Shown here in pieces: positions 1 through 59,381 of a DNA stretch of 59,381 nucleotides. This DNA is from a virus. The notes below the pieces were generated by a model. The model had not been told where the DNA came from, did not search any database, and saw only the letters and a program-made list of their open reading frames with translations. Within the stretch, counting starts at the first letter, position 1. Each line of letters starts with the position of its first letter. The translations under genes were made by a program, and so were the position numbers. Where the stretch lies: positions 1 through 59,381 of IMG/VR virus record IMGVR_UViG_3300042401_000753. One strand, written 5' to 3'.

Positions 1-127
1 GACTGATGCTTTAGTTCGTATGGGTCAAACAGAACAGCATCCTCAAGGTCAATGTTCTGAACACGGCGGATAAACCGCATAGCATAAGAAGAGTCAAGAG
101 ATACAGTAAGTGTTACATTCCTGTATG
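1..127. repeat. Left copy of the 127-bp terminal overlap
   Basis: These bases are identical to 59255..59381. The repeat lies inside a gene that reads straight through the joint, so it looks like an assembly overlap of a circular or circularly permuted genome, not a biological terminal repeat. The odd length 127 equals a common assembler k-mer size, which supports that reading. The true unit length is 59,254 bp. Confidence 0.95.
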
Positions 128-389
128 GATCATTCTTCTTAGCTGACTTGTCTTCAAGCTCAATAACAAGCTTGTCGCCCCATTCTTCATTCTCGTCTAC
201 AAACACAGCGGTAATGTGACCTTCGTATCCTGGGAAGTGTTGCTCCCAGATAATGTCACCTTTGTTCTTACCCTTGGTCAACTCTCGTGAGATAGCATTC
301 TCTGCACCCTCTTCGCAGCGAGTAACAAGTTTGCCATGTGAAGGGCTAAGGAATACTTTGTTCCCGCCTCGGTTTTGTTTGAATCCCAT
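1..389 (-). CDS. Single-stranded DNA-binding protein-like, N-terminal part (runs off window start)
   Basis: This is the first 129 codons of a 240-residue protein that continues across the circle joint into 58921..59254. It starts at the ATG at 389 (MGFKQNRGG) after an A/C-rich leader with ACCAACA and no Shine-Dalgarno. The product is small and ends in a long acidic tail finishing DDDEVDF, as in phage SSBs of the T7 gp2.5 and T4 gp32 type. Those proteins coat single-stranded DNA and recruit replication partners through the tail. A copy of the palindrome lies 37 bases upstream of the start and a terminator precedes it. The body matches no SSB I can name, so the role rests on the tail and the replication neighbourhood. 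Confidence 0.6.
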   Translation of the reverse strand, partial: MGFKQNRGGNKVFLSPSHGKLVTRCEEGAENAISRELTKGKNKGDIIWEQHFPGYEGHITAVFVDENEEWGDKLVIELEDKSAKKNDPYRNVTLTVSLDSSYAMRFIRRVQNIDLEDAVLFDPYELKHQ

Positions 390-438
390 TGTATTATTTA
401 GTTGTGTTGTTTTGTTGGTGTGGTCTCAGTTAACTGAG

Positions 439-472
439 AAAAAGCCGGGGGAGATATGTGACCTCCCCCGGC
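439..472 (-). terminator. Rho-independent terminator
   Basis: A perfect 10-bp GC-rich stem (444..453 with 463..472) is followed on the minus strand by TTTTT (443..439). It ends the transcript of the acidic-tail gene at 493 and separates it from the SSB-like gene. The palindrome at 426 directly abuts the T-run. Confidence 0.85.
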
Positions 473-492
473 GAGTTTTGTGCGGCTAGATA

Positions 493-1962
<1,470 letters not shown>

Positions 1963-2023
1963 TTTGTTTGTTCTGTTGGTTGGGTTTGTTTGGTTTGCCA
2001 TCATTGGCGTAGTGCATACTCGC

Positions 2024-2437
2024 TTACTTCTGCGGGTTTGCAAATTGTTTCTTCAGTTTCTTCAGAAAATTTAAAAGGTAAAGGTATTTGTCTTTTGTCT
2101 TGGTTCTAAGCCTAAACCCTGGTCCGTAGGTCCGGTCTAGGAATATCCTTGTAGTCTGGTATCCTACACCTTCACCGAACTCGCTCTTAATTAGAGCATT
2201 TACTTCTTCTTCTTCAAGGGCAAAGAATTGAATCAGCTTTCCTAAATCCCTTGACAGCTTGATTGTCTCAAGGTCAACATCTATACGATGAGACTTTTGC
2301 CCCGGCTTGGCATCATGCAGTTGACCCTTAACAAAGTGTCTTTGTTTGTTGGGATGTTCTACAAGTATGATCTTCACAAGCCGGGGCAGGTTCTCAGTTA
2401 ACTGACTATTCTTCGTCCTTGAAGTAATGGTCAGCAA
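2024..2437 (-). CDS. Hypothetical protein, 137 aa
   Basis: Family not recognised. The chain is basic with a helical Lys-rich C-terminus (NFLKKLKKQF) and contains an acidic EEEE patch near residue 77. The start at 2437 overlaps the end of the preceding gene by 32 bases. The overlap includes a palindrome copy (2394..2405) that lies just after the upstream stop codon and is read here as QLTE at residues 12-15. No second ATG is available nearby. It is translationally coupled to the gene at 2406..3485. Confidence 0.6.
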   Translation of the reverse strand: MLTITSRTKNSQLTENLPRLVKIILVEHPNKQRHFVKGQLHDAKPGQKSHRIDVDLETIKLSRDLGKLIQFFALEEEEVNALIKSEFGEGVGYQTTRIFLDRTYGPGFRLRTKTKDKYLYLLNFLKKLKKQFANPQK

Positions 2438-3485
2438 GCTTCAGTGCATTTGCTTCTTCAAACTTCTCAGCGATAGGCTCAAGAACATCTTCAATCTTGT
2501 CAACGTCATAGTCTGGATTAGAATCCCATGCAATAACATCATAGACAATTACTGTAGAGATTGAAGAAGGAGCAATACGCAGGAAGGCACCAATTGCTTT
2601 ATACAGATCAATCGTCTTAGTGCCAGCAGCTTTATCGTTAGCCTTGAGTTTGAAATACCATCTCAAGGCAGGACGACGACGGCTTGAATCAAGCATGATT
2701 ACACCAAGCTTTGCACCCTTGGAATCAACTTGGTCATAGTGACCTTTGCCCTTCTGAGTCTTGATCCAATCACTAACTGGGTCAGCACTTTCCTTTGCTG
2801 GTTCTTCTTCTTGCTTTTCTTCACGCTTTGGATTGTGTGGTTTCTCAATCTCATCAAACTTCTTCTTCTTGGAAGTGTGAGGTTCTTTGTTAAGAACTTG
2901 CTTCTTAGCGTAGACGTTATCCATAATCAAGCCTGTCGTAATTGCAGACAGAGACTCGATAGGAAGATTAACTTTGTCAGAGAAGAACCTCTGAGTCAGT
3001 TGGTATAGATGCCAGCGTTCAGCAAGGAGATTAAGGAAGTAATCATCACTTGGTCCTGATGTAAACTCAGTTAACTGAGGAGGTTCTTCCTCAACAACAC
3101 AGGGAGTTACATTAACTTCTTCTTCAGGATCAAAGCTTCCTTCAGTTACAGTGATAGGCTCAATCAATTTCATTACACACTTCTCAGTAATGTTAACAAC
3201 AACCTTACCTCCTGTGTTACGGAAGATGATACCTACTGGCTTACCATTGACTGGCTTGCCTGCCATAAACTCAATCTCCTTACCTTCATCTTCATTAAGA
3301 TCAAGGAAATGATTGTCGCACTTGAGGCGAAGCTTGAGTTCATCCTCTCCTTGAGCAATCATAATAATTTGATAGCATCCTCCATCCGTTTCAACTACTG
3401 GCTTAATGCTAGTAATTGTGCTGCGGGTAATAGAGCCAATAGGAAAGCCGTCAGTCTCCAGTTCTTTGATTTCTTTAATGTCCAT
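2406..3485 (-). CDS. Hypothetical protein, 359 aa, possible N-terminal OB-like domain
   Basis: Family not recognised. Residues 1-115 are beta-rich (alternating hydrophobics, ending near a MAGKPVNGKPVG turn) and could be an OB-fold. Residues 190-245 are a Lys/Glu-rich linker. The C-terminal 110 residues form a second compact alpha/beta domain. Its position between a RecB-like nuclease and the acidic-tailed protein suggests a DNA replication or recombination accessory. The start at 3485 (MDIKEIKEL) follows the leader AACCAACAACAATAAC. The palindrome encodes QLTE near residue 137, in the linker after the first domain. Confidence 0.75.
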   Translation of the reverse strand: MDIKEIKELETDGFPIGSITRSTITSIKPVVETDGGCYQIIMIAQGEDELKLRLKCDNHFLDLNEDEGKEIEFMAGKPVNGKPVGIIFRNTGGKVVVNITEKCVMKLIEPITVTEGSFDPEEEVNVTPCVVEEEPPQLTEFTSGPSDDYFLNLLAERWHLYQLTQRFFSDKVNLPIESLSAITTGLIMDNVYAKKQVLNKEPHTSKKKKFDEIEKPHNPKREEKQEEEPAKESADPVSDWIKTQKGKGHYDQVDSKGAKLGVIMLDSSRRRPALRWYFKLKANDKAAGTKTIDLYKAIGAFLRIAPSSISTVIVYDVIAWDSNPDYDVDKIEDVLEPIAEKFEEANALKLADHYFKDEE

Positions 3486-3486
3486 G

Positions 3487-4461
3487 TTATTGTTGTTGGT
3501 TTTGTAGTTTGTCTTGTTCGATTAATTCATGCTGGCGTTGATGGCAGAACGAAGCGCCTTTGCAGAAGTTGCAACCCTTAGCCTCACCTTTGTATTCTTT
3601 AATCCAGAAGTCATGCTCTGCCAATCCTTTGCTATCACGATAAGCAATAAGTTCGTCTGCATTATCTCCTTTTACTGAGGCGCGGCTGGAGAAGTCTTGA
3701 ACTTCTCCTTTCTTACCGCCTTTCTTCCTCTCATATCCAGCAAAGAAAGAACCCCTTACCCACCGCTCTTCATCAGTGCAGGGAGTAAGGAGTCTGTCTG
3801 GTTTATCCCTCTCAGTTAACTGAGATTTTACACGGCTCTTGATGTAATCCTCAATCTCCTTCCTGGGCATAATTGGCACATCAACTGTCTTGGCATGAAT
3901 CCTTGGATACTCTGGGTTGTTGAACTTAGTTTTATCCAAGTGAGGGAACAGGTAAATATCTTGAAGACCTCTAACCTTGTATCCCTTTGACTCAAGGATA
4001 TACTTGAGAACATTAAGCTGCAATTCAAAGTGAGTCTTTGGATAGATCATGTTAGAAGCGTTAGTCAGCTTCCAGTCTTGTAGAAAGAATGTCTCACGAT
4101 CATACAAGTCGAACTTACCATGAACACAAACTTGCTTGCCGTCAATGTTAAGCATAACTTCTTCACGGAACTCAGTAAAGTAACGTGGAGACTTAGCTGC
4201 GTATTTCTCAAGAACCCAATGAACAACACTGCCCATCATGCTGTGCCAGCAATCTTTTAGTGGGTCAACGTAAATTTCTTTGTAATGCCTTGATGTAAGG
4301 ATTTGTTTCTGAATTGGTGTATTTAGTGACGTGACCGAAATAGCCATGTCATACTTCTTACCTGTCAGGAACTGTTTAACTTCGTCTCCATACTCCTTGT
4401 CTGAATCAACAAGAGCATCGTATAGAGGTGGTGGTATTGTGTCGTCTTCTACGTAAATCAT
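3487..4461 (-). CDS. PD-(D/E)XK nuclease, Cas4/RecB-like
   Basis: The protein (324 aa) carries the RecB-family nuclease signature in order: a conserved His (GSVVHWVLEKY, about residue 95), the metal-binding Asp pair (HGKFDLYDRET, about 135-145), the DWK core (FLQDWKLT, about 150) and a following Gln/Tyr helix (ELQLNVLKYIL). A C-terminal cysteine group (CNFCKGASFCHQ) could hold an iron-sulfur cluster together with an upstream Cys, as in Cas4 or AddB-type nucleases. The likely role is an exonuclease in phage recombination or end processing. It sits among recombination genes. GTGACCGAAAT occurs in its coding sequence (4331..4341, read ISVT on the minus strand) and the palindrome encodes S-QLTE near residue 215. 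Confidence 0.85.
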   Translation of the reverse strand: MIYVEDDTIPPPLYDALVDSDKEYGDEVKQFLTGKKYDMAISVTSLNTPIQKQILTSRHYKEIYVDPLKDCWHSMMGSVVHWVLEKYAAKSPRYFTEFREEVMLNIDGKQVCVHGKFDLYDRETFFLQDWKLTNASNMIYPKTHFELQLNVLKYILESKGYKVRGLQDIYLFPHLDKTKFNNPEYPRIHAKTVDVPIMPRKEIEDYIKSRVKSQLTERDKPDRLLTPCTDEERWVRGSFFAGYERKKGGKKGEVQDFSSRASVKGDNADELIAYRDSKGLAEHDFWIKEYKGEAKGCNFCKGASFCHQRQHELIEQDKLQNQQQ

Positions 4462-4496
4462 ATTGTTGGATATGAATTGTATTCTCAGTTAACTGA

Positions 4497-4772
4497 CTAT
4501 TCGTCAGCTAAGAACTTTCCTTTTTCTTTGCTCCAAGCTTCTTCAAACTCAGCAGCAGCAAGGATAGATAGGCTTGATGCAGCAGAGCAAAGGCCCCGCT
4601 TAATAATTACTTGGTCTTCATTAGATGCCGAACGAAGAGCAGGGACAATGTTCTGGTAACCTGCGTTCAGTAAAGAAGGAAGCATTGCCTTGGCGTGTTC
4701 CTTAATCTTAAGGGCGCGGGCTTTCTTGATTTCTTCTGGGGTCTTCTTAACTTTGTTTTCTTGGAGTGCCAT
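4497..4772 (-). CDS. Hypothetical protein, 91 aa
   Basis: Family not recognised. A short Lys-rich helical start (KTPEEIKKARALKIKE) is followed by a small helical domain. It starts at 4772 after the leader ACCAAACCCAACCAAATACTACA with no Shine-Dalgarno. A palindrome copy (4485..4496) touches its stop codon and lies 24 bases upstream of the nuclease gene start. Confidence 0.75.
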   Translation of the reverse strand: MALQENKVKKTPEEIKKARALKIKEHAKAMLPSLLNAGYQNIVPALRSASNEDQVIIKRGLCSAASSLSILAAAEFEEAWSKEKGKFLADE

Positions 4773-4812
4773 TGTAGTATTTGGTTGGGTTTGGTTGGGA
4801 TGTAATTATACA

Positions 4813-5010
4813 TCAAATTGGTTCAAACATAAAATGAAACCCTTCAGCATCATACACCTCCCAGTGCTTATCAGTATTCAGTTTAACAATCCAGTCTCCT
4901 ACATCAAGGGCGATTTCATCAGTATACTCTTGAAGGTCATTCATGTTTTCTTCCGTTACTTCAACGGCTTGAACTTCAACTGGCTTGCACTTGTATTTCT
5001 GGATGTTCAT
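4813..5010 (-). CDS. Hypothetical protein, 65 aa
   Basis: Small acidic protein (MNIQKYKCKPVEVQAVEVTE...), probably a single beta-rich domain (DIALDVGDWIVKLNTDKHWEVYDAEGF). The layout resembles small phage proteins that modify or inhibit a partner, but no family is recognised. The start at 5010 is chosen over 5046 because the latter would place coding sequence across the hairpin at 5038..5066. Confidence 0.7.
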   Translation of the reverse strand: MNIQKYKCKPVEVQAVEVTEENMNDLQEYTDEIALDVGDWIVKLNTDKHWEVYDAEGFHFMFEPI

Positions 5011-5037
5011 ATGTTTAGGTTGTTTCAGTAAACAATT

Positions 5038-5066
5038 GCGCCCCAATCCATCACTGGTCGGGGCGC
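5038..5066 (-). terminator. GC-rich hairpin, terminator or 5' leader structure
   Basis: GCGCCCC (5038..5044) pairs with GGGGCGC (5060..5066) across a 15-base loop. It lies 28 bases upstream of the 65-aa gene. It has no T-run on the minus strand, so it may act as a leader structure and not a terminator. The rest of 5067..5176 holds a palindrome copy (5124) and AT-rich sequence. Confidence 0.55.
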
Positions 5067-5176
5067 TATATTAATTGAGATAGGTAGGTTTTGATCTCAT
5101 TTGTGTTACTTTTTAAGTTTACCTCAGTTAACTGAGATTGCAAATAAAAAGTAAATATAATTACTATAAGTTAGTA

Positions 5177-5488
5177 TCAATCCCTCATTGGGTTTTTAGG
5201 GCGAGTTGTCTTTTTTCCTTTAAAGATCGTTCCCTTGTCTGAACGGTTCTCGCCAGGATCGCGCAACCTAAGGTTATTTGAACCTGTTGCTGATCCGCCT
5301 TGTGACAATGGTTTCTTGTGGTCAACATCCTTGCCGTTCATCATCTTGTCAGCAACAGCAGCACCATGTTTCTCAGTTAACTGCTTTCTAATCTTACGCC
5401 TAGCTCTATTCCTTGCTGCCCGATTACGCTTACGCTCATCAGACTCAGTCTCAGCCTCACGTTTGTAATCTCTTCCTGTTGTATTCAT
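5177..5488 (-). CDS. HNH endonuclease-like protein
   Basis: 103 residues. A very basic N-terminus (KRNRAARNRARRKIRKQ) precedes a compact HNH core: VDHKKPLSQGG (first His at about residue 57), then SNNLRLRDPGENRSDKG with the second conserved Asn. Family knowledge: small HNH proteins cut DNA and act in phage packaging, homing or host DNA degradation. The palindrome near 5373 (11 of 12 bases) encodes QLTEKHG. It is followed at once by the 59-aa gene and is not next to terminase genes, so a free-standing endonuclease seems more likely than a packaging factor. Confidence 0.8.
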   Translation of the reverse strand: MNTTGRDYKREAETESDERKRNRAARNRARRKIRKQLTEKHGAAVADKMMNGKDVDHKKPLSQGGSATGSNNLRLRDPGENRSDKGTIFKGKKTTRPKNPMRD

Positions 5489-5492
5489 GTGA

Positions 5493-5672
5493 TTAAATTC
5501 CGTATTTATCAGTGTAGGTTAATTCATCAAGATGATTGCCAACATCCTTACTTTGTTTCCTGCTATCAAAAATACCTTTTGTTGTAAGAAAATCCATAAT
5601 GTCTTCTGGATCAGCATCAAGCTTGTTAGCTAGATCAAAAATAAGCTTTGCTATTGCTTTGTTTTCTTCCAT
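5493..5672 (-). CDS. Hypothetical protein, 59 aa
   Basis: A short open frame reading MEENKAIAKLIFDLANKL, acidic at the end. It is packed 4 bases from each neighbour, between the two HNH genes, with normal codon use. Two helices are likely (residues 3-20 and 22-32). Function unknown. Confidence 0.65.
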   Translation of the reverse strand: MEENKAIAKLIFDLANKLDADPEDIMDFLTTKGIFDSRKQSKDVGNHLDELTYTDKYGI

Positions 5673-5676
5673 GATG

Positions 5677-6033
5677 TTATATTAGATAGTTCTGTTCCCT
5701 TGCTTCGATTGGATTGCTGTGGACCCACGTGTGGCATTCCGCACAGAGGTAGAAGTAATTAAGAATGTCAGATCTCCCATTTGGATGATGTCTTTGCAGA
5801 TTCTGTTGAATTTTGCAACGCTTACATGACTGCTCTTTTTTTTTATCTTCTCTAAGTTTAGCTCCATATATAGTTTGTCTTTCTTTTTCTTTAGTTGAGA
5901 CGGGGTTTATCTTCTTTCTTAAAAGGCTGCTTCCTCCTCGTTTGATTGCTGTTCGCTTAAGTCCTTGGCCTTTGTTTTTGATCTCCGTGCGGCGGAGGCC
6001 GCTTCTAGGTTTGCCGTCGTCTTGTCGATGCAT
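5677..6033 (-). CDS. HNH endonuclease
   Basis: 118 residues. The N-terminus has the Lys/Arg-rich spacing typical of phage HNH proteins (SGLRRTEIKNKG, LKRTAIKRGG, INPVSTKEKERQTIYG). The nuclease core has two zinc-binding cysteine pairs around the metal His: CKRCKIQQN, LQRHHPNGR, then LCAECHTWVH. The N-terminal 38 codons overlap the 3' end of recA by 115 bases in another frame. The overlapped segment is the conserved basic leader, so both readings are probably real. Confidence 0.85.
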   Translation of the reverse strand: MHRQDDGKPRSGLRRTEIKNKGQGLKRTAIKRGGSSLLRKKINPVSTKEKERQTIYGAKLREDKKKEQSCKRCKIQQNLQRHHPNGRSDILNYFYLCAECHTWVHSNPIEAREQNYLI

Positions 6034-7043
6034 TGCTGATATAGATGTTTAAAGTTTTTCTTTGACTCAAGATTCTCAGTTAACTGAACCCTTGTCATCC
6101 TTTGCTCACCTTCAAGAGTTTGAACAAACCATCCTGACTTAAGGTTCTCTTTCTTATTGGCGGCAGCAGTCTTAAACAAACCAAGCTCATCAGCTTGATC
6201 TATCAACCACTTAACATTGTCATAGCCTTCACCAAAGTAAACATCAATCATCGTTTCCTGAAAGGGTCTACCTACCTGATTCTTAACAGCTTTAAGCCTT
6301 ACTGTTTGACCAATGATATTGTCTGTCTTGTCTTCGATCTTTTCCTTTGCTCTAATATCAACTCGCGCAGCACACGCGAATTTGATAGCTCTTGCTCCAG
6401 CAGTTTTCTCTGTGCTTCCCCATGTTGCACCAACATTGTCCCGTAACTGATTGATGAGGACAACTGTTGGTGAATTTGATTTGATGTTATCATTTAGTTT
6501 CTTAATAGCCTTAGACCATAGTCTTGCGCTGGCACACATTGCAGCGTCAGTAAGTTCACCTTCCAGTTCTTCTTTTGAAACAACAGCAGACACGCTATCA
6601 ATGATAATGATTCCAACATCATCAGCGTCTGCTGCGCGGATCATAAGCTCAAGACCAGACTCACCGGCATTTTTACCGGATGGTTGGAGCATTGATGTTC
6701 TATCAGGATTTAATCCTAAGCTTATTGCGTAAGGAATGTTAAGCTTGTTTTCAAAGTCAATGATAAGAGCTACATTCCTATCTTTGTATCTCTGAACATT
6801 GGCAGCCATTACCATTGCTAGTGTTGTCTTGCCACTACCTTCTGGTCCGTATATCTCAATGATACGTCCTTTAGGTAGTCCACCGTTAGCAGAGTGATTT
6901 GCTAATATCCAATCCATCCCAGAGCATCCCGTCTGCCTGTAGGATAGATCAGAATAGCAATCAATCTCGTTAAGGTTAACGGGTTTAGCGCACTGTTTAT
7001 ATACTTTGCCAAAGACTTCATCAATGATTTGGGATAGGTTCAT
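5919..7043 (-). CDS. recA: RecA-family recombinase
   Basis: 374 residues, close to bacterial RecA length. Walker A is GPEGSGKT (about residue 67), Walker B IIIIDSVSAV (about 141), and the DNA-binding loop region INQLRDNVGATWGSTEKTAG is well conserved. It polymerises on single-stranded DNA and pairs homologous strands. It is likely used in phage recombination-dependent replication with the SSB-like protein, RecB-like nuclease and RusA. The C-terminus is extended and ends SNEEEAAF, like the primase-helicase end. The palindrome sits 2 bases before the start codon (7046..7057) and another copy encodes QLTE near residue 320. Confidence 0.95.
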   Translation of the reverse strand: MNLSQIIDEVFGKVYKQCAKPVNLNEIDCYSDLSYRQTGCSGMDWILANHSANGGLPKGRIIEIYGPEGSGKTTLAMVMAANVQRYKDRNVALIIDFENKLNIPYAISLGLNPDRTSMLQPSGKNAGESGLELMIRAADADDVGIIIIDSVSAVVSKEELEGELTDAAMCASARLWSKAIKKLNDNIKSNSPTVVLINQLRDNVGATWGSTEKTAGARAIKFACAARVDIRAKEKIEDKTDNIIGQTVRLKAVKNQVGRPFQETMIDVYFGEGYDNVKWLIDQADELGLFKTAAANKKENLKSGWFVQTLEGEQRMTRVQLTENLESKKNFKHLYQQCIDKTTANLEAASAARRSKTKAKDLSEQQSNEEEAAF

Positions 7044-7058
7044 TTTCAGTTAACTGAG

Positions 7059-8789
7059 TTATTGTTGTTCTGCGTAAGTGTCATCAACTTTAGCACAACT
7101 ATCTGAATCTGTAAAGGATTTAAGCTTTGCATGAATCTCCTCGATGTCATTATATTCCTTGCCTTGGAAATACAATTCGTGTTCTGCGCGTGTGATAGCA
7201 ACATAGATAAGATTCTTTTCTTGTTGGTATTGCTCAGGACTAAGCGTAGTCCCAGGAAACTCAAAAGGCATCTTTTCGAAGTCAATGATGAATACCCGTG
7301 GAGCTTCCAGACCTTTGCTACGATGAACAGTTGATAGAGTAACAAACTGCTTGCCGGGTTCTTCCTCAAACATATCTTTGATTCTTACAGCAAGCGCAGA
7401 GTGTGAGACCGTAATCTTTTTCTCCAAAGCCTCACGGCTAATAAAGGAAGCGATAGCAGACATACAATCTTGATCGTCTTGGATAGCAGCAATCTTACTG
7501 GAAGGAAGCTTCTTGATGATTGCTCGTGTCATTTCTTCCTGACAGTGTTCGCCATAGGCACCGATGAAGTGGTCAATAGACATAATCTCTGGGTTGCTTT
7601 TGACAATAGATTCATAGATGTCATTAAGCTTCTTACCAATGTCGCGGCCCTTGACCTTGGCAGGGATGTTACCTTTGATAAGAGAGATACACATAGATAC
7701 AAGCGGAGCAGTAATGCGACATAGGATAAAGTCACCGGGTTTGACTAGAGATTGAATCTCATGCTTCTGAACAACTCCTACAATACCTTCTCCGCATCCT
7801 GGCCTATCCTCGATAGATGGAACGATGTAACGAGCAAGCTCAAGGATGTTGTGGTCACAACGATAGCAAATAGTAAGAGGTAAGCTTGCCGCGTTAGCTA
7901 ACTTTTTGAAGCGTTGCATACCATCTGATAGAGCGCCAGCCCAGCCCATGATAGCTTGATTCTTGTCACCGAAACCATAGAAGACTTTGCCAAACTTCAT
8001 AACAAGTTGTAACTGTGCTTCGTTCAAGTCTTGAGCCTCGTCAACAAGAACCCAGTCATACTGTGGGAAGTCACAGGAATGATATAGAGGACCATAGATC
8101 ATATCGTCCCATCCCATTACACCTTTCTTAAGTGAGGACATACCTATCCTGATTGCTCTGCCTACAAACTTACATAGATAGTCCTCACAGTTTACATCAT
8201 ACTTATCCATCATGTCACGCAATGCTTGCTCGTTATCAATGTCAGTAAGTGTAGACATAGCCATCTTGCAAATGTCAGTTAACTGAGAAGTTGCCTTACG
8301 CAACACTTCCTTGACCTTGGAGGGAAGCTTTCTATCTCTCTCATTAGGAAGAAATACTGCAAGGATGTTATTCTTATCTTCCTCAATAAACTCCTTACAG
8401 ATAAAGAAGTATTTACTTCCCTGAATCTGACCTTTGGCAGTGATGCCATTAAGCTTAAGAACCATAAGCCCGGCGGCACTAGCAGTCTTGACAGTTGTAT
8501 TCTTGATGCCAAGCTCAAGAATCTTAGCTTCCATAGCCATCTGAATTGCTTTAGCAAACTGAATGCTGATAACAGATTCTCCTTTGAACTTGTTAAGCAC
8601 TGATTCAATAAGCAGGCGTGAGGTGGTTGATTTACCACTTCCTGCAAGAGCATCTACTACTAGCGAGACACGCTTACCTTTTCCTTTCCTGACCTCACGC
8701 ATTCTTCCACGCTTAAGGATAGCTGCTTGATAAGATGATAGTTCCATTTTGTTTGATTGTTTAGTTTCTTGTTGGGTCTTGAATGCCAT
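7059..8789 (-). CDS. UvrD/Rep-like superfamily 1 DNA helicase
   Basis: 576 residues from the start chosen at 8789 (MAFKTQQETK, preceded by GGAAATAACATT). Alternatives are 8849, which would run through the upstream gene's end, or 8747 (MELSSYQ). Motifs in order: Walker A DALAGSGKSTTS, motif II VLVDEAQDL, motif III GFGDKNQAIMGWAG, motif V-like LSTVHRSKGLEAP, and motif VI YVAITRAEHELYF. This is a 3'-5' unwinding enzyme family. It probably helps replication or recombination next to RecA. One palindrome copy encodes S-QLTD. Confidence 0.92.
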   Translation of the reverse strand: MAFKTQQETKQSNKMELSSYQAAILKRGRMREVRKGKGKRVSLVVDALAGSGKSTTSRLLIESVLNKFKGESVISIQFAKAIQMAMEAKILELGIKNTTVKTASAAGLMVLKLNGITAKGQIQGSKYFFICKEFIEEDKNNILAVFLPNERDRKLPSKVKEVLRKATSQLTDICKMAMSTLTDIDNEQALRDMMDKYDVNCEDYLCKFVGRAIRIGMSSLKKGVMGWDDMIYGPLYHSCDFPQYDWVLVDEAQDLNEAQLQLVMKFGKVFYGFGDKNQAIMGWAGALSDGMQRFKKLANAASLPLTICYRCDHNILELARYIVPSIEDRPGCGEGIVGVVQKHEIQSLVKPGDFILCRITAPLVSMCISLIKGNIPAKVKGRDIGKKLNDIYESIVKSNPEIMSIDHFIGAYGEHCQEEMTRAIIKKLPSSKIAAIQDDQDCMSAIASFISREALEKKITVSHSALAVRIKDMFEEEPGKQFVTLSTVHRSKGLEAPRVFIIDFEKMPFEFPGTTLSPEQYQQEKNLIYVAITRAEHELYFQGKEYNDIEEIHAKLKSFTDSDSCAKVDDTYAEQQ

Positions 8790-8793
8790 AATG

Positions 8794-8982
8794 TTATTTC
8801 CAGAAGTCTGCTGGTTTAAATTCAGATATTTTGATTGGATTTTCAGCATCTTTAGCTCTTCTTTCTTGAGCGTTAAGATTTGATTCGGCTTGTTTTTCTA
8901 GCCATCCTTTTTGACCTTCAGGTATCCTACGGGTGCCTGCAAGGTATTGACGTTTAGTATTTCCTTTAGATCTTTTTTTCAT
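8794..8982 (-). CDS. Small basic protein ending KPADFWK
   Basis: 62 residues, strongly basic (MKKRSKGNTKRQYLAGTRR). It ends ISEFKPADFWK. The ATG overlaps the stop of the preceding 41-aa gene (ATGA), so the two are coupled. The C-terminal motif is shared with that neighbour, which suggests a duplicated short interaction or DNA-binding module. Function unknown. Confidence 0.7.
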   Translation of the reverse strand: MKKRSKGNTKRQYLAGTRRIPEGQKGWLEKQAESNLNAQERRAKDAENPIKISEFKPADFWK

Positions 8983-9104
8983 TTCCAGAAGCTTGCTGGT
9001 TTAAAGTTACGAACTGATCTGTCTTCTGCAATCTTAGCTGCCTTGTCAGCAGATTTGATTTCATCTTGTATTTGTTTATTTGATTTACCTTTTTTCTTTT
9101 TCAT
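8979..9104 (-). CDS. 41-aa basic protein ending KPASFWK
   Basis: MKKKKGKSNKQIQDEIK... ends VRNFKPASFWK. Start and stop codons overlap both neighbours by 4 bases (ATGA), typical of a coupled operon. It resembles the next gene (8794..8982) in its Lys-rich start and its F-K-P-A-x-F-W-K end, so the pair are probably short paralogs. The degenerate palindrome TCATTTAACTGA at 9101 spans its start codon. Confidence 0.7.
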   Translation of the reverse strand: MKKKKGKSNKQIQDEIKSADKAAKIAEDRSVRNFKPASFWK

Positions 9105-9481
9105 TTAACTGAGATTCTCTCTTCTAGTGATTTAACTTTTGGTTTGTTAAGCTGTTGGTTAACAAAGAACCTGATGTGATGATCTTTGAATTTGTATAGA
9201 TGTAATGTTTGTGCGTTGATGTAGATGTATTCATTTAAGGCGTGGAAATCTTCTTTGTCCAGCGATTCATTGAGCGATTTTGTGTGACACCGTAATGAGT
9301 AACAATTAGAGTAAGCCATATAAACTGGAGCGTAAGACAATTTATACTTACACTCAACAATCTTATACATCTTACCGGCAACAGTCATTACCTTTACATT
9401 TCTTTTGCCAATAAATTCATCACCAGCGGAAAGGATAGAAGCAATGTGGAAGTCATTGCATGGGGAGTATGTGTTGATCAT
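9101..9481 (-). CDS. Hypothetical protein, 126 aa
   Basis: Family not recognised. A Tyr/Cys-containing alpha/beta protein (FIGKRNVKVMTVAGKMYKIVECKYKLS...). It is coupled to both neighbours by 4-base ATGA overlaps. Its last codons (ERISVK and TGA) are made from a palindrome variant. Confidence 0.7.
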   Translation of the reverse strand: MINTYSPCNDFHIASILSAGDEFIGKRNVKVMTVAGKMYKIVECKYKLSYAPVYMAYSNCYSLRCHTKSLNESLDKEDFHALNEYIYINAQTLHLYKFKDHHIRFFVNQQLNKPKVKSLEERISVK

Positions 9482-9813
9482 AGGGATTTGCAGATGTATT
9501 GACCAGAGATTGCGTATTTGCCAGATTGGTTTGTAATAGGAGCAAGTGATTCACGATGCATGATAGGAAATGTAAAGTCAATGTAATAATAAGTCTTACA
9601 TAGATAGGTAAGTTCATCCATACATCCAGATGGATTGTCTGCATAGATGGTTAGTCTAGTGTTCTCACTTCCTCTGTTGTTTGTTATTGATACATTAAGC
9701 TTGTATCCTTGTTCTTGCTTGGTTATTTGATAACCAACACAGTATTTTTTCTCAGTTAACTGATGATTGAGGAAGTCTGTTATCTTTTTGATTATGATTT
9801 GTGATTTAGTCAT
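9478..9813 (-). CDS. Hypothetical protein, 111 aa
   Basis: Family not recognised. The N-terminal helix (KSQIIIKKITDFLNHQ) runs into a palindrome-encoded QLTE at residues 19-22, followed by a beta-rich domain. This is the first gene of the leftward unit that runs to 7059. Its promoter should lie in the gene-poor stretch upstream (9814..10263), but I see no convincing -10/-35 pair. Confidence 0.7.
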   Translation of the reverse strand: MTKSQIIIKKITDFLNHQLTEKKYCVGYQITKQEQGYKLNVSITNNRGSENTRLTIYADNPSGCMDELTYLCKTYYYIDFTFPIMHRESLAPITNQSGKYAISGQYICKSL

Positions 9814-10263
9814 TGTAGTTTATGTTAGGATATAATTACTAGAAGAATCTATAATTACCATTGACCCATATAACATCTTTTTAGATGCTTGGCTGTGGTC
9901 ATACCAGAATGGTATCAGGATGGCTTAGAACAGTGTTAGCTTGCTTGAAATGAGGTATAGGGTAGTTGTATCATGATGTAAAGTAATGAATGATGTTGGT
10001 TTATTTGGTAGGAGATTATGGAAATTATAACTTGTCCTAACATATATTGTATGTTAATATCTAAGTGTTGAGAGTTCAGTTAAATGAGATTAAGCGATAG
10101 CAGGCTGGTTCGTAAGAGGGACTTCCTAGCAGTTTAATCTCATTTAACTGAACTTTTTGCTGGCCTTTACCCTCTTAAGGTTAATATTCTGATGATGGCG
10201 CGGGCCGATAAGGTTCAATGTGTTTTACAAATCAGAGTAAGTGGGTTGTTATCAAACGGTGAA
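9814..10263. other. Gene-free stretch with hairpins
   Basis: No convincing gene longer than 25 codons was found on either strand. Two small perfect hairpins stand out: CATCT/AGATG with a TTTT loop (9874..9887) and ATACCA/TGGTAT with a GAA loop (9901..9915). The first shares 16 bases (ATAACATCTTTTTAGA) with a hairpin near 18540. A long inverted repeat follows (10073..10154). Confidence 0.6.
10073..10154 (+). repeat. Perfect 21-bp inverted repeat built from palindrome variants
   Basis: The left arm 10073..10093 and right arm 10134..10154 are exact complements, enclosing a 40-base loop. Each arm contains a variant of the dispersed motif (TCAGTTAAATGA and TCATTTAACTGA). On the plus strand the right arm runs into TTTTT, like a terminator or the end of a small structured RNA. 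The loop itself shows no clear RNA family. Confidence 0.8.
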
Positions 10264-10410
10264 TCACAACTTTCGGTCCAGTGATTCTAAATAAACGCTG
10301 GCAAGCGATGCTTGACCAGGGCTACGAGTAATAGCAACATCAGTTGCAGCGATCTTAAATTTGAGTTTAACCGTATCGCCTTTATTACTTCCGCATATAA
10401 GTTGTTCCAT
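10264..10410 (-). CDS. 48-aa small protein
   Basis: The frame MEQLICGSNKGDTVKLKFKI... has one of the few good Shine-Dalgarno sequences in the genome (AAAGGAA just before the ATG). The chain starts beta-rich and ends with a helix (SLASVYLESLDRKL). Product and role are unknown. It lies alone between structured non-coding stretches. Confidence 0.6.
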   Translation of the reverse strand: MEQLICGSNKGDTVKLKFKIAATDVAITRSPGQASLASVYLESLDRKL

Positions 10411-10645
10411 TTCCTTTGGCTAGTTACAACGCGGCAACCTCGGCTCTCTATCACGGCTCATCAAACGAGCGATAAGAACTAGGCAGGACGGCTCCCTAAC
10501 TTATAGGGGGACCGTCCTGCCCTGACCCTGCTACCCCGGTCTATCAATCGAGCTTTCCAGAGCAACCAGAAAAGCAATACATTGTATAATGACAGGGGGT
10601 GAGCGAAGCGAGGGGCGCAGCCCCTATCAGTAAGGAAGAAGTTAA
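10411..10645. other. GC-rich gene-free stretch with strong hairpins
   Basis: GGCAGGACGG (10482..10491) pairs with CCGTCCTGCC (10512..10521), and the arm continues inward through CTCCCTA/TAGGGGGA with one bulge. A second short hairpin AGGGGC/GCCCCT lies at 10611..10625. Together with the Shine-Dalgarno of the 48-aa gene at the left edge, the stretch may be a transcribed leader or a small RNA read leftward. No tRNA was found. Confidence 0.55.
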
Positions 10646-11368
10646 CTAATTATTAGACTCCTTAGCAAACTCCATTCTTTTCTTAAATACAACCTCTACT
10701 TCATTGATGTTACGTTGTAGTTGTTCTGAAGTCATTGAGATAGGTTCTTTAGCCTTTTTTATAATGTCTTCAAGTTGATTGATTATATCAAGGCTATGCT
10801 CAGTTAAGATGTCAGCAGCCCCGGTGAATACTGCAATCTCAGTTAACTGAGTTGCTGTAAACCTTAAGCTAGTTCCATCCTCACTTTCTTGAGTCTTCTC
10901 AATGATAACAGCTTGCTTGGTTTCAAACCAGCCACAATGATATAACATCTCTGCACAATTAAGGACTTCATCTTCAATAGCAAGCATTGTATACATCATT
11001 GTATCTTTATTGAATCCATCAATGTTATTCCTGCCAATTGACTTAACAACAAAGCTCGGAGCAATTCTTATAAAGAATGCCTGAGCTTTAATTGTTTTAG
11101 CCAATTGGTTTTCAGAAAGATATATTGTAAAGCTTTTGAATAGATCAATACCTAACGACGTATCACAGCAGAAGTAATTCTTACCTTCTTCTTCCGCCTT
11201 CCTGAATACTTTGTAAGCGTAGGTATTCTCAAACTTTAGCTGGTCTCCATAACCAACATTGTTAAAGTCATTACCTTCATGATGAGCTAGACATACGTCT
11301 GTATTCATCAATTCTGACAGGGCGAGTGATCCACAACGGGGCAGAGCGATTAGGAATGTAGCTTTCAT
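10646..11368 (-). CDS. Sulfotransferase-like P-loop protein
   Basis: 240 residues. The N-terminus FLIALPRCGSLALSELM matches the 5'-phosphosulfate-binding loop of bacterial sulfotransferases (usually F-x-x-G-x-P-R-S-G-T/S), with Cys for the first Ser. A central region (FIRIAPSFVVKSIGRNN) could hold the 3'-phosphate-binding Arg/Ser. Sulfotransferases move sulfate from PAPS to sugars, lipids or tyrosines. A phage copy might modify the host surface or its own virion. Only the first loop is convincing, so other P-loop or kinase-like proteins remain possible. Palindrome at 10839 encodes T-QLTE. Confidence 0.5.
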   Translation of the reverse strand: MKATFLIALPRCGSLALSELMNTDVCLAHHEGNDFNNVGYGDQLKFENTYAYKVFRKAEEEGKNYFCCDTSLGIDLFKSFTIYLSENQLAKTIKAQAFFIRIAPSFVVKSIGRNNIDGFNKDTMMYTMLAIEDEVLNCAEMLYHCGWFETKQAVIIEKTQESEDGTSLRFTATQLTEIAVFTGAADILTEHSLDIINQLEDIIKKAKEPISMTSEQLQRNINEVEVVFKKRMEFAKESNN

Positions 11369-11371
11369 ATA

Positions 11372-11635
11372 TTAGAGGTCGTCAATTGCTTTGAGTGCTT
11401 TAGTAAGCTTTGCTTGTTTACGTTTTAGTTCTTTAAGAGTGATGTTAAGTTCTTTAATTTGTTTGATAGTATCATTAATGCTAATGTTAATAACATTAAG
11501 CTTATCGGTTGGAGTAAGCTGCACGCTTCCTTTCTTGGGGAACTTCTTGATAGCCTCATTTCCTTCCTGACTTGTAAGGATTTCCATTTCCATTACTTGT
11601 TCAGGGATCATCAATTCGTTTGTTGGTGTATTCAT
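11372..11635 (-). CDS. Coiled-coil protein, 87 aa
   Basis: Residues 45-85 form a clear Lys/Leu/Ile-rich coiled coil (TIKQIKELNITLKELKRKQ...). The start at 11635 follows the leader CTAACCAACACA that recurs before other genes. Function unknown; 3 bases separate it from the sulfotransferase-like gene. Confidence 0.7.
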   Translation of the reverse strand: MNTPTNELMIPEQVMEMEILTSQEGNEAIKKFPKKGSVQLTPTDKLNVINISINDTIKQIKELNITLKELKRKQAKLTKALKAIDDL

Positions 11636-11651
11636 TGTGTTGGTTAGTTGT

Positions 11652-11705
11652 GAGCGCCGGAGTTTCTTCAGTCAAACCAGGATTGATTATAACTCTCCGG
11701 CGCTC
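11652..11705 (-). promoter_or_regulatory. 11-bp GC-rich stem in leader
   Basis: GAGCGCCGGAG (11652..11662) pairs perfectly with CTCCGGCGCTC (11695..11705) around a 32-base loop. It lies between the CarD-like gene and the coiled-coil gene, 17 bases upstream of the latter's start. No T-run follows on the minus strand, so a leader structure is as likely as a terminator. Confidence 0.6.
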
Positions 11706-11713
11706 AAATTGTT

Positions 11714-11917
11714 TTATGCGACACCGTAATGTGCTATTTGTTTCTTGGTGGCTAAATCTTTGATAAGCTTGATAGGCATATAGAACTTACTGCCTGCTTT
11801 TGTTATTACTACATAGCAAACAATGCTTTGAGTTTCTATGTCTCGCTTACGAGCCTTGACAAGACATACCCCGCATGGTATTGTTTGCACGTAGTCACCT
11901 ACTTTGTAAGTTATCAT
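11714..11917 (-). CDS. CarD/CdnL-like RNA polymerase-interacting domain protein
   Basis: 67 residues from the ATG at 11917. The sequence follows the CarD RID (Tudor-like) pattern: Y-K-V-G-D-Y-V start, a G-V turn (IPCGVCLVKARKRDIET), then YVVITKAGSKFYMPI. In bacteria this domain binds the RNA polymerase beta subunit and steadies promoter complexes. The DNA-binding C-terminal domain of CarD is missing. A stand-alone RID in a phage could redirect host RNA polymerase. Its start codon overlaps, head to head, the start codon of the plus-strand gene at 11916 (CATG shared). Confidence 0.55.
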   Translation of the reverse strand: MITYKVGDYVQTIPCGVCLVKARKRDIETQSIVCYVVITKAGSKFYMPIKLIKDLATKKQIAHYGVA

Positions 11918-12491
11918 GAAAGTTGTAATTAAAAAGCCAGAGGCATTGGTTAAAAAAGATAAAGAGAAGGACAATATTGATTCTTTATGGCCGGAGATAT
12001 GTTCATTTGTGATTGAGAATCATAAATGCACAGACACTGAGCTATATAGATTGTTTGGTGAGAGATCAAATTACAATAGCCTTACTAAGTTTAAAGATGC
12101 ATTGCATAACAGGAAGTTATATCTTATTAGGTCATCAGTAAACAAAGGCAGGAAAGTAAATAGAGCAGACAGTGTTCAGTTAACTGAGGAATACGTCCAG
12201 ACATTTGAGAAAGAACGTCGCAGGAAGGGTATGGTTCATTTAGGTAGGATGGATAGTGTTGTTAATGGAGTCCAGACAATGCTGGAGAAGGAGAGCAAGA
12301 AGTTATCTAACATGGAAGATGCCGGGCCTTTGCTTAGTTATCATGTAGATAACGCGGCTAAGGTTCATAAGTTAGCAAAGGATGTATACAAGATTGATGC
12401 AGAAAGCGATGCTAATGCATCTAAGCAGAACATTGCTATCCTTATGCAGTTTGATCCCGGTGCTAACCAACAACAAGTTATTGAAATATAG
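11916..12491 (+). CDS. Probable terminase small subunit
   Basis: 191 residues. The N-terminal part (about 25-75) looks like a helix-turn-helix DNA-binding domain (CTDTELYRLFGERSNYNS...). A long helical middle follows, and the end NIAILMQFDPGANQQ resembles the portal- or TerL-binding tail of phage small terminases. Small terminase recognises phage DNA and starts packaging with the large subunit, here at 52883..54808. It is the only plus-strand gene within the leftward block and has no Shine-Dalgarno. The palindrome encodes V-QLTE at about residue 88. A different DNA-binding regulator is possible. Confidence 0.5.
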   Translation: MKVVIKKPEALVKKDKEKDNIDSLWPEICSFVIENHKCTDTELYRLFGERSNYNSLTKFKDALHNRKLYLIRSSVNKGRKVNRADSVQLTEEYVQTFEKERRRKGMVHLGRMDSVVNGVQTMLEKESKKLSNMEDAGPLLSYHVDNAAKVHKLAKDVYKIDAESDANASKQNIAILMQFDPGANQQQVIEI

Positions 12492-12720
12492 TATAGCCGT
12501 GTTCTCTAGCTAACCTCATTAACAAGTTTACTTGCTTTGATGTTGTTGGTGAATACTTCTCAGTATTAACTTTGATTTGTTTTACTTCTGGGTCAATACT
12601 GGCAATAAGAGTGTTGTAAGAATACAAGGTCCGGCCAAAGAAGGATAGAGACTTTGTTGAGTTGTTATTACGCAGTGTTTCTTGACTAAGGAATGTGTTA
12701 AGCAGTTGTTTGTTTGTCAT
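12478..12720 (-). CDS. Hypothetical protein, 80 aa
   Basis: Family not recognised; basic helical protein (MTNKQLLNTFLSQETLRN...). It converges with the small-terminase candidate, overlapping its end by 14 bases. The start at 12720 is 4 bases beyond the stop of the 57-aa gene. Confidence 0.65.
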   Translation of the reverse strand: MTNKQLLNTFLSQETLRNNNSTKSLSFFGRTLYSYNTLIASIDPEVKQIKVNTEKYSPTTSKQVNLLMRLAREHGYTIFQ

Positions 12721-12724
12721 ATAA

Positions 12725-12898
12725 TTAATCTTCTAGGTATTTAAATTCAGGGTTAGTATCAAGATCCCTAAGTTGTTCATGAGCGCAATCAAGACGCATT
12801 TGTTGCTCGTAGATTATATTGTCGGCTTTTAAAAGCTCAATCTCTAATTCTTTTATTCTAGCTAAAAGAACTTCTTTCTTTGTATTAGATATATCCAT
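12725..12898 (-). CDS. 57-aa coiled-coil protein
   Basis: MDISNTKKEVLLARIKELEIELL... is an almost continuous amphipathic helix with heptad spacing, followed by EQLRDLDTNPEFKYLED. It is tightly packed between its neighbours (1 and 4 bases). Function unknown. Confidence 0.7.
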   Translation of the reverse strand: MDISNTKKEVLLARIKELEIELLKADNIIYEQQMRLDCAHEQLRDLDTNPEFKYLED

Positions 12899-12899
12899 A

Positions 12900-13121
12900 T
12901 TATTTAGTTATGAGTATACGATCACTGATCCAATACTCGTTGTTGGTTTGTTTTATAACATCTCTGGTTTCTTCATCGTAGTCCATTGATGTTGTTTCAG
13001 TAACATAGTCTCCCATGTTGAGCTTTGAGGCCGTGACCGAAATGGTTGCGGCCTTTATTGCTGATGATTTCATTCTGTATATCTTCTTATCAAACTCCCA
13101 TTGCTTATTAGGAACTCTCAT
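12900..13121 (-). CDS. Hypothetical protein, 73 aa
   Basis: The start is set at 13121 (MRVPNKQWEF) because this ATG overlaps the upstream stop as ATGA. The frame open further upstream lies inside the preceding gene. The coding sequence contains GTGACCGAAAT (13033..13043), read as ISVT. Function unknown. Confidence 0.65.
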   Translation of the reverse strand: MRVPNKQWEFDKKIYRMKSSAIKAATISVTASKLNMGDYVTETTSMDYDEETRDVIKQTNNEYWISDRILITK

Positions 13122-13366
13122 GTAATGATGTAGTTGATATACATAAGCATAAAGATAGCAATCACATAAGAGATAAGCCATACTAAGACTAGGTTACAGT
13201 TGCAATTCTTACACTTGTTACCAATCTCAGTTAACTGAAAGTCACCGGGATAATACTTATCAAAGGAGTTCTTAAGCTTTCTGATAGCTGTCTCAGAATC
13301 GGCGGCCTTGATGACCCCCTTGACAGTTACATCCCCTTCCTGATACCTATATTGATATGTTTTCAT
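13118..13366 (-). CDS. Small membrane protein, 82 aa
   Basis: The N-terminal soluble part includes a basic helix (ETAIRKLKNSFDKYYPG), palindrome-encoded QLTE, and a Cys cluster (CKNCNCN). The last 24 residues (LVLVWLISYVIAIFMLMYI...) form one membrane helix. A possible inner-membrane accessory with a cytoplasmic zinc-binding patch. Coupled to both neighbours by 4-base overlaps. Confidence 0.7.
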   Translation of the reverse strand: MKTYQYRYQEGDVTVKGVIKAADSETAIRKLKNSFDKYYPGDFQLTEIGNKCKNCNCNLVLVWLISYVIAIFMLMYINYIIT

Positions 13367-13713
13367 GGATTAATTGTTCTATCATCACAAAGCATTGCAG
13401 GAAGCTTAATAGCATCCTTAACAAACTGTATATGATCGTTAAGCGTCATCATACCAATCCTTTGAGATACAACATGTAAAGGATCATAACTATTCTGATG
13501 CATATACGTAACGTGCAACCTTCTGAGCATATTATGAATCATCATACTAAACTGCGCCCTTGTGTAAGGTGCCATTAATTCAGCATCATCCCATAATACC
13601 ATCCTTGCAATGCTAGTGCAGCAAGGTCGTTGTTCTTCTAATATCTTAAGATAAGCTTCAAGGATTACCCTAGTGCTTTTGATTTTATAACCACTAACTG
13701 TAAGTCTGTTCAT
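13363..13713 (-). CDS. Hypothetical protein, 116 aa
   Basis: Family not recognised; rich in Met and His (SMMIHNMLRRLHVTYMHQ). The start at 13713 (MNRLTVSG) is chosen over 13737 because the intervening bases match the TTCTTAC leader of the small-gene modules and so are probably untranslated. It is the last gene of the module set and is coupled to the membrane protein downstream. Confidence 0.7.
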   Translation of the reverse strand: MNRLTVSGYKIKSTRVILEAYLKILEEQRPCCTSIARMVLWDDAELMAPYTRAQFSMMIHNMLRRLHVTYMHQNSYDPLHVVSQRIGMMTLNDHIQFVKDAIKLPAMLCDDRTINP

Positions 13714-13765
13714 GCATTGTGTATTGTGTAAGAACATAGCTTATTCTATGCTCTAGTCAATACAA
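13714..13765 (-). promoter_or_regulatory. Module leader: AT-rich element, 5' hairpin, TTCTTAC box
   Basis: Reading leftward: TTGTATTGACTAGAG, then a hairpin CATAG/CTATG (13746..13750 with 13735..13739), then TTCTTACACAATACACA, then the ATG at 13713. The same order is seen before three or four other genes in this block, so it is probably promoter plus leader. Confidence 0.6.
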
Positions 13766-13766
13766 G

Positions 13767-13804
13767 AAGAGGTTCTCAGTTAATTGAATAACTGAGAACC
13801 TCTT
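13767..13804. terminator. Hairpin with 16-bp stem containing the palindrome half-sites
   Basis: AAGAGGTTCTCAGTTA (13767..13782) pairs exactly with 13789..13804 around a 6-base loop, with a T5 run on the plus strand. Both arms carry CTCAGTTA, half of the dispersed motif. It separates two module genes. Confidence 0.8.
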
Positions 13805-13824
13805 TTTAGCGTGACCGAAATGAG

Positions 13825-14385
13825 TTAGATTTTAATGTCTTCCTCTCCAATAATATCACCAAACAACTGTTTCTGAAGCAGCTTGATTTCAGCATCTTTA
13901 CCATCAATCATAGCAATTTGATTTTCAATACGCCCTCTAAGATCACTGATAACATTAAATTGATTTGCTTCAAACTCACACATAGCAGCAATCCTTTTAT
14001 CAAGCCCAATGATAGTCTCATTAAGCTTGTGAATCTCGTCGTAAGCTTTCTGACTGTTATTACTTGCCTGCCTTGCTTCCTTGATACGTTGAGCCTTGTT
14101 AATGGAATCTTCTACAGCTTCCTCAATAATATTGCGTGCATACCTAGAAACTCCCGGCAATATATAGGAATAAACATCCCTAAGCTTTTTCTGTTGTTCG
14201 TAAGTAAGGCAACCTTCCTCATCAAGGTCTACACTATTTTGAAACATCTGATGGAATACACTACGTGCCTCCTTATCTTTATTGATAAGGTCTTGATGGT
14301 TACCAAGCTCGTAAGTAACCTCACAACCTGCACTAGCTACAGATTTCACGGCTTCAAACATCGTATTAATAGCGGAATATGTCAT
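13825..14385 (-). CDS. Coiled-coil protein, 186 aa
   Basis: The start is placed at 14385 (MTYSAINTMF), after a TTCTTACCAACACA leader. Residues 85-180 are predicted coiled coil from heptad hydrophobics (EIHKLNETIIGLDKRIAAM, ENQIAMIDGKDAEIKLLQKQ). It has its own leader, 3' motif and hairpins on both sides, so it is a separate transcription module. Function unknown. Confidence 0.7.
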   Translation of the reverse strand: MTYSAINTMFEAVKSVASAGCEVTYELGNHQDLINKDKEARSVFHQMFQNSVDLDEEGCLTYEQQKKLRDVYSYILPGVSRYARNIIEEAVEDSINKAQRIKEARQASNNSQKAYDEIHKLNETIIGLDKRIAAMCEFEANQFNVISDLRGRIENQIAMIDGKDAEIKLLQKQLFGDIIGEEDIKI

Positions 14386-14436
14386 GTTATTTGTGTTGGT
14401 AAGAATCATGCACTATGCATAACTCTATACAATACA
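14386..14436 (-). promoter_or_regulatory. Module leader: AT-rich element, 5' hairpin, TTCTTAC box
   Basis: Reading leftward: TATTGTATTGTATAGAG, a hairpin ATGCA/TGCAT with a 3-base loop (14408..14420), TTCTTACCAACACA, and the ATG at 14385. It has the same order as the leader at 16680..16729. Confidence 0.65.
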
Positions 14437-14439
14437 ATA

Positions 14440-14470
14440 CCCCGCTCAGTTCTCAGTTAACTGAGCGGGG
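14440..14470. terminator. 12-bp hairpin containing the palindrome
   Basis: CCCCGCTCAGTT (14440..14451) pairs with AACTGAGCGGGG (14459..14470). The exact palindrome (14453..14464) forms the loop and part of the right arm, with a half-site in the left arm. It separates two modules. The T-run is weak. Confidence 0.75.
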
Positions 14471-14504
14471 CAGTAAGCTTTGCTATGGCAGCGTGACCGA
14501 AATG

Positions 14505-14861
14505 TCAGCAACCAAATGCCTCTACAATAATACCATCATCAAACTCTATAAGAGTTCCTTTTTCCATAATATCATTCCTGATATCTTCATCCTTATCGTC
14601 ATCGTCAGTATCTTCCTCCCACTCAAATTCACTAGCGAGATTATTGTTACGATAGTATTCCTCTGCCCATTGCATAAGGCTAGAATATTCCATATACTGA
14701 CCATTTATTTCTGCCATATTTAATACAATTGGATCACCATCATCCGCTTCCTTGCATTCCAAGTATTCTACTAGCGCTTTTGCTGCATTGTAAGACCAGT
14801 CAGAATTCTTGTCTTGCATTATTATATCACGAGCCTGAGAAGAAGTAAGTTCAGTTATCAT
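14505..14861 (-). CDS. Acidic protein, 118 aa
   Basis: The start is set at 14861 (MITELTSSQARD). The longer frame to 15050 would overlap the next gene and run through the GTGACCGAAAT site at 14886. The leader is ACAAAACAAACAAAACAT. Residues 80-105 are strongly acidic (EFEWEEDTDDDDKDEDI). An acidic small early protein could mimic DNA, but this is only a suggestion. Confidence 0.7.
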   Translation of the reverse strand: MITELTSSQARDIIMQDKNSDWSYNAAKALVEYLECKEADDGDPIVLNMAEINGQYMEYSSLMQWAEEYYRNNNLASEFEWEEDTDDDDKDEDIRNDIMEKGTLIEFDDGIIVEAFGC

Positions 14862-14895
14862 ATGTTTGTTTTGTTTGTTTTGTGCGTGACCGAAA

Positions 14896-15435
14896 TTAGG
14901 TATGCATTTGCCAGCCAATGCCTTTATAAAGAGTGACAGCATAAACTTCCGCGAACCCGTGGAATAAGATACCACCATTACCACCATAAATATATCTATA
15001 CTTCCTGCTATACTCACTAGATGTGCCGGGCAGCATAACATCATTATCATCGTGATGATCTTGGTTAGCTTTAAGATAGTAATTCATAACGCTAAAGCCA
15101 AGGAATGTGCCGTCGTCATGAACGACTAACTTGTGAGTATGCACCTGTTCACTACCCTCTTGTCCATTGCTATACACAAAAGGCATAGTTTGGAAGCTTG
15201 GATTGCATCCTGTATAAAATGCATAGAACAAGCTAGTTGCCATACGCTCTGCCAATTCCGGGCTATGGGTATAGATACCCATCAAGAATCCAATGCATGA
15301 CTGCATTCTAGCAAGACCTGTAGAACCATTGTGATTAAATATTGTATTAGGAAAATCGTGAGTCAAGCTGTTAAGACTAGCGTATGACAAAAGCTTTTTA
15401 ATTTTGTCCATTTTATAAGTCTTGATAGTATCCAT
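14896..15435 (-). CDS. Hypothetical protein, 179 aa
   Basis: Family not recognised. A helical N-terminus (MDTIKTYKMDKIKKLLSY) is followed by a globular alpha/beta part with many aromatics. The ATG at 15435 follows an AT-rich leader (AATACAATACA). The GTGACCGAAAT site overlaps the stop codon by one base. Confidence 0.7.
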   Translation of the reverse strand: MDTIKTYKMDKIKKLLSYASLNSLTHDFPNTIFNHNGSTGLARMQSCIGFLMGIYTHSPELAERMATSLFYAFYTGCNPSFQTMPFVYSNGQEGSEQVHTHKLVVHDDGTFLGFSVMNYYLKANQDHHDDNDVMLPGTSSEYSRKYRYIYGGNGGILFHGFAEVYAVTLYKGIGWQMHT

Positions 15436-15500
15436 TGTATTGTATTATATTTTATTGTTGATTAGGACACACAAGCCAACATAGCAGTGTGCCCTATACA
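15436..15500 (-). promoter_or_regulatory. Module leader with 5' hairpin
   Basis: Reading leftward: TTGTATAG, then a hairpin GGGCACAC/GTGTGTCC (15494..15487 with 15472..15465, one G-U), then an AT-rich leader. The TTCTTAC box of the other modules is missing here. Confidence 0.5.
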
Positions 15501-15569
15501 ACACAAGCTTGCTAAGCTTGCTTGTAGCGTGACCGAAATTAGTTAACTAAAAACTGCATTCATACATAG

Positions 15570-15749
15570 TTATACATTGTTGTAGATAATAACAACGGGA
15601 GAAAGCCCGCCACTAAGTTCGTATTTCTCAATAGAGATAACATCTGTGTTGCAGCTATCATCTACATGAAGATGGACTTTAGTATTTAATCCATCTTTAC
15701 ATTCTTTAGAAAGCTTTTCAAGCTTTTCAATCATTTGTTTGATAGTCAT
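15570..15749 (-). CDS. Hypothetical protein, 59 aa
   Basis: MTIKQMIEKLEKLSKECKDG... then a short beta-rich domain ending SGGLSPVVIIYNNV. A second-motif copy lies 30 bases past the stop. Function unknown. The degenerate site TTAGTTAACTAA at 15539 may be a decayed palindrome. Confidence 0.65.
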   Translation of the reverse strand: MTIKQMIEKLEKLSKECKDGLNTKVHLHVDDSCNTDVISIEKYELSGGLSPVVIIYNNV

Positions 15750-15806
15750 TTTTATTTTTAGTTAAAGTTTATTATAGGTTGTGATTGAAATATCAGTTAA
15801 CTGAGA

Positions 15807-16067
15807 TTATATATGTGCGGTAGCCTTGGAGACTACATGAACACCGGAACCGCGCCCGGTGTATTTGCCGTAGGGATTAAGCCTACGCATATCTGCAAAG
15901 GCATCTTTTGTGACAATACAAATTTCGTCGCCCGTTTTATGACCATACATCTGATAGCCTTTCATGATATCAGGCTGGGCAACGCCAGAATGGGCGCAAG
16001 CCTTACACACAGTAAGGCCAAATTCTAGGCGTTCTGGCTCGACAGGATTATCACAGATACAATTCAT
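15807..16067 (-). CDS. Small protein with zinc-binding cysteines, 86 aa
   Basis: The N-terminus holds a C-x-C and a C-x2-C pair (MNCICDNP ... TVCKACAHSG), a likely zinc ribbon. The rest is a small domain with a basic, glycine-rich stretch (GKYTGRGSGVHVV). The exact palindrome lies 3 bases past its stop. A role in binding nucleic acid or a host protein is possible. Confidence 0.7.
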   Translation of the reverse strand: MNCICDNPVEPERLEFGLTVCKACAHSGVAQPDIMKGYQMYGHKTGDEICIVTKDAFADMRRLNPYGKYTGRGSGVHVVSKATAHI

Positions 16068-16103
16068 AGTAATAGTAAGCTTTGTTATGAGGCGTGACCG
16101 AAA

Positions 16104-16331
16104 TCACAGAGGTTTATTAATGCAAAGAAGCCTATCAATAGAAATACTATCAACGTATTCTTTAGCTTCCTTGAAAGACATTATACTACCAACTTCTGCT
16201 CTATGTTTAAATACAGCCTCAGTTGTCAGGCCAGCATCAATAAGCTCGATAACTGTGTGTGAATCAGTAACAAGCTTACGCATATGCGATTCAGCTTGTT
16301 TGATGAGTTTGTATGATTCAATAATATTCAT
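16104..16331 (-). CDS. Hypothetical helical protein, 75 aa
   Basis: MNIIESYKLIKQAESHMRKL... is mostly helical with no recognised domain. The second motif overlaps its stop codon. Its leader contains a hairpin GAGAACA/TGTTCTC (16378..16399) and TTCTTAC, so it belongs to the same module type. Confidence 0.65.
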   Translation of the reverse strand: MNIIESYKLIKQAESHMRKLVTDSHTVIELIDAGLTTEAVFKHRAEVGSIMSFKEAKEYVDSISIDRLLCINKPL

Positions 16332-16410
16332 AGGTATTTAAGTAAGAAACATCCTCCAATTGCCAGTAAGGCGAGACGAGAACACATTTCTATGTTCTCA
16401 AACAATACTA
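16332..16410 (-). promoter_or_regulatory. Module leader: AT-rich element, 5' hairpin, TTCTTAC box
   Basis: Reading leftward: GTATTGTTTGAG, hairpin GAGAACA/TGTTCTC (16399..16378), a longer spacer, TTTCTTACTTAAATACC and the ATG at 16331. Confidence 0.5.
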
Positions 16411-16472
16411 TTGTAGCCATGTGTGTTGGTAAGCGTTGGTGTAGAGCGTGACCGAAATGGCCACGCAAAAAG

Positions 16473-16679
16473 TTAGTTATTAGGAATCAATGGCCATTCT
16501 CCACTGCCATCGACAGGTGAGCCATTACTCCAGTTGATTTTGTCAGGCTCCACGGCAAGCTTCCACGTATCGCCGTTGGTATCTGTGAAGATTCCTTCAC
16601 TCCATTTCCCTTGTGTAGGGTTTTCTCCTGTGAGGAAATCGCCAGGGAAGTAAGACATGGACTTGATAGGTGTATTCAT
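16473..16679 (-). CDS. Hypothetical protein, 68 aa
   Basis: The start is set at 16679 (MNTPIKSMSYF) after the TTCTTACCAACACA leader. Trp- and Gly-rich beta protein (GKWSEGIFTDTNGDTWKLAV...). It is the first gene of the module block. Function unknown. Confidence 0.7.
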   Translation of the reverse strand: MNTPIKSMSYFPGDFLTGENPTQGKWSEGIFTDTNGDTWKLAVEPDKINWSNGSPVDGSGEWPLIPNN

Positions 16680-16729
16680 ATATGTGTGTTGGTAAGAAGA
16701 CATAACTATTATGTCCTCTATACAACACA
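16680..16729 (-). promoter_or_regulatory. Module leader: AT-rich element, 5' hairpin, TTCTTAC box
   Basis: Reading leftward: TTGTATAGAG, a perfect hairpin GACATAA/TTATGTC with a 3-base loop (16699..16715), TTCTTACCAACACA, then the ATG at 16679. This is the clearest copy of the module leader. Confidence 0.65.
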
Positions 16730-16769
16730 CAAGCATTCTCTAAACTTTTCAGTTAACTGAGAATGCTTG
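16730..16769. terminator. Hairpin enclosing a palindrome copy
   Basis: CAAGCATTCTC (16730..16740) pairs with GAGAATGCTTG (16759..16769). The palindrome (16749..16760) lies in the loop and overlaps the right arm. Confidence 0.65.
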
Positions 16770-17353
16770 TATGTCTCGTATAAATTTCGCGCGTCCTTCT
16801 TACTCAGTAAGCATAAGCCTACTGTCCAATATCGTAAGCATACTTGTAAAGGTATGATAGGAGGATACATAGCAGGTTGCGTTCCCTCGCCCTATGTAGA
16901 TTACACAATATCCCTAATTCCTTACTGGTCAGGCTATACCTGTTACCATATTATGTGTAATTAATAAATATAATAAGAAAAAACTTGTGGGGACATTCAT
17001 ATCCCTAAGTGATATATATACAACAAAGCCTTACAAAATAGATACACCATCATAACCAGTAAGCTATACAATAGCCATATAAACGCACATGCGTTATTCA
17101 GTAAGATCAGGTGTGAACGTGACCGAAATGATAGTATAAAAAAGCTAGCCTATATTCTCAGTAAACTGAAAATATAGATATTATAGATGTTTAAGTATAT
17201 AACAATACGCTATATCTTAAATCGTCACATATGAATTATATTCACGCTATAACTTAATTTAAATCCTATGTAATTATGTTGTCTTATTCTCTTATCCATC
17301 ACTATCGTCTCAATTCCGCCCTTGTCCTAATTGAATAGGACAAGGGGGACGTT
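16770..17353. other. Gene-free AT-rich stretch
   Basis: No gene is supported; open frames here are short, with no leader or recognisable product. It contains GTGACCGAAAT (17119), a CTATATT/AATATAG hairpin around the palindrome variant TCAGTAAACTGA (17150..17177), and the left arm of the inverted repeat described below. CTTGTCCTA/TAGGACAAG (17321..17344) is a probable terminator for the leftward gene at 17354. Confidence 0.6.
17296..17323. repeat. Left arm of 28-bp inverted repeat flanking a gene
   Basis: Matches the complement of 18161..18188 at 27 of 28 positions. Similarity continues weakly on both sides, including GGGGGACG (17344..17351) against CGTCCCCC (18126..18133). Confidence 0.85.
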
Positions 17354-18097
17354 TCAAGCGGCTGCTTTTTCTTCTGCTTTTAATGCAATATCAAATGCAG
17401 CTTTGTCCACCGTCTTTCCCTTGAATGATCCAAGGGTGACAAGGGCAAGAGCGTTATTTTCATGCTCTTTTTCAAGATACAAGGCTTTGATTGCTTCCGC
17501 CACAAGGGAGGCTTTTTCCATTTGTGCGCTAGTCATCGGTTTATCAGGAACCACGGGCTTTTCACTTGTGACCGTAGGGGAAAGGGCAATGCGGAGAATT
17601 TCCGCATCACGCTCTTTCAACCACAAGGCGCATGAGTCTTTAGTATAGACCATCTTTCCAGCATCGTTCGCTGTAGCGTATTCAGCGGGAATTTTGCTAT
17701 TATGCTTGGCAAGTTTGATAAACTCCTCACCTGTCAAGTTTGACGTTTCACTGACTGCATTTTCAGCTAGACAGTGCCAGAATGCCTTGTTCTTCTCATC
17801 CCTTTCATGCTCTTTCGCCGCATGAAAGAGGGTGCCCGGCTTAATGTCACACGTCTCCACCATACGGTGACCAGTATTTTTAGTAAGAGACAAGCGGACG
17901 CGGAGTTTAGCGCTGTCAGTCTTTGCATCCGGTGAATGCATCTTTACAAGCTTGTCAGCACTGTTGAACCGCTTCCTGAATGAGTCTAGGCTTTCACCTT
18001 TCATCATACGGGAAGCGCTCGCTTTTTTGAATCCACCGTCAGTCAGCTCCAAGGCCAGATTAATTTCCTTAATTTGTTCAATGGTGTATTTTTTCAT
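17354..18097 (-). CDS. Hypothetical protein, 247 aa, in an inverted-repeat-flanked cassette
   Basis: Family not recognised. Mostly helical. The N-terminus (MKKYTIEQIKEINLALELTDGGFKKAS...) could be a small DNA-binding fold, and residues 60-75 are basic and beta-like (KLRVRLSLTKNTGHRMVET). The C-terminus ends KAEEKAAA. Base composition is more GC-rich than in the flanking stretches, and no copy of the dispersed palindrome lies within it. It sits between arms of a 28-bp inverted repeat, so it looks like a recently gained cassette or moron. The start at 18097 is the only sensible ATG. Confidence 0.75.
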   Translation of the reverse strand: MKKYTIEQIKEINLALELTDGGFKKASASRMMKGESLDSFRKRFNSADKLVKMHSPDAKTDSAKLRVRLSLTKNTGHRMVETCDIKPGTLFHAAKEHERDEKNKAFWHCLAENAVSETSNLTGEEFIKLAKHNSKIPAEYATANDAGKMVYTKDSCALWLKERDAEILRIALSPTVTSEKPVVPDKPMTSAQMEKASLVAEAIKALYLEKEHENNALALVTLGSFKGKTVDKAAFDIALKAEEKAAA

Positions 18098-19617
18098 GTT
18101 TTTATTCCGTCCCTTTCAGTCATACCGTCCCCCGTTGTGGGAGACTGCCGCATGACCGTAAAGGGCGGAATTGAAACGATAGTGATGGGATATGAGAAAG
18201 AGCGGACAAATGCAGCGCTGCGCTCTATTTGGCACTGTCTTAACCATACAATGGCAAGGCAATGCGTCCCACAAGGAATAGAGCATCGGGGCGGTTTCAC
18301 CGCTTGCCGACTAGGTCACTGAATGACCGATGGGGAAAGCGTGGTTGCCCTTCCCCTTATCTGCATTTGAAGATGTTTGACTGAAAAAATTCAGCAGAAC
18401 TATTTAAAGTGAATTGATTCACTCGAACCGCTTGGGCGTGCCAAACGGTCCCCCCTTATAAACCCTTCCCCTCCCTTGTCAAGCGCACAAGCCCCAGATT
18501 GCCGGAATAGTATCAAAAGTTGATGGATTCGTATCAAAATAACATCTTTTTAGAAGTGTTATTTAAGTGAGGATTTGTAGGCAGATAGCGTGCCAAGCGT
18601 GAAAAGTATCCTATCACAAGCCGCGTCCACGTATGGGAAGCGTGACCGTGATGGCACGTTATATGCTCCCCCTTGCCAGCTAAAGAAAAAGCAGATTGGC
18701 ATGCTAGTAGCTATCCTGACATAAAATCGGCCGGCATTGGTGGCAAGGATCCTTCCCCATATTCTCAGTTAAATGAGAATACGATATAAGACAATATAGC
18801 TTATATCACATTATATACCTACATTCCCCCGATGAATAAAGCTATAAAACGAGAGTAGCTGACCATAATCATATACCTTACTGAAAAGACATACAGATAG
18901 GCTATTACATCTATTCAGTTAAATGAGAATATACTTATGAAACAAGTATATAGAATAAGACAGATAGATATATGTATACGTATGACCGTAATAGCATATA
19001 CCACACAATGCATACAAGTATATAATGTATACATAGAGCGAAGAGATATAGCGTTATACCGTATAAGTATATGAGAGAGTATATCATAGGATAAGGTAGA
19101 ACGTATGTATTGATACGTATACATAAGAGAGTGAGGGATAGCTATATGATGGCAATGTATGGCTGACAATAACTGTGGGCGCACTTACCTCTTAACCCAT
19201 AAATAATTTGTTACAAATAAATAAGTAATCCCAAAAAATAGTTATTACATACATATACTTACCTACTAATTTGTTATTTGAAATATGGATACCTTACGGC
19301 TAGTGCCTTTGCCTATAACTAATAAAAAGTCAAAGGGACAAACTTGCCGGGGTTTGGAGAAACACCCTTCTAATTAGTAGAACTTTTTTTCCAACTATCT
19401 CACACACTCCTAATCAGCAGATTATTTTTTCAGTTAACTGATTATTTCCTAATCCCCTAAATAATTCCTAATCTTCAAAAAGTCATCATTCCCACCGGGC
19501 AAAAACAAAACATTTTTCTAAAAATAAAAAAATAATTGTTTTTTGTTCACTATAAAAAAGTAATAATTATGGCTCAGTAGTTCAATTTACATTATATCAA
19601 TGTAACCCCTTATCCTG
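18098..19617. other. Non-coding divergence region between leftward and rightward genes
   Basis: About 1.5 kb with no supported gene. 18200-18700 is GC-richer and holds hairpins: GGTCA/TGACC (about 18313), AGTGAAT/ATTCACT (18409..18424) and CCGCTTGG/CCAAACGG (about 18429). 18780-19180 is very AT-rich and full of GTATAC, TATAAG and ATAC repeats. The palindrome occurs once exactly (19430) and twice as TCAGTTAAATGA (18765, 18915). As leftward early-type genes and rightward late genes diverge here, promoters and a replication origin are expected, but none is proved. Confidence 0.6.
18161..18188. repeat. Right arm of 28-bp inverted repeat flanking a gene
   Basis: Complementary to 17296..17323 with one mismatch. 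It lies 64 bases upstream of the cassette gene start and reads, on the plus strand, into a short tract ending ATTGAAAC. Confidence 0.85.
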
Positions 19618-19790
19618 TTTGTTGCTACTAGCAACAAAGGAAGGATGTTGCAGACCGTCCTTCTTTGAGTTGCATTAACAATACAACCGGCGGAGTTCGG
19701 ATTGCTGTTAAGGGATAGCGATTGAAATAAAGTGGTGGCTTGGGAGAGCCGCAACAGCCCGGTAGGAGTAAAATCTTACCGGGCAATTTC
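19618..19790 (+). ncRNA. Candidate structured RNA with terminator
   Basis: Three consecutive stems: TTTGTTGCT/AGCAACAAA with a 3-base loop (19618..19638), an AAGGAAGGA/TCCTTCTT stem (about 19637..19666), and GCCCGGTA/TACCGGGC (19757..19784) followed by AATTT. The stretch has no open frame and precedes the rightward genes. It could be a leader of that operon ending in an attenuator, or a separate small RNA. No known family was recognised. Confidence 0.45.
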
Positions 19791-19856
19791 TTGCTTTGAC
19801 ATATACATTATATCACTTAGTATTATTTATCTTATCAATCTCAGTTAACTGAAAAA

Positions 19857-20363
19857 ATGCGCGTTAAAGATCATAACAAAGTATCTAGTTGGAATTTCTT
19901 TATGGAAGACATGAGTGGTGAAACCGTTCAAGTCCCGCCGCAAGGAGGCACCAATACAATTCAAGAACTGCTTACATTAGTATTGTCTTATATACAGACG
20001 TATGACAATCACACTAATAATGAGTATAGCAAACAACAGCGTATATACGCAGAAGAAGATGGTTTGTCTTTTAATGCCTATATGATTAAATTGATTGAAC
20101 ATCAATTCTGTCTTAGAAATAGTAATACTACACCTTGCTGGAGCGGTGGTGTAGGTGACACTATTCATAATGCTCTTACTAAAGTAGATGGATGGATTGA
20201 GCATACTCCTGAAGTTCTTCAGCAAAAAGTTCAAGCTGCTATTTCTTTTCTTACTCCCAGTAAGAGTAAAACGTTTGGTGGATGTTCTGTATGTGGTGGC
20301 AGTAAGGTTATGAGCAGGAGCTCAAACAATCTTGGCCGGGCTGGTAAGCTTAACAACATCTAA
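19857..20363 (+). CDS. Hypothetical protein, 168 aa
   Basis: First gene of the rightward block. The palindrome (19841..19852) lies 4 bases before its ATG. The middle is helical, and a C-x2-C group near the end (GGCSVCGGSKVM) may bind zinc. No family recognised. Confidence 0.7.
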   Translation: MRVKDHNKVSSWNFFMEDMSGETVQVPPQGGTNTIQELLTLVLSYIQTYDNHTNNEYSKQQRIYAEEDGLSFNAYMIKLIEHQFCLRNSNTTPCWSGGVGDTIHNALTKVDGWIEHTPEVLQQKVQAAISFLTPSKSKTFGGCSVCGGSKVMSRSSNNLGRAGKLNNI

Positions 20364-20367
20364 ACAA

Positions 20368-20694
20368 GTGAGTGTTCTAAGTGATCCGTATACACAAAAA
20401 GTTGTAGTAGATAAGATGAATGGCAAGTATCTTGATCTATTAGTAAAGAAAGATAAAAGGATTCAATATCTTACTACACAGGTAAAGAATTTAAAACGTC
20501 AGTTAACTGAGAAATATCCCAACAAAGAAAATGTAGGTTGGGTAAATAAACTAAAAGCTGAAACTGTTCCTTGTATTAAAAACTGCCGTAAATGCTGCGG
20601 CCAAGGACGGGTGGAAATCCAGAGCGGGCCATACATGAGGGAATGCCCTGAGTGCAATGGGACCGGAAAGCAAACCAACCAACCAAAACCATGA
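20368..20694 (+). CDS. DnaJ-type zinc-finger-like protein, about 108 aa
   Basis: The C-terminal part has two C-x2-C-x-G-x-G units (CRKCCGQGRV and CPECNGTGK) as in the DnaJ cysteine-rich domain, enough for one zinc site. A helical part with palindrome-encoded QLTEK comes before. No ATG suits; a GTG at 20368 just after the upstream stop is chosen, with a TTG at 20332 as the alternative. It may be a small chaperone-like or nucleic-acid-binding adaptor. Confidence 0.6.
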   Translation: MSVLSDPYTQKVVVDKMNGKYLDLLVKKDKRIQYLTTQVKNLKRQLTEKYPNKENVGWVNKLKAETVPCIKNCRKCCGQGRVEIQSGPYMRECPECNGTGKQTNQPKP

Positions 20695-20900
20695 ACGACA
20701 CCATCTACGAAACCCTCGAATCAGCAAAACAGGCTTGTAAAAAATACATTGAAGCGGTGCAAGCCCTTCAGTCCCAGTTTGGCATAAACATGGAGCTTAC
20801 CGGTTCCTGCGCCACCGCCATCTTCACCGGCCAGTATTGGGACGAGACGGGCCGACTTAAGAGTTTCGGATTCACTAACCGGGATTTAACAAAGCCATGA
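20691..20900 (+). CDS. Hypothetical protein, 69 aa
   Basis: MNDTIYETLESAKQACKKYIEA... starts in the stop of the previous gene (ATGA). A helix is followed by a beta hairpin (TGSCATAIFTGQYWDETG). Function unknown. Confidence 0.65.
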   Translation: MNDTIYETLESAKQACKKYIEAVQALQSQFGINMELTGSCATAIFTGQYWDETGRLKSFGFTNRDLTKP

Positions 20901-21094
20901 GTGACAGACCAGAAACACATTCATCAGACTTAAATAACATATACTCACACCTTCCTGCAACAATTCCCGCCGAGCGGAGAAAGGCATTTTTAATAAGTAT
21001 TATTAACCAATATAAATTTAATGAACGCGGACATGATAAAATTCCTCGCATCCTTCCTTGTCCTAATTCTTATTTACTTCCTGATAGGTTGTAA
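20897..21094 (+). CDS. Hypothetical protein, 65 aa
   Basis: Starts in the stop of the 69-aa gene (ATGA) and overlaps the next gene by 74 bases in another frame. No domain recognised. The overlap makes it less certain than its neighbours. Confidence 0.45.
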   Translation: MSDRPETHSSDLNNIYSHLPATIPAERRKAFLISIINQYKFNERGHDKIPRILPCPNSYLLPDRL

Positions 21095-21224
21095 AGCATA
21101 CAAAGAAGATAATTATAACAAATCAATCCTAGATCAACACAAGCTTGACACACAACAGTTTATAAACGAGCATCCTGACTTAGCAAAACATTTAATGAAT
21201 TACAACCAACAAACAAATGAGTGA
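21021..21224 (+). CDS. Small lipoprotein or membrane protein, 67 aa
   Basis: A hydrophobic helix (FLASFLVLILIYFLIGC) ends in a possible lipobox cysteine, followed by a charged soluble tail. The start could also be the ATG at 21033. It could be a small outer-membrane lipoprotein or membrane anchor; a spanin is possible but the endolysin lies far away. Confidence 0.55.
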   Translation: MNADMIKFLASFLVLILIYFLIGCKAYKEDNYNKSILDQHKLDTQQFINEHPDLAKHLMNYNQQTNE

Positions 21225-21714
21225 TACAAACACAGACTGCACCTGCTGGAGTTGCGCGGAAAAAGAATTTCAGTTAACTGACAAACCTTCTTCCCTTTCT
21301 GATAGTCTTTTGATTTCAGACCTTACAGCAACAAACGAAACACTGTATAGGCATAACAAAGAACTTCAGGAAAAAGTAAATGTTCTTGAAGGTATTTGTT
21401 ACTCTGGTAACATTACTTTTAAGTCAATTGACTATGGCCACGGATGTGAAGTTAAATGCGAGTGTGAACTAAATAGTAATAAGCCTACTGATCTTCCAAA
21501 CATGGTAGAAAATCCTCCGCATTATAACAACCATCCTAGCGGGGTAGAGTGCATTGAGATTACCAGGCATATGAACTTTAATCTTGGCAACGTCGTTAAA
21601 TATCTTTGGCGTTGTGAAGAAAAACAAAATTACCTTGAAGACCTAAAAAAGGCGGCTTGGTATCTTAACGACGAAATTGAAAAAATCGAAGAACAACGGG
21701 GTTTAATTAACTGA
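21217..21714 (+). CDS. DUF3310 family protein
   Basis: 165 residues. The C-terminal 65 residues match the DUF3310 pattern: NPPHYNNHPSGVECIEI, then FNLGNVVKYLWRCEEK, then YLEDLKKAAWYL. This domain is common in phages and lies near nucleotide-metabolism genes in some of them, but its reaction is unsettled. The N-terminal part has three cysteines (CTCWSC) and a palindrome-encoded QLTD. The last codons (INN-like region with TGA) resemble a decayed palindrome. Confidence 0.8.
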   Translation: MSDTNTDCTCWSCAEKEFQLTDKPSSLSDSLLISDLTATNETLYRHNKELQEKVNVLEGICYSGNITFKSIDYGHGCEVKCECELNSNKPTDLPNMVENPPHYNNHPSGVECIEITRHMNFNLGNVVKYLWRCEEKQNYLEDLKKAAWYLNDEIEKIEEQRGLIN

Positions 21715-21721
21715 AAATAAT

Positions 21722-22306
21722 ATGACAAGACAGATTACACCAACAGAAGCCTTCAAGTTAATGGAGGAATTGCAGGAAGCCCATTACAAGGCAGCACTAG
21801 ATAATCACAACATCAGTAAGATGGCAGCACTTACTGTCTTTGATGGTTCTGACAATCCAATGAATGCTATTGCAGCAGGCTTGCTATCAACAGGAGGAAT
21901 CCACGGACCCCTTACTGAAACGCGGGAGCTTCTGCGTATGTATAACCAAGACAAAGACTTTTGTATTGCCTACATGACTGACATGGTTAAGGGAGGAGGT
22001 AAAATCCCCGGCCTTGGTAATTCATTCTTTAAAGACAAGGTTGATCCAGCATTTAGTCCTACCCTTGAATTGTATGTGCAAACCTGCAATGATCTTGGAG
22101 AAGACCCTCTATTAACTAACTTTGCAAAAGACGCTAACCTTGCAATCGAACAAGCTAAAGGAGTTAACAAGAATCTATATCTAAACGCATCCGCTATTAC
22201 AGCAGGTATTACAGAACTACTGGGCGGATGCAAGTATATTGAGAACTGGTTCTTTATTGCAGGCCGTTCTAGGGCTTGGATTGAAATCATGGCAACAAAA
22301 CCATAG
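21722..22306 (+). CDS. Citrate synthase-like protein, truncated and lacking catalytic residues
   Basis: 194 residues, about half a bacterial citrate synthase. Three family blocks are in the right order: GLLSTGGIHGPLTETRELL (aligns with the H-G-G helix, His kept), KIPGLGNSFFKDKVDPAF (aligns with G-F-G-H-R-V-Y-K...DPR, His replaced by Asn) and YLNASAITAGITELLGG plus FFIAGRSRAWIEIM (aligns with the N-x-D region, Asp replaced by Ala). Normal enzymes join acetyl-CoA to oxaloacetate. With two of three catalytic residues gone, a binding or regulatory role is more likely than catalysis. Confidence 0.7.
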   Translation: MTRQITPTEAFKLMEELQEAHYKAALDNHNISKMAALTVFDGSDNPMNAIAAGLLSTGGIHGPLTETRELLRMYNQDKDFCIAYMTDMVKGGGKIPGLGNSFFKDKVDPAFSPTLELYVQTCNDLGEDPLLTNFAKDANLAIEQAKGVNKNLYLNASAITAGITELLGGCKYIENWFFIAGRSRAWIEIMATKP

Positions 22307-22334
22307 CAAATTGTAATTTAACCCCTTCCTGAGT

Positions 22335-22357
22335 AAGATGGTTTCGACCAGTCTTTT
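22335..22357 (+). terminator. Rho-independent terminator
   Basis: AAGATGGT and ACCA(G)TCTT pair around a stable TTCG tetraloop, with one bulged G, followed by TT. It closes the small-gene group before the tail-fibre genes. Confidence 0.65.
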
Positions 22358-22395
22358 AAAGTGACAAATCAATAATCCTCAGTTAACTGAAATTT

Positions 22396-24171
22396 ATGTC
22401 CTCTCTTTGTGATTTAGTAACAAACATCAATCAAGCGTTTACTGCTATTAATTATCATTTTAGCACGCTCTTTGGGTTTACTAACGGAGAGTCCGTTATT
22501 GCGCCATCAAGCATTCCACTTATTAGCAAGGGTTCCCAGAGTCCAATTATGCGGATTAAAGACCCGGATGGATTTCAAATTTCTCATACAACTCAAGCAT
22601 CAATCAGTCTTCGCGCCTCTTCTCAGCCAGACGGATCTGCTCCAATTACTACAAATCAAGTAGTCCATCCTTCAGTAGTAAGGTTTCCCTCCCCTTGGCA
22701 TGGTTATGAATGGTGGATGGCTATTACTCCTTATCCAGGCAGTGATGCCCTTTACGAGAATCCATCTATCATGGTTTCTCATAACGGAGTAAACTGGATT
22801 GAAAATCCGCTTATTCAAAATCCAGTCTGCCCTCTTCCTGCTGGTTCTATCAACCAAGGAGATAATCATCTTTCTTACGATCCTGAAAATGACAGGCTTG
22901 TATTAGTTTATCTTAGGCGTTCTGCTTCTGCACAACAATTAAGGATTTCATTTTGTAATAATGGAGTTAACTGGAGCGCTCCATCAGTTATCTCAACTCA
23001 TCCAACCCTTATTAAAGGATCACCAAACCTTGTAAGGTTCTCTGGTCCAACAGGAGTTATTAAATGGAGGCTTTATTACAACAAAGCAACTGGAGGCGGA
23101 TCTTATGCCGCTCACTTTAGGGAATCGCTATTGCCTGATGGTGTATCAGGAAGCTGGGATACTGTAACAGAAGTTGAGTGTGTTCACAACAATCTGGGAA
23201 CGGGACGAGTCCACTGGGATTTCCAAATGTATAGCTTGGCTGGCGGACAATGGATGGACATTGCCGTTGCTTCTGTTGGAACTGATGGAATTGGCACTCG
23301 TCCAGTAATGGGTATTTCTGATGATGGAATTACGTTTAATTACGGAAAGCCACTTCTTCGCCGAAACATCTCAGGAAGTCCAATGGATTTTATTGTTTAT
23401 ACGACATCCGTAGTTCCAAGTCTTTATGGAGACGTTTCCTTTAAAGCATTTGTTACAGGTCTTCAAGCAGGAGTTGGCTGGGGTTTGATGGTCTCTGATT
23501 TAGTTCCTCGCCCAATTGGAGTTGTTAAAGGTGCTCAAAAGATTTTTGAGTTTAACCACCGCTATAATATTACCCCGGCATCTGGAGCTATTGTTACAGC
23601 ACTTGCAGCAACTCCAGAAGGACCGGCTGCCGCAACAACTATCAACGGAGCAACAAAGGCAACTCGCGGAACAACCGGGATTACATTTAACGGAACGGAT
23701 CAATATATAACTTGGACTGCAAAAGCATGGTCTCTGACTCCTGCTTTTACGGCAATTTGCAGATTCAAACCATTGGGCAACCCGGCTACAGCAACAGGAC
23801 AGCAAACTGTCTTTATGATTCGTAACGTATTGGTTGCACTTGTTCCAGCCGCTGGAGCTTGGCAGATTTGGGTAATGCAATCATCAAACACAAGTAACTT
23901 TGTTGCTCAATTGGTTATCCCTTACACAGATCTGATTACAATTGCTGTATCATGGGATGGAACTGTTGCACGCTTTGGTTCTTCCCTAATGCATGATTAC
24001 GGCGGTTACCAAATCGGGGCACTTACAAGCATCAATACAACTGGAGATGTCTGGATTGCAGGTGGAGCAAACTCAGGCGTCCCTGGTGGAGTATTGATTG
24101 ATAAGCTTTTAATTTACGACAAGGCCACTACAGAAAATCTTGAAGGACTGGCAACCTCATTTGATTATTAA
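22396..24171 (+). CDS. Tail fibre/receptor-binding protein with propeller-like and LamG-like domains
   Basis: 591 residues. The N-terminus (MSSLCDLVTNINQAF) resembles the start of the protein at 35121 and may be a virion anchor. Residues about 95-385 contain repeated blocks like DGITFNYGKPLL and NGVNWIENPLI, typical of 5-bladed beta-propeller glycoside hydrolases or sialidase-like proteins. Residues about 420-585 look like a LamG/concanavalin-type sugar-binding domain (GITFNGTDQYITW...AVSWDGTVARFG...LLIYDKA). The probable role is binding or trimming surface sugars. The palindrome ends 5 bases before the start codon. Confidence 0.7.
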   Translation: MSSLCDLVTNINQAFTAINYHFSTLFGFTNGESVIAPSSIPLISKGSQSPIMRIKDPDGFQISHTTQASISLRASSQPDGSAPITTNQVVHPSVVRFPSPWHGYEWWMAITPYPGSDALYENPSIMVSHNGVNWIENPLIQNPVCPLPAGSINQGDNHLSYDPENDRLVLVYLRRSASAQQLRISFCNNGVNWSAPSVISTHPTLIKGSPNLVRFSGPTGVIKWRLYYNKATGGGSYAAHFRESLLPDGVSGSWDTVTEVECVHNNLGTGRVHWDFQMYSLAGGQWMDIAVASVGTDGIGTRPVMGISDDGITFNYGKPLLRRNISGSPMDFIVYTTSVVPSLYGDVSFKAFVTGLQAGVGWGLMVSDLVPRPIGVVKGAQKIFEFNHRYNITPASGAIVTALAATPEGPAAATTINGATKATRGTTGITFNGTDQYITWTAKAWSLTPAFTAICRFKPLGNPATATGQQTVFMIRNVLVALVPAAGAWQIWVMQSSNTSNFVAQLVIPYTDLITIAVSWDGTVARFGSSLMHDYGGYQIGALTSINTTGDVWIAGGANSGVPGGVLIDKLLIYDKATTENLEGLATSFDY

Positions 24172-24205
24172 TTCAGTTAACTGAAACTTTAAATACTTTA
24201 CTACT

Positions 24206-26611
24206 ATGGGCGTTCCTTATTCTATCTTTTGCTGCTTTAAATCTACAACCGAAGCAAGGCTTATTGACCTTGAGGCTGGCGGCACAGGCACCTACAGCAC
24301 AGATGTTAATACCATGCTGGCATCTGCCAACAACGCTGCGATCAGATCCGCCATCGGCCTCGGCCAAACGGACGCGCCGACGTTCCTTGGATTAGCCTTA
24401 ACTGGCACCACGGATCAGTTGCTAAAAATTAACGCAGGCAACTGGATTGGCACTGACAGTTCACAGGTGTATTTATACAGCTCTGGTTATGGCGCAGCAG
24501 TTGTATCTTTAAATAACGGCGGCGGAGCACTGGCAATGCGATCCGACTGGACTTTAGGGTGGACTAATTCAGGCACAGCCGCAGGCACAATAGATATTCG
24601 TTTAGCCCGAGACGCCGCCGGAATCCTAGCCCAGCGGAACGGGACCAACGCGCAGGCGTTTCGGGTTTATAATACGACAGACGCCGGAATCACTAATTAC
24701 GAGCGAGTAAACTTAGAGTGGTCTGGTGGTCAAGCTATTTTGCAAACGGTCAAAGGCGGCACCGGAGCAGCACGTGATTTAATATTAAGGTCGAATGCTA
24801 ACCTTATATTTGGTGTAGCTAATGGTGGCCAATGGTTTGTTCATGGCGGAACTGCAAATTTCTGTGCATTTACAGACAACACTTTTGACATTGGGTCTAG
24901 CGGAGCAAATAGGCCGAGAAATTTGTATTTGAGTGGATCAACAATTTCTGTTGGCTATTTCAGAACAACAAGAGACTCTGGCATTATATTTGCAAGCTCC
25001 GCAACAGATCCGCTTTCAGGAACGCACTTAACACTCCGAGCAAGCGCCAACGCTGTAAATACTCTTTGCATCGGAGACACCACCTCCGCATTTCCCGCGA
25101 TCAAGCGCAACGGGACCGGGATTGATATTAGGCTAGCAGATGATTCAACCTACGCCCCATTAACCGCCGCGAGTCTCAGCTTAGGGGTGGCAGTTCCAAC
25201 GGCAGACCTCGACATCGCCAAGACTTGGAACATGGCTCCCATCACCGTCACCGGAGCCAGCGGAACCGGAACAGTAGTAACTCTTACCTTCGCAACTCAG
25301 TCAACTGCGATTCCTATTGGCTCAACGATTGTAGTGGCAAATATTGGTCCTGCTGGATACAACGGAACATATGTTGTCACAGCATCAAGTGTTACTTCAG
25401 TATCGTATTTAAACGCAACTACTGCTTCTTATGCTTCTGTAGGAACGATTGAGCGTCTCTTTACTTCTGTTAAGCTAAACGTCACGGACACGGCAAGTAA
25501 CGCGGCGTCTCTATTGATGGACTTGCAGGTTGGTGGGGTGAGTAAGTTTAAGTTTGACAAAACCGGCGTAATGACGACGATAAACGTGTATGCCGGGGGG
25601 GCGGTTGGGTATGCGTTGTTCAACGATACAGGATTAGGATTACGCAGTGCAGCGGTTATTGGATGGACGGCGGGAATTGCAGTTAATGCCCAAGACACCA
25701 TCCTTGCCCGAGACGCCGCCGGAATCCTAGCCCAGCGGAACGGGACCAACGCGCAGGCGTTCCGGGTTTATAATACCTACGATACAGCAGGAGCTAATTA
25801 CGACAGGCTTTCGTTTTTCCACGCAGGGGGGCAGGCCACAATAGCAACTGAAGGATTTGGAGCAAATGCTGCAAGTTCTCACCTTACTTTAGCGGCTGGA
25901 GGAACAACAAGATCAATTTTCTTTCAGACTGCTGGAAGTGCTAAATGGTTAATTAATTCGGCAGGAAATTTCTTGGCTCAGACACACAACACCTACGACA
26001 TCGGCGCTGTTGGCGGGGTAAATTGTCCGAGGAATATTTTCGTCGCTCAAACTGTCCGAGCCAATGCATTCCAGTTAAATGCCACCAGTCATGTCTATGG
26101 CACTGTTGATGGCATTATTGGGTTGTATAATTCAGCTCTTAATAACTTTGACCGACTTCAACTAGGCGGCACCACCTCCGCATTCCCCGCGATCAAGCGC
26201 AACGGGACCGGGATTGAGATTAGGCTGGCGGATGATTCTAATTTTGCTCCTTTGAGTTCTGGCGCTCTTACTATTGCTGGAGGTGGCGCAAATATTACAG
26301 GCATCGTTAATGGGACGGCATTTATATCTGGTTTTTATATTCAAACCAACACGCAATTTATGTTTGGAACAGGCGGGGTTGGAGATGTCGCGTTGCAAAA
26401 AAACGCCACCGGAGTTGTTGAAATCAACAGCACAACAGCCGGAACATTCCGCGATCTTCGCGTCCGCTCCGTAATTCAGCAACCGCCAGCCAGTATCACA
26501 CCAGCTAGTAACGGAGACCTTGTTGTAGAAGCCACCAGCAATACCCTACTGACCTTTAAGTTTAAAGGCAGTGATGGCACAGTCCGCTCCGGCACAATGG
26601 TAGTCGCATAA
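24206..26611 (+). CDS. Long tail fibre protein, 801 aa, with internal repeats
   Basis: Glycine-, asparagine- and threonine-rich. Two internal duplications are seen: DAAGILAQRNGTNAQAF (24605..24675 and 25706..25776) and FPAIKRNGTGI-DIRLADDS (25078..25146 and 26170..26238). The C-terminus (GDLVVEATSNTLLTFKFKGSDGTVRSG) is a known end of phage trimeric tail fibres. GC content is higher than in neighbours and no exact palindrome lies in the 3.2 kb around it, consistent with recent gain or module exchange. Confidence 0.75.
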   Translation: MGVPYSIFCCFKSTTEARLIDLEAGGTGTYSTDVNTMLASANNAAIRSAIGLGQTDAPTFLGLALTGTTDQLLKINAGNWIGTDSSQVYLYSSGYGAAVVSLNNGGGALAMRSDWTLGWTNSGTAAGTIDIRLARDAAGILAQRNGTNAQAFRVYNTTDAGITNYERVNLEWSGGQAILQTVKGGTGAARDLILRSNANLIFGVANGGQWFVHGGTANFCAFTDNTFDIGSSGANRPRNLYLSGSTISVGYFRTTRDSGIIFASSATDPLSGTHLTLRASANAVNTLCIGDTTSAFPAIKRNGTGIDIRLADDSTYAPLTAASLSLGVAVPTADLDIAKTWNMAPITVTGASGTGTVVTLTFATQSTAIPIGSTIVVANIGPAGYNGTYVVTASSVTSVSYLNATTASYASVGTIERLFTSVKLNVTDTASNAASLLMDLQVGGVSKFKFDKTGVMTTINVYAGGAVGYALFNDTGLGLRSAAVIGWTAGIAVNAQDTILARDAAGILAQRNGTNAQAFRVYNTYDTAGANYDRLSFFHAGGQATIATEGFGANAASSHLTLAAGGTTRSIFFQTAGSAKWLINSAGNFLAQTHNTYDIGAVGGVNCPRNIFVAQTVRANAFQLNATSHVYGTVDGIIGLYNSALNNFDRLQLGGTTSAFPAIKRNGTGIEIRLADDSNFAPLSSGALTIAGGGANITGIVNGTAFISGFYIQTNTQFMFGTGGVGDVALQKNATGVVEINSTTAGTFRDLRVRSVIQQPPASITPASNGDLVVEATSNTLLTFKFKGSDGTVRSGTMVVA
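24605..24675 (+). repeat. Internal 71-bp duplication in fibre gene, copy 1
   Basis: Repeats at 25706..25776 with one mismatch. A second repeat family lies at 25078..25146 and 26170..26238. Such near-identical blocks allow recombination between fibre segments. Confidence 0.9.
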
Positions 26612-26618
26612 CAATCTC

Positions 26619-26807
26619 ATGAACAAAACATACAAAACCAACCTCATCACCTCCCGTAACGCCAACCTTGCAGAACAGTGCGATCTCAAAGAGCGCCTGA
26701 AGCAGTTGGAGACGGAAGAAACCCAACTCAAAGGAGCAATCGCTGTCTTGAGTCAAATCGAACAAGCTGAAGCCGAACAAGCCAAAGCTGAACAACCTAC
26801 TACTTGA
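26619..26807 (+). CDS. Coiled-coil protein, 62 aa
   Basis: MNKTYKTNLITSRNANLAEQ... then a Glu/Gln-rich heptad helix (LKERLKQLETEETQLKGAI). Directly after the fibre gene, so possibly a fibre assembly chaperone or stalk piece; no family recognised. Confidence 0.65.
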   Translation: MNKTYKTNLITSRNANLAEQCDLKERLKQLETEETQLKGAIAVLSQIEQAEAEQAKAEQPTT

Positions 26808-26814
26808 TAATATT

Positions 26815-26976
26815 ATGATGAATATGAATATGGCATCAATGCTTGGTTTGCAAAAAGCTGCAAGCTCAATAATGGCTCAACGCATTAAGCAAGCTGCTGC
26901 ATCTTCAAAAAAAGCAAGTGCTGCTGGCGTAACTCGCCAAGTTGTTAAAAAGAAAAAAAAGAACACACTATACTAA
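26815..26976 (+). CDS. Small basic protein, 53 aa
   Basis: The product is Met- and Ala-rich at the start (MMNMNMASMLGLQKAAS) and ends in a run of lysines. It could be a DNA-binding or virion cement peptide. The start could be either ATG at 26815 or 26818. Confidence 0.55.
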   Translation: MMNMNMASMLGLQKAASSIMAQRIKQAAASSKKASAAGVTRQVVKKKKKNTLY

Positions 26977-26985
26977 ACAAATAAT

Positions 26986-27396
26986 ATGGCTACCATTACC
27001 ATCCCACTTGATACACCGGCAGAACGTCCAGAAGTTCCGTCGAAGACCTACAATGAAATCTACATCATGGACCTTGCCATCAGCGCACGTTCCATGGGTG
27101 AACAAGATTCCATCTACGTTGAGTATGTCCCATTTGACCAAGCTACCGGAGATCGACTGTTGTCTGACCGCCGGGAAGTCCGCTTGCCATTCTGGGAGGC
27201 AGTAAATGTAATCCCAAGCGCCGCTGATGCTTTTGCCGCTGTTGCCTTGTGCCTACCTGACTTGATTGCCTACCAAGCACTTAAGAATGCGCCAGTCGCT
27301 CCAGTAGAACCAGAGCCAATCCCGGTAGAACCAGATCCAGTTGCCCCTACTGAACCAGAGCCAACTCCTGTTGAACCAGTTGCTCCCACTGAATAA
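26986..27396 (+). CDS. Hypothetical protein, 136 aa, with Pro-Glu repeats
   Basis: A compact N-terminal domain (residues 1-100) is followed by tandem P-V-E-P-E/D-P units (EPEPIPVEPDPVAPTEPEP). Such stiff acidic linkers are usual in virion or surface proteins. The palindrome at 27399 sits just after the stop. Confidence 0.7.
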   Translation: MATITIPLDTPAERPEVPSKTYNEIYIMDLAISARSMGEQDSIYVEYVPFDQATGDRLLSDRREVRLPFWEAVNVIPSAADAFAAVALCLPDLIAYQALKNAPVAPVEPEPIPVEPDPVAPTEPEPTPVEPVAPTE

Positions 27397-27419
27397 AATC
27401 AGTTAACTGAAATATAACA

Positions 27420-27644
27420 ATGAAACAAATTAAAAGATGCTCTAATATTCTTTTCCTTGTATTATTTTCTACGTTAATTGTAGCCTGTGCAACTACAGCA
27501 ACAGGTATTGTATCACCTCCAATTACAGTTAAAGCAAAAGTCAAAGGCCAAGATATTGCAGTTACCGTCTACCCTGACGGAAGTAAGCCAACTGAAGTAA
27601 TCTTTGACAATCCTGAAGGTTTGGTCGTTAATCTTGGAAAGTAA
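27420..27644 (+). CDS. Small lipoprotein, 74 aa
   Basis: Signal peptide with lipobox (FSTLIVAC, Cys at about residue 23), then a beta-rich domain (ITVKAKVKGQDIAVTVYPDG). A possible outer-membrane lipoprotein of infected cells, for example a superinfection-exclusion factor or outer spanin. The next gene encodes a shorter relative. The palindrome ends 9 bases before the ATG. Confidence 0.75.
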   Translation: MKQIKRCSNILFLVLFSTLIVACATTATGIVSPPITVKAKVKGQDIAVTVYPDGSKPTEVIFDNPEGLVVNLGK

Positions 27645-27665
27645 CCCCAAAACATATACACTAAA

Positions 27666-27696
27666 AGGAAGGGCGTTTTAATACAACGCCCTTCCT
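27666..27696 (+). terminator. 12-bp perfect hairpin
   Basis: AGGAAGGGCGTT (27666..27677) pairs with AACGCCCTTCCT (27685..27696), 7-base loop. It lies between the two lipoprotein genes. No T-run, so it may instead control or protect the mRNA. Confidence 0.7.
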
Positions 27697-27703
27697 CGTA
27701 ATT

Positions 27704-27847
27704 ATGAAAGCGTTACTTATACTTACTTTCTTTTTACAAGGGTGCACTAATATGCCTCCAGTCACTTTCTCATTTGGATATAACGGAGCAACGGCATCTG
27801 TTACAATTCACAATCAAGGCAAGCAGCCAGTAAAGATTCAGAAATAA
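27704..27847 (+). CDS. Small lipoprotein, 47 aa
   Basis: MKALLILTFFLQGCTNMPP has a short signal and lipobox LQGC. The rest (VTFSFGYNGATASVTIHNQG) resembles part of the beta-domain of the preceding lipoprotein, so the two may be paralogs. Confidence 0.7.
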   Translation: MKALLILTFFLQGCTNMPPVTFSFGYNGATASVTIHNQGKQPVKIQK

Positions 27848-27866
27848 ACTCAGTTAACTGAAACAC

Positions 27867-30185
27867 ATGAAACAACTTTTTCCAAATACCGACGACATCT
27901 ATGATCGTTACCTAGACCTTCGCAACAACGAGCCTTACAAGAAAAAGCGCGAAGAGTATCTGCGTAACTACAATCGTCAAGATTGGAAACGTAGCAAAGA
28001 TCAAAACTGTAAAAAGCGCGACGCTAACTTTGGACAATTTAAATCCAAAATGGATGCGGCAATGAACGTGTTCATTAACGTCCTTACTGAACGCAATAGC
28101 AATGTCAAGATTGTCCCACGATACGCACAAGCAGGAAAAGTAAAAACTGTCTCAGACAAAATTACTTCAGCATTTCACCGTCACTTTATTAAACCATGGG
28201 AAGATCGTTTCATGGATGAAGTGATGATTGCTTTTGACATGGTATTCTTTGGAAAAGGAATTGAGCATTGGCCGACAGCAGGTTGTGTCTATACAGAAAA
28301 CATTCCTGTTGAAAGAGTCTTTCCAGATTCCAACGCAGGAATGAATACAAAGAAATGGGCGTATGTATTTATTGAAAAAGACTTTACAGTTTCAGAACTG
28401 TATTCAATTATTGAAGATGACTCATCTGATTACGACTTTGATAAAACATACCTTGCTGAAATTCTTGAACAAGTAATTTCTTACTCAAGGACACAAAACG
28501 GAACAGAGTCTTCCAAAAATATCAGCGGAGATATTTCCTCTTCTACCCGTGATGAAGTTATTACTCTTGTCTACGCTTACGTAAAAGAAAACTTTAACAA
28601 AGAGAATAAAGTTTCTTTGTATGTATTCCCAGCAGAGCGTAAAGAGTGGAGAGGACAAGGAAGTAAACCTAAGCTCAAGTATCTTCTTGAGGAGACTGAG
28701 TATTGTGAATGCATCTCAAATGTTGTAGCCGTCAGGGCATACCAGATTACACGAAGCTATTGGAAGTTTAATTCTTTTGCTCAACAAATTTATCTTTCTA
28801 CAATGCTTTACGATAAAGCAATGTCGTTAGTAGTCCGTGCAGCAAAGCGCAATCTTATTCTTTACTTCAAGTCTGATAATCCAGATACTTCCAAGAAACT
28901 CCTTAACCAGACTGACGATGAAGTTCAGGTTGTTAATACAGGGGTAGAATACATGACTACCTCACAAAACAGCAACACTCAAGAGGTTGTTGAAGTAGTG
29001 AGGCAGATTATGATTGATACTGAGAACAATCAAAACATTGCTCAAGCTCCGGGATCACAGAATGTAAAGGGTTACGCAATCACAGCACAAGAAGCTCAAA
29101 TCCGCGCACAGAAATCAGGAGAAGCTGAATCTCTTAATGTTAAGATTCTTATGAATCTTGATCTTGTTCTTTATAAGGAGATTTACCGCCGGGCAATATC
29201 TATTGGAGCTTCTGAGAAACTTAAGAAATCTCTTAAAGCATTTAAAGAAGAGTTGGCAGGATACAATATTACAGAAGAGGAATACAGCATTGATAATCTT
29301 TACTTTGCTCCGTCATTCTTAAACGGCGGAAGCCAATCTACTAGGATTGGTAATGCTCAAGCAGTTCTGCAAGCTCTTATGCAAAGTCCTACGAGTCCGG
29401 GGCAAGAACAAGCTCAAAGAGATTTAGTTGCCGCGCTTGTTGGTGTAGATATGGTTGATGATTACATTGCAGAAAAAATGGGAGTTAATCCAATTATTTC
29501 CAAGGTTGGTTCCGAGAACGAAGACTTGGATAATCCAAATGTTAACCCTGGTAACATCCCAGTGCTGCCAGATGACAAGCATCTTGAAGAATTGCCATTC
29601 CATATTGACGATTACAACAAAAAGCTGACTACTGCTGGCAATATTATCAAGGTTGCCTTGCAAGTTCCTAATAAATTTCGTCAAATTATGCTTTTGCAGT
29701 CTGCTGCTGACCTAATTATGGGTCAAGACAACAAGGGCGGGCATATTCAGGCGCATATTCAAGCAGCTTCTAATTCTGAAGCCAATGCAGACGCTCTTAA
29801 GCCAATGATTGCTCAATTTATGCAGCTTCAGGCAGCACAAGACCAACTTACACAGCAAATTTCTCAGTTAAATGAGAAGATTGACCAAGGAATGCAAGAA
29901 AGCGACATTAATAATGAGGAGTTGCGTCATATGCAGAAAAAGAATCAGATAGTCGAGACACATCTTGAGACAATTAACAACATTAGCACTGCTAAGGACA
30001 TTGAAAAGAGGGCTTCCATGAATGAACAACGAAAAGAAAAGGCAGAAGCTAACACAGAGAAGACTATTACAGACCTTGCAACCCAACAAACAAAAGCACA
30101 GCAAGACATAGAAACAAAACAAAAACAAAATGAGCTTAAAATCCAACAACAAGCCGCCGCGAAGCCCGCAGGAACTTCAGGTTGA
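27867..30185 (+). CDS. Portal protein
   Basis: 772 residues, large as in P22-like and related podovirus portals. The N-terminal basic segment (YDRYLDLRNNEPYKKKREEY), the alpha/beta core and a long Gln/Glu-rich C-terminal helical region (about 650-760) fit a portal crown and barrel. It forms the dodecameric ring at the capsid vertex through which DNA is packed. Context agrees: scaffold and major capsid follow. A palindrome variant encodes S-QLNEK in the C-terminal helix. The palindrome ends 5 bases before the ATG. Confidence 0.85.
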   Translation: MKQLFPNTDDIYDRYLDLRNNEPYKKKREEYLRNYNRQDWKRSKDQNCKKRDANFGQFKSKMDAAMNVFINVLTERNSNVKIVPRYAQAGKVKTVSDKITSAFHRHFIKPWEDRFMDEVMIAFDMVFFGKGIEHWPTAGCVYTENIPVERVFPDSNAGMNTKKWAYVFIEKDFTVSELYSIIEDDSSDYDFDKTYLAEILEQVISYSRTQNGTESSKNISGDISSSTRDEVITLVYAYVKENFNKENKVSLYVFPAERKEWRGQGSKPKLKYLLEETEYCECISNVVAVRAYQITRSYWKFNSFAQQIYLSTMLYDKAMSLVVRAAKRNLILYFKSDNPDTSKKLLNQTDDEVQVVNTGVEYMTTSQNSNTQEVVEVVRQIMIDTENNQNIAQAPGSQNVKGYAITAQEAQIRAQKSGEAESLNVKILMNLDLVLYKEIYRRAISIGASEKLKKSLKAFKEELAGYNITEEEYSIDNLYFAPSFLNGGSQSTRIGNAQAVLQALMQSPTSPGQEQAQRDLVAALVGVDMVDDYIAEKMGVNPIISKVGSENEDLDNPNVNPGNIPVLPDDKHLEELPFHIDDYNKKLTTAGNIIKVALQVPNKFRQIMLLQSAADLIMGQDNKGGHIQAHIQAASNSEANADALKPMIAQFMQLQAAQDQLTQQISQLNEKIDQGMQESDINNEELRHMQKKNQIVETHLETINNISTAKDIEKRASMNEQRKEKAEANTEKTITDLATQQTKAQQDIETKQKQNELKIQQQAAAKPAGTSG

Positions 30186-30441
30186 TATTGAAAATGCAGA
30201 AATGGTAGAGAAGTGGGTAAGGATGATAGAATCAGAGGAGTTTACAGTAGCAATTGAATATACTTTAAACCTGTTCAAATTAAGTCACCCTCCTGACACC
30301 AGTAATCCTCATTTACACGCTCACAACATATCTTCTGTCCTTGCTGCAATTAATTTTAAGCAAGCACTTATTGATAATGCTTACAACTTAAAGTATTCGA
30401 GTAACTCACAACAACAAGAGTCCTCAGACTTTATTGACTAA
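30130..30441 (+). CDS. Hypothetical protein, 103 aa, overlapping portal end
   Basis: Starts 56 bases inside the portal gene in another frame. Helical, with no family recognised. Between portal and scaffold, so it may be a minor head protein. The overlap lowers confidence. Confidence 0.6.
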   Translation: MSLKSNNKPPRSPQELQVDIENAEMVEKWVRMIESEEFTVAIEYTLNLFKLSHPPDTSNPHLHAHNISSVLAAINFKQALIDNAYNLKYSSNSQQQESSDFID

Positions 30442-30460
30442 TCCCAACCTAACCAACAAA

Positions 30461-31837
30461 ATGAAATATAGACTCCATCAACAACGTATTGAAGCTCCAG
30501 CAGATGACAGCCAACGAAGCGGCAACGCAATTAAAATTGGAAGCCCATCCGCCGGACCAATCAATGACGAATCAGATGACGCCGGAGACAGCGGTGTTAG
30601 TAATCGTGATCTTGATGTTTTTAACGCTTATCACAAGCTCGACCAACGAACAGGAGAGCGAAGAGGATCAACCCTTGGCAAATTTGCAAACCAAGTTGAC
30701 GAAGAAGAGGAAGACGGCAAGGAAGACAGCAAAGAAGAAACCTTCAAGCAAGAAGATACCTTCAGCAAAGACGATACCAAAAAAGAACTGACAGACCAAG
30801 AGCTTCTTGATCTTGATGAGACAAAACTTGTAAATGCAAAAGGTCAGCAGGTTAGTTCTGCAACTTCTGCTACAATTAAAAAGTTTAAAGAGTCTCTTAC
30901 GAAAAAGACCGCGACTATTGCAGAGCTTGAAGAGAAACTAAAGGCTGGTCCTCAGTTAACTGAAGAATCTCCAGAGATTAAACTTATCAAAGAAGAAAAC
31001 GCGAAGCTCAAGAAACAGATCGACGATGAATACTTTGAAAAGTCGGATGCATTCAAACAAGCCTTCGTTGCTCCAGTTCAAGAATCGATTAATAAACTTA
31101 ATCAATACTTTACTCACCTTACTGAAGATGATGGCTCTGCCAAAGAACTAAACAGTCTATTTGCCAAAGCAGGCAAGGCAGCAAAAGCCGGAGACCGTGT
31201 AGGCTTTGCAAAGCTTCTTGATGAGATTGCAGAAGACCATGTAGATGGTGGAACTGCAATGAAGTCAGTCTTTGGTTCTGATATGCTTGAGTGGTTTAAA
31301 CTTACACAAGCTCACGAAAAAGCATTCAGTGATAAAAACGAAGATCGTAAAAAGATTGTAACACGCACACTTGCAGAGCAACGCAGAAGCAATGTCTCTT
31401 CTATTGATCGTGACATCCAAGACAGCGTTTCTCAGTTTGAGTTTTCCAAGAAAGCAGTCCTTGATGGACTTGAAGGAGAAGAAAAAGAAAACTACACAAA
31501 GCTTTACAAGGACCGCTTTAATAAAGTCACTGAATCCATTGGAGAGTTCTCTATTACTGGTAAAGTAAACAAAGACCTGACCGATGTAATTAATGATGGA
31601 GTTATTGCTCCAGCACTTAAGCATGAGCTTAACATTGCATGGGCTGGATTTAAAGACTCAATGAATAAAGTCTCAATGCTTGAGAAAGAACTGGCAGAAG
31701 TAAAAGCCAGGCTTGGAAAAGTAAGCCGTGAACCCGGAGAAAGAATTGGAGCAAGGTATACAAATACTACTTCATCAAAGCCAACAGAAAAACCTCGCAG
31801 TCGCATCTTTGCAGCATTAAGTGGGGCGGAGGATTGA
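30461..31837 (+). CDS. Capsid scaffolding protein
   Basis: 458 residues from the ATG at 30461, chosen for the leader CCTAACCAACAAA. Highly acidic and coiled-coil rich (EEEEDGKEDSKEETFKQEDT, then SLTKKTATIAELEEKLKAG), as usual for scaffolds, with a basic C-terminus (PTEKPRSRIFAALSG) that may contact the shell. Placed directly before the major capsid gene. The palindrome encodes QLTEE near residue 165. Confidence 0.75.
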   Translation: MKYRLHQQRIEAPADDSQRSGNAIKIGSPSAGPINDESDDAGDSGVSNRDLDVFNAYHKLDQRTGERRGSTLGKFANQVDEEEEDGKEDSKEETFKQEDTFSKDDTKKELTDQELLDLDETKLVNAKGQQVSSATSATIKKFKESLTKKTATIAELEEKLKAGPQLTEESPEIKLIKEENAKLKKQIDDEYFEKSDAFKQAFVAPVQESINKLNQYFTHLTEDDGSAKELNSLFAKAGKAAKAGDRVGFAKLLDEIAEDHVDGGTAMKSVFGSDMLEWFKLTQAHEKAFSDKNEDRKKIVTRTLAEQRRSNVSSIDRDIQDSVSQFEFSKKAVLDGLEGEEKENYTKLYKDRFNKVTESIGEFSITGKVNKDLTDVINDGVIAPALKHELNIAWAGFKDSMNKVSMLEKELAEVKARLGKVSREPGERIGARYTNTTSSKPTEKPRSRIFAALSGAED

Positions 31838-32011
31838 TTTCTAACCCCTGAATTGGTAATATTAATTATCTTTCAAATATGCGGTTGGCCCGCTAAGGCC
31901 AAAAGACTTCAATTAAGAAGCGCAAGACTAATAGGGTATCTCAGTTAACTGAGGTTTGCTTGCCACCCAAATCAAGCGAATCACAAATTAACTTAGATAC
32001 CCTATTATATT
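31838..32011 (+). promoter_or_regulatory. Leader of the major capsid gene with long-range stem
   Basis: ATAGGGTATCT (31931..31941) pairs perfectly with AGATACCCTAT (31995..32005), closing a 53-base loop that contains an exact palindrome (31941..31952). The stem ends 6 bases before the capsid ATG, so it could control capsid translation or stabilise its mRNA. Confidence 0.6.
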
Positions 32012-33541
32012 ATGTCCTGTAAAGCATACGATACCGCTTTCCGCTCTGCGGAACAGCAAATCTCCGAAGACATCGTGGAGAAAAAATTCAAACTCGGAAT
32101 CAATGCCTATTGGGGCCGAGTTCGTGATGAGGGGATGTTTCCTCTCAAGTCCGGCACCAGCATCAAGAAAATCCGCCTGAGCCGTATTGGTTTTGGTTCG
32201 ATGCAGACCGGCTGGCGCAAGGTTGAAGACAACGGTTGCTTTAGCAACATTTGTTCTGAGCCAGATGCAGAAGTCATCAGCCATGGAAGCGAAGACAGCT
32301 TCTATAGCCTTGAAACCTTTAAGGTTGCAACGGATGACATTTGCTTGGCCATGCTGCCATTCCGTCAGATGGCTGAGAAGGAACTGTCTCACTTTGAGGA
32401 CCACCTCAAGATGATGAGCCAATACTTCTGGAACGAGTATCTCCGTTCCCGCTATATCCATACCTGTGAAAACAAGTATGTTGCCATGGTTAGCGATGCT
32501 GCCCTTGGTGGTTCTGTCGGTGATGTCTGCGATACCTTGGAACGCTCCTGCGCTCCTTACATCGAAGATACCGATGGCTTCATCTTCTGGAATCGCGGTG
32601 CAACCGGCCCAGTCCTCAACAGCGCTCTCCCTATCGACGAGCGTTATGTCTCCGTTAAAGTTCCAGCAGCCGACATCCGTCGTATCTCTGAACTGTCTGG
32701 TGACTTGCTTGAACACGCCGGTATCCAGCTTGAATTGGAAGACGACAATATGCCATTGCTTGACCAAGGCATCTCGCTTCTTGATGTCATTGTTCCAGAC
32801 ATTAAAGTTGCTCGTCGCCTTACCCAACTTGAGCGCGTTCAGGAATCTGAATGTCTCCCTAGCGTGATGTATGCTGGTAAAGACCTTGGTCGTAACCTTG
32901 GTATCAAGCGCATCATCCGTGAGCAGTTCGGTATCCGCCGCGACTTGCACGGGATGAAGTTCTATCCTGATAATGCATACAACTCCGGTCTTGATCCATT
33001 TGACGCTACCGCTCCAGCTACCTGGCCTCGCTTTGTTCGCGTTCTTGCTTATGTCCCAGTTCGTAACCCGAACGGAACAATGAAGTATGCTCCGAACAAG
33101 TTCTTCACCAGCGCTCCGTTTGGTATCAGCGTTATCTTCACTCCTACTGTGATGGGTATGCGCCACCACCCTGAAGCTCAGGGCTACGGCAGTGCCAAAC
33201 CTGGCGATACTGCTCGTAACTACGCAGGCACCGCAACTTGGGTGAACGAATACGATAAGAAGTGCAATCCTAAACGTGAGATCGGTCACTGGGAACTGCA
33301 CTTTGGTGCTGGCATCGAGCCTGACCGTCCAGAAAACGGCAACGCCTTCTTCCACCGGATTGACCACGCCATCAGCCTGTCTGCTGTGCGTTGCCCAATT
33401 CCTCTACAAGGATGCGATGACGGCGGAATTACCAACTACTGCTACGCCAGCATCCAAGCCGGTGAAGCCGCACTTGGATACACCGTTGGTGAGCGTGGAG
33501 CTAACCTCGTTAGCCGTGATAACGTGAAGTTCTTCATGTAA
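32012..33541 (+). CDS. Major capsid protein
   Basis: 509 residues. I infer the role from position (after portal and scaffold), size and codon use: this gene is enriched in C-ending codons compared with its neighbours, as usual for the most highly made protein. It contains no palindrome copy. No internal motif was matched with certainty. Confidence 0.8.
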   Translation: MSCKAYDTAFRSAEQQISEDIVEKKFKLGINAYWGRVRDEGMFPLKSGTSIKKIRLSRIGFGSMQTGWRKVEDNGCFSNICSEPDAEVISHGSEDSFYSLETFKVATDDICLAMLPFRQMAEKELSHFEDHLKMMSQYFWNEYLRSRYIHTCENKYVAMVSDAALGGSVGDVCDTLERSCAPYIEDTDGFIFWNRGATGPVLNSALPIDERYVSVKVPAADIRRISELSGDLLEHAGIQLELEDDNMPLLDQGISLLDVIVPDIKVARRLTQLERVQESECLPSVMYAGKDLGRNLGIKRIIREQFGIRRDLHGMKFYPDNAYNSGLDPFDATAPATWPRFVRVLAYVPVRNPNGTMKYAPNKFFTSAPFGISVIFTPTVMGMRHHPEAQGYGSAKPGDTARNYAGTATWVNEYDKKCNPKREIGHWELHFGAGIEPDRPENGNAFFHRIDHAISLSAVRCPIPLQGCDDGGITNYCYASIQAGEAALGYTVGERGANLVSRDNVKFFM

Positions 33542-33589
33542 TCCCGGAAAGCTCAGTTAACTGAAATAAACTTAAAATAGAAAAATAAA

Positions 33590-34171
33590 ATGAAAGAAGG
33601 ATGCAAATTCACACTCCCGGTCTACAAAGACCAAACCTCGGCTCCTAATTACGGCATCCTTGCCGCAATTGGAGATACCGTTACATTGGTTATCGCCAAT
33701 GATGACGGTGTTGAAACAACCCGTGACGTTGTTCTTACGGGCGTAGGTAATCGTGGACGAGAGATCTTTTGGGATACCTCTACCACCAACAACCTACGCA
33801 CTGAAGACGTTGTTCGCGTTGGCGCAGAGCATCAGTATAACTGCCCCGGTCCTCAGACTTGGACAGTTACCCTGACTGAACTTAACGGTTCTACTGTTGC
33901 TGCCAAGGTTGTTACCCTTAGCCTTAACGGAGTTCCTTACAACATCAATGTAACGGAAGCCGCTATCGGCAATGGTATCACGGCTACGTTCATTACCGAA
34001 CTGGTTGCTACTATTAACTCGTTGATTGCTGGTATCGGCACTGCTTCTGCTGTGCTTACCGGCACTGCTGGTAGCCAAGTCTTGACACTGCGATTCACTG
34101 GAATCCTGCAACGTCCAAACGGTATCTCTGTTGCTGGCTTGACCGCAGGAACGTTTACCTTGGCTGTTTAA
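33590..34171 (+). CDS. Minor head/decoration-like protein, 193 aa
   Basis: Beta-rich, Thr/Val/Gly-rich chain with no charged clusters, such as VTLTELNGSTVAAKVVTLS. This resembles capsid decoration or head fibre proteins, and the gene follows the capsid gene directly. Codon use is also biased, which suggests strong expression. The palindrome lies 25 bases before the start. Confidence 0.6.
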   Translation: MKEGCKFTLPVYKDQTSAPNYGILAAIGDTVTLVIANDDGVETTRDVVLTGVGNRGREIFWDTSTTNNLRTEDVVRVGAEHQYNCPGPQTWTVTLTELNGSTVAAKVVTLSLNGVPYNINVTEAAIGNGITATFITELVATINSLIAGIGTASAVLTGTAGSQVLTLRFTGILQRPNGISVAGLTAGTFTLAV

Positions 34172-34185
34172 TAAAAATTCGTTAT

Positions 34186-34262
34186 CACTTAATTGATTGT
34201 TGGCAATTAAGTGGATTCCCACAAAGCGGGCGGATGATATGGGCCGCCCGAACAATTCTTTT
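34186..34262 (+). terminator. Tandem hairpins, second is a terminator
   Basis: CACTTAATTG/CAATTAAGTG (34186..34213) is followed by CGGGCGG/CCGCCCG (34227..34250) and TTCTTTTT. This ends the head gene transcript before the lysis genes. Confidence 0.75.
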
Positions 34263-34268
34263 TAAGAT

Positions 34269-34556
34269 ATGAGCTTACAATTCCTTAAATTCGTTTCCAG
34301 TCAATTTGGACGCGCTTCAATGCTTTCTAAGTTCTCCCTTATCTTTAACGCCATCCTTTGTTATGCGGTAATAATTCTTAATCAACGCGAAGAGAAATTA
34401 AGAAACGAAATAATCAGAGTTCATTTAATGAGGTATGAAGATACTCAAATCCTCCTTGAGAAAATGAACATTATCAAATCAAGCATTAGAACAAACTCAA
34501 TTACCATAAAGGATATTGATAGTGCAGTAAGTGAAATAAAAGGACAAAAACAATGA
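34269..34556 (+). CDS. Small membrane protein, holin or inner spanin candidate
   Basis: 95 residues. One membrane helix (about 20-38, LSKFSLIFNAILCYAVIIL) and a charged helical tail (about 40-95). It directly precedes the endolysin gene and overlaps it by 4 bases (ATGA). Such a one-helix protein could be a holin or an i-spanin. Confidence 0.6.
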   Translation: MSLQFLKFVSSQFGRASMLSKFSLIFNAILCYAVIILNQREEKLRNEIIRVHLMRYEDTQILLEKMNIIKSSIRTNSITIKDIDSAVSEIKGQKQ

Positions 34557-35098
34557 GCTTACAAGTAATTGCTGGATTTCAAGCCGTGATGGCAAGTAAG
34601 GGAATTTACCGTGGAGATGTTGACGGCAAGTTTGGTCCTATTACCTTTGCTGCATCTCAGCAATACTTTTGCACTAATGGGGATGTTCCTCCATGGATGA
34701 GCTTTGCAGGACAAGAGATTGGTGTATCTGAAATTTATGGCAACCGACACAATCCACGCATCCTTCATTACCATTCCTATACAGGACTCGGAGCGCAAAC
34801 TGATGAAGTCGCTTGGTGTGCATCATTTGTTAATTGCTGCCTACTTGAGGGAGCAGGAATTAAAGGAACAGCATCAGCATCCGCAGCCTCCTTTAAAAAA
34901 TACGGTAAGCCAATTGATCCAAAAACATACGGAGCAATTGGATTAGTAAAAACAAACACAGGTTCACTCCGTCATGTTTTCTTTTGTGCAGGTTCTTACA
35001 ATGGACACATTTTCTGCATTGGAGGAAACCAATCAAATAAAGTTTCTGTTGTAGCAAATCCAATTGGATTAATTACAGAATCGCGTTTTCCAAAATAA
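34553..35098 (+). CDS. Endolysin, peptidoglycan-binding plus TIGR02594-like hydrolase domain
   Basis: 181 residues. Residues 8-40 (AVMASKGIYRGDVDGKFGP) match a peptidoglycan-binding domain. The C-terminal part follows the NlpC/P60-related TIGR02594 pattern: catalytic Cys in DEVAWCASFVNCC, His in LRHVFFCAG and Asn in CIGGNQSNKVS. It should cut peptide bonds of peptidoglycan at lysis. No signal peptide is visible, so it needs the holin for release. Confidence 0.85.
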   Translation: MSLQVIAGFQAVMASKGIYRGDVDGKFGPITFAASQQYFCTNGDVPPWMSFAGQEIGVSEIYGNRHNPRILHYHSYTGLGAQTDEVAWCASFVNCCLLEGAGIKGTASASAASFKKYGKPIDPKTYGAIGLVKTNTGSLRHVFFCAGSYNGHIFCIGGNQSNKVSVVANPIGLITESRFPK

Positions 35099-35120
35099 TA
35101 TCAGTTAACTGAAAAACATT

Positions 35121-36350
35121 ATGCCTACTCTATGTGACTCACAAACCCTTTGCGAAAGAGTTAGCTGTCAGGGTGCTGACATTGACAAACTCTGGGATAA
35201 AGTATTCGGAACTTCTGAAAGAGTATTTATTGCCACAGGAAACATCGGCATTCCTTCTTCGTATGACTCTGTAAACAATACGACTAGATACGCTTTTGAT
35301 ACCGTTGACTACACTCGCGGTGCAGCGCTTCTTAGTTCAATTCCATCAAACGGAATGTTCCTTGTAGGAGGATTGGATTACGACCGCATTAATACTAATA
35401 ACTTTGATTCTGGCACAGGTCTTAATATTCTACCATCAGGAACATACAGTCCTACAAAACAAGAATCAAAAATCATCTCAGGATTCTCAGCTGCCTTTGC
35501 AGAAAAGCGGCTTTATCCAGTATTGGGTGAATACGATTTCTGGCCAGCGACAGGATGGGCCTTTTCTCCAGAGGGAGACATTACAGCAAAGATGGGAAGG
35601 ACCATGCTGCATATGTTTAACTACCTTACTGACGCAAAGCGTTATTACTCAGTTTATGACGATGAGTCTAATACTGAGTTTTTTGTTCTTTCTAGCGGAG
35701 GATACTCTGATTACTTTGCTACTGTCCCTAAAGGATTTATCTATCCAAACGATACTTTGATTGGCGGAGAACAGCATACTTGGTTTACTCAGAAGTGTTC
35801 ATCCTCTCCAGCAAAGAACAAGGTAGTTATTTTTGCCTGTCCTTTTGTTTCTCCTGTAAATACATTTAATGGAGTTACATCAAACGCACTAGGTAACGCC
35901 AGTGTGTTTTCAGGATTTGCTCTTTGGGACTTTACCGGACTTGGAGTTAAGCTTATTATTAACGGACACTCTGGTAACTCATTTCATCTTCGTAGAGGGT
36001 CAATGAATATTGTTAATGCATCCGCATTCTCTCGTAGTCGTTTTGGTTTGATTCAAAGCGGTGCTGGAGAAGATCCTCCTTACGCTCCAGCTAATTATGG
36101 ACAAGCCGGATGGATTTTTGATTACTTCTCTTATCGTCCAGTCGGCTTTGCTGCTGACGGTGTAACCATTCCAGATGTCGGTTATACAATTGATGATTTC
36201 CTTATTCCTCGCAATGAGTTCTTTAAGATGACCTGCACTAAAGAAGGAATTAATTGTGAGTTCATTTCTTATAACCCAGCACTTGCAGAGTTTAACAATG
36301 TGATCGACTCTATGAATGTTGAGCATTCGTTCTACGTTACTTCAAACTAA
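35121..36350 (+). CDS. Tail-associated degenerate metallophosphoesterase
   Basis: 409 residues. Blocks match calcineurin-like phosphoesterases in order: VFIATGNIG (usual G-D-x-G), FLVGGLDYD (usual V-G-D-N), LYPVLGEYDFW (usual P-x-x-G-N-H-D), WFTQKCSSS with VVIFACPFVSP (usual F-H-H-P-P) and LIINGHSGNSFH (usual G-H-D-H). Nearly all metal ligands are changed, so it is probably a catalytically dead fold used structurally in the virion. The Cys-containing start MPTLCDSQTLCERVSC may anchor it. The palindrome ends 8 bases before the ATG. Confidence 0.65.
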   Translation: MPTLCDSQTLCERVSCQGADIDKLWDKVFGTSERVFIATGNIGIPSSYDSVNNTTRYAFDTVDYTRGAALLSSIPSNGMFLVGGLDYDRINTNNFDSGTGLNILPSGTYSPTKQESKIISGFSAAFAEKRLYPVLGEYDFWPATGWAFSPEGDITAKMGRTMLHMFNYLTDAKRYYSVYDDESNTEFFVLSSGGYSDYFATVPKGFIYPNDTLIGGEQHTWFTQKCSSSPAKNKVVIFACPFVSPVNTFNGVTSNALGNASVFSGFALWDFTGLGVKLIINGHSGNSFHLRRGSMNIVNASAFSRSRFGLIQSGAGEDPPYAPANYGQAGWIFDYFSYRPVGFAADGVTIPDVGYTIDDFLIPRNEFFKMTCTKEGINCEFISYNPALAEFNNVIDSMNVEHSFYVTSN

Positions 36351-36357
36351 TATTTTT

Positions 36358-36912
36358 ATGATTCCAGAAAGACAATGTGTTCCAGTTGATTGCCAAGGCC
36401 AAGTAAAAGAAGGCACAAACATCTCTGTGTTTAAAGCCGGTGCTGATTGTCAGTATCAGCTTACCGGAAAGATGCGCGTTCGTGGAGGAGCGATACCAGT
36501 TCAGTTAACTGAGAATAAAGTAGAACTCCGTGACGGATCAGTTGATTATCCAATCGTTCTTCCTAATCTGCAAAAGTCCAATGCAGCATTTGTTGCAGAA
36601 ATCCTTATCCGCCTTCCTGACGGAACTATCGCAGCATGGGACTTGGGTAACTTCCTTGGAGAAAAGAAACTTACCCTTGTTGACGGACAAGCAACATTCA
36701 ATAACGATTACTCCTCTCATTTGTTTTCTGGAGAAATCTGCGAAGAAGATTGCAGTGGAGTTGAGTCTGCTCTTGGAGTTAAGCGTATTGTTAAAGTGTG
36801 CGTAGGCCAGCCTGATACTATTATGTATCAAATTTGCCGCATTCCAGTTGGATGTAGCACAGACGAAGCAGCGCAAACCTGTGATCCATTAACTTCCATT
36901 TCAGGACAATGA
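36358..36912 (+). CDS. Virion protein, 184 aa
   Basis: Starts at 36358 (MIPERQCVPVDCQG); an upstream ATG at 36316 lies inside the preceding gene. A beta-rich domain with several cysteines (CEEDCSG, CVGQ, CRIPVGC), typical of small tail or neck proteins of this genome. The palindrome encodes V-QLTEN near residue 50. Specific role unknown. Confidence 0.65.
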   Translation: MIPERQCVPVDCQGQVKEGTNISVFKAGADCQYQLTGKMRVRGGAIPVQLTENKVELRDGSVDYPIVLPNLQKSNAAFVAEILIRLPDGTIAAWDLGNFLGEKKLTLVDGQATFNNDYSSHLFSGEICEEDCSGVESALGVKRIVKVCVGQPDTIMYQICRIPVGCSTDEAAQTCDPLTSISGQ

Positions 36913-37619
36913 TTGGAGTAACCATCAGAAGCGGGCATACCTTTAACAAGCTTTCTGACGAGGCTGTTGAAAGGTTTAAGCATTACACAGGAATAGATCG
37001 AGTTGTAATTTTTGACACTGACAAGAATCCATACCTGTTAAAGCTTCGCCTCCATACTTATTTTAAACAAACATTTGTTTACTTTGATTCTGACCTTTGG
37101 TTTACAAATCCATGCAGCTTAATTGATTTTAATAACTCAAAATCATTTTACGCAGTTAAGGACATAGGAAGAAATAACAATGTTGATTTTCCAAAGTATG
37201 ATTCATACTGGAACGGGATTGATAACAAAGCTTATTTCAATACTGGTTTTTTTATAGCAAACGGAAATGATAAACTTCAATGCGATGCCTTTGAATATTC
37301 TTGGGGACTGCATGATAAAATTATTGTAAGAGACTTTGGAGAGCAGACGTTTCTAAATATTGGAATCCAAAGGTTTAAAGTCCCAACAACATTCCTGCAT
37401 CAAGATTTTAATTATCCTATTATCTGCGAAGAGTTTGAAATGACTCATAAAGAATATACCTTTAGTGAACGTCCTAAAGCAATTCATGCATTAGGATACA
37501 AAGGAGAAGAAAAAATTAATCAACTTAATAAATACTCAATAATTAAAAGCTATGAATCATTGCCAATGTCAAACCTGTCTTCCAACGTGCGGTCATCCTT
37601 CACCAGCATCTTGCCCTGA
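36909..37619 (+). CDS. Glycosyltransferase family 8-like protein
   Basis: 236 residues. The metal and sugar-nucleotide motif D-x-D lies in FVYFDSDLWFTNP (about 58-70), and AYFNTGFFIANG matches the acceptor loop of GT-A family 8 enzymes. KAIHALGYKGEEK matches the usual C-terminal H-x-x-G-x-x-K. These enzymes add a sugar from a nucleotide sugar. Set inside a tail gene cluster, it may glycosylate a virion protein or the host surface. It overlaps the next gene by 68 bases. Confidence 0.75.
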   Translation: MIGVTIRSGHTFNKLSDEAVERFKHYTGIDRVVIFDTDKNPYLLKLRLHTYFKQTFVYFDSDLWFTNPCSLIDFNNSKSFYAVKDIGRNNNVDFPKYDSYWNGIDNKAYFNTGFFIANGNDKLQCDAFEYSWGLHDKIIVRDFGEQTFLNIGIQRFKVPTTFLHQDFNYPIICEEFEMTHKEYTFSERPKAIHALGYKGEEKINQLNKYSIIKSYESLPMSNLSSNVRSSFTSILP

Positions 37620-38991
37620 CGCGATAGAGTCTGGTGCAGCAATTCTTGTTGTTGATGCTAATTGCACTCAACGTCAATTGTCAGGCAATGGACTTGCATA
37701 CAGCGAAGATGGCTCTGCCGCTAATACTGATGGTTCATCCAGAAGTGGTCATATTAAGCTTAACCCAGAAAAATCTGGAGGAGCCAAAGGAGTTCTTTCC
37801 CGTTTAAGTGATGGGACAATGGTGACAATTGGAGAAGATGCTCCTGACGGAAGTGTATTCTATAAAGTATCTGGACAATGGAAAGCTGGAACTCAAACAG
37901 AAAGTAAGACAACCTTTCTTGATACTGAACTGCTTGAATATAGCAATGCCATTGCTACATTTGGATGCGGTCCTAATGGAACTGTCAAGCTTGGCAAGAT
38001 GGCTCCATGCCTAGACTCTTTGGTTTATTACAATGAGGCAGGAAGGGTTGTATGCCTTAACATGGATGATCTTGCTTTGCTTTTGTTTAAATCTCTATGC
38101 GCTAAAGCAATTCCATGGGATGGAGTATCTTGTATTAACGGATTGATGGCTTGCACCCCTGACGGGATGCGTCTCGTTAAACCAATTGGAGGAAAGACTT
38201 TGTATGGTGATCCAGAAAATGCATCATGCTGGGTTATGAACGATCTTAATGCCCCTAGTGGTAATCAACTCAAGCTTATCTTTAAATATACGGGAGGTAT
38301 TCAATACTTTACCGTTCCTGAGAAGATGGCTTACATGACTCTCAAGGTTTGGGGAGCGGGAGGTTCTTGGGATTATGCAGGTCCAGCCGCACGCGGTGGT
38401 CTTGGTGGATTTACTACCCTTAAATACCCAGTTGTTCCCGGCCAGATTTATGCTGTAGTTGTTGGCTATGGTGCTGATCTTCAGGTTGGTCAATTCTATG
38501 GATTTGGAGGTTCTCAATCTGCTGACGGACATAACCATGCTGGCGGCGGACTTGCTGGTGTATTTACTGGAAACACAAACGTCCTTGCAACTGATAGCGC
38601 AAGAGCGGTTGCTATTGCCGGTGGTGGTGGTGCTGGTTCAGGAACTGCCCCTAATACAAATATTGCATCTGGAGGAAGTGGTAACGCTTCTACCGCTGGC
38701 GGATTGACTACTATGCAAGGCAGTAATGGGACGAATGGCCAATTTACCGGAACTGGAGGTTGCGGTGGTGGTTACGCTGGCGGAACCAGTATTAACCGAT
38801 ATGGATTTGGTGGTTCTGGCTATGTGTCTCCGCTAGGAACACTTGGTTCTATTCAGTTTGCAGACGACACTTCTCCTAATAACATTACAGACCTTCCTCC
38901 TAATAGCACTGACCCTGATTGGGATGCTACCTATAAAGCTGGTATGTCAGGCAAATCCGGCCTTGTTGTTGTAGTGTTCTCAGTTAACTGA
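37552..38991 (+). CDS. Cysteine-rich start, glycine-rich end virion protein (tail adhesin)
   Basis: 479 residues. The N-terminus is Cys-rich (NHCQCQTCLPTC). The middle repeats C-x-P-D-G motifs, as in its neighbours. Residues about 260-470 form a Gly-rich domain (AGGGGAGSGTAPNTNI, GGCGGGYAGGTS) like polyglycine-helix tips of phage adhesins. It starts inside the glycosyltransferase gene. The exact palindrome provides the last codons and the TGA stop (FSVN-stop). Confidence 0.7.
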   Translation: MNHCQCQTCLPTCGHPSPASCPDAIESGAAILVVDANCTQRQLSGNGLAYSEDGSAANTDGSSRSGHIKLNPEKSGGAKGVLSRLSDGTMVTIGEDAPDGSVFYKVSGQWKAGTQTESKTTFLDTELLEYSNAIATFGCGPNGTVKLGKMAPCLDSLVYYNEAGRVVCLNMDDLALLLFKSLCAKAIPWDGVSCINGLMACTPDGMRLVKPIGGKTLYGDPENASCWVMNDLNAPSGNQLKLIFKYTGGIQYFTVPEKMAYMTLKVWGAGGSWDYAGPAARGGLGGFTTLKYPVVPGQIYAVVVGYGADLQVGQFYGFGGSQSADGHNHAGGGLAGVFTGNTNVLATDSARAVAIAGGGGAGSGTAPNTNIASGGSGNASTAGGLTTMQGSNGTNGQFTGTGGCGGGYAGGTSINRYGFGGSGYVSPLGTLGSIQFADDTSPNNITDLPPNSTDPDWDATYKAGMSGKSGLVVVVFSVN

Positions 38992-39000
38992 TTTTCAGTA

Positions 39001-40806
39001 ATGGAAATATTTGAATCCTATTCAAGTTATTACGGGGTAGATACCTACCCAGTAATGCCTTCTCGTGGTAGCCGCTCTGTGTTCTCTCACAGGGCGGTTA
39101 ACCGTTCTTCATACAAGCTTATAAATGATACAAGGCCACCGTTTGTAGAGATTCAATTAAAGTTTCAGTCAACTGAGGAAGAGTATACATTCCGCAATGC
39201 AGCAATCAGCGGAGTTAAGTTCTACGAGGGAGAGGTTAGCTTGTTCTCTTCCTTCCTGATAGTCTCTGTAGGAGACAGGATATTTGCAGGATACATTAAA
39301 CCTGCTTTTATTGAATTCTTTACTATCTATCAAGGACTTGATCCTCAATGGATGCATCAATTCTTTTGTCAGGCACTTAACATTATTACATTCAACAACA
39401 GTAATGATCTACCTCTTTACTGGACGGGTGATGTTGTTAAGCCTGCCAAACTTGTATATGATTCAGCATATACACAAGGATCACCAATGCGCGTTAGCAA
39501 CGTAGCTACATATGCACACGGAAGGATATTCTCAGCAACAAAAGAAAACCTTTTGTATGCATCTAACTTTATCTTGTCACAAGGACTAGGTATTGATAAA
39601 CGCGAAGCTGTATTGTCATATACTGAATCAGAATATCCTTCTTCTGGTGATGGATTTGGAGCGCCGTCAGAGATGGGGCAGATTACAGGAGTTACATCAA
39701 TTCCTCAATCTAATACCCTGAATGGACATGGAGATGTTATTGTTACTTGTCGTAACGGAATGTTCTCTATTGCACCAAACAGGAAGCTTCGCAATCAATG
39801 GACTGAAGACCCTGAGATGCAGAAGTATGTGTTGATGGGCAAGGGTTGTGTATCTAATAACTCTATTGCTCAGTTTGCAAACCAGATCTTTTATCGTGAT
39901 TCTAATGGTGGTATATCTTCTTTAATGATGGATATTGCTAACTACCAGCAGCAGAGCGAGCTTCAATCTGTATCAACTCCAGTTGATTACTATACTGATT
40001 ACGATAAGAACTCTCCAGATATTCAGTTCTGTCATTCGCTAGTTACTGACAGGCGGATGCTAATGGGAGTTAATTATAATAGAGAGAAGTCCTCACATAT
40101 GGGGATTCACCGCTTTGCTTCAGGGATGGTTTCAGCTTGTTTGCAGGTTATTAACGGCAAGACAACAATGCAATGGGAGGGCTTGTGGACTGGTCCTCGT
40201 ATCACTGGCTCTGCAATAACAAACATTGGAAACAACAAACGCACTATTGTATCTTCGTTTGATTCTGATAAACAGAATAGGTTGTATTACATTAATGAGC
40301 TTGAAAGGACTGACGACTTTACCAAAGGTATTCATAGAAAGATTCGTAGCTCAGTTACATATTCTAGTGTATTCTTTGACGAAGCTCAAGACTCGCAGAT
40401 CGTCCCTAAGCGCATTGAGCAAGTCGAGGCTTTGCTTATTCAATCCAATGTAAATACATTCACAGGTTCTTATCAAACAGATGGGATGAGCGAAGAGTAT
40501 CCTATAGATTTTCAGTTAACTGAAATCAATGGATGCGGCAAAGGTATTGCAAGGGTTGTATCTGATGAGATTTGCGGAAGGAGTAAATCAGGATCAAAGC
40601 AAACAATTAACAAGTCAGGGTTCTTCTTTTCTGTTACATTGAGAATGGAAGGATCTGCTCGTATTGCAAAGATTGTTATTGCTGGATCAGCAGAAGATAC
40701 AGAAGGATTCTCTTCAACCAAATGCTCAGAAGTTCAATCACCGGGTATTACTAAACTATGCTTTACTGGATCATGTAACTCAGGAGACTTTAACTACATA
40801 TTCTAA
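39001..40806 (+). CDS. Tail nozzle/stabilisation protein (T7 gp12-like)
   Basis: 601 residues, beta-rich, matching podovirus tail tubular B or stabilisation proteins in length and in gene order before the gp11-like gene. It starts with an ESYSSYYGVDTYPVMPSRG tract. The role is inferred from context and general composition. The palindrome encodes FQLTEI near residue 505 and a Q-S-T-E variant near residue 56. Confidence 0.6.
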   Translation: MEIFESYSSYYGVDTYPVMPSRGSRSVFSHRAVNRSSYKLINDTRPPFVEIQLKFQSTEEEYTFRNAAISGVKFYEGEVSLFSSFLIVSVGDRIFAGYIKPAFIEFFTIYQGLDPQWMHQFFCQALNIITFNNSNDLPLYWTGDVVKPAKLVYDSAYTQGSPMRVSNVATYAHGRIFSATKENLLYASNFILSQGLGIDKREAVLSYTESEYPSSGDGFGAPSEMGQITGVTSIPQSNTLNGHGDVIVTCRNGMFSIAPNRKLRNQWTEDPEMQKYVLMGKGCVSNNSIAQFANQIFYRDSNGGISSLMMDIANYQQQSELQSVSTPVDYYTDYDKNSPDIQFCHSLVTDRRMLMGVNYNREKSSHMGIHRFASGMVSACLQVINGKTTMQWEGLWTGPRITGSAITNIGNNKRTIVSSFDSDKQNRLYYINELERTDDFTKGIHRKIRSSVTYSSVFFDEAQDSQIVPKRIEQVEALLIQSNVNTFTGSYQTDGMSEEYPIDFQLTEINGCGKGIARVVSDEICGRSKSGSKQTINKSGFFFSVTLRMEGSARIAKIVIAGSAEDTEGFSSTKCSEVQSPGITKLCFTGSCNSGDFNYIF

Positions 40807-41345
40807 TGGATAACGACAACACACAACCACTACTGGTAGCAGGAAAGCTTTCAAAAGAATGCTATGAATCTCTTCAAGACTTTGTTGATGAGCTTCCATC
40901 TGTTTTAAAGTTTCCAATTGATGCTGTATCAGTAATTCAAGGGGCGGCTGGAACAGATGGAGTCAAAGGAGCCAAGGGAGATAAAGGCGACAAAGGATCA
41001 AAGGGAGATACCGGAGAAGGAGTTACTCTCGACTTCAGGATGATTGATATAGCAAACAATGCAACATATGTTGATTTCCCTATTTTTAATGGATGGGAAA
41101 ATGCTGTTTATACAATTCGCCACAAAGGTCAAATCGGCTCAACTGATCCGCTTATTGTAAGTCATAATCCTAGCGTAGAAGGCGTTGTAGGCGTAGGAAC
41201 CGTGATAGCATTGTATCTTAGCCCCTTGCCAACTACCATCAGATGCTACTTCGTTTACTCCGGGGGGCCAGGAGGAGGTGGAACCGGCCATTTATCAGCA
41301 GTCCCTGACGCTTTCCACATCCTTCAAATCTCTTCTTACAAATGA
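40806..41345 (+). CDS. Collagen-like repeat protein, 179 aa
   Basis: Contains a short collagen-like Gly-x-y stretch (GVKGAKGDKGDKGSKGDTGE, about residues 55-75), which trimerises in phage fibres, followed by a beta-rich domain and a Gly-rich end. It lies between two tail proteins, sharing 1 and 4 bases with them. Likely a small tail appendage or fibre. Confidence 0.75.
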   Translation: MDNDNTQPLLVAGKLSKECYESLQDFVDELPSVLKFPIDAVSVIQGAAGTDGVKGAKGDKGDKGSKGDTGEGVTLDFRMIDIANNATYVDFPIFNGWENAVYTIRHKGQIGSTDPLIVSHNPSVEGVVGVGTVIALYLSPLPTTIRCYFVYSGGPGGGGTGHLSAVPDAFHILQISSYK

Positions 41346-42244
41346 GCCAAGTTAACATAACAGTTGCAGAGTTCATTGATATGTATTCCGATATTATCGG
41401 ATACAGTTCAGAAAGTCAATGTGCATACGACCTTATTAATAAGGCTCGTATTATTGCGTATGCTAGTGGAGACTGGGTAGGAACTATTTCTTATGAGCGT
41501 ATCGTTGTTAACGGATGTAACTTTATGTTGCCATCCAAGTTTGAAACAATCAAACGCGCAAAGAACGCTGATGGTATTGACATTAATGTAGATGGACTAC
41601 TTGATATTGGCGCATTCAATGAATGCTGTGAAGATGTAATTGTTCGTATCAGCAAAAGAACTTATCTTCCCTTTCAGTTAACTGAGAATATCCCACTTAC
41701 CTTCTGGGCAGTTAATAACAAAGACGTAGGCTCAGAGGTCCGCGTATCCTACATGGATATTGCAGGATCACTTAATGATGAAACCATTCTCTTGCTGCAT
41801 CAAAAGCCAACCCGTCTTATTAATATCCCAATTACAATTAACCGGATTAGTAAAAAGGTTACAATAGGAATGGTTGGAGTTGAGCAATGCGGAGCAAACA
41901 AGGATTACATTCCAGCAAACGAGAAAGCTCCTACTTATAACGTATACTCCTCAAACATTACTGACTGCACTATTGCAGCAGAGGTTAAGTATAAGTTTAT
42001 TCCTTACACAGTAAATGATGAGAATGCTGTATTGGATATTAATCCAGAAGCTCTTTCTTCCCTGATTGCTGCTGTGCAGGTAAAGGATAAAAAGAAAGAT
42101 AACTGGATTCCTCAATACGCAGCTTCCGTCAAGCTTGCTACTGACTTCCTTAAAGCAGAACTCAAGAACGAAACCTCAATAGCCTTTGGTTTCAAGTCAG
42201 TCAACACAGACGACAGATTTTTTAATTCACTCGAACAACCTTAA
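41342..42244 (+). CDS. Tail adaptor protein (T7 gp11-like candidate)
   Basis: 300 residues. The position between nozzle and internal virion proteins, the length and the alpha/beta composition fit a tail tubular or head-tail adaptor protein. No motif is decisive. The palindrome encodes FQLTEN near residue 112. Confidence 0.5.
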   Translation: MSQVNITVAEFIDMYSDIIGYSSESQCAYDLINKARIIAYASGDWVGTISYERIVVNGCNFMLPSKFETIKRAKNADGIDINVDGLLDIGAFNECCEDVIVRISKRTYLPFQLTENIPLTFWAVNNKDVGSEVRVSYMDIAGSLNDETILLLHQKPTRLINIPITINRISKKVTIGMVGVEQCGANKDYIPANEKAPTYNVYSSNITDCTIAAEVKYKFIPYTVNDENAVLDINPEALSSLIAAVQVKDKKKDNWIPQYAASVKLATDFLKAELKNETSIAFGFKSVNTDDRFFNSLEQP

Positions 42245-42248
42245 TATT

Positions 42249-43244
42249 ATGGGAGCAGCAATCGCAGCATTTGCATCAATAGGGACAGCAGCATACGGAG
42301 CCTATCAAAATAAGAAAGCCGGGGATGCTAACGAAGAAGCTCAGGCACTAAGCCGTAAAGATTACGCGGAAAGACTTAGGGCTGCCGGTATTGCAGCTAA
42401 AGAGCTTAACGATCAATACAACGAGATTGTAAAGGACCGTCCTAATCTTAGCTGGGAATCTTTTGTTGGAGATAAGATCAAAGCAATCAATGATCCTTAC
42501 TTGCGTCAGTTTTATACTAACGCAAAGAAAGAGGACTTTGATCGTATGCGTGAGTTTGCTCAAACAGCAACTACTGATAATATTGAGAACCTCCAATCTG
42601 CTGCCGACAAACTATCAAACGGCAGATGGAAAGAAATCATTACTAAGCGTGACGATCTTGTATTAAACACAGACGCCGCCTCACGGATGGCGCGGACTTA
42701 TGAACTAGCCGCTCCAGTAAGGACCGGCGCATCTACAGTAAAATATGATAGCAAAGGTCAACTTGTTGAAGGGCAAAGAGCAGACAAGCAAGCTTTCTCC
42801 GTCGCGCAAGAAGTGCAGACGCAAATCGAACAGGAGCAAAAGCAAGACCTTCGGCAGCTTGAAAATGATCGACTTAACGCCGCAACCTCTCAGAGCGCAA
42901 AAGCATCCCAGTTCATGCAGTTCTTTGACGCTACAGGTTATGCAACTGCCGCTGAATCTGATAGATCAAATCTCGTTAATAGTTACCAAGCTATTGATGA
43001 GCAGCGAGCTTTTGATATTTACAAAATGTTTGCAGGTGCGTCTGCTGGTATCGCGCCAGTCCAACCAACTTATCAGAGCGAGGGAGCTGGTAATGAACTT
43101 ATTTCTGCTGGGGTCAAGCTCGGTTCTCAGTATCTTGGCAATAAGCTTAATACTAAAAACCCGCCAATGAACGGCAATGGTGGATACGGATCAGCGGGCG
43201 GGAACGCATACACCAACGAATACAAGAATCCATACACCTCCTAA
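42249..43244 (+). CDS. Internal virion protein, 331 aa
   Basis: Starts at 42249 (MGAAIAAFASIGTAAYGAYQNKKAG); an upstream ATG at 42186 lies inside the previous gene. The short hydrophobic Gly/Ala-rich start followed by a long Gln/Glu/Lys helix (QIEQEQKQDLRQLEND) is typical of injected core proteins such as T7 gp14. Likely forms part of the DNA ejection channel. Confidence 0.65.
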   Translation: MGAAIAAFASIGTAAYGAYQNKKAGDANEEAQALSRKDYAERLRAAGIAAKELNDQYNEIVKDRPNLSWESFVGDKIKAINDPYLRQFYTNAKKEDFDRMREFAQTATTDNIENLQSAADKLSNGRWKEIITKRDDLVLNTDAASRMARTYELAAPVRTGASTVKYDSKGQLVEGQRADKQAFSVAQEVQTQIEQEQKQDLRQLENDRLNAATSQSAKASQFMQFFDATGYATAAESDRSNLVNSYQAIDEQRAFDIYKMFAGASAGIAPVQPTYQSEGAGNELISAGVKLGSQYLGNKLNTKNPPMNGNGGYGSAGGNAYTNEYKNPYTS

Positions 43245-43260
43245 TCTCAGTTAACTGAAT

Positions 43261-44910
43261 ATGGCAACACTCAATTTCTTTAACCCAGCAACTCTTCTTC
43301 CAAGTCCTGAAGTTGCTGTCAAGCCACCGCCACAGAACACTGGCGGTTCTTTTCTGATTAGCGAAGCTCTCAAGGAAACAACTCAACTTGTCAAAGCCAA
43401 GAGGGATGTTGATAGCTTGAAAGCAGAAGCTAATGCTTATGCAGATTATGTTCAGGATCAAAGCCCTGAGCTTGCTAACCTGCTAAGGAATAAGTCCAGT
43501 CAGTATCGTATCGGAATGGATACTAACGAAGAACGCAGCGGCTTCCTTAAGGGAGTCATTGGTCTTTCTAGGCTTGAGCAACAAGATCGTAAACTTGAAT
43601 TGACTGCTCAGAAGAACGACAAGTTTAACAACACAGGAACAAAGCTTAACAATCTTCGCGGATTGCTTGAAATTCAAAGTCGAAGAGCACTTGAATGGGA
43701 TCAAGAAGAATCCAGATTAGAAAAAGAGCAAGATGCTAATATTCAAAGAATTGCAGGATTAGGTCTTAATTCACCACTTCCTCCTAAGTATGTAAAAAAA
43801 CCTAATCCTTATACAGCTAAAGTAGATTCGCTTTCTGCTGAGTTAGAAGCTACTATTTCTGATACTGATAGTTATCCAAGCAAGGGAGAACCAGCACTTC
43901 CGTCAGGATTTACTCCAGTCAAAGGAGTTGGAGGCGGATTATTTCCAGGAGACCCTGAAGCAGTTACTCCGGCGACTCCAGGAACTGACGTAGGTCAAGA
44001 TGCCGCAACAGTTAATAATCTTCCTGTAACAGAAGGACAGCCAATCAATCCACTTGTTGGTGGCCCTCCTCCACCACCTGAAGGAACTTATACATTACCA
44101 AATCCTTCTGCTGGTGCAGAACCACCTAGGGCTGAAATTGTTCCAGAGTCTAGCGCTCCTCAGTCAACTGAGAAACCAGCAACTAGCAGAGAGTTTAAGA
44201 TTGATCCTACAGGAGAAACACAACCAGTGGAAGTAACTCCCGGAGTAATTCCTCCATCAACAGCGACTCCTAATACCACTGTTCCTGCCGCCGTTTCTCC
44301 GGTAGATGTTAATGATAAGAATTATCTTATACAGCAACAAGCTATTGCAGCAAGGGAAGCAATTAAGCAAAGCGCAATTGAAGATGTTAAATCCGCATTT
44401 GATAATGTAGATTCCCAGAAAGAAGCTCTTAATGATAAGTCTCAACTTGATCGTTTAAGTAATCTAAGAGACCAAGCAGAAAAAGATATTGCAGCAGTTA
44501 GTCGCTCTAATCCTGATCTTAAGATTCTTGTTAAAGCAATTGCTCAACGATATAAAACTTCTGTTAATCAAGTAATGATGCTATCAGTTAATCAGCTTAA
44601 TGCAGAAAAACTAAAATTGGGAGATCAAGTAGTTACTTACGAGACAGCAGGAACAGCCGGAGGCGCTTCTGGACCAACGATTAATCTTATTGAGCGTCAA
44701 GTAGTTGACAATAAATCAAAGACATCTCAAATAAGAATTTATAAAGTTAATCCAGACCGAACTGAAATAGATGTAACTGATGAAGTTAATAAAAAAATGC
44801 TCAAGAGAATTGGTCCTGTAATAGATCAAGGCGTTACTCCGTCTGTAGCACCATCTAGTCCAACATCAGCAGTTCAACATCGCCCACTAAGCGATTTATT
44901 TAAACAGTAA
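43261..44910 (+). CDS. Internal virion protein, 549 aa
   Basis: Coiled-coil N-terminal half, a Pro-rich central linker (about 255-360, PLVGGPPPPPEGTYTLP) and a helical C-terminus. Position and composition suggest a second ejected core protein. The linker holds a Q-S-T-E palindrome variant (44160). The palindrome (43247) lies 2 bases before its ATG. Confidence 0.6.
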   Translation: MATLNFFNPATLLPSPEVAVKPPPQNTGGSFLISEALKETTQLVKAKRDVDSLKAEANAYADYVQDQSPELANLLRNKSSQYRIGMDTNEERSGFLKGVIGLSRLEQQDRKLELTAQKNDKFNNTGTKLNNLRGLLEIQSRRALEWDQEESRLEKEQDANIQRIAGLGLNSPLPPKYVKKPNPYTAKVDSLSAELEATISDTDSYPSKGEPALPSGFTPVKGVGGGLFPGDPEAVTPATPGTDVGQDAATVNNLPVTEGQPINPLVGGPPPPPEGTYTLPNPSAGAEPPRAEIVPESSAPQSTEKPATSREFKIDPTGETQPVEVTPGVIPPSTATPNTTVPAAVSPVDVNDKNYLIQQQAIAAREAIKQSAIEDVKSAFDNVDSQKEALNDKSQLDRLSNLRDQAEKDIAAVSRSNPDLKILVKAIAQRYKTSVNQVMMLSVNQLNAEKLKLGDQVVTYETAGTAGGASGPTINLIERQVVDNKSKTSQIRIYKVNPDRTEIDVTDEVNKKMLKRIGPVIDQGVTPSVAPSSPTSAVQHRPLSDLFKQ

Positions 44911-44915
44911 TAATT

Positions 44916-47900
44916 ATGTCAGAAAATACTTTACCTCCGCTTCCTCAACTTTCTGAACTTGAGCAGTATCCAGAATTTATTGCATACTCTCCAGAAGACA
45001 AGGCTAAGTTTTACGACAACTATTTCAATCGTCGTAAAGAGGAAGCTGTTAACGAAGACGACTATAACTTGCTTTTAAAAGAACAAGCTGATCGTAATCG
45101 CAACTCTGTTAAGATTCAGGCTCAGGTTAATCATCCTTTTGTTACTGATCCGAAATATCTTCCTAAAGAACTTCAAGACCAAGCGGCAAAAGTTTATGAA
45201 ATGGATCAGGAGTATAAGTTTAATCAGCAAGAAGCGCAGGTAGAAAAGTTTAAAGCTCCTGACATGGAAGACCCTAATCGGTCTTTGCAGATTAAGCCAT
45301 ATAAGTATAATGGCCAGCGAGGGTATTCTATTAAATATCCTAATGGAGATATTGAGTCGGTTTCTGGCATGGATACCAAAGCTCAGTTAACTGAATACCT
45401 CAAGACCAAGAATGATAAATTTGATGGAAAAAGAGAAGGAGTATTTGATAAACTTAATCCTCTCGCTGAATCAGAACTGGAAGGAGTTATTGACGCTATC
45501 AATCAAGTATCCAGCGGCCTTGAAGGATCATTAAATCAAGGTCGTAAAACTTTTAAATCTATTGCTCAAGGATTTGATCTTGGCACTGTAGATGAAATTA
45601 ATCAACAGGTTTCAGATTACTTCAGGACCGGAGATATTGAAGGAGCGCAAAAGCAAAAGCTTGCAGAAGCTCAAAAGAATCTTCAAGAAGCAAACGCATC
45701 GGGAGACACTAAAAGGGCAGAGGATACTTCTGACTATATCAAAACACTGCAACGCAACCTTGCAAAGATTGATAGGTTTAAAACCTCAACAGGATTAGAG
45801 ACAGAGTTTGTCGATCCTCGCCTTGATGGAACAGAGCAAGTTACTTTTGATTCTCCGGGTTTCCTGCCATCTTTTAATTACACTAAGCCGGGTGAAGTTC
45901 TTAAGAAGGGAATGACTCCAGAGGAAGCTGCGCCATTACTCAAAGAGAAATACATAGAAATTTTTAACTCCATTGAGGAATCAAATAAGATTGGAGGATC
46001 AAGGGTATTGAATGATTACAATAAGTATCTTCAATCTCTTCCTGAAGCTAAACGCGGTGAAGCATCTGCACTTACAAACTACTTTAAAAATAATCTTTCT
46101 GAACTTATTCCTTACATTGCAACTACAGCAGTAGCTGCATTCCCTGACATTGCAATGGTTGTCGGATCGTCTGTTGCTGCTGGAGCAATAGGTGGACCGG
46201 GTGCTGCTACAGCAACTGGATTAAAGGTAGGATATGAAAGAGAGTATACAGCAACTCTCATGTCCGAGATGCAGTTGCGTGCTGCTAAAGAAAACGTAAA
46301 GTTTAATGCAGATGTTATGTCTGCCTACATGAATGATTCTGCATTCATGGAAAAGACAAGAGAGATAGCTAGAACTCGCGGTGCCGTCATTGGTGCTAGT
46401 GGAGCTATCCTTGGTGGAGCCACAAGCAAGATTGTTGAATCAGCAATTGAAGGAGCGGTTAAGAAAGCTTTCATTGCTGGAGGAATTGGTTCAGTAACAG
46501 AAGGCGTTGGAGAATTTGCTGCTAGGGGTGCCGCTGGACAAAAGAGAGACTTTACTGAAGTCTTTAATGAGGCGATTGGTGGATTAGGAGCAACTGCTGT
46601 TGCTATTCCTGCTGCAATGATTGATAACTCAATCAAAGCAAGGAAGGCCGCAAAGACTAAAGAGATTATTGATGAAGTAAATCAAAGAGTTGAAGCCGCT
46701 CAAGGTGACGGGACTCTTAAATCTACTAAGACGCCAGAACAACGTATTCAGGAAATGAAGGACAAGCTTGCGCCTGTTCCTCGCGTTCCTGATCCTACTG
46801 CGTTTGAGGGAGAAGTTGAAGCTCCTTTTGTTGGTGAGACTGCTACTGGTCTTGATGGCAAACAAGGTTTTCCTAAAGCTGCACAAAAGCCATTTGCTGC
46901 ACAAGAACAAAAGCCATTGGGTGGACAAGTTCAACGTCCTTTTGTTGGAGAAACGGAGCAAGCGTTTGGAGAAGAAGCTCCTTCTGTTGTAACGCCTTCT
47001 GTTCCTGTTGCTGCACCAGTTACTCCAACCGCTCCAACCGCACCAGTTACTCCTACAGTAACTCCAACCGCTCCGGTTACTCCTGCTGCCGCACCTGAGC
47101 AGACTGCTCCTATGGAAGCTCCTTCTGTTGGTCCAGCACCTGAACAGACCGCTCCTGCTGCTCCAATGGTTGAGACTGCTTCTGAACAAGCTGCTCCAGT
47201 TCAAGAAACTCAGTCAACTGAGAATACTCCAAAGCAACCAGATACAATTGAGGATTTAAAGGAGTTAACTTATCTTGTTTTAGGAGAAGTTTATAAGCCG
47301 GGTTCAGAAATGACAGAAGATCAAATGATTGCTCGTTTCGGAAGCAAGAATTTACTAACTACTTCAAAAGAAATTGGAATTCTTTCATTAATTGAAAAAA
47401 TGTTCAATGCTGGATGGGTCTGGGATTTTAATGAAAAGAAAATGGTTAACCCAGAAAATCAAAATGAAACACCTGCTGAGTTTGCTATTAAAGAGAATCA
47501 AAAAAATAATCCTCAGTCAACTGAGAATGCTCCAGTTGCAGAAACTCCTGTTGCGCCAGTAGTTGAGCCTGCTGCTACAACTCCATCAACTGAAACTGCT
47601 CCAGCACCACAGGTTGAAAGCACTGATCCAAATGCCGGTCGTCCTACTTTAATGTATTTTGGTAAGAAAGTGCCGTATTCGGTTTCAATAAAACAAGAAG
47701 GAGGAGGCTTTAAAGTTAAATCTGTTAAAATTTATCTTGAAAATGGAATGTATGATACTGTTCGCATTCCTCAAGAATTACAAGAAGGAGGATTTGCTAC
47801 CATTGAAGAAGCTGAAGCTGCTGGTCCAAAACTTCTTGCGGAGGCGCAAAAAAAGATGGATGCTGAGATTCAGGCAGATAAAACAAAGCCTGCAACAAAG

Positions 47901-50900
47901 CCAGCGACCGGAGTAATAATTAATGGAGTCAGGTATACTAACGCAAGAGAGTTAATTGAATCTCTTGATGCTGAATATGGCGGCGCTCTTGCTAAGATAC
48001 TTGATGCAAATCCAGCTATTAGGAAAGCTCTTGAGAACATTCCTGTAGAGCCTGGTAACTCTCCTTACTTTGATGGTAAGAAAATTGTTCTTTCTTCTAC
48101 TGCAAATCTTGAAATAACAAAAGCGCATGAGCTTACCCATGCAATTCTTGATGTTGCTTTAGATACAGTAGGCTCATTTAATCAGGATATTAATAGTTTG
48201 ATGACAGATTTGATTAATGACGAATCTGTAGTATCTAAGAGGGTTGCTGATATTATCAAGAAAGTTAGAGAGCTTCACTCTAAGGATGTTAATGAAAAGC
48301 TTAGTGTGGCGCAATACATGGCTACATACATTAATTATATATTTGATCAATTAAAAAAGAGTCAAGAGTTTAAAGATAATCCTTTAACCGATCCAGAATT
48401 GGAAAGGGCTTATGCATTCCTTAGCCCTCATGAGTTCTTAGCCGCAATAATGTCTGACCCTAAATTCAGGGATACATTAATTGGTAAAAAAATTACTCCT
48501 GAAAAAAAGTCAGTCATAGCAAGAATTATTGATGCTATCAAAAAACTCTTTGGTAAAATTGGACCTTCTTTGCCAAAAAATGAATTTGAGAAATTAATTT
48601 CTATTATTGAGAACGCAGTTAGAAATCCAGTCTATACTCCCGGACAATATAAAAGAAGTTACAATAGGGACGGCTCAGTAAATCTAGGCAATGCCAATAA
48701 AGAAGGCGGTGTAACTAATTCTTTAGATGAAGTTAATCAGAATACTCAGTTAACTGAACAATCTCAAACTGAAGAAGTTAAATTAAATCAGCCAGTTATT
48801 ACAAGAGCTGTATTTGGTGATTCTCAAATTTATCTTTCGTTTGATGCATCAGGCCCAAAGACTAATATTGATGATATTAAAAAAGCATTTAGTGGAGAAG
48901 ATTACTCTGCTGAAGTAACGGAGTTTCAATCTGATTTTGTTTCTGCAACTTCAGGCATTGCCAAGTATCGTATTGATATATTTAATAAAGGCAATGGAGC
49001 AATGTCTTCTGCTGAGACAACAAAGAAGGCATATCAGAATGCGTTTGGAACAACTGAAAGAATTGCTAATAAAAGCGTTACTGAATTACAAGGTTCACTT
49101 ACTGATCGCTTTGCTCAAGTTTATGAATCTAATGTATTCAATCCAGCAGGACAGTCTAAGAATACTTTAAATCCTCAGTCAACTGAGAATAGGTCTGACA
49201 ATGCATTTTCTGAAAAAGCATATCAAGATGTTGAAGAAGGATTCAAGAGCAGGAAGAAGATTGTCTCAATGCCAATCAAAGACTTCCTTAAGCTTGCAAA
49301 ACCAATTGAAACTGACTACCGTCGTCCAGAAGCTCAAGACTCTTTTGATAAAGGAATTAAATGGGATAGCATTCCAGAACTGAGAACAGAAAAAGGCGGC
49401 AAGGTAAGAACTCATGAAGGAAGGCATCGTGCAGAAGTCTTACTTAATGCTGGCTATACTCATATGCCAGTTGCAATTAATGACGCAATGATTCGTTGGG
49501 ATGAAGCTAATCCTGCGAGCATTCCAACTGAGTTAACTTCTGAAGTTGGGAATGATAAAGTTCCTATGCCTCAATTGATTAAAGGTAGATACTCCCCTCA
49601 ATCAAATGGCATTGAAACAACTGCTGGAATAAATCATGCTTTGGGAGAAGTTAACCAAGATACCAAAGACCTTGCAGCCGTTGCTGTTACAGCAGAAGAG
49701 AAAGAGACTGTAGCAAAGCAAGTAGAGAAAGACATTGCACAAAATCGCTTTAATGACCTTAAAAAAGAATACCCAGAAATCCTAAAGGACGTTGAGTTTG
49801 ATGGCACTAACTTACAGCAAGCCCGTGAGAAAGTAACCGACTTCCTTGAAAAGAGCTTTGATGAAGTTGATGGTGAAGGGAAAGAAGTAAGTGAAGCAAA
49901 GAAAGTTCAAGGAGCAAAGCTTCAGGTTAATCTACGTCTTGCTCTTGGTATTCTTCCTGAGAAGATCAAGGAAACAAACATGACCGACTCACAAATAGGT
50001 TATGTCTTGGATGCAATGGATTATATTGTAGAAGCCACTAAGGACATGGCAAATATGACAGCAAACAAAATGCGTTATTTTAATAACACTCTTGCTTCTT
50101 TTGCTGACGGTGGAGCTTTGGTTGGAATGAAGGGAGTAATTACTAAAACCTTTATCAGTAAATGGAAAAGAATCCTTGATGAAGTAATGGGCCAAGGGGC
50201 AATCTTTGATAAACCAATCTCTCCAGTTCGTAGCGGTCCTTTTGGTAACTTGTTTTCTGGAACACTTGGAACAATGGCATCCCTTGCTCATGAGGTTGCA
50301 TACATTGGTCGTAACGAGGTTGCTCATCGCTTTATTCGTGACTTAATGGGAGTGTTTAAGGATAACATTGACTTTAAACAATTAGAAGAAACTGCCGCAA
50401 TTGAAAGTTGGTATGAGAATTTAAATAAAGTTCTTCCTAAGATTAGCAATCAAAACGACCACATGATTGGTATTGCTGCACGCCTTACTCAATGGGATAA
50501 AGCAGCGACAGCCTCTCCTCTTGAGCAAATGGTTAAAAGAAATACTCAGTTAACTGATTCTTTTGCAGATGCTGATCCTGCTGCTGGTAAAGCAATGGGA
50601 GCAATGCTCGCTTTTGATAAGGAGCAAGCATCAATTGTTAAGCAAGCTTATGATGCTCTTATGTCTGGAATTGATCTTGCATCATTCCCTGACGAAGCGG
50701 CAGCAGTAGCAGCAATCGAAGCCAAGCTTTCTCCAGAGCAACTCTCTGTTCTTAATAAGACAAGAGATATGGGTAAAGCTTTTCTTCCCTTCCTGAAGAA
50801 TGTTAAAGCAGTAACAAAGAATGTAAACCTTCAGGACTATCAGAACTATGTTCATGACTCTACTATTAGTCCTCAAGAAGGAGGCGAGAGCAGAACGGTA

Positions 50901-52883
50901 AAAGAAGCAGACTCTATGTCTGATGTTCTTCATGATCGTAAAGGATTTGATCCTACCAAATCATATCCAGAAACAAGCATTCGTGCTATTGCTGAAAAAC
51001 AAGCAAAGTCATCAGCTTACGAAAAACATACCGGAGTTGAAAGGTATCTTTTCCGTCAGTTAATGAGCGACCCTAGCTTTACAAACATTCTTGATGAGTT
51101 TGATAATAGTCGCGGGATTTCTGATCGTTTAATTAAGCTTGCGGAAGTTTACAATGAATCAATGACAAAGAACCAGCCAAGAGCAGGTCCAATCTGGTCT
51201 TTGATTGAATCAAGTGCAGCATTAGTAATGGCTGCAAAGATTCTTGGAATTGATCCACTTATTAAAAACGCAACAGGCGGACTTGTTGCTAGATTAACAT
51301 TGGCCGGTCTTGATTCTGAGGCATTCTTTAATGGAGTTCTTTATGAACAAAACATGGGCAAGATTAATGGATTTCTTAAGAAATACGTTCCAACTCAATA
51401 CAATAGAACAAGCCAATACGATGCTATTACAGGAAGCGAGGATCGTTATAGTCTTCTAAATGACTATCGCTTAAAAAGAGAAATTGGAAAAAGCTGGGCT
51501 AACGCAACTTTCTTTTCCGGACTTCGCTCTCCTCAAGCTTTTTTAAACATGGTTCAAAAGGAGATTGTATCTCGCGCATCTAATTACTCTAACGCATTGC
51601 CTGAACGTCAAAGCGCTTTTGCTATTTGGACTGCTGCTTACATTCATTACGCTAAAAAGAACGGGACCGTAATTGACGCCAAAGACTTTCTTGCTAGAAT
51701 GCCTCATGACAAGCGTGCGGCTAATGATGCAAACGACTTTGTTACAATGGCAATGGGTTATGCTCCTGACAAAGCAAGCAAGGGATCGTTCTGGAATGGT
51801 AGCACAAGAACAAAACAAGTTATATCTAAAACTCTGTTTGGTTTTATGCAGCAGTCAACTGGTCTTGCTGTAACTGCCCAGAATCAATTAATGAAATCAC
51901 AAAGACTGCTTAGGTCTGGAGATTTGATGGAAGCAAACAAAGCAGCATTAGTAGCTTCTGTTGCAATGGGTAACGTATTAGTATTCCGCGCAATGACATT
52001 AGCTTTGCAAGGAATTGTATTGTATCCTGTTCTTACCCAATACTTTAACGGAGCAGACGAAGAAGAAAAGAAAAGAGTTATTCTTAAGGTCAGGAAAGAG
52101 TATAAAGATACTTCAGACAGAAGTAACCTTGGAGCGCTTTATAAAGATGCCGCTTCTATGGTATTTCCGTTGTTTGGTTCTGCGCCATTAATAACAGGAG
52201 CATTTAACTTTGGCGCTGATATGGCTGGCGTTGTTGCAAGCACTAAGCCAGACGGAAGTTTGCTTGAGTTTGAGTTTAAGAAAGCTTTAAAAGTTCAGTC
52301 AACTGAGATTAAAGATCAACTTGAAGTTCTTAATAAAAAGATTAAGTTTGCAGAGAAGATGGATTTGCAAGACCGTCCTGAGTTTGAGTTAATGCTGAAA
52401 GAGGAAGAAAAGTTAATGGCAATCAAAGATGAGATTGCAGCAAAGCTTAAGTTTTCTTATGTGACAGCAGATAAAAATAAGGCCGCTCTTAGCCCATACG
52501 GAATGTATGGTATGCTTGGGGAGTTTATATTAAAACAAACAAAGAGCTTTACTGAAAACGATCTTACTACTGAGGAACAAATTGAAATGGATCGTTTGCT
52601 TAAGAATCAAATTACCTATAAAGATAATCTTGCCGGTGAAGGATTTTTAAGCGGTATGATTGAAAAACCATATAGCGTTATTAGAAAAGGCTTTATGGGA
52701 GAGATGGGTAAATCCAGAGAAGATCGAGTTCCTACTGTTATTAGTATATTAGAACAACTTAACGGAGGAGTAAACCCAAGAGTTATTCTTGAGAGATCAA
52801 GAGAAATGCTTGCCGAGCTTTATGCTAAAGAAAATGTTGAGCATAATCGCAAGGTCCGTGAACTTCAAGAGAAACTAAAGTAA
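44916..52883 (+). CDS. Giant internal virion protein with zincin protease motif, 2655 aa
   Basis: Probably injected with the DNA, as giant virion proteins of podoviruses are. Hydrophobic Gly/Ala-rich segments at about residues 400-440 and 490-560 could cross the host membrane. A Pro/Thr/Ala linker (about 690-770) follows. H-E-L-T-H at about 1071-1075 inside ITKAHELTHAILDVAL is a zinc metalloprotease motif. HEGRHRAEVLLNAGYTHMP (about 1500) resembles a polyvalent-protein or ParB-like module. Another hydrophobic region lies near 2360-2460. Four palindromes or variants lie in linkers. Function of the C-terminal part unknown. Confidence 0.8.
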   Translation: MSENTLPPLPQLSELEQYPEFIAYSPEDKAKFYDNYFNRRKEEAVNEDDYNLLLKEQADRNRNSVKIQAQVNHPFVTDPKYLPKELQDQAAKVYEMDQEYKFNQQEAQVEKFKAPDMEDPNRSLQIKPYKYNGQRGYSIKYPNGDIESVSGMDTKAQLTEYLKTKNDKFDGKREGVFDKLNPLAESELEGVIDAINQVSSGLEGSLNQGRKTFKSIAQGFDLGTVDEINQQVSDYFRTGDIEGAQKQKLAEAQKNLQEANASGDTKRAEDTSDYIKTLQRNLAKIDRFKTSTGLETEFVDPRLDGTEQVTFDSPGFLPSFNYTKPGEVLKKGMTPEEAAPLLKEKYIEIFNSIEESNKIGGSRVLNDYNKYLQSLPEAKRGEASALTNYFKNNLSELIPYIATTAVAAFPDIAMVVGSSVAAGAIGGPGAATATGLKVGYEREYTATLMSEMQLRAAKENVKFNADVMSAYMNDSAFMEKTREIARTRGAVIGASGAILGGATSKIVESAIEGAVKKAFIAGGIGSVTEGVGEFAARGAAGQKRDFTEVFNEAIGGLGATAVAIPAAMIDNSIKARKAAKTKEIIDEVNQRVEAAQGDGTLKSTKTPEQRIQEMKDKLAPVPRVPDPTAFEGEVEAPFVGETATGLDGKQGFPKAAQKPFAAQEQKPLGGQVQRPFVGETEQAFGEEAPSVVTPSVPVAAPVTPTAPTAPVTPTVTPTAPVTPAAAPEQTAPMEAPSVGPAPEQTAPAAPMVETASEQAAPVQETQSTENTPKQPDTIEDLKELTYLVLGEVYKPGSEMTEDQMIARFGSKNLLTTSKEIGILSLIEKMFNAGWVWDFNEKKMVNPENQNETPAEFAIKENQKNNPQSTENAPVAETPVAPVVEPAATTPSTETAPAPQVESTDPNAGRPTLMYFGKKVPYSVSIKQEGGGFKVKSVKIYLENGMYDTVRIPQELQEGGFATIEEAEAAGPKLLAEAQKKMDAEIQADKTKPATKPATGVIINGVRYTNARELIESLDAEYGGALAKILDANPAIRKALENIPVEPGNSPYFDGKKIVLSSTANLEITKAHELTHAILDVALDTVGSFNQDINSLMTDLINDESVVSKRVADIIKKVRELHSKDVNEKLSVAQYMATYINYIFDQLKKSQEFKDNPLTDPELERAYAFLSPHEFLAAIMSDPKFRDTLIGKKITPEKKSVIARIIDAIKKLFGKIGPSLPKNEFEKLISIIENAVRNPVYTPGQYKRSYNRDGSVNLGNANKEGGVTNSLDEVNQNTQLTEQSQTEEVKLNQPVITRAVFGDSQIYLSFDASGPKTNIDDIKKAFSGEDYSAEVTEFQSDFVSATSGIAKYRIDIFNKGNGAMSSAETTKKAYQNAFGTTERIANKSVTELQGSLTDRFAQVYESNVFNPAGQSKNTLNPQSTENRSDNAFSEKAYQDVEEGFKSRKKIVSMPIKDFLKLAKPIETDYRRPEAQDSFDKGIKWDSIPELRTEKGGKVRTHEGRHRAEVLLNAGYTHMPVAINDAMIRWDEANPASIPTELTSEVGNDKVPMPQLIKGRYSPQSNGIETTAGINHALGEVNQDTKDLAAVAVTAEEKETVAKQVEKDIAQNRFNDLKKEYPEILKDVEFDGTNLQQAREKVTDFLEKSFDEVDGEGKEVSEAKKVQGAKLQVNLRLALGILPEKIKETNMTDSQIGYVLDAMDYIVEATKDMANMTANKMRYFNNTLASFADGGALVGMKGVITKTFISKWKRILDEVMGQGAIFDKPISPVRSGPFGNLFSGTLGTMASLAHEVAYIGRNEVAHRFIRDLMGVFKDNIDFKQLEETAAIESWYENLNKVLPKISNQNDHMIGIAARLTQWDKAATASPLEQMVKRNTQLTDSFADADPAAGKAMGAMLAFDKEQASIVKQAYDALMSGIDLASFPDEAAAVAAIEAKLSPEQLSVLNKTRDMGKAFLPFLKNVKAVTKNVNLQDYQNYVHDSTISPQEGGESRTVKEADSMSDVLHDRKGFDPTKSYPETSIRAIAEKQAKSSAYEKHTGVERYLFRQLMSDPSFTNILDEFDNSRGISDRLIKLAEVYNESMTKNQPRAGPIWSLIESSAALVMAAKILGIDPLIKNATGGLVARLTLAGLDSEAFFNGVLYEQNMGKINGFLKKYVPTQYNRTSQYDAITGSEDRYSLLNDYRLKREIGKSWANATFFSGLRSPQAFLNMVQKEIVSRASNYSNALPERQSAFAIWTAAYIHYAKKNGTVIDAKDFLARMPHDKRAANDANDFVTMAMGYAPDKASKGSFWNGSTRTKQVISKTLFGFMQQSTGLAVTAQNQLMKSQRLLRSGDLMEANKAALVASVAMGNVLVFRAMTLALQGIVLYPVLTQYFNGADEEEKKRVILKVRKEYKDTSDRSNLGALYKDAASMVFPLFGSAPLITGAFNFGADMAGVVASTKPDGSLLEFEFKKALKVQSTEIKDQLEVLNKKIKFAEKMDLQDRPEFELMLKEEEKLMAIKDEIAAKLKFSYVTADKNKAALSPYGMYGMLGEFILKQTKSFTENDLTTEEQIEMDRLLKNQITYKDNLAGEGFLSGMIEKPYSVIRKGFMGEMGKSREDRVPTVISILEQLNGGVNPRVILERSREMLAELYAKENVEHNRKVRELQEKLK

Positions 52884-54808
52884 TGTATTCAAAATGGGAT
52901 AACTTCCAGCTTCCTCAGTTAACTGAAAACAACTACGGAATCAATTGGCCAAAAGGAACGGTTCAGATTACCAAGGAGTTGATGTGCTTTAAGCAATGCC
53001 GAATGGGGAAGCGCGGCCCCGGCATGATGACAGCACTCACTCACTTCCTGAACATCCAACGTATGCTCTTTCCTACAAAGATTGAGCTATACGTTGATGT
53101 TGCCAAGGGAAGGATTTGGAATAACTATTACTTGGATGTTGCAAGTAAGCTATGTGACTTTGAGCATACCTTACTTACTGGACCGGCTTCAGCCAACAAA
53201 ACATACGGAGTTGCATCCTTTGACTTTACATCATGGATTTCTGCTCCGCATGAAACATTAGTAATGGTAAGCACTACATCCGGCTCTGCTTCTGAACGTC
53301 GTATCTGGGCAGACATTAAAGACTTCCATAGGGAAGCTAAGTATGAGGAATGCGGCATTGAACCTATTGGTGAAGTTGTTGAATACCTTAAAGCAATTGT
53401 ATATGATCCCGGTAAACAATTAGGAGGCAGTGACAAGAATAGCCGTGACTTCCGTAATTGTATTCAGGTTATTCCTATTGCTACAGACTCCAGTGGTGAG
53501 TCAGCACTAGCAACCATCCAGGGTTCTAAGAACAAGTTTGTTAACTGGACTCTTGATGAGATGGCTCAGATGCAGGAAGGAGTAACAAGACCAAACGGAA
53601 ACCTATCTCAGAATCCTCACTACCAATTTATTGGTATTGGTAACGCTAATGATATTACTGATCCTCATGGAAGGGATTGTATGCCATACGGAGGGCTAGA
53701 GTCTCTTAACATTGACGCAGATAGAGAATGGACTTCCGCTACAGGTAAAAGTGTTCTATTCCTTCATGGTGATGAGTCTCCTAATAACCATCCTTACATA
53801 GATCAGTCTACAGTTACTAAGGTTACTGACTATCCATTTCCTTACGCATCTAATAAGCTGTCAGCAGATAGAACAGCTATTGAATACGGATATGGAAACA
53901 AGGAAGAGGGTGAAGCAACTTCTGACTACTGGAAGTTCTGTAAAGGCTTTTGGCCACCTGCTACAGCAACAAGTGCTCTATACACAAAAAACCTCTTTCA
54001 AGAACATGATGCCTTGAAAGAGGGTGATGTATTAGTTTCTGGAGTTAGAACATTTGCAGCAGGAGACTTTGCATTTAGTTGCGGTGGAGATAGCAACTCT
54101 TTTTATACTATTAAGTTTGGATTTACTGCTCAGGGAAAGAAGCAGCTTATCTTTGCTAAAGAAGGCATCTCAGTAAGGTCTAAAGCAAAGAGCAACAAAG
54201 AGTTTATTAAACAGACTGCTCATTCATTCATTGATCTTATTGCCGCACATGGAGTAAGGTTTAAAGACTTTGGTGGAGACATTGGTAACGATGCTGCACT
54301 TACGTTTAATGAAATGAGTAAGTCTGGAAAGACTCATGAGCTTGTTGGTATCTCTTCTGTTGGTGCTGCTGGAGAACCTAAGAAGTATAAGAACAAAGTT
54401 ACTGAACTTTGGTTTAAGGCGCGAGATTTAATCAAGACTGGATTGTGTAGAGGTATTAACACACAATCTAAATACTACACTCAGTTATGCCAGAGGAAGT
54501 ATAATTCTTTAGGAAAGAACTTCTACGAGATTGAGAAGAAGAAAGAAATGAAAAAACGCATTGGCAGATCTCCTGATGATGCCGATGCGTTTATTTATTG
54601 CTGCTGGATGGTTATCCAGTCAGGCTTATTTGATGATGAGCTATCTGCTATTAATGAAGTTAAGACAGCGGAAGAAGAGGCAGAGGATGAAGCTCAACTT
54701 AAATATCTGAATGACATGGACCCACGTTTCAGGAATAGAGGAGAGGAAGACTATTCTCAGTTAACTGACTTCTCAGATATGATGGATGACTATGCTGACA
54801 TTTACTGA
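52883..54808 (+). CDS. terL: Terminase large subunit
   Basis: 641 residues with an N-terminal ATPase and C-terminal nuclease. ATPase: Walker B-like FVNWTLDEMAQMQEG (about 212-226); the P-loop region (QCRMGKRGPGMMTAL) lacks a classical G-K-S/T. Nuclease: the acidic sites FSCGGDSNSFY, KDFGGDIGND and SPDDADAFIYC are in the right order. It pumps DNA into the prohead and cuts it. The gene lies at the end of the late operon, far from the small-subunit candidate at 11916. The palindrome encodes QLTE near residue 12 and QLTD near 628. Confidence 0.85.
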   Translation: MYSKWDNFQLPQLTENNYGINWPKGTVQITKELMCFKQCRMGKRGPGMMTALTHFLNIQRMLFPTKIELYVDVAKGRIWNNYYLDVASKLCDFEHTLLTGPASANKTYGVASFDFTSWISAPHETLVMVSTTSGSASERRIWADIKDFHREAKYEECGIEPIGEVVEYLKAIVYDPGKQLGGSDKNSRDFRNCIQVIPIATDSSGESALATIQGSKNKFVNWTLDEMAQMQEGVTRPNGNLSQNPHYQFIGIGNANDITDPHGRDCMPYGGLESLNIDADREWTSATGKSVLFLHGDESPNNHPYIDQSTVTKVTDYPFPYASNKLSADRTAIEYGYGNKEEGEATSDYWKFCKGFWPPATATSALYTKNLFQEHDALKEGDVLVSGVRTFAAGDFAFSCGGDSNSFYTIKFGFTAQGKKQLIFAKEGISVRSKAKSNKEFIKQTAHSFIDLIAAHGVRFKDFGGDIGNDAALTFNEMSKSGKTHELVGISSVGAAGEPKKYKNKVTELWFKARDLIKTGLCRGINTQSKYYTQLCQRKYNSLGKNFYEIEKKKEMKKRIGRSPDDADAFIYCCWMVIQSGLFDDELSAINEVKTAEEEAEDEAQLKYLNDMDPRFRNRGEEDYSQLTDFSDMMDDYADIY

Positions 54809-55332
54809 TTCTTGTATCGCTTAATCTCTTCTCTTACATCATCAGTAGTGCATTCAAGTAATTCAGCAATTTCCTTGATTGGAGTATTAAACTTCTCTCT
54901 AAGGATTTCTACTTTACCTTGAATAGAAGGAAGGCTTGAGTCTTTATCTTTTTTTATCATTACTATGCTGCTATAAGCTGAAGGCGCTCGTTTAACTATT
55001 TTTAGTTTCTTTAATTTCATTTGATTAGGTTGTTGGTCCTCATCATCTAGTATTGTTGGATTCAGGATACGTCTTACACTTTCCCTTACCATTGCCCGGT
55101 ATCTGACTTTGGCTTCGTAATAGCAGTCAAAGCATTGCCGGGCATTTCCGTTTCTAAGGTAATCACTCCTTACTGAAGTATGACAACCGCAAGTTGAACA
55201 CAGGCATATCCAATAAGCATTTTGCATATGCTTATTGGTTACTCTTGAAGACTTAATTTCGTCAACCTTTACAACAGTAAGGAATCCGAACTTCATTCCA
55301 TTTAAGTCAATTAATGGTCTGCCTATTTCCAT
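54802..55332 (-). CDS. Zinc-finger and helix-turn-helix protein, 176 aa
   Basis: The N-terminal part follows the treble-clef pattern of HNH/AP2-type phage proteins: LNGMKFGFLTVVKV, then WICLCSTCGCHTSVRSDYLRNG and ARQCFDC with four cysteines. The C-terminal part is a probable helix-turn-helix (PIKEIAELLECTTDDVREEI). The catalytic HNH histidines are not visible, so it may be a DNA-binding regulator. It converges with the large terminase gene (7-base overlap). Confidence 0.65.
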   Translation of the reverse strand: MEIGRPLIDLNGMKFGFLTVVKVDEIKSSRVTNKHMQNAYWICLCSTCGCHTSVRSDYLRNGNARQCFDCYYEAKVRYRAMVRESVRRILNPTILDDEDQQPNQMKLKKLKIVKRAPSAYSSIVMIKKDKDSSLPSIQGKVEILREKFNTPIKEIAELLECTTDDVREEIKRYKNQ

Positions 55333-55625
55333 AAGGTATAAGACGGCCTGCCGCCTGGCTTTTTATTTGCTGTGTCTGTCTTTGGTTTAATTGTTTTAAT
55401 CTTGTCTTCTACGTATGCCAGAAACTTTTGGTATGCCTTGTATGCTTCTTCAAAGGTTTCAAACCTTTCGGATGCTTCTGGCGGAAAGCCCCTTCCACTA
55501 AGACTAGGCCCAACATTAAACTTATCGCCAACCCTGCCGTTTTCAATAATAAATAGAACATAAGGTTTATCAGGTTCGTATTTGTTAAACTCCTTTAGGA
55601 TTACTAGGTGAGTTGTTATGTTCAT
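55323..55625 (-). CDS. Hypothetical protein, 100 aa
   Basis: The start is taken at 55625 (MNITTHLVIL); the frame open upstream to 55712 overlaps the preceding gene. A small alpha/beta domain (YVLFIIENGRVGDKFNVGPSL) with a basic Pro/Gly end. Function unknown. Confidence 0.6.
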   Translation of the reverse strand: MNITTHLVILKEFNKYEPDKPYVLFIIENGRVGDKFNVGPSLSGRGFPPEASERFETFEEAYKAYQKFLAYVEDKIKTIKPKTDTANKKPGGRPSYTLWK

Positions 55626-56004
55626 TTTCTGTTGCAATACTGATTCCTGTTGCTTTAAGAAACTCTTCTTCCAGTTCAGGAAAGAATTTCTTACCGGCAT
55701 CTCCCTTACCAATCAAACATTTAGTAAGGTGAAGACAAACTTTGTTGTAATGTTTGTAGACAACAGTAACAGCTTCTTTCTCAGTTAACTGAAGTCTATT
55801 GCTTTCAAATTCAATAAACTTAAAGTATTCATTAAGTGTTGTAATAACGCAATCTTGCAACGTCATCATCATTGTTACTGGAATATACATTTGAGTATAT
55901 GCATCATAGAATCTAAAAAGCGCACGCTCAATAATACTTAGTGGATCATACGAGAGTAAGTTCACTTTTTCCTGAAACGATTCTGTTTTTAGATTTTGGT
56001 TCAT
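55585..56004 (-). CDS. Hypothetical helical protein, 139 aa
   Basis: Almost all-helical with no recognised domain. The palindrome encodes L-QLTEKEA near residue 73. Overlaps the RusA gene end by 59 bases and the next gene start by 41 bases in different frames. Confidence 0.6.
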   Translation of the reverse strand: MNQNLKTESFQEKVNLLSYDPLSIIERALFRFYDAYTQMYIPVTMMMTLQDCVITTLNEYFKFIEFESNRLQLTEKEAVTVVYKHYNKVCLHLTKCLIGKGDAGKKFFPELEEEFLKATGISIATENEHNNSPSNPKGV

Positions 56005-56503
56005 ATATGTTATTTAGTTCTTGTAGTTTGATTTGTATTTGTGGGGATTGATCTATCCTGCGATACACCTTGTCGATTCTTAGACTAACTAATACAGCGT
56101 CATCATCAATGATGTTAGCTCCGCGTATTCTTTTAATTACTTGTTTATCTTTATTTTTTGTTTGCTCAATGATATGATTACTCATTGAGTCTTGCAATGG
56201 CTTTAAGTAGTTATCAGCATCAGGTCTTGATGACTTGTAGAACTGAAGACTTAAACTTTTCCACAATGCTTTTGGTATTCCTTCAGGGCAAAGAGTTGGT
56301 CGCTCACAAACAAATAGGATAGTAAGGCGGACACACTTAGCGCCAGCAAACCGTCCTTTGAAGTTACGCATTGTAGATGCACACAACTTCATATAGTCTT
56401 TCTTTTCTTTTGGAGTATAAGAAAAACCTTTAGTTGTGTGCATCGTTTCCTTGTTTGCTAAAGGAGCAAAAGGCAATGTGAATTTAAGTTTTCTTAAAGC
56501 CAT
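55946..56503 (-). CDS. rusA: RusA-like Holliday junction resolvase
   Basis: 185 residues. Conserved acidic motif SRPDADNYLKPLQDSM (about 95-110) and the later IIDDDAVLVSLRIDKVY (about 137-153) match the catalytic Asp residues of RusA. It should cut four-way junctions made by RecA pairing or replication, and may debranch DNA before packaging. It is longer than E. coli RusA (120 aa) because of N- and C-terminal extensions. Confidence 0.9.
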   Translation of the reverse strand: MALRKLKFTLPFAPLANKETMHTTKGFSYTPKEKKDYMKLCASTMRNFKGRFAGAKCVRLTILFVCERPTLCPEGIPKALWKSLSLQFYKSSRPDADNYLKPLQDSMSNHIIEQTKNKDKQVIKRIRGANIIDDDAVLVSLRIDKVYRRIDQSPQIQIKLQELNNIYEPKSKNRIVSGKSELTLV

Positions 56504-56723
56504 ACAAGTTATGAAGTTCAGTTAACTGAGATTGATTGAAGAGAATGTGATTCTTATTATAGGCTTTAAGAGCAGTAACGTCAATCATTTGTCCGTCGTT
56601 ATCCTCAATGCTTCTTATAAATCCGTTCTTCTCAATTATAACATTAACTGGAATTAAATCATTACTTATATCTCTTAAAGTAAACTGACTAAGTATGCAT
56701 CCTTCTGGTATGACTATAGTCAT
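56484..56723 (-). CDS. Hypothetical protein, 79 aa
   Basis: Start set at 56723 (MTIVIPEGCIL) with a fair AAAAGGT before it; the longer open frame would lie inside the primase-helicase gene. The end is Q-S-QLTEL, from an exact palindrome. Function unknown. Confidence 0.6.
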   Translation of the reverse strand: MTIVIPEGCILSQFTLRDISNDLIPVNVIIEKNGFIRSIEDNDGQMIDVTALKAYNKNHILFNQSQLTELHNLYGFKKT

Positions 56724-56730
56724 TACCTTT

Positions 56731-58674
56731 TTAGAACGCTGCTTCTTCTTGATCCCCTCCGTTGATGATGAAGTGTTCGTAGATTTCTTTTGCATATGGT
56801 TTTGTTTCTGCTGCGTAAACTCTTGATACTCTGTAGTTCTCACGATCAAACCAGATAGGGTATCTACCTGTGTTGCCGCCAACCTTTTGTTTGTCCACGT
56901 TAATATAACCGTCAGGGATTCTTTTAGCATCCTCAACAGTAATAGATTTAGGTTCTTCACCGGGCTTTGCATACCTTGATTTGAAACCACCCTTATCTTT
57001 ATACTTTGTTGCTTGCTCAACCATTACCTTCTTCATCTTGTTCTTCCAGACTGTAACGGAATTGAATGTTTCTACACCAAAGGCAGAAGCTCCCTTGATC
57101 TGCTGAAGACCGGGCATCTCTGCTATGTCATTGTCATTACCTTTTCTTGAGTGAGCAACTAGATGATAGTGAGCGCCAGTGTCATTCATGGAAGTAACAC
57201 AAGTGCTTACAAACTTATTAGCATCTTGATTGTCTTCGATGTTAAGGTCTGTCTTAGCAACGGAGTCAAAGATGAAGTGCTTTGCTCCATGCTTACGAAT
57301 AACAAACTCAGCAGTCTTAAGAACTTCCTCAAAAGGAGCGCGGCCCCGGAAGCTGTAGAAGAATATCTTCTTACGCATTGCTTCACCTACTGCAACGAAT
57401 GCATCATGAACATTCTTCTCCTTACTGTATTGCATTCCCAATGCATGAATCATAATCAATCCAGTAATAACATCAGTCTCCTCTTCCAGTGAAGCAATTA
57501 CTGAAGCCTCACCTTTAACGAATGCTAGGTATGCTGTATTCTGATACAAGGCATTTGATTTACCACCACCGGGAAAGCCTGTCCAGATAGTCATTTCCCT
57601 TGGCCGGATTCTGAAGTTGATTGTTTCTTCTTCATCCTCCCATCCCATAAAAGGAGTGCCTTGATCTTCTCTCTTACCTTGTGAGAGAATCTTGATAGCT
57701 GCCGTAGCAAGATCAGCAGCATCAACTAGCTTGTCAGGTTTAAACTCAATAGCAGAAGTAACTGCTGATACTAAATCAAAGTCATCTAAGTGAGCTTCGT
57801 TAGCATCAGTGTAATTAGCAGGAAGCATTATCCTCTTACACTTTTCAAAGCCAATCTTCTTTGCTATTGTTTCTACAGCTTCATTACCAGCAGCATCATT
57901 ATCAAAGCAAAGACAAATCTCAGTAAACTGAGAAATGAAATCCCATGAGTTTTCAATCCACTGCATTGCTGAAGTTCCAAAAGGAACACTTACAGCATTC
58001 TTTAATCCCTGTGCAGCAAAAGACATACAATCAATCTGTCCTTCTGTGATAATCAATTGATCTTTCTTATCACTTATTGCTTGATGACCAAACAATGTAG
58101 CAAGAGGATTTAAAGATTGAAGAACAGTCTTCTTAAGCTCCCCTGACTTGTTTAATACTCTCTTTAAAGAAGTGTAGTTAGCACCGCAAGGAACTGGAGT
58201 TCCGTCATGAGTATAAGTAATGAATGCGTATTCTTTATTATCTCTTGCTGATACATCATACTTTTTAAGAACATCAATTGGTATCTTTCTTACTTCAGTA
58301 AGGTATTTAAGGACTGCGGGATTCTCAGTTAACTGAGTCCAATCTTTCTTTGGTTTCTTCCAAGGTATTACCTTGTCGGTAAACTTTTTACTCATAGGTT
58401 TGTTGATTCCTAAAAATGAATGTGCGGCATCAATACCGGATTGCTTTGATCCATACTTAAGAGAAAAGAGTTCAAGCAAGTCACCTCTATCTCCCGTTGC
58501 TGCATCTTTAAATCTTCCTGTAGAAAGATAAACGTAAAGACTTTCACCATCTTCACCATTTATATTCCCAACAGAGAACCTTCCTCCACGCAGCTTACCC
58601 GCACCTTTAAATAAATAACTTAATGCAGCCTCTGCTTTATTAACTAGCAGTTTATTAATCTCAGTTGGAGTCAT
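56731..58674 (-). CDS. Primase-helicase (T7 gp4/DnaB type)
   Basis: 647 residues. Toprim primase: LIITEGQIDCMS and ICLCFDNDAAGN with the catalytic Glu and Asp residues. Helicase: Walker A WTGFPGGGKS (about 373), Walker B HFIFDSV, and a later HYHLVAHSRKG. An N-terminal zinc-finger is not seen; residues 1-110 form a helical DNA-binding start. It unwinds DNA and makes primers at the phage fork. It ends GGDQEEAAF, resembling the RecA and SSB ends. One exact palindrome encodes QLTEN, and a variant (TCAGTAAACTGA) encodes QFTE. Confidence 0.92.
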   Translation of the reverse strand: MTPTEINKLLVNKAEAALSYLFKGAGKLRGGRFSVGNINGEDGESLYVYLSTGRFKDAATGDRGDLLELFSLKYGSKQSGIDAAHSFLGINKPMSKKFTDKVIPWKKPKKDWTQLTENPAVLKYLTEVRKIPIDVLKKYDVSARDNKEYAFITYTHDGTPVPCGANYTSLKRVLNKSGELKKTVLQSLNPLATLFGHQAISDKKDQLIITEGQIDCMSFAAQGLKNAVSVPFGTSAMQWIENSWDFISQFTEICLCFDNDAAGNEAVETIAKKIGFEKCKRIMLPANYTDANEAHLDDFDLVSAVTSAIEFKPDKLVDAADLATAAIKILSQGKREDQGTPFMGWEDEEETINFRIRPREMTIWTGFPGGGKSNALYQNTAYLAFVKGEASVIASLEEETDVITGLIMIHALGMQYSKEKNVHDAFVAVGEAMRKKIFFYSFRGRAPFEEVLKTAEFVIRKHGAKHFIFDSVAKTDLNIEDNQDANKFVSTCVTSMNDTGAHYHLVAHSRKGNDNDIAEMPGLQQIKGASAFGVETFNSVTVWKNKMKKVMVEQATKYKDKGGFKSRYAKPGEEPKSITVEDAKRIPDGYINVDKQKVGGNTGRYPIWFDRENYRVSRVYAAETKPYAKEIYEHFIINGGDQEEAAF

Positions 58675-58683
58675 ATAACTGAA

Positions 58684-58857
58684 TTAATCTGAATAAGTTG
58701 GATGATTGTAATTAACAGGAGGTTTATTACAATCACACTTATCGTTAACGAATTTAGTTGCAACGTATGTAGAAGGCTTGTTCATTTCTTTAATCAAGAT
58801 GAAGTAAGAAATAAAGACTAATCCAATAGGAAGCATTATCAAAGCAGTGATTTTCAT
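58684..58857 (-). CDS. Small membrane protein, 57 aa
   Basis: MKITALIMLPIGLVFISYFILI is one membrane helix, followed by a short soluble tail with C-x-C (DKCDCNKPP). It lies between primase-helicase and SSB-like genes. Possibly an accessory membrane anchor; family unknown. Confidence 0.6.
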   Translation of the reverse strand: MKITALIMLPIGLVFISYFILIKEMNKPSTYVATKFVNDKCDCNKPPVNYNHPTYSD

Positions 58858-58879
58858 TGTTATATTATATTAAAGTAAT

Positions 58880-58903
58880 GCGGCCAGATAAAGCGCTGGC
58901 CGC
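58880..58903 (-). terminator. Hairpin after the SSB-like gene
   Basis: GCGGCCAG (58880..58887) pairs with CTGGCCGC (58896..58903), a perfect 8-bp stem downstream of the SSB-like stop. T-run is weak. Confidence 0.7.
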
Positions 58904-58920
58904 CCCGCTTGTTTTGTAGA

Positions 58921-59381
58921 TTAGAAATCTACTTCATCATCATCTTCAGGAGCAGGCTTGCCGCTACCGGATGATTTAGATTGCCCAAAGGATTTCTTTG
59001 GAGCCTCTTCTTCTTCTTCGTCATCTTCTTCAACAGGACGAGCTTGGCGCTTCTTACCAAGGTCATGTTCTTCGATCCACTCATTAAGGTGAGCAGTCAG
59101 GAAGTCCATACACTCTGTCTTGTCGTATGTCTTCTTCTTGTTAACGATCAGTTCTTTCCATTCTGGAATGTCATTATCTTCCAATGTCTGAGGGATTGGC
59201 TTTTGCTCATCTCGTTGATAGAGATTCCAGCCAGTTACCATCTTGTCTGGTTTAGACTGATGCTTTAGTTCGTATGGGTCAAACAGAACAGCATCCTCAA
59301 GGTCAATGTTCTGAACACGGCGGATAAACCGCATAGCATAAGAAGAGTCAAGAGATACAGTAAGTGTTACATTCCTGTATG
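58921..59381 (-). CDS. Single-stranded DNA-binding protein-like, C-terminal part (runs off window end)
   Basis: Continues the gene at 1..389 across the circle joint; 59255..59381 duplicates 1..127. The C-terminal 40 residues alternate acidic runs (VEEDDEEEEEAP) with a Ser/Gly linker and end DDDEVDF. The acidic tail with terminal Phe is a hallmark of phage SSBs. Confidence 0.6.
   Translation of the reverse strand, partial: YRNVTLTVSLDSSYAMRFIRRVQNIDLEDAVLFDPYELKHQSKPDKMVTGWNLYQRDEQKPIPQTLEDNDIPEWKELIVNKKKTYDKTECMDFLTAHLNEWIEEHDLGKKRQARPVEEDDEEEEEAPKKSFGQSKSSGSGKPAPEDDDEVDF
59255..59381. repeat. Right copy of the 127-bp terminal overlap
   Basis: Identical to 1..127. Shows that the contig is circular or circularly permuted. 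Removing one copy restores a continuous SSB-like gene of 240 codons. Confidence 0.95.

What the first reader, a model, noticed from the sequence alone, without database searches (positions are those of the whole stretch)
19841..43260. Palindrome placed a few bases before start codons of late genes and recA
In the rightward block, TCAGTTAACTGA is followed by a short A-rich gap and ATG before the genes at 19857 (4 bases), 22396 (5), 27420 (9), 27867 (5), 35121 (8) and 43261 (2), and within 25 bases at 24206 and 33590. On the other strand it sits 2 bases before recA (7043). These genes have no Shine-Dalgarno. The site covers the ribosome-binding zone, so it may act on translation (as RNA) or be tolerated there as a spacer.
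Basis: seen in the sequence. Interest (0 to 1): 0.75.

Follow-up and report, generated by a model that had tools for sequence, protein, structure and literature searches.

The report
Evenly spaced genome-wide palindrome in phage
A complete phage genome carries the same 12-letter palindrome 42 times, spaced unusually evenly through genes and gaps alike; it sits before some start codons only because genes there are packed tightly, so it is a genome-wide DNA mark rather than a translation signal, and what reads it is unknown.

Summary
The translation reading fails. In gaps holding a site, distance to the next start equals random placement within the gap (18.4 vs 18.1 bp, P=0.52), and 8 of 11 sites lie nearer the preceding stop. 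Half of all copies lie inside genes. 65 of 66 genes lack a Shine-Dalgarno, with or without a site. Selection acts on DNA: all 21 QLT[DE] tetrapeptides in the proteome use exactly CAG-TTA-ACT-GA, and the central TTAA does not vary as an RNA loop should. The copies repel each other: spacing CV is 0.52 against 1.19 under a frame-aware null, no gap is under 411 bp, mean 1.41 kb. No bacterial genome searched and no other virus found carries it in number. The anatomy matches, per strand, an unrelated motif in Nostoc phages A-1 and N-1, and resembles Haemophilus uptake sequences, but differs from mycobacteriophage stoperators. Best reading: a dispersed double-stranded recognition site for a symmetric DNA-binding protein acting on the whole phage chromosome. 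The reader protein and the exact job are unproven.

The parts
426..437 (.). exact site, intergenic
1526..1537 (.). exact site in CDS 493-2004 (QLTE/D frame)
2394..2405 (.). exact site directly after the stop of gene 2406-3485
3067..3078 (.). exact site in CDS 2406-3485
3812..3823 (.). exact site in CDS 3487-4461
4485..4496 (.). exact site directly after the stop of gene 4497-4772
5124..5135 (.). exact site, intergenic
6076..6087 (.). exact site in recA, residues about 320-323, C-terminal to the conserved core (52-294)
7046..7057 (.). exact site filling the 15-bp gap between helicase and recA
8275..8286 (.). exact site in SF1 helicase CDS
9752..9763 (.). exact site in CDS 9478-9813
10839..10850 (.). 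exact site in CDS 10646-11368
12176..12187 (.). exact site, intergenic or in a + ORF
13227..13238 (.). exact site, intergenic
14453..14464 (.). exact site inside a strong hairpin (-28.8 kcal/mol)
15793..15804 (.). exact site, intergenic
16749..16760 (.). exact site inside a strong hairpin (-27.3 kcal/mol)
19430..19441 (.). exact site, intergenic (divergent region)
19841..19852 (.). exact site 4 bp before ATG 19857
20499..20510 (.). exact site in CDS 20416-20694
21270..21281 (.). exact site in CDS 21217-21714
22379..22390 (.). exact site 5 bp before ATG 22396
24173..24184 (.). exact site 1 bp after stop, 21 bp before ATG 24206
27399..27410 (.). exact site 2 bp after stop, 9 bp before ATG 27420
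27850..27861 (.). exact site 2 bp after stop, 5 bp before ATG 27867
30952..30963 (.). exact site in CDS 30461-31837
31941..31952 (.). exact site, intergenic, 59 bp before ATG 32012
33553..33564 (.). exact site 11 bp after stop, 25 bp before ATG 33590
35101..35112 (.). exact site 2 bp after stop, 8 bp before ATG 35121
36501..36512 (.). exact site in CDS 36316-36912
38980..38991 (.). exact site whose TGA is the stop of CDS 37552-38991; 9 bp before ATG 39001
40512..40523 (.). exact site in CDS 39001-40806
41674..41685 (.). exact site in CDS 41342-42244
43247..43258 (.). exact site 2 bp after stop, 2 bp before ATG 43261
45383..45394 (.). exact site in CDS 44916-52883
48746..48757 (.). exact site in CDS 44916-52883
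50546..50557 (.). exact site in CDS 44916-52883
52915..52926 (.). exact site in CDS 52883-54808 (terminase-like), N-terminal end
54757..54768 (.). exact site in CDS 52883-54808, C-terminal end
55781..55792 (.). exact site in CDS 55585-56004
56518..56529 (.). exact site 14 bp before the RusA gene start (56503)
58325..58336 (.). exact site in primase-helicase CDS, upstream of the conserved region
5373..5384 (.). one-mismatch copy TCAGTTAACTGC
9101..9112 (.). one-mismatch copy TCATTTAACTGA
10076..10087 (.). one-mismatch copy TCAGTTAAATGA
10140..10151 (.). one-mismatch copy TCATTTAACTGA
13776..13787 (.). one-mismatch copy TCAGTTAATTGA, forms a long-stem hairpin with a second half-site
17158..17169 (.). 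one-mismatch copy TCAGTAAACTGA
18765..18776 (.). one-mismatch copy TCAGTTAAATGA
18915..18926 (.). one-mismatch copy TCAGTTAAATGA
29864..29875 (.). one-mismatch copy TCAGTTAAATGA
39165..39176 (.). one-mismatch copy TCAGTCAACTGA, in frame as QSTE
44160..44171 (.). one-mismatch copy TCAGTCAACTGA, QSTE
47210..47221 (.). one-mismatch copy TCAGTCAACTGA, QSTE
47513..47524 (.). one-mismatch copy TCAGTCAACTGA, QSTE
49175..49186 (.). one-mismatch copy TCAGTCAACTGA, QSTE
52295..52306 (.). one-mismatch copy TCAGTCAACTGA, QSTE
57920..57931 (.). one-mismatch copy TCAGTAAACTGA
54802..55332 (-). candidate DNA-binding protein (Cys-rich N-terminus like phage HNH proteins, C-terminal helix-turn-helix); link to the site not shown
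   Evidence: weak hits only
3487..8849 (-). phage recombination genes: exonuclease (3487-4461), RecA/UvsX (5919-7043), UvrD-like helicase (7059-8849); possible readers of the site, untested

Best explanation
TCAGTTAACTGA is a genome-wide recognition site read in double-stranded DNA by a symmetric, probably dimeric, protein. The phage keeps one copy about every 1.4 kb on both strands, in genes and gaps alike, and never closer than about 0.4 kb. Shown: the copies, their even spacing, selection at the DNA level, no attraction to start codons, and confinement to this phage among the sequences searched. Inferred: that a protein reads it and that it acts on the phage chromosome as a whole. My ranking of the job: chromosome organisation, marking or silencing by a phage DNA-binding protein (about 0.35); a recombination or replication signal that also spreads by molecular drive, as uptake or Chi-type sequences do (about 0.25); stoperator-like transcription blocking (about 0.15); other (about 0.25). 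The copies before late genes are the same sites placed in the only non-coding room there is. The confidence given is for the first sentence, not for any one job.
For: 42 exact copies, 0.007 expected. Spacing CV 0.515 vs 1.19 under a null that respects reading frame and intergenic share, minimum 411 bp, none of 5000 simulations as regular; about 10 neighbour gaps under 400 bp expected at random, 0 seen. All 21 QLT[DE] tetrapeptides are CAG-TTA-ACT-GA although TTA is 16% of Leu codons and 0.43 such peptides are expected; all 6 QSTE formed at T6C copies are CAG-TCA-ACT-GA. Core TTAA largely fixed and half-site spacing fixed. Weak extra conservation extends symmetrically on both flanks. Sites fall outside the matched cores of RecA, primase and terminase. 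Two unrelated phages have the same per-strand statistics with another sequence.
Against: No binding protein has been identified; the best candidate (54802-55332) has only sub-threshold helix-turn-helix hits and a poor model. Some intergenic copies sit in hairpins (13776, 14453, 16749), so part of the set may also act as RNA terminators. No relative was found, so conservation of site positions could not be tested.
Confidence: 0.7

Rival explanations
1. Translation element: the palindrome covers the ribosome-binding zone and controls initiation of late genes and recA as an RNA hairpin.
For: Nine genes have a site within 25 bp upstream of the start; the RNA can form a 4-bp stem with UUAA loop (-1.6 kcal/mol).
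Against: Distances to starts are random given the gap (P=0.52), 8 of 11 sites nearer the stop; the stem is weak; leaders with and without sites have equal A content and lack of SD; half the sites are inside genes; the loop hardly varies.
Confidence: 0.04
2. Stoperator-like repressor sites: a phage repressor binds all copies and blocks transcription in the prophage.
For: Dozens of dispersed sites in one phage genome; dimeric operators are palindromic; a helix-turn-helix candidate exists.
Against: Cluster A stoperators are asymmetric and mostly intergenic or at gene edges (14 of 15 in Trixie, 12 of 14 in RedRock), while here half are inside genes and the site has no direction; no integrase or repressor among the proteins scanned.
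Confidence: 0.15
3. Recombination or replication signal: a Chi-like or priming site read by the phage's own exonuclease, helicase and RecA or by its primase, and spread by biased recombination (molecular drive).
For: The phage encodes RecA, UvrD-like helicase, exonuclease, RusA and a primase-helicase. In Nostoc phages A-1 and N-1 spacing is regulated per strand, with orientation alternating, as a strand-specific process would need; a palindrome serves both strands at once. Haemophilus uptake sequences have similar density, relatively even spread and terminator pairs and are explained by drive (PMC7811141).
Against: A 12-nt palindrome is longer than any Chi or primase site I know of (own knowledge); no direct evidence.
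Confidence: 0.25
4. Host-derived motif: the phage copies a host chromosome-organising or uptake sequence.
For: Such motifs exist in bacteria, for example Noc-binding sites (PMC4331003, abstract) and uptake sequences.
Against: At most 3 copies per genome in 395 Bacteroidota genomes; the extended 16-mer hits only 27 stretches in the collection of 84,980 species genomes. The host is unknown and may not be in the sample.
Confidence: 0.08
5. Peptide-level selection for QLT[DE], or a protein repeat.
For: 21 in-gene copies all encode QLT[DE].
Against: 21 of 21 use one codon set (probability about 10^-35 by codon usage); half the copies are non-coding; proteins are unrelated.
Confidence: 0.01

Closest known systems
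Dispersed motif of Nostoc phages A-1 and N-1 (KU234533, KU234532; PMC4916379)
   Same: About 41 copies per strand in a 65-68 kb phage; mean same-strand spacing 1.5-1.7 kb, minimum 368-596 bp, CV 0.41-0.70; inside genes and between them.
   Different: Different, asymmetric sequence (CCCGGAGTCA / CCCGGAATCA); orientation alternates; many close inverted pairs; no shared genes by tblastn. Published as 43 and 21 motifs, called promoters or stoperators.
DNA uptake sequences of Haemophilus and Neisseria (USS/DUS)
   Same: About one per kb, relatively even, under-represented in constrained coding sequence, some copies paired in terminator hairpins (PMC7811141; hairpins here).
   Different: Asymmetric, in naturally competent bacteria; no uptake machinery is known for a phage.
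Stoperators of cluster A mycobacteriophages
   Same: Many short protein-binding sites spread over one phage genome.
   Different: Asymmetric, mostly intergenic, oriented (PMC6550527).
SPbeta repeated element (SPBRE) bound by MrpR
   Same: Repeated site of one phage regulator.
   Different: 15 bp, ten ChAP-seq peaks, all in promoter regions (PMC10516654).
Noc-binding sites of Bacillus
   Same: Specific sequences scattered around a chromosome that organise it (PMC4331003, abstract); palindromic, from own knowledge.
   Different: Cellular chromosome, far sparser; no ParB/Noc homologue found here.

Membership tests
Translation/ribosome-binding element | fixed or preferred distance to start codons | tested here: not met
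   mean 18.4 vs null 18.1 bp, P=0.52; 8 of 11 nearer the stop
Translation/ribosome-binding element | restricted to leaders | tested here: not met
   21 of 42 inside CDS
Cluster A stoperators | asymmetric, oriented relative to transcription | tested here: not met
   perfect palindrome, no orientation
Cluster A stoperators | mostly intergenic or at gene edges | tested here: not met
   21 of 42 in CDS vs 1 of 15 (Trixie) and 2 of 14 (RedRock)
Cluster A stoperators | encoded immunity repressor and lysogeny genes | tested here: inconclusive
   none among proteins scanned; most genes have no known family
DNA uptake sequences (USS/DUS) | about 1 copy per kb, evenly dispersed, coding and non-coding | tested here: met
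   1 per 1.41 kb, CV 0.515
DNA uptake sequences (USS/DUS) | inverted pairs serving as terminators | tested here: inconclusive
   hairpins at 13776, 14453, 16749 include half-sites
DNA uptake sequences (USS/DUS) | recognised by competence machinery | not testable with these tools
   phage genome, host unknown
Nostoc phage A-1/N-1 dispersed motif | per-strand even spacing with same-strand repulsion | tested here: met
Nostoc phage A-1/N-1 dispersed motif | same sequence or shared genes | tested here: not met
   different motif; no tblastn hit at E 0.01
Noc/MatP-type chromosome sites | dispersed palindrome | tested here: met
Noc/MatP-type chromosome sites | cognate ParB/Noc or MatP protein | tested here: inconclusive
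   none recognised among scanned proteins
Chi-type recombination site | modulates a helicase-nuclease | not testable with these tools
   genes for exonuclease, helicase, RecA present

The most novel reading that the evidence does not exclude
Some unrelated phages keep a private recognition sequence at one copy per strand every 1.4-1.7 kb, with active exclusion below about 400 bp, through coding and non-coding DNA: a self-marking or processing code of the phage chromosome, read by its own recombination, replication or packing machinery. The palindrome here and the alternating motif of the Nostoc phages would be two solutions of the same per-strand requirement.
Probability: 0.3. Interest if true: 0.85.

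Novelty: new variant of a known kind. Interest (0 to 1): 0.62.

Why it matters
Phage genomes are short of space, yet this one spends residues in about 20 proteins to keep a 12-bp site. If the site marks or organises the phage chromosome, it is a handle on how a phage tells its own DNA from the host's, packs it, or recombines it. The per-strand regularity shared with two unrelated cyanophages turns an oddity into a testable class: a simple statistic (same-strand spacing, and codon-forced peptides) can find other members.

Tried and rejected
Start-codon attraction (rejected). RNA hairpin with free loop (rejected). Peptide selection (rejected). T6C variants as stop-codon avoidance (rejected from the coordinates: all six lie in the same frame as the exact in-gene sites and change Leu to Ser; one search shows six QSTE). 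Host motif (no support). Relatives by helicase, terminase and profile searches: none beyond a single shared gene plus a DUF3310 hit. L127's CCTGCGCAGG is a protein repeat, L152's an A/T run. L155's TTGCAACCGGTTGCAA (14 copies of the core in 32 kb) looks intergenic, an operator-like set rather than the same thing. Structure prediction of the candidate binder: mean pLDDT 39, not usable.
Full report
OBSERVATION. TCAGTTAACTGA occurs 42 times in the window; no copy appears in 100 dinucleotide shuffles and a Markov model expects 0.007. The window is a complete circular virus record, 59,254 bp unique, with a 127-bp terminal repeat. Two further starts lie close behind a site: 39001 (9 bp) and 16736 (12 bp). 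Beyond the exact copies there are 16 one-mismatch copies, of few kinds: T6C six times, the strand-equivalent pair G4T/C9A six times, T6A twice, two others.

NOT A START-CODON ELEMENT. By my gene calls (66 ORFs, some uncertain) 21 exact copies lie inside coding sequence and 21 outside. In 11 co-directional gaps with a site, the mean distance to the downstream start is 18.4 bp; placing the site at random in the same gap gives 18.1 bp (P=0.52). Eight sites are nearer the upstream stop, two nearer the start, one is equal. In the compact late block five sites begin 1-2 bp after the previous stop codon. Late-block gaps with a site measure 16, 19, 22, 23, 34, 48, 89 and 174 bp; most positive gaps without one measure 4-9 bp, so the small gaps look like ordinary gaps plus the site. 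Leaders with and without a site have equal A content (0.42 vs 0.43 over 20 bp), near-equal folding energy, and 65 of 66 lack a Shine-Dalgarno.

SELECTION IS ON THE DNA. Inside genes the exact site can be read without a stop in only one frame, CAG-TTA-ACT-GA. The proteome has 21 QLT[DE] tetrapeptides where 0.43 are expected, and all 21 use exactly these codons, although TTA is 16% of Leu, CAG 34% of Gln and ACT 41% of Thr; the chance of that is about 10^-35. All six QSTE tetrapeptides are CAG-TCA-ACT-GA, the T6C variant. The sites fall where proteins tolerate them: after the conserved core of RecA, before the matched region of the primase, at the two ends of the terminase-like protein. In the helicase the site lies in a poorly conserved stretch whose L and D are shared by the nearest relatives. 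As an RNA hairpin the TTAA would be a free loop, but of 53 TCAGNNNNCTGA matches 42 have TTAA, six TCAA, two TAAA and three look like chance. Conservation fades symmetrically into the flanks.

EVEN SPACING. Mean spacing is 1.41 kb, CV 0.515, minimum 411 bp, maximum 3.36 kb. A null that keeps the number of intergenic and in-gene sites and allows only stop-free frames gives CV 1.19 and minimum about 15 bp; none of 5,000 simulations is as regular. About ten neighbour gaps below 400 bp are expected at random and none is seen. Density is 1 per 1.15 kb in the leftward block and 1 per 1.67 kb in the late block. Intergenic DNA is favoured moderately (21 of 42 against 29% of allowed positions, P=0.003).

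WHO ELSE HAS IT. No close relative was found in the collections searched: the phage shares a 30-36% helicase with many contigs and almost nothing else. None of these carries the palindrome in number. In 395 Bacteroidota genomes the maximum is 3 per genome, and the extended 16-mer occurs in only 27 stretches of the collection of 84,980 species genomes. The no-SD, A/C-rich leaders suggest a Bacteroidota host (inference).

A MATCHING PATTERN ELSEWHERE. Looking for a yardstick I measured Nostoc phages A-1 and N-1, whose repeated motif was published as 43 and 21 copies and called a promoter or stoperator (PMC4916379). I count 82 and 83 copies of CCCGGAGTCA and CCCGGAATCA, about 41 per strand. Orientation alternates far more than chance (56 vs 41.5, P about 0.001; 66 vs 41.9, none of 20,000 shuffles). 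Same-strand spacing is 1.5-1.7 kb on average, CV 0.41-0.70, never below 368 bp, while opposite-strand neighbours can be 16-21 bp apart. In the first 50 kb of A-1, 33 of 60 copies are inside genes. A palindrome is a site on both strands at once, so the three genomes obey the same per-strand rule with different sequences and no shared genes. In 194 records tested only these three, and L155 in part, show a two-strand dispersed motif. Haemophilus uptake sequences have similar density (about 1 kb), relatively even spread, avoidance of constrained genes, and terminator pairs, explained by molecular drive (PMC7811141); here three intergenic copies also sit in strong hairpins. Stoperators of Trixie and RedRock, scanned with a consensus recalled from memory, are asymmetric and nearly all intergenic or at gene edges.

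MECHANISM. The anatomy (short perfect palindrome, duplex-level selection, both strands, exclusion distance) is best explained by a symmetric DNA-binding protein acting on the whole chromosome. Which protein is not shown. Candidates are the Cys-rich plus helix-turn-helix protein 54802-55332 (sub-threshold hits; poor model) and the phage recombination and replication proteins. Even spacing by itself does not separate benefit from drive.

LIMITS. Gene calls are mine; a few intergenic labels (426, 2394, 12176) could change. The gap test uses 11 gaps. The comparison phages were chosen because a paper described a repeated motif in them, so they say nothing about how common the pattern is. No experiment or relative tests function.

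Noticed in passing
window 4331-18642 (GTGACCG at 4331, 13033, 13811, 14493, 14886, 15529, 16094, 16448, 17119, 18642): A second repeat, about GCGTGACCGAAAT (ten clear copies), always on the + strand of the leftward block and mostly between genes; looks like a directional control element.
   Followed up: no
Nostoc phages A-1 and N-1 (L238+L242, L241+L243): 82 and 83 copies of CCCGGAGTCA / CCCGGAATCA with alternating orientation and strong same-strand spacing; published counts were 43 and 21. Close inverted pairs can form hairpins.
   Followed up: partly
L155 (IMGVR_UViG_3300045541_000097): 16-bp palindrome TTGCAACCGGTTGCAA; its 12-bp core occurs 14 times in 32 kb, apparently between genes; operator-like.
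   Followed up: partly
window 13776, 14453, 16749: Site copies embedded in strong hairpins (-27 to -29 kcal/mol), terminator-like, built partly from extra half-sites.
   Followed up: partly
window 54802-55332 -: Protein with the Cys-rich N-terminus seen in phage HNH proteins but a helix-turn-helix instead of a nuclease at the C-terminus.
   Followed up: partly
window 21722-22306 +: Short protein matching the C-terminal domain of citrate synthase (Pfam E 1.2e-6), unusual in a phage.
   Followed up: no
window 24605-24675 and 25706-25776; 25073-25161 and 26165-26253: Near-identical GC-rich repeats about 1.1 kb apart inside gene 24206-26611, of different composition from the rest of the genome.
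   Followed up: no
MAG Co_bin.11 (G006; L210, L218, L228): All three of its TCAGTTAACTGA copies are the 16-mer TCTCAGTTAACTGAGA, three of only 27 such stretches in the genome collection; perhaps a small regulon.
   Followed up: no
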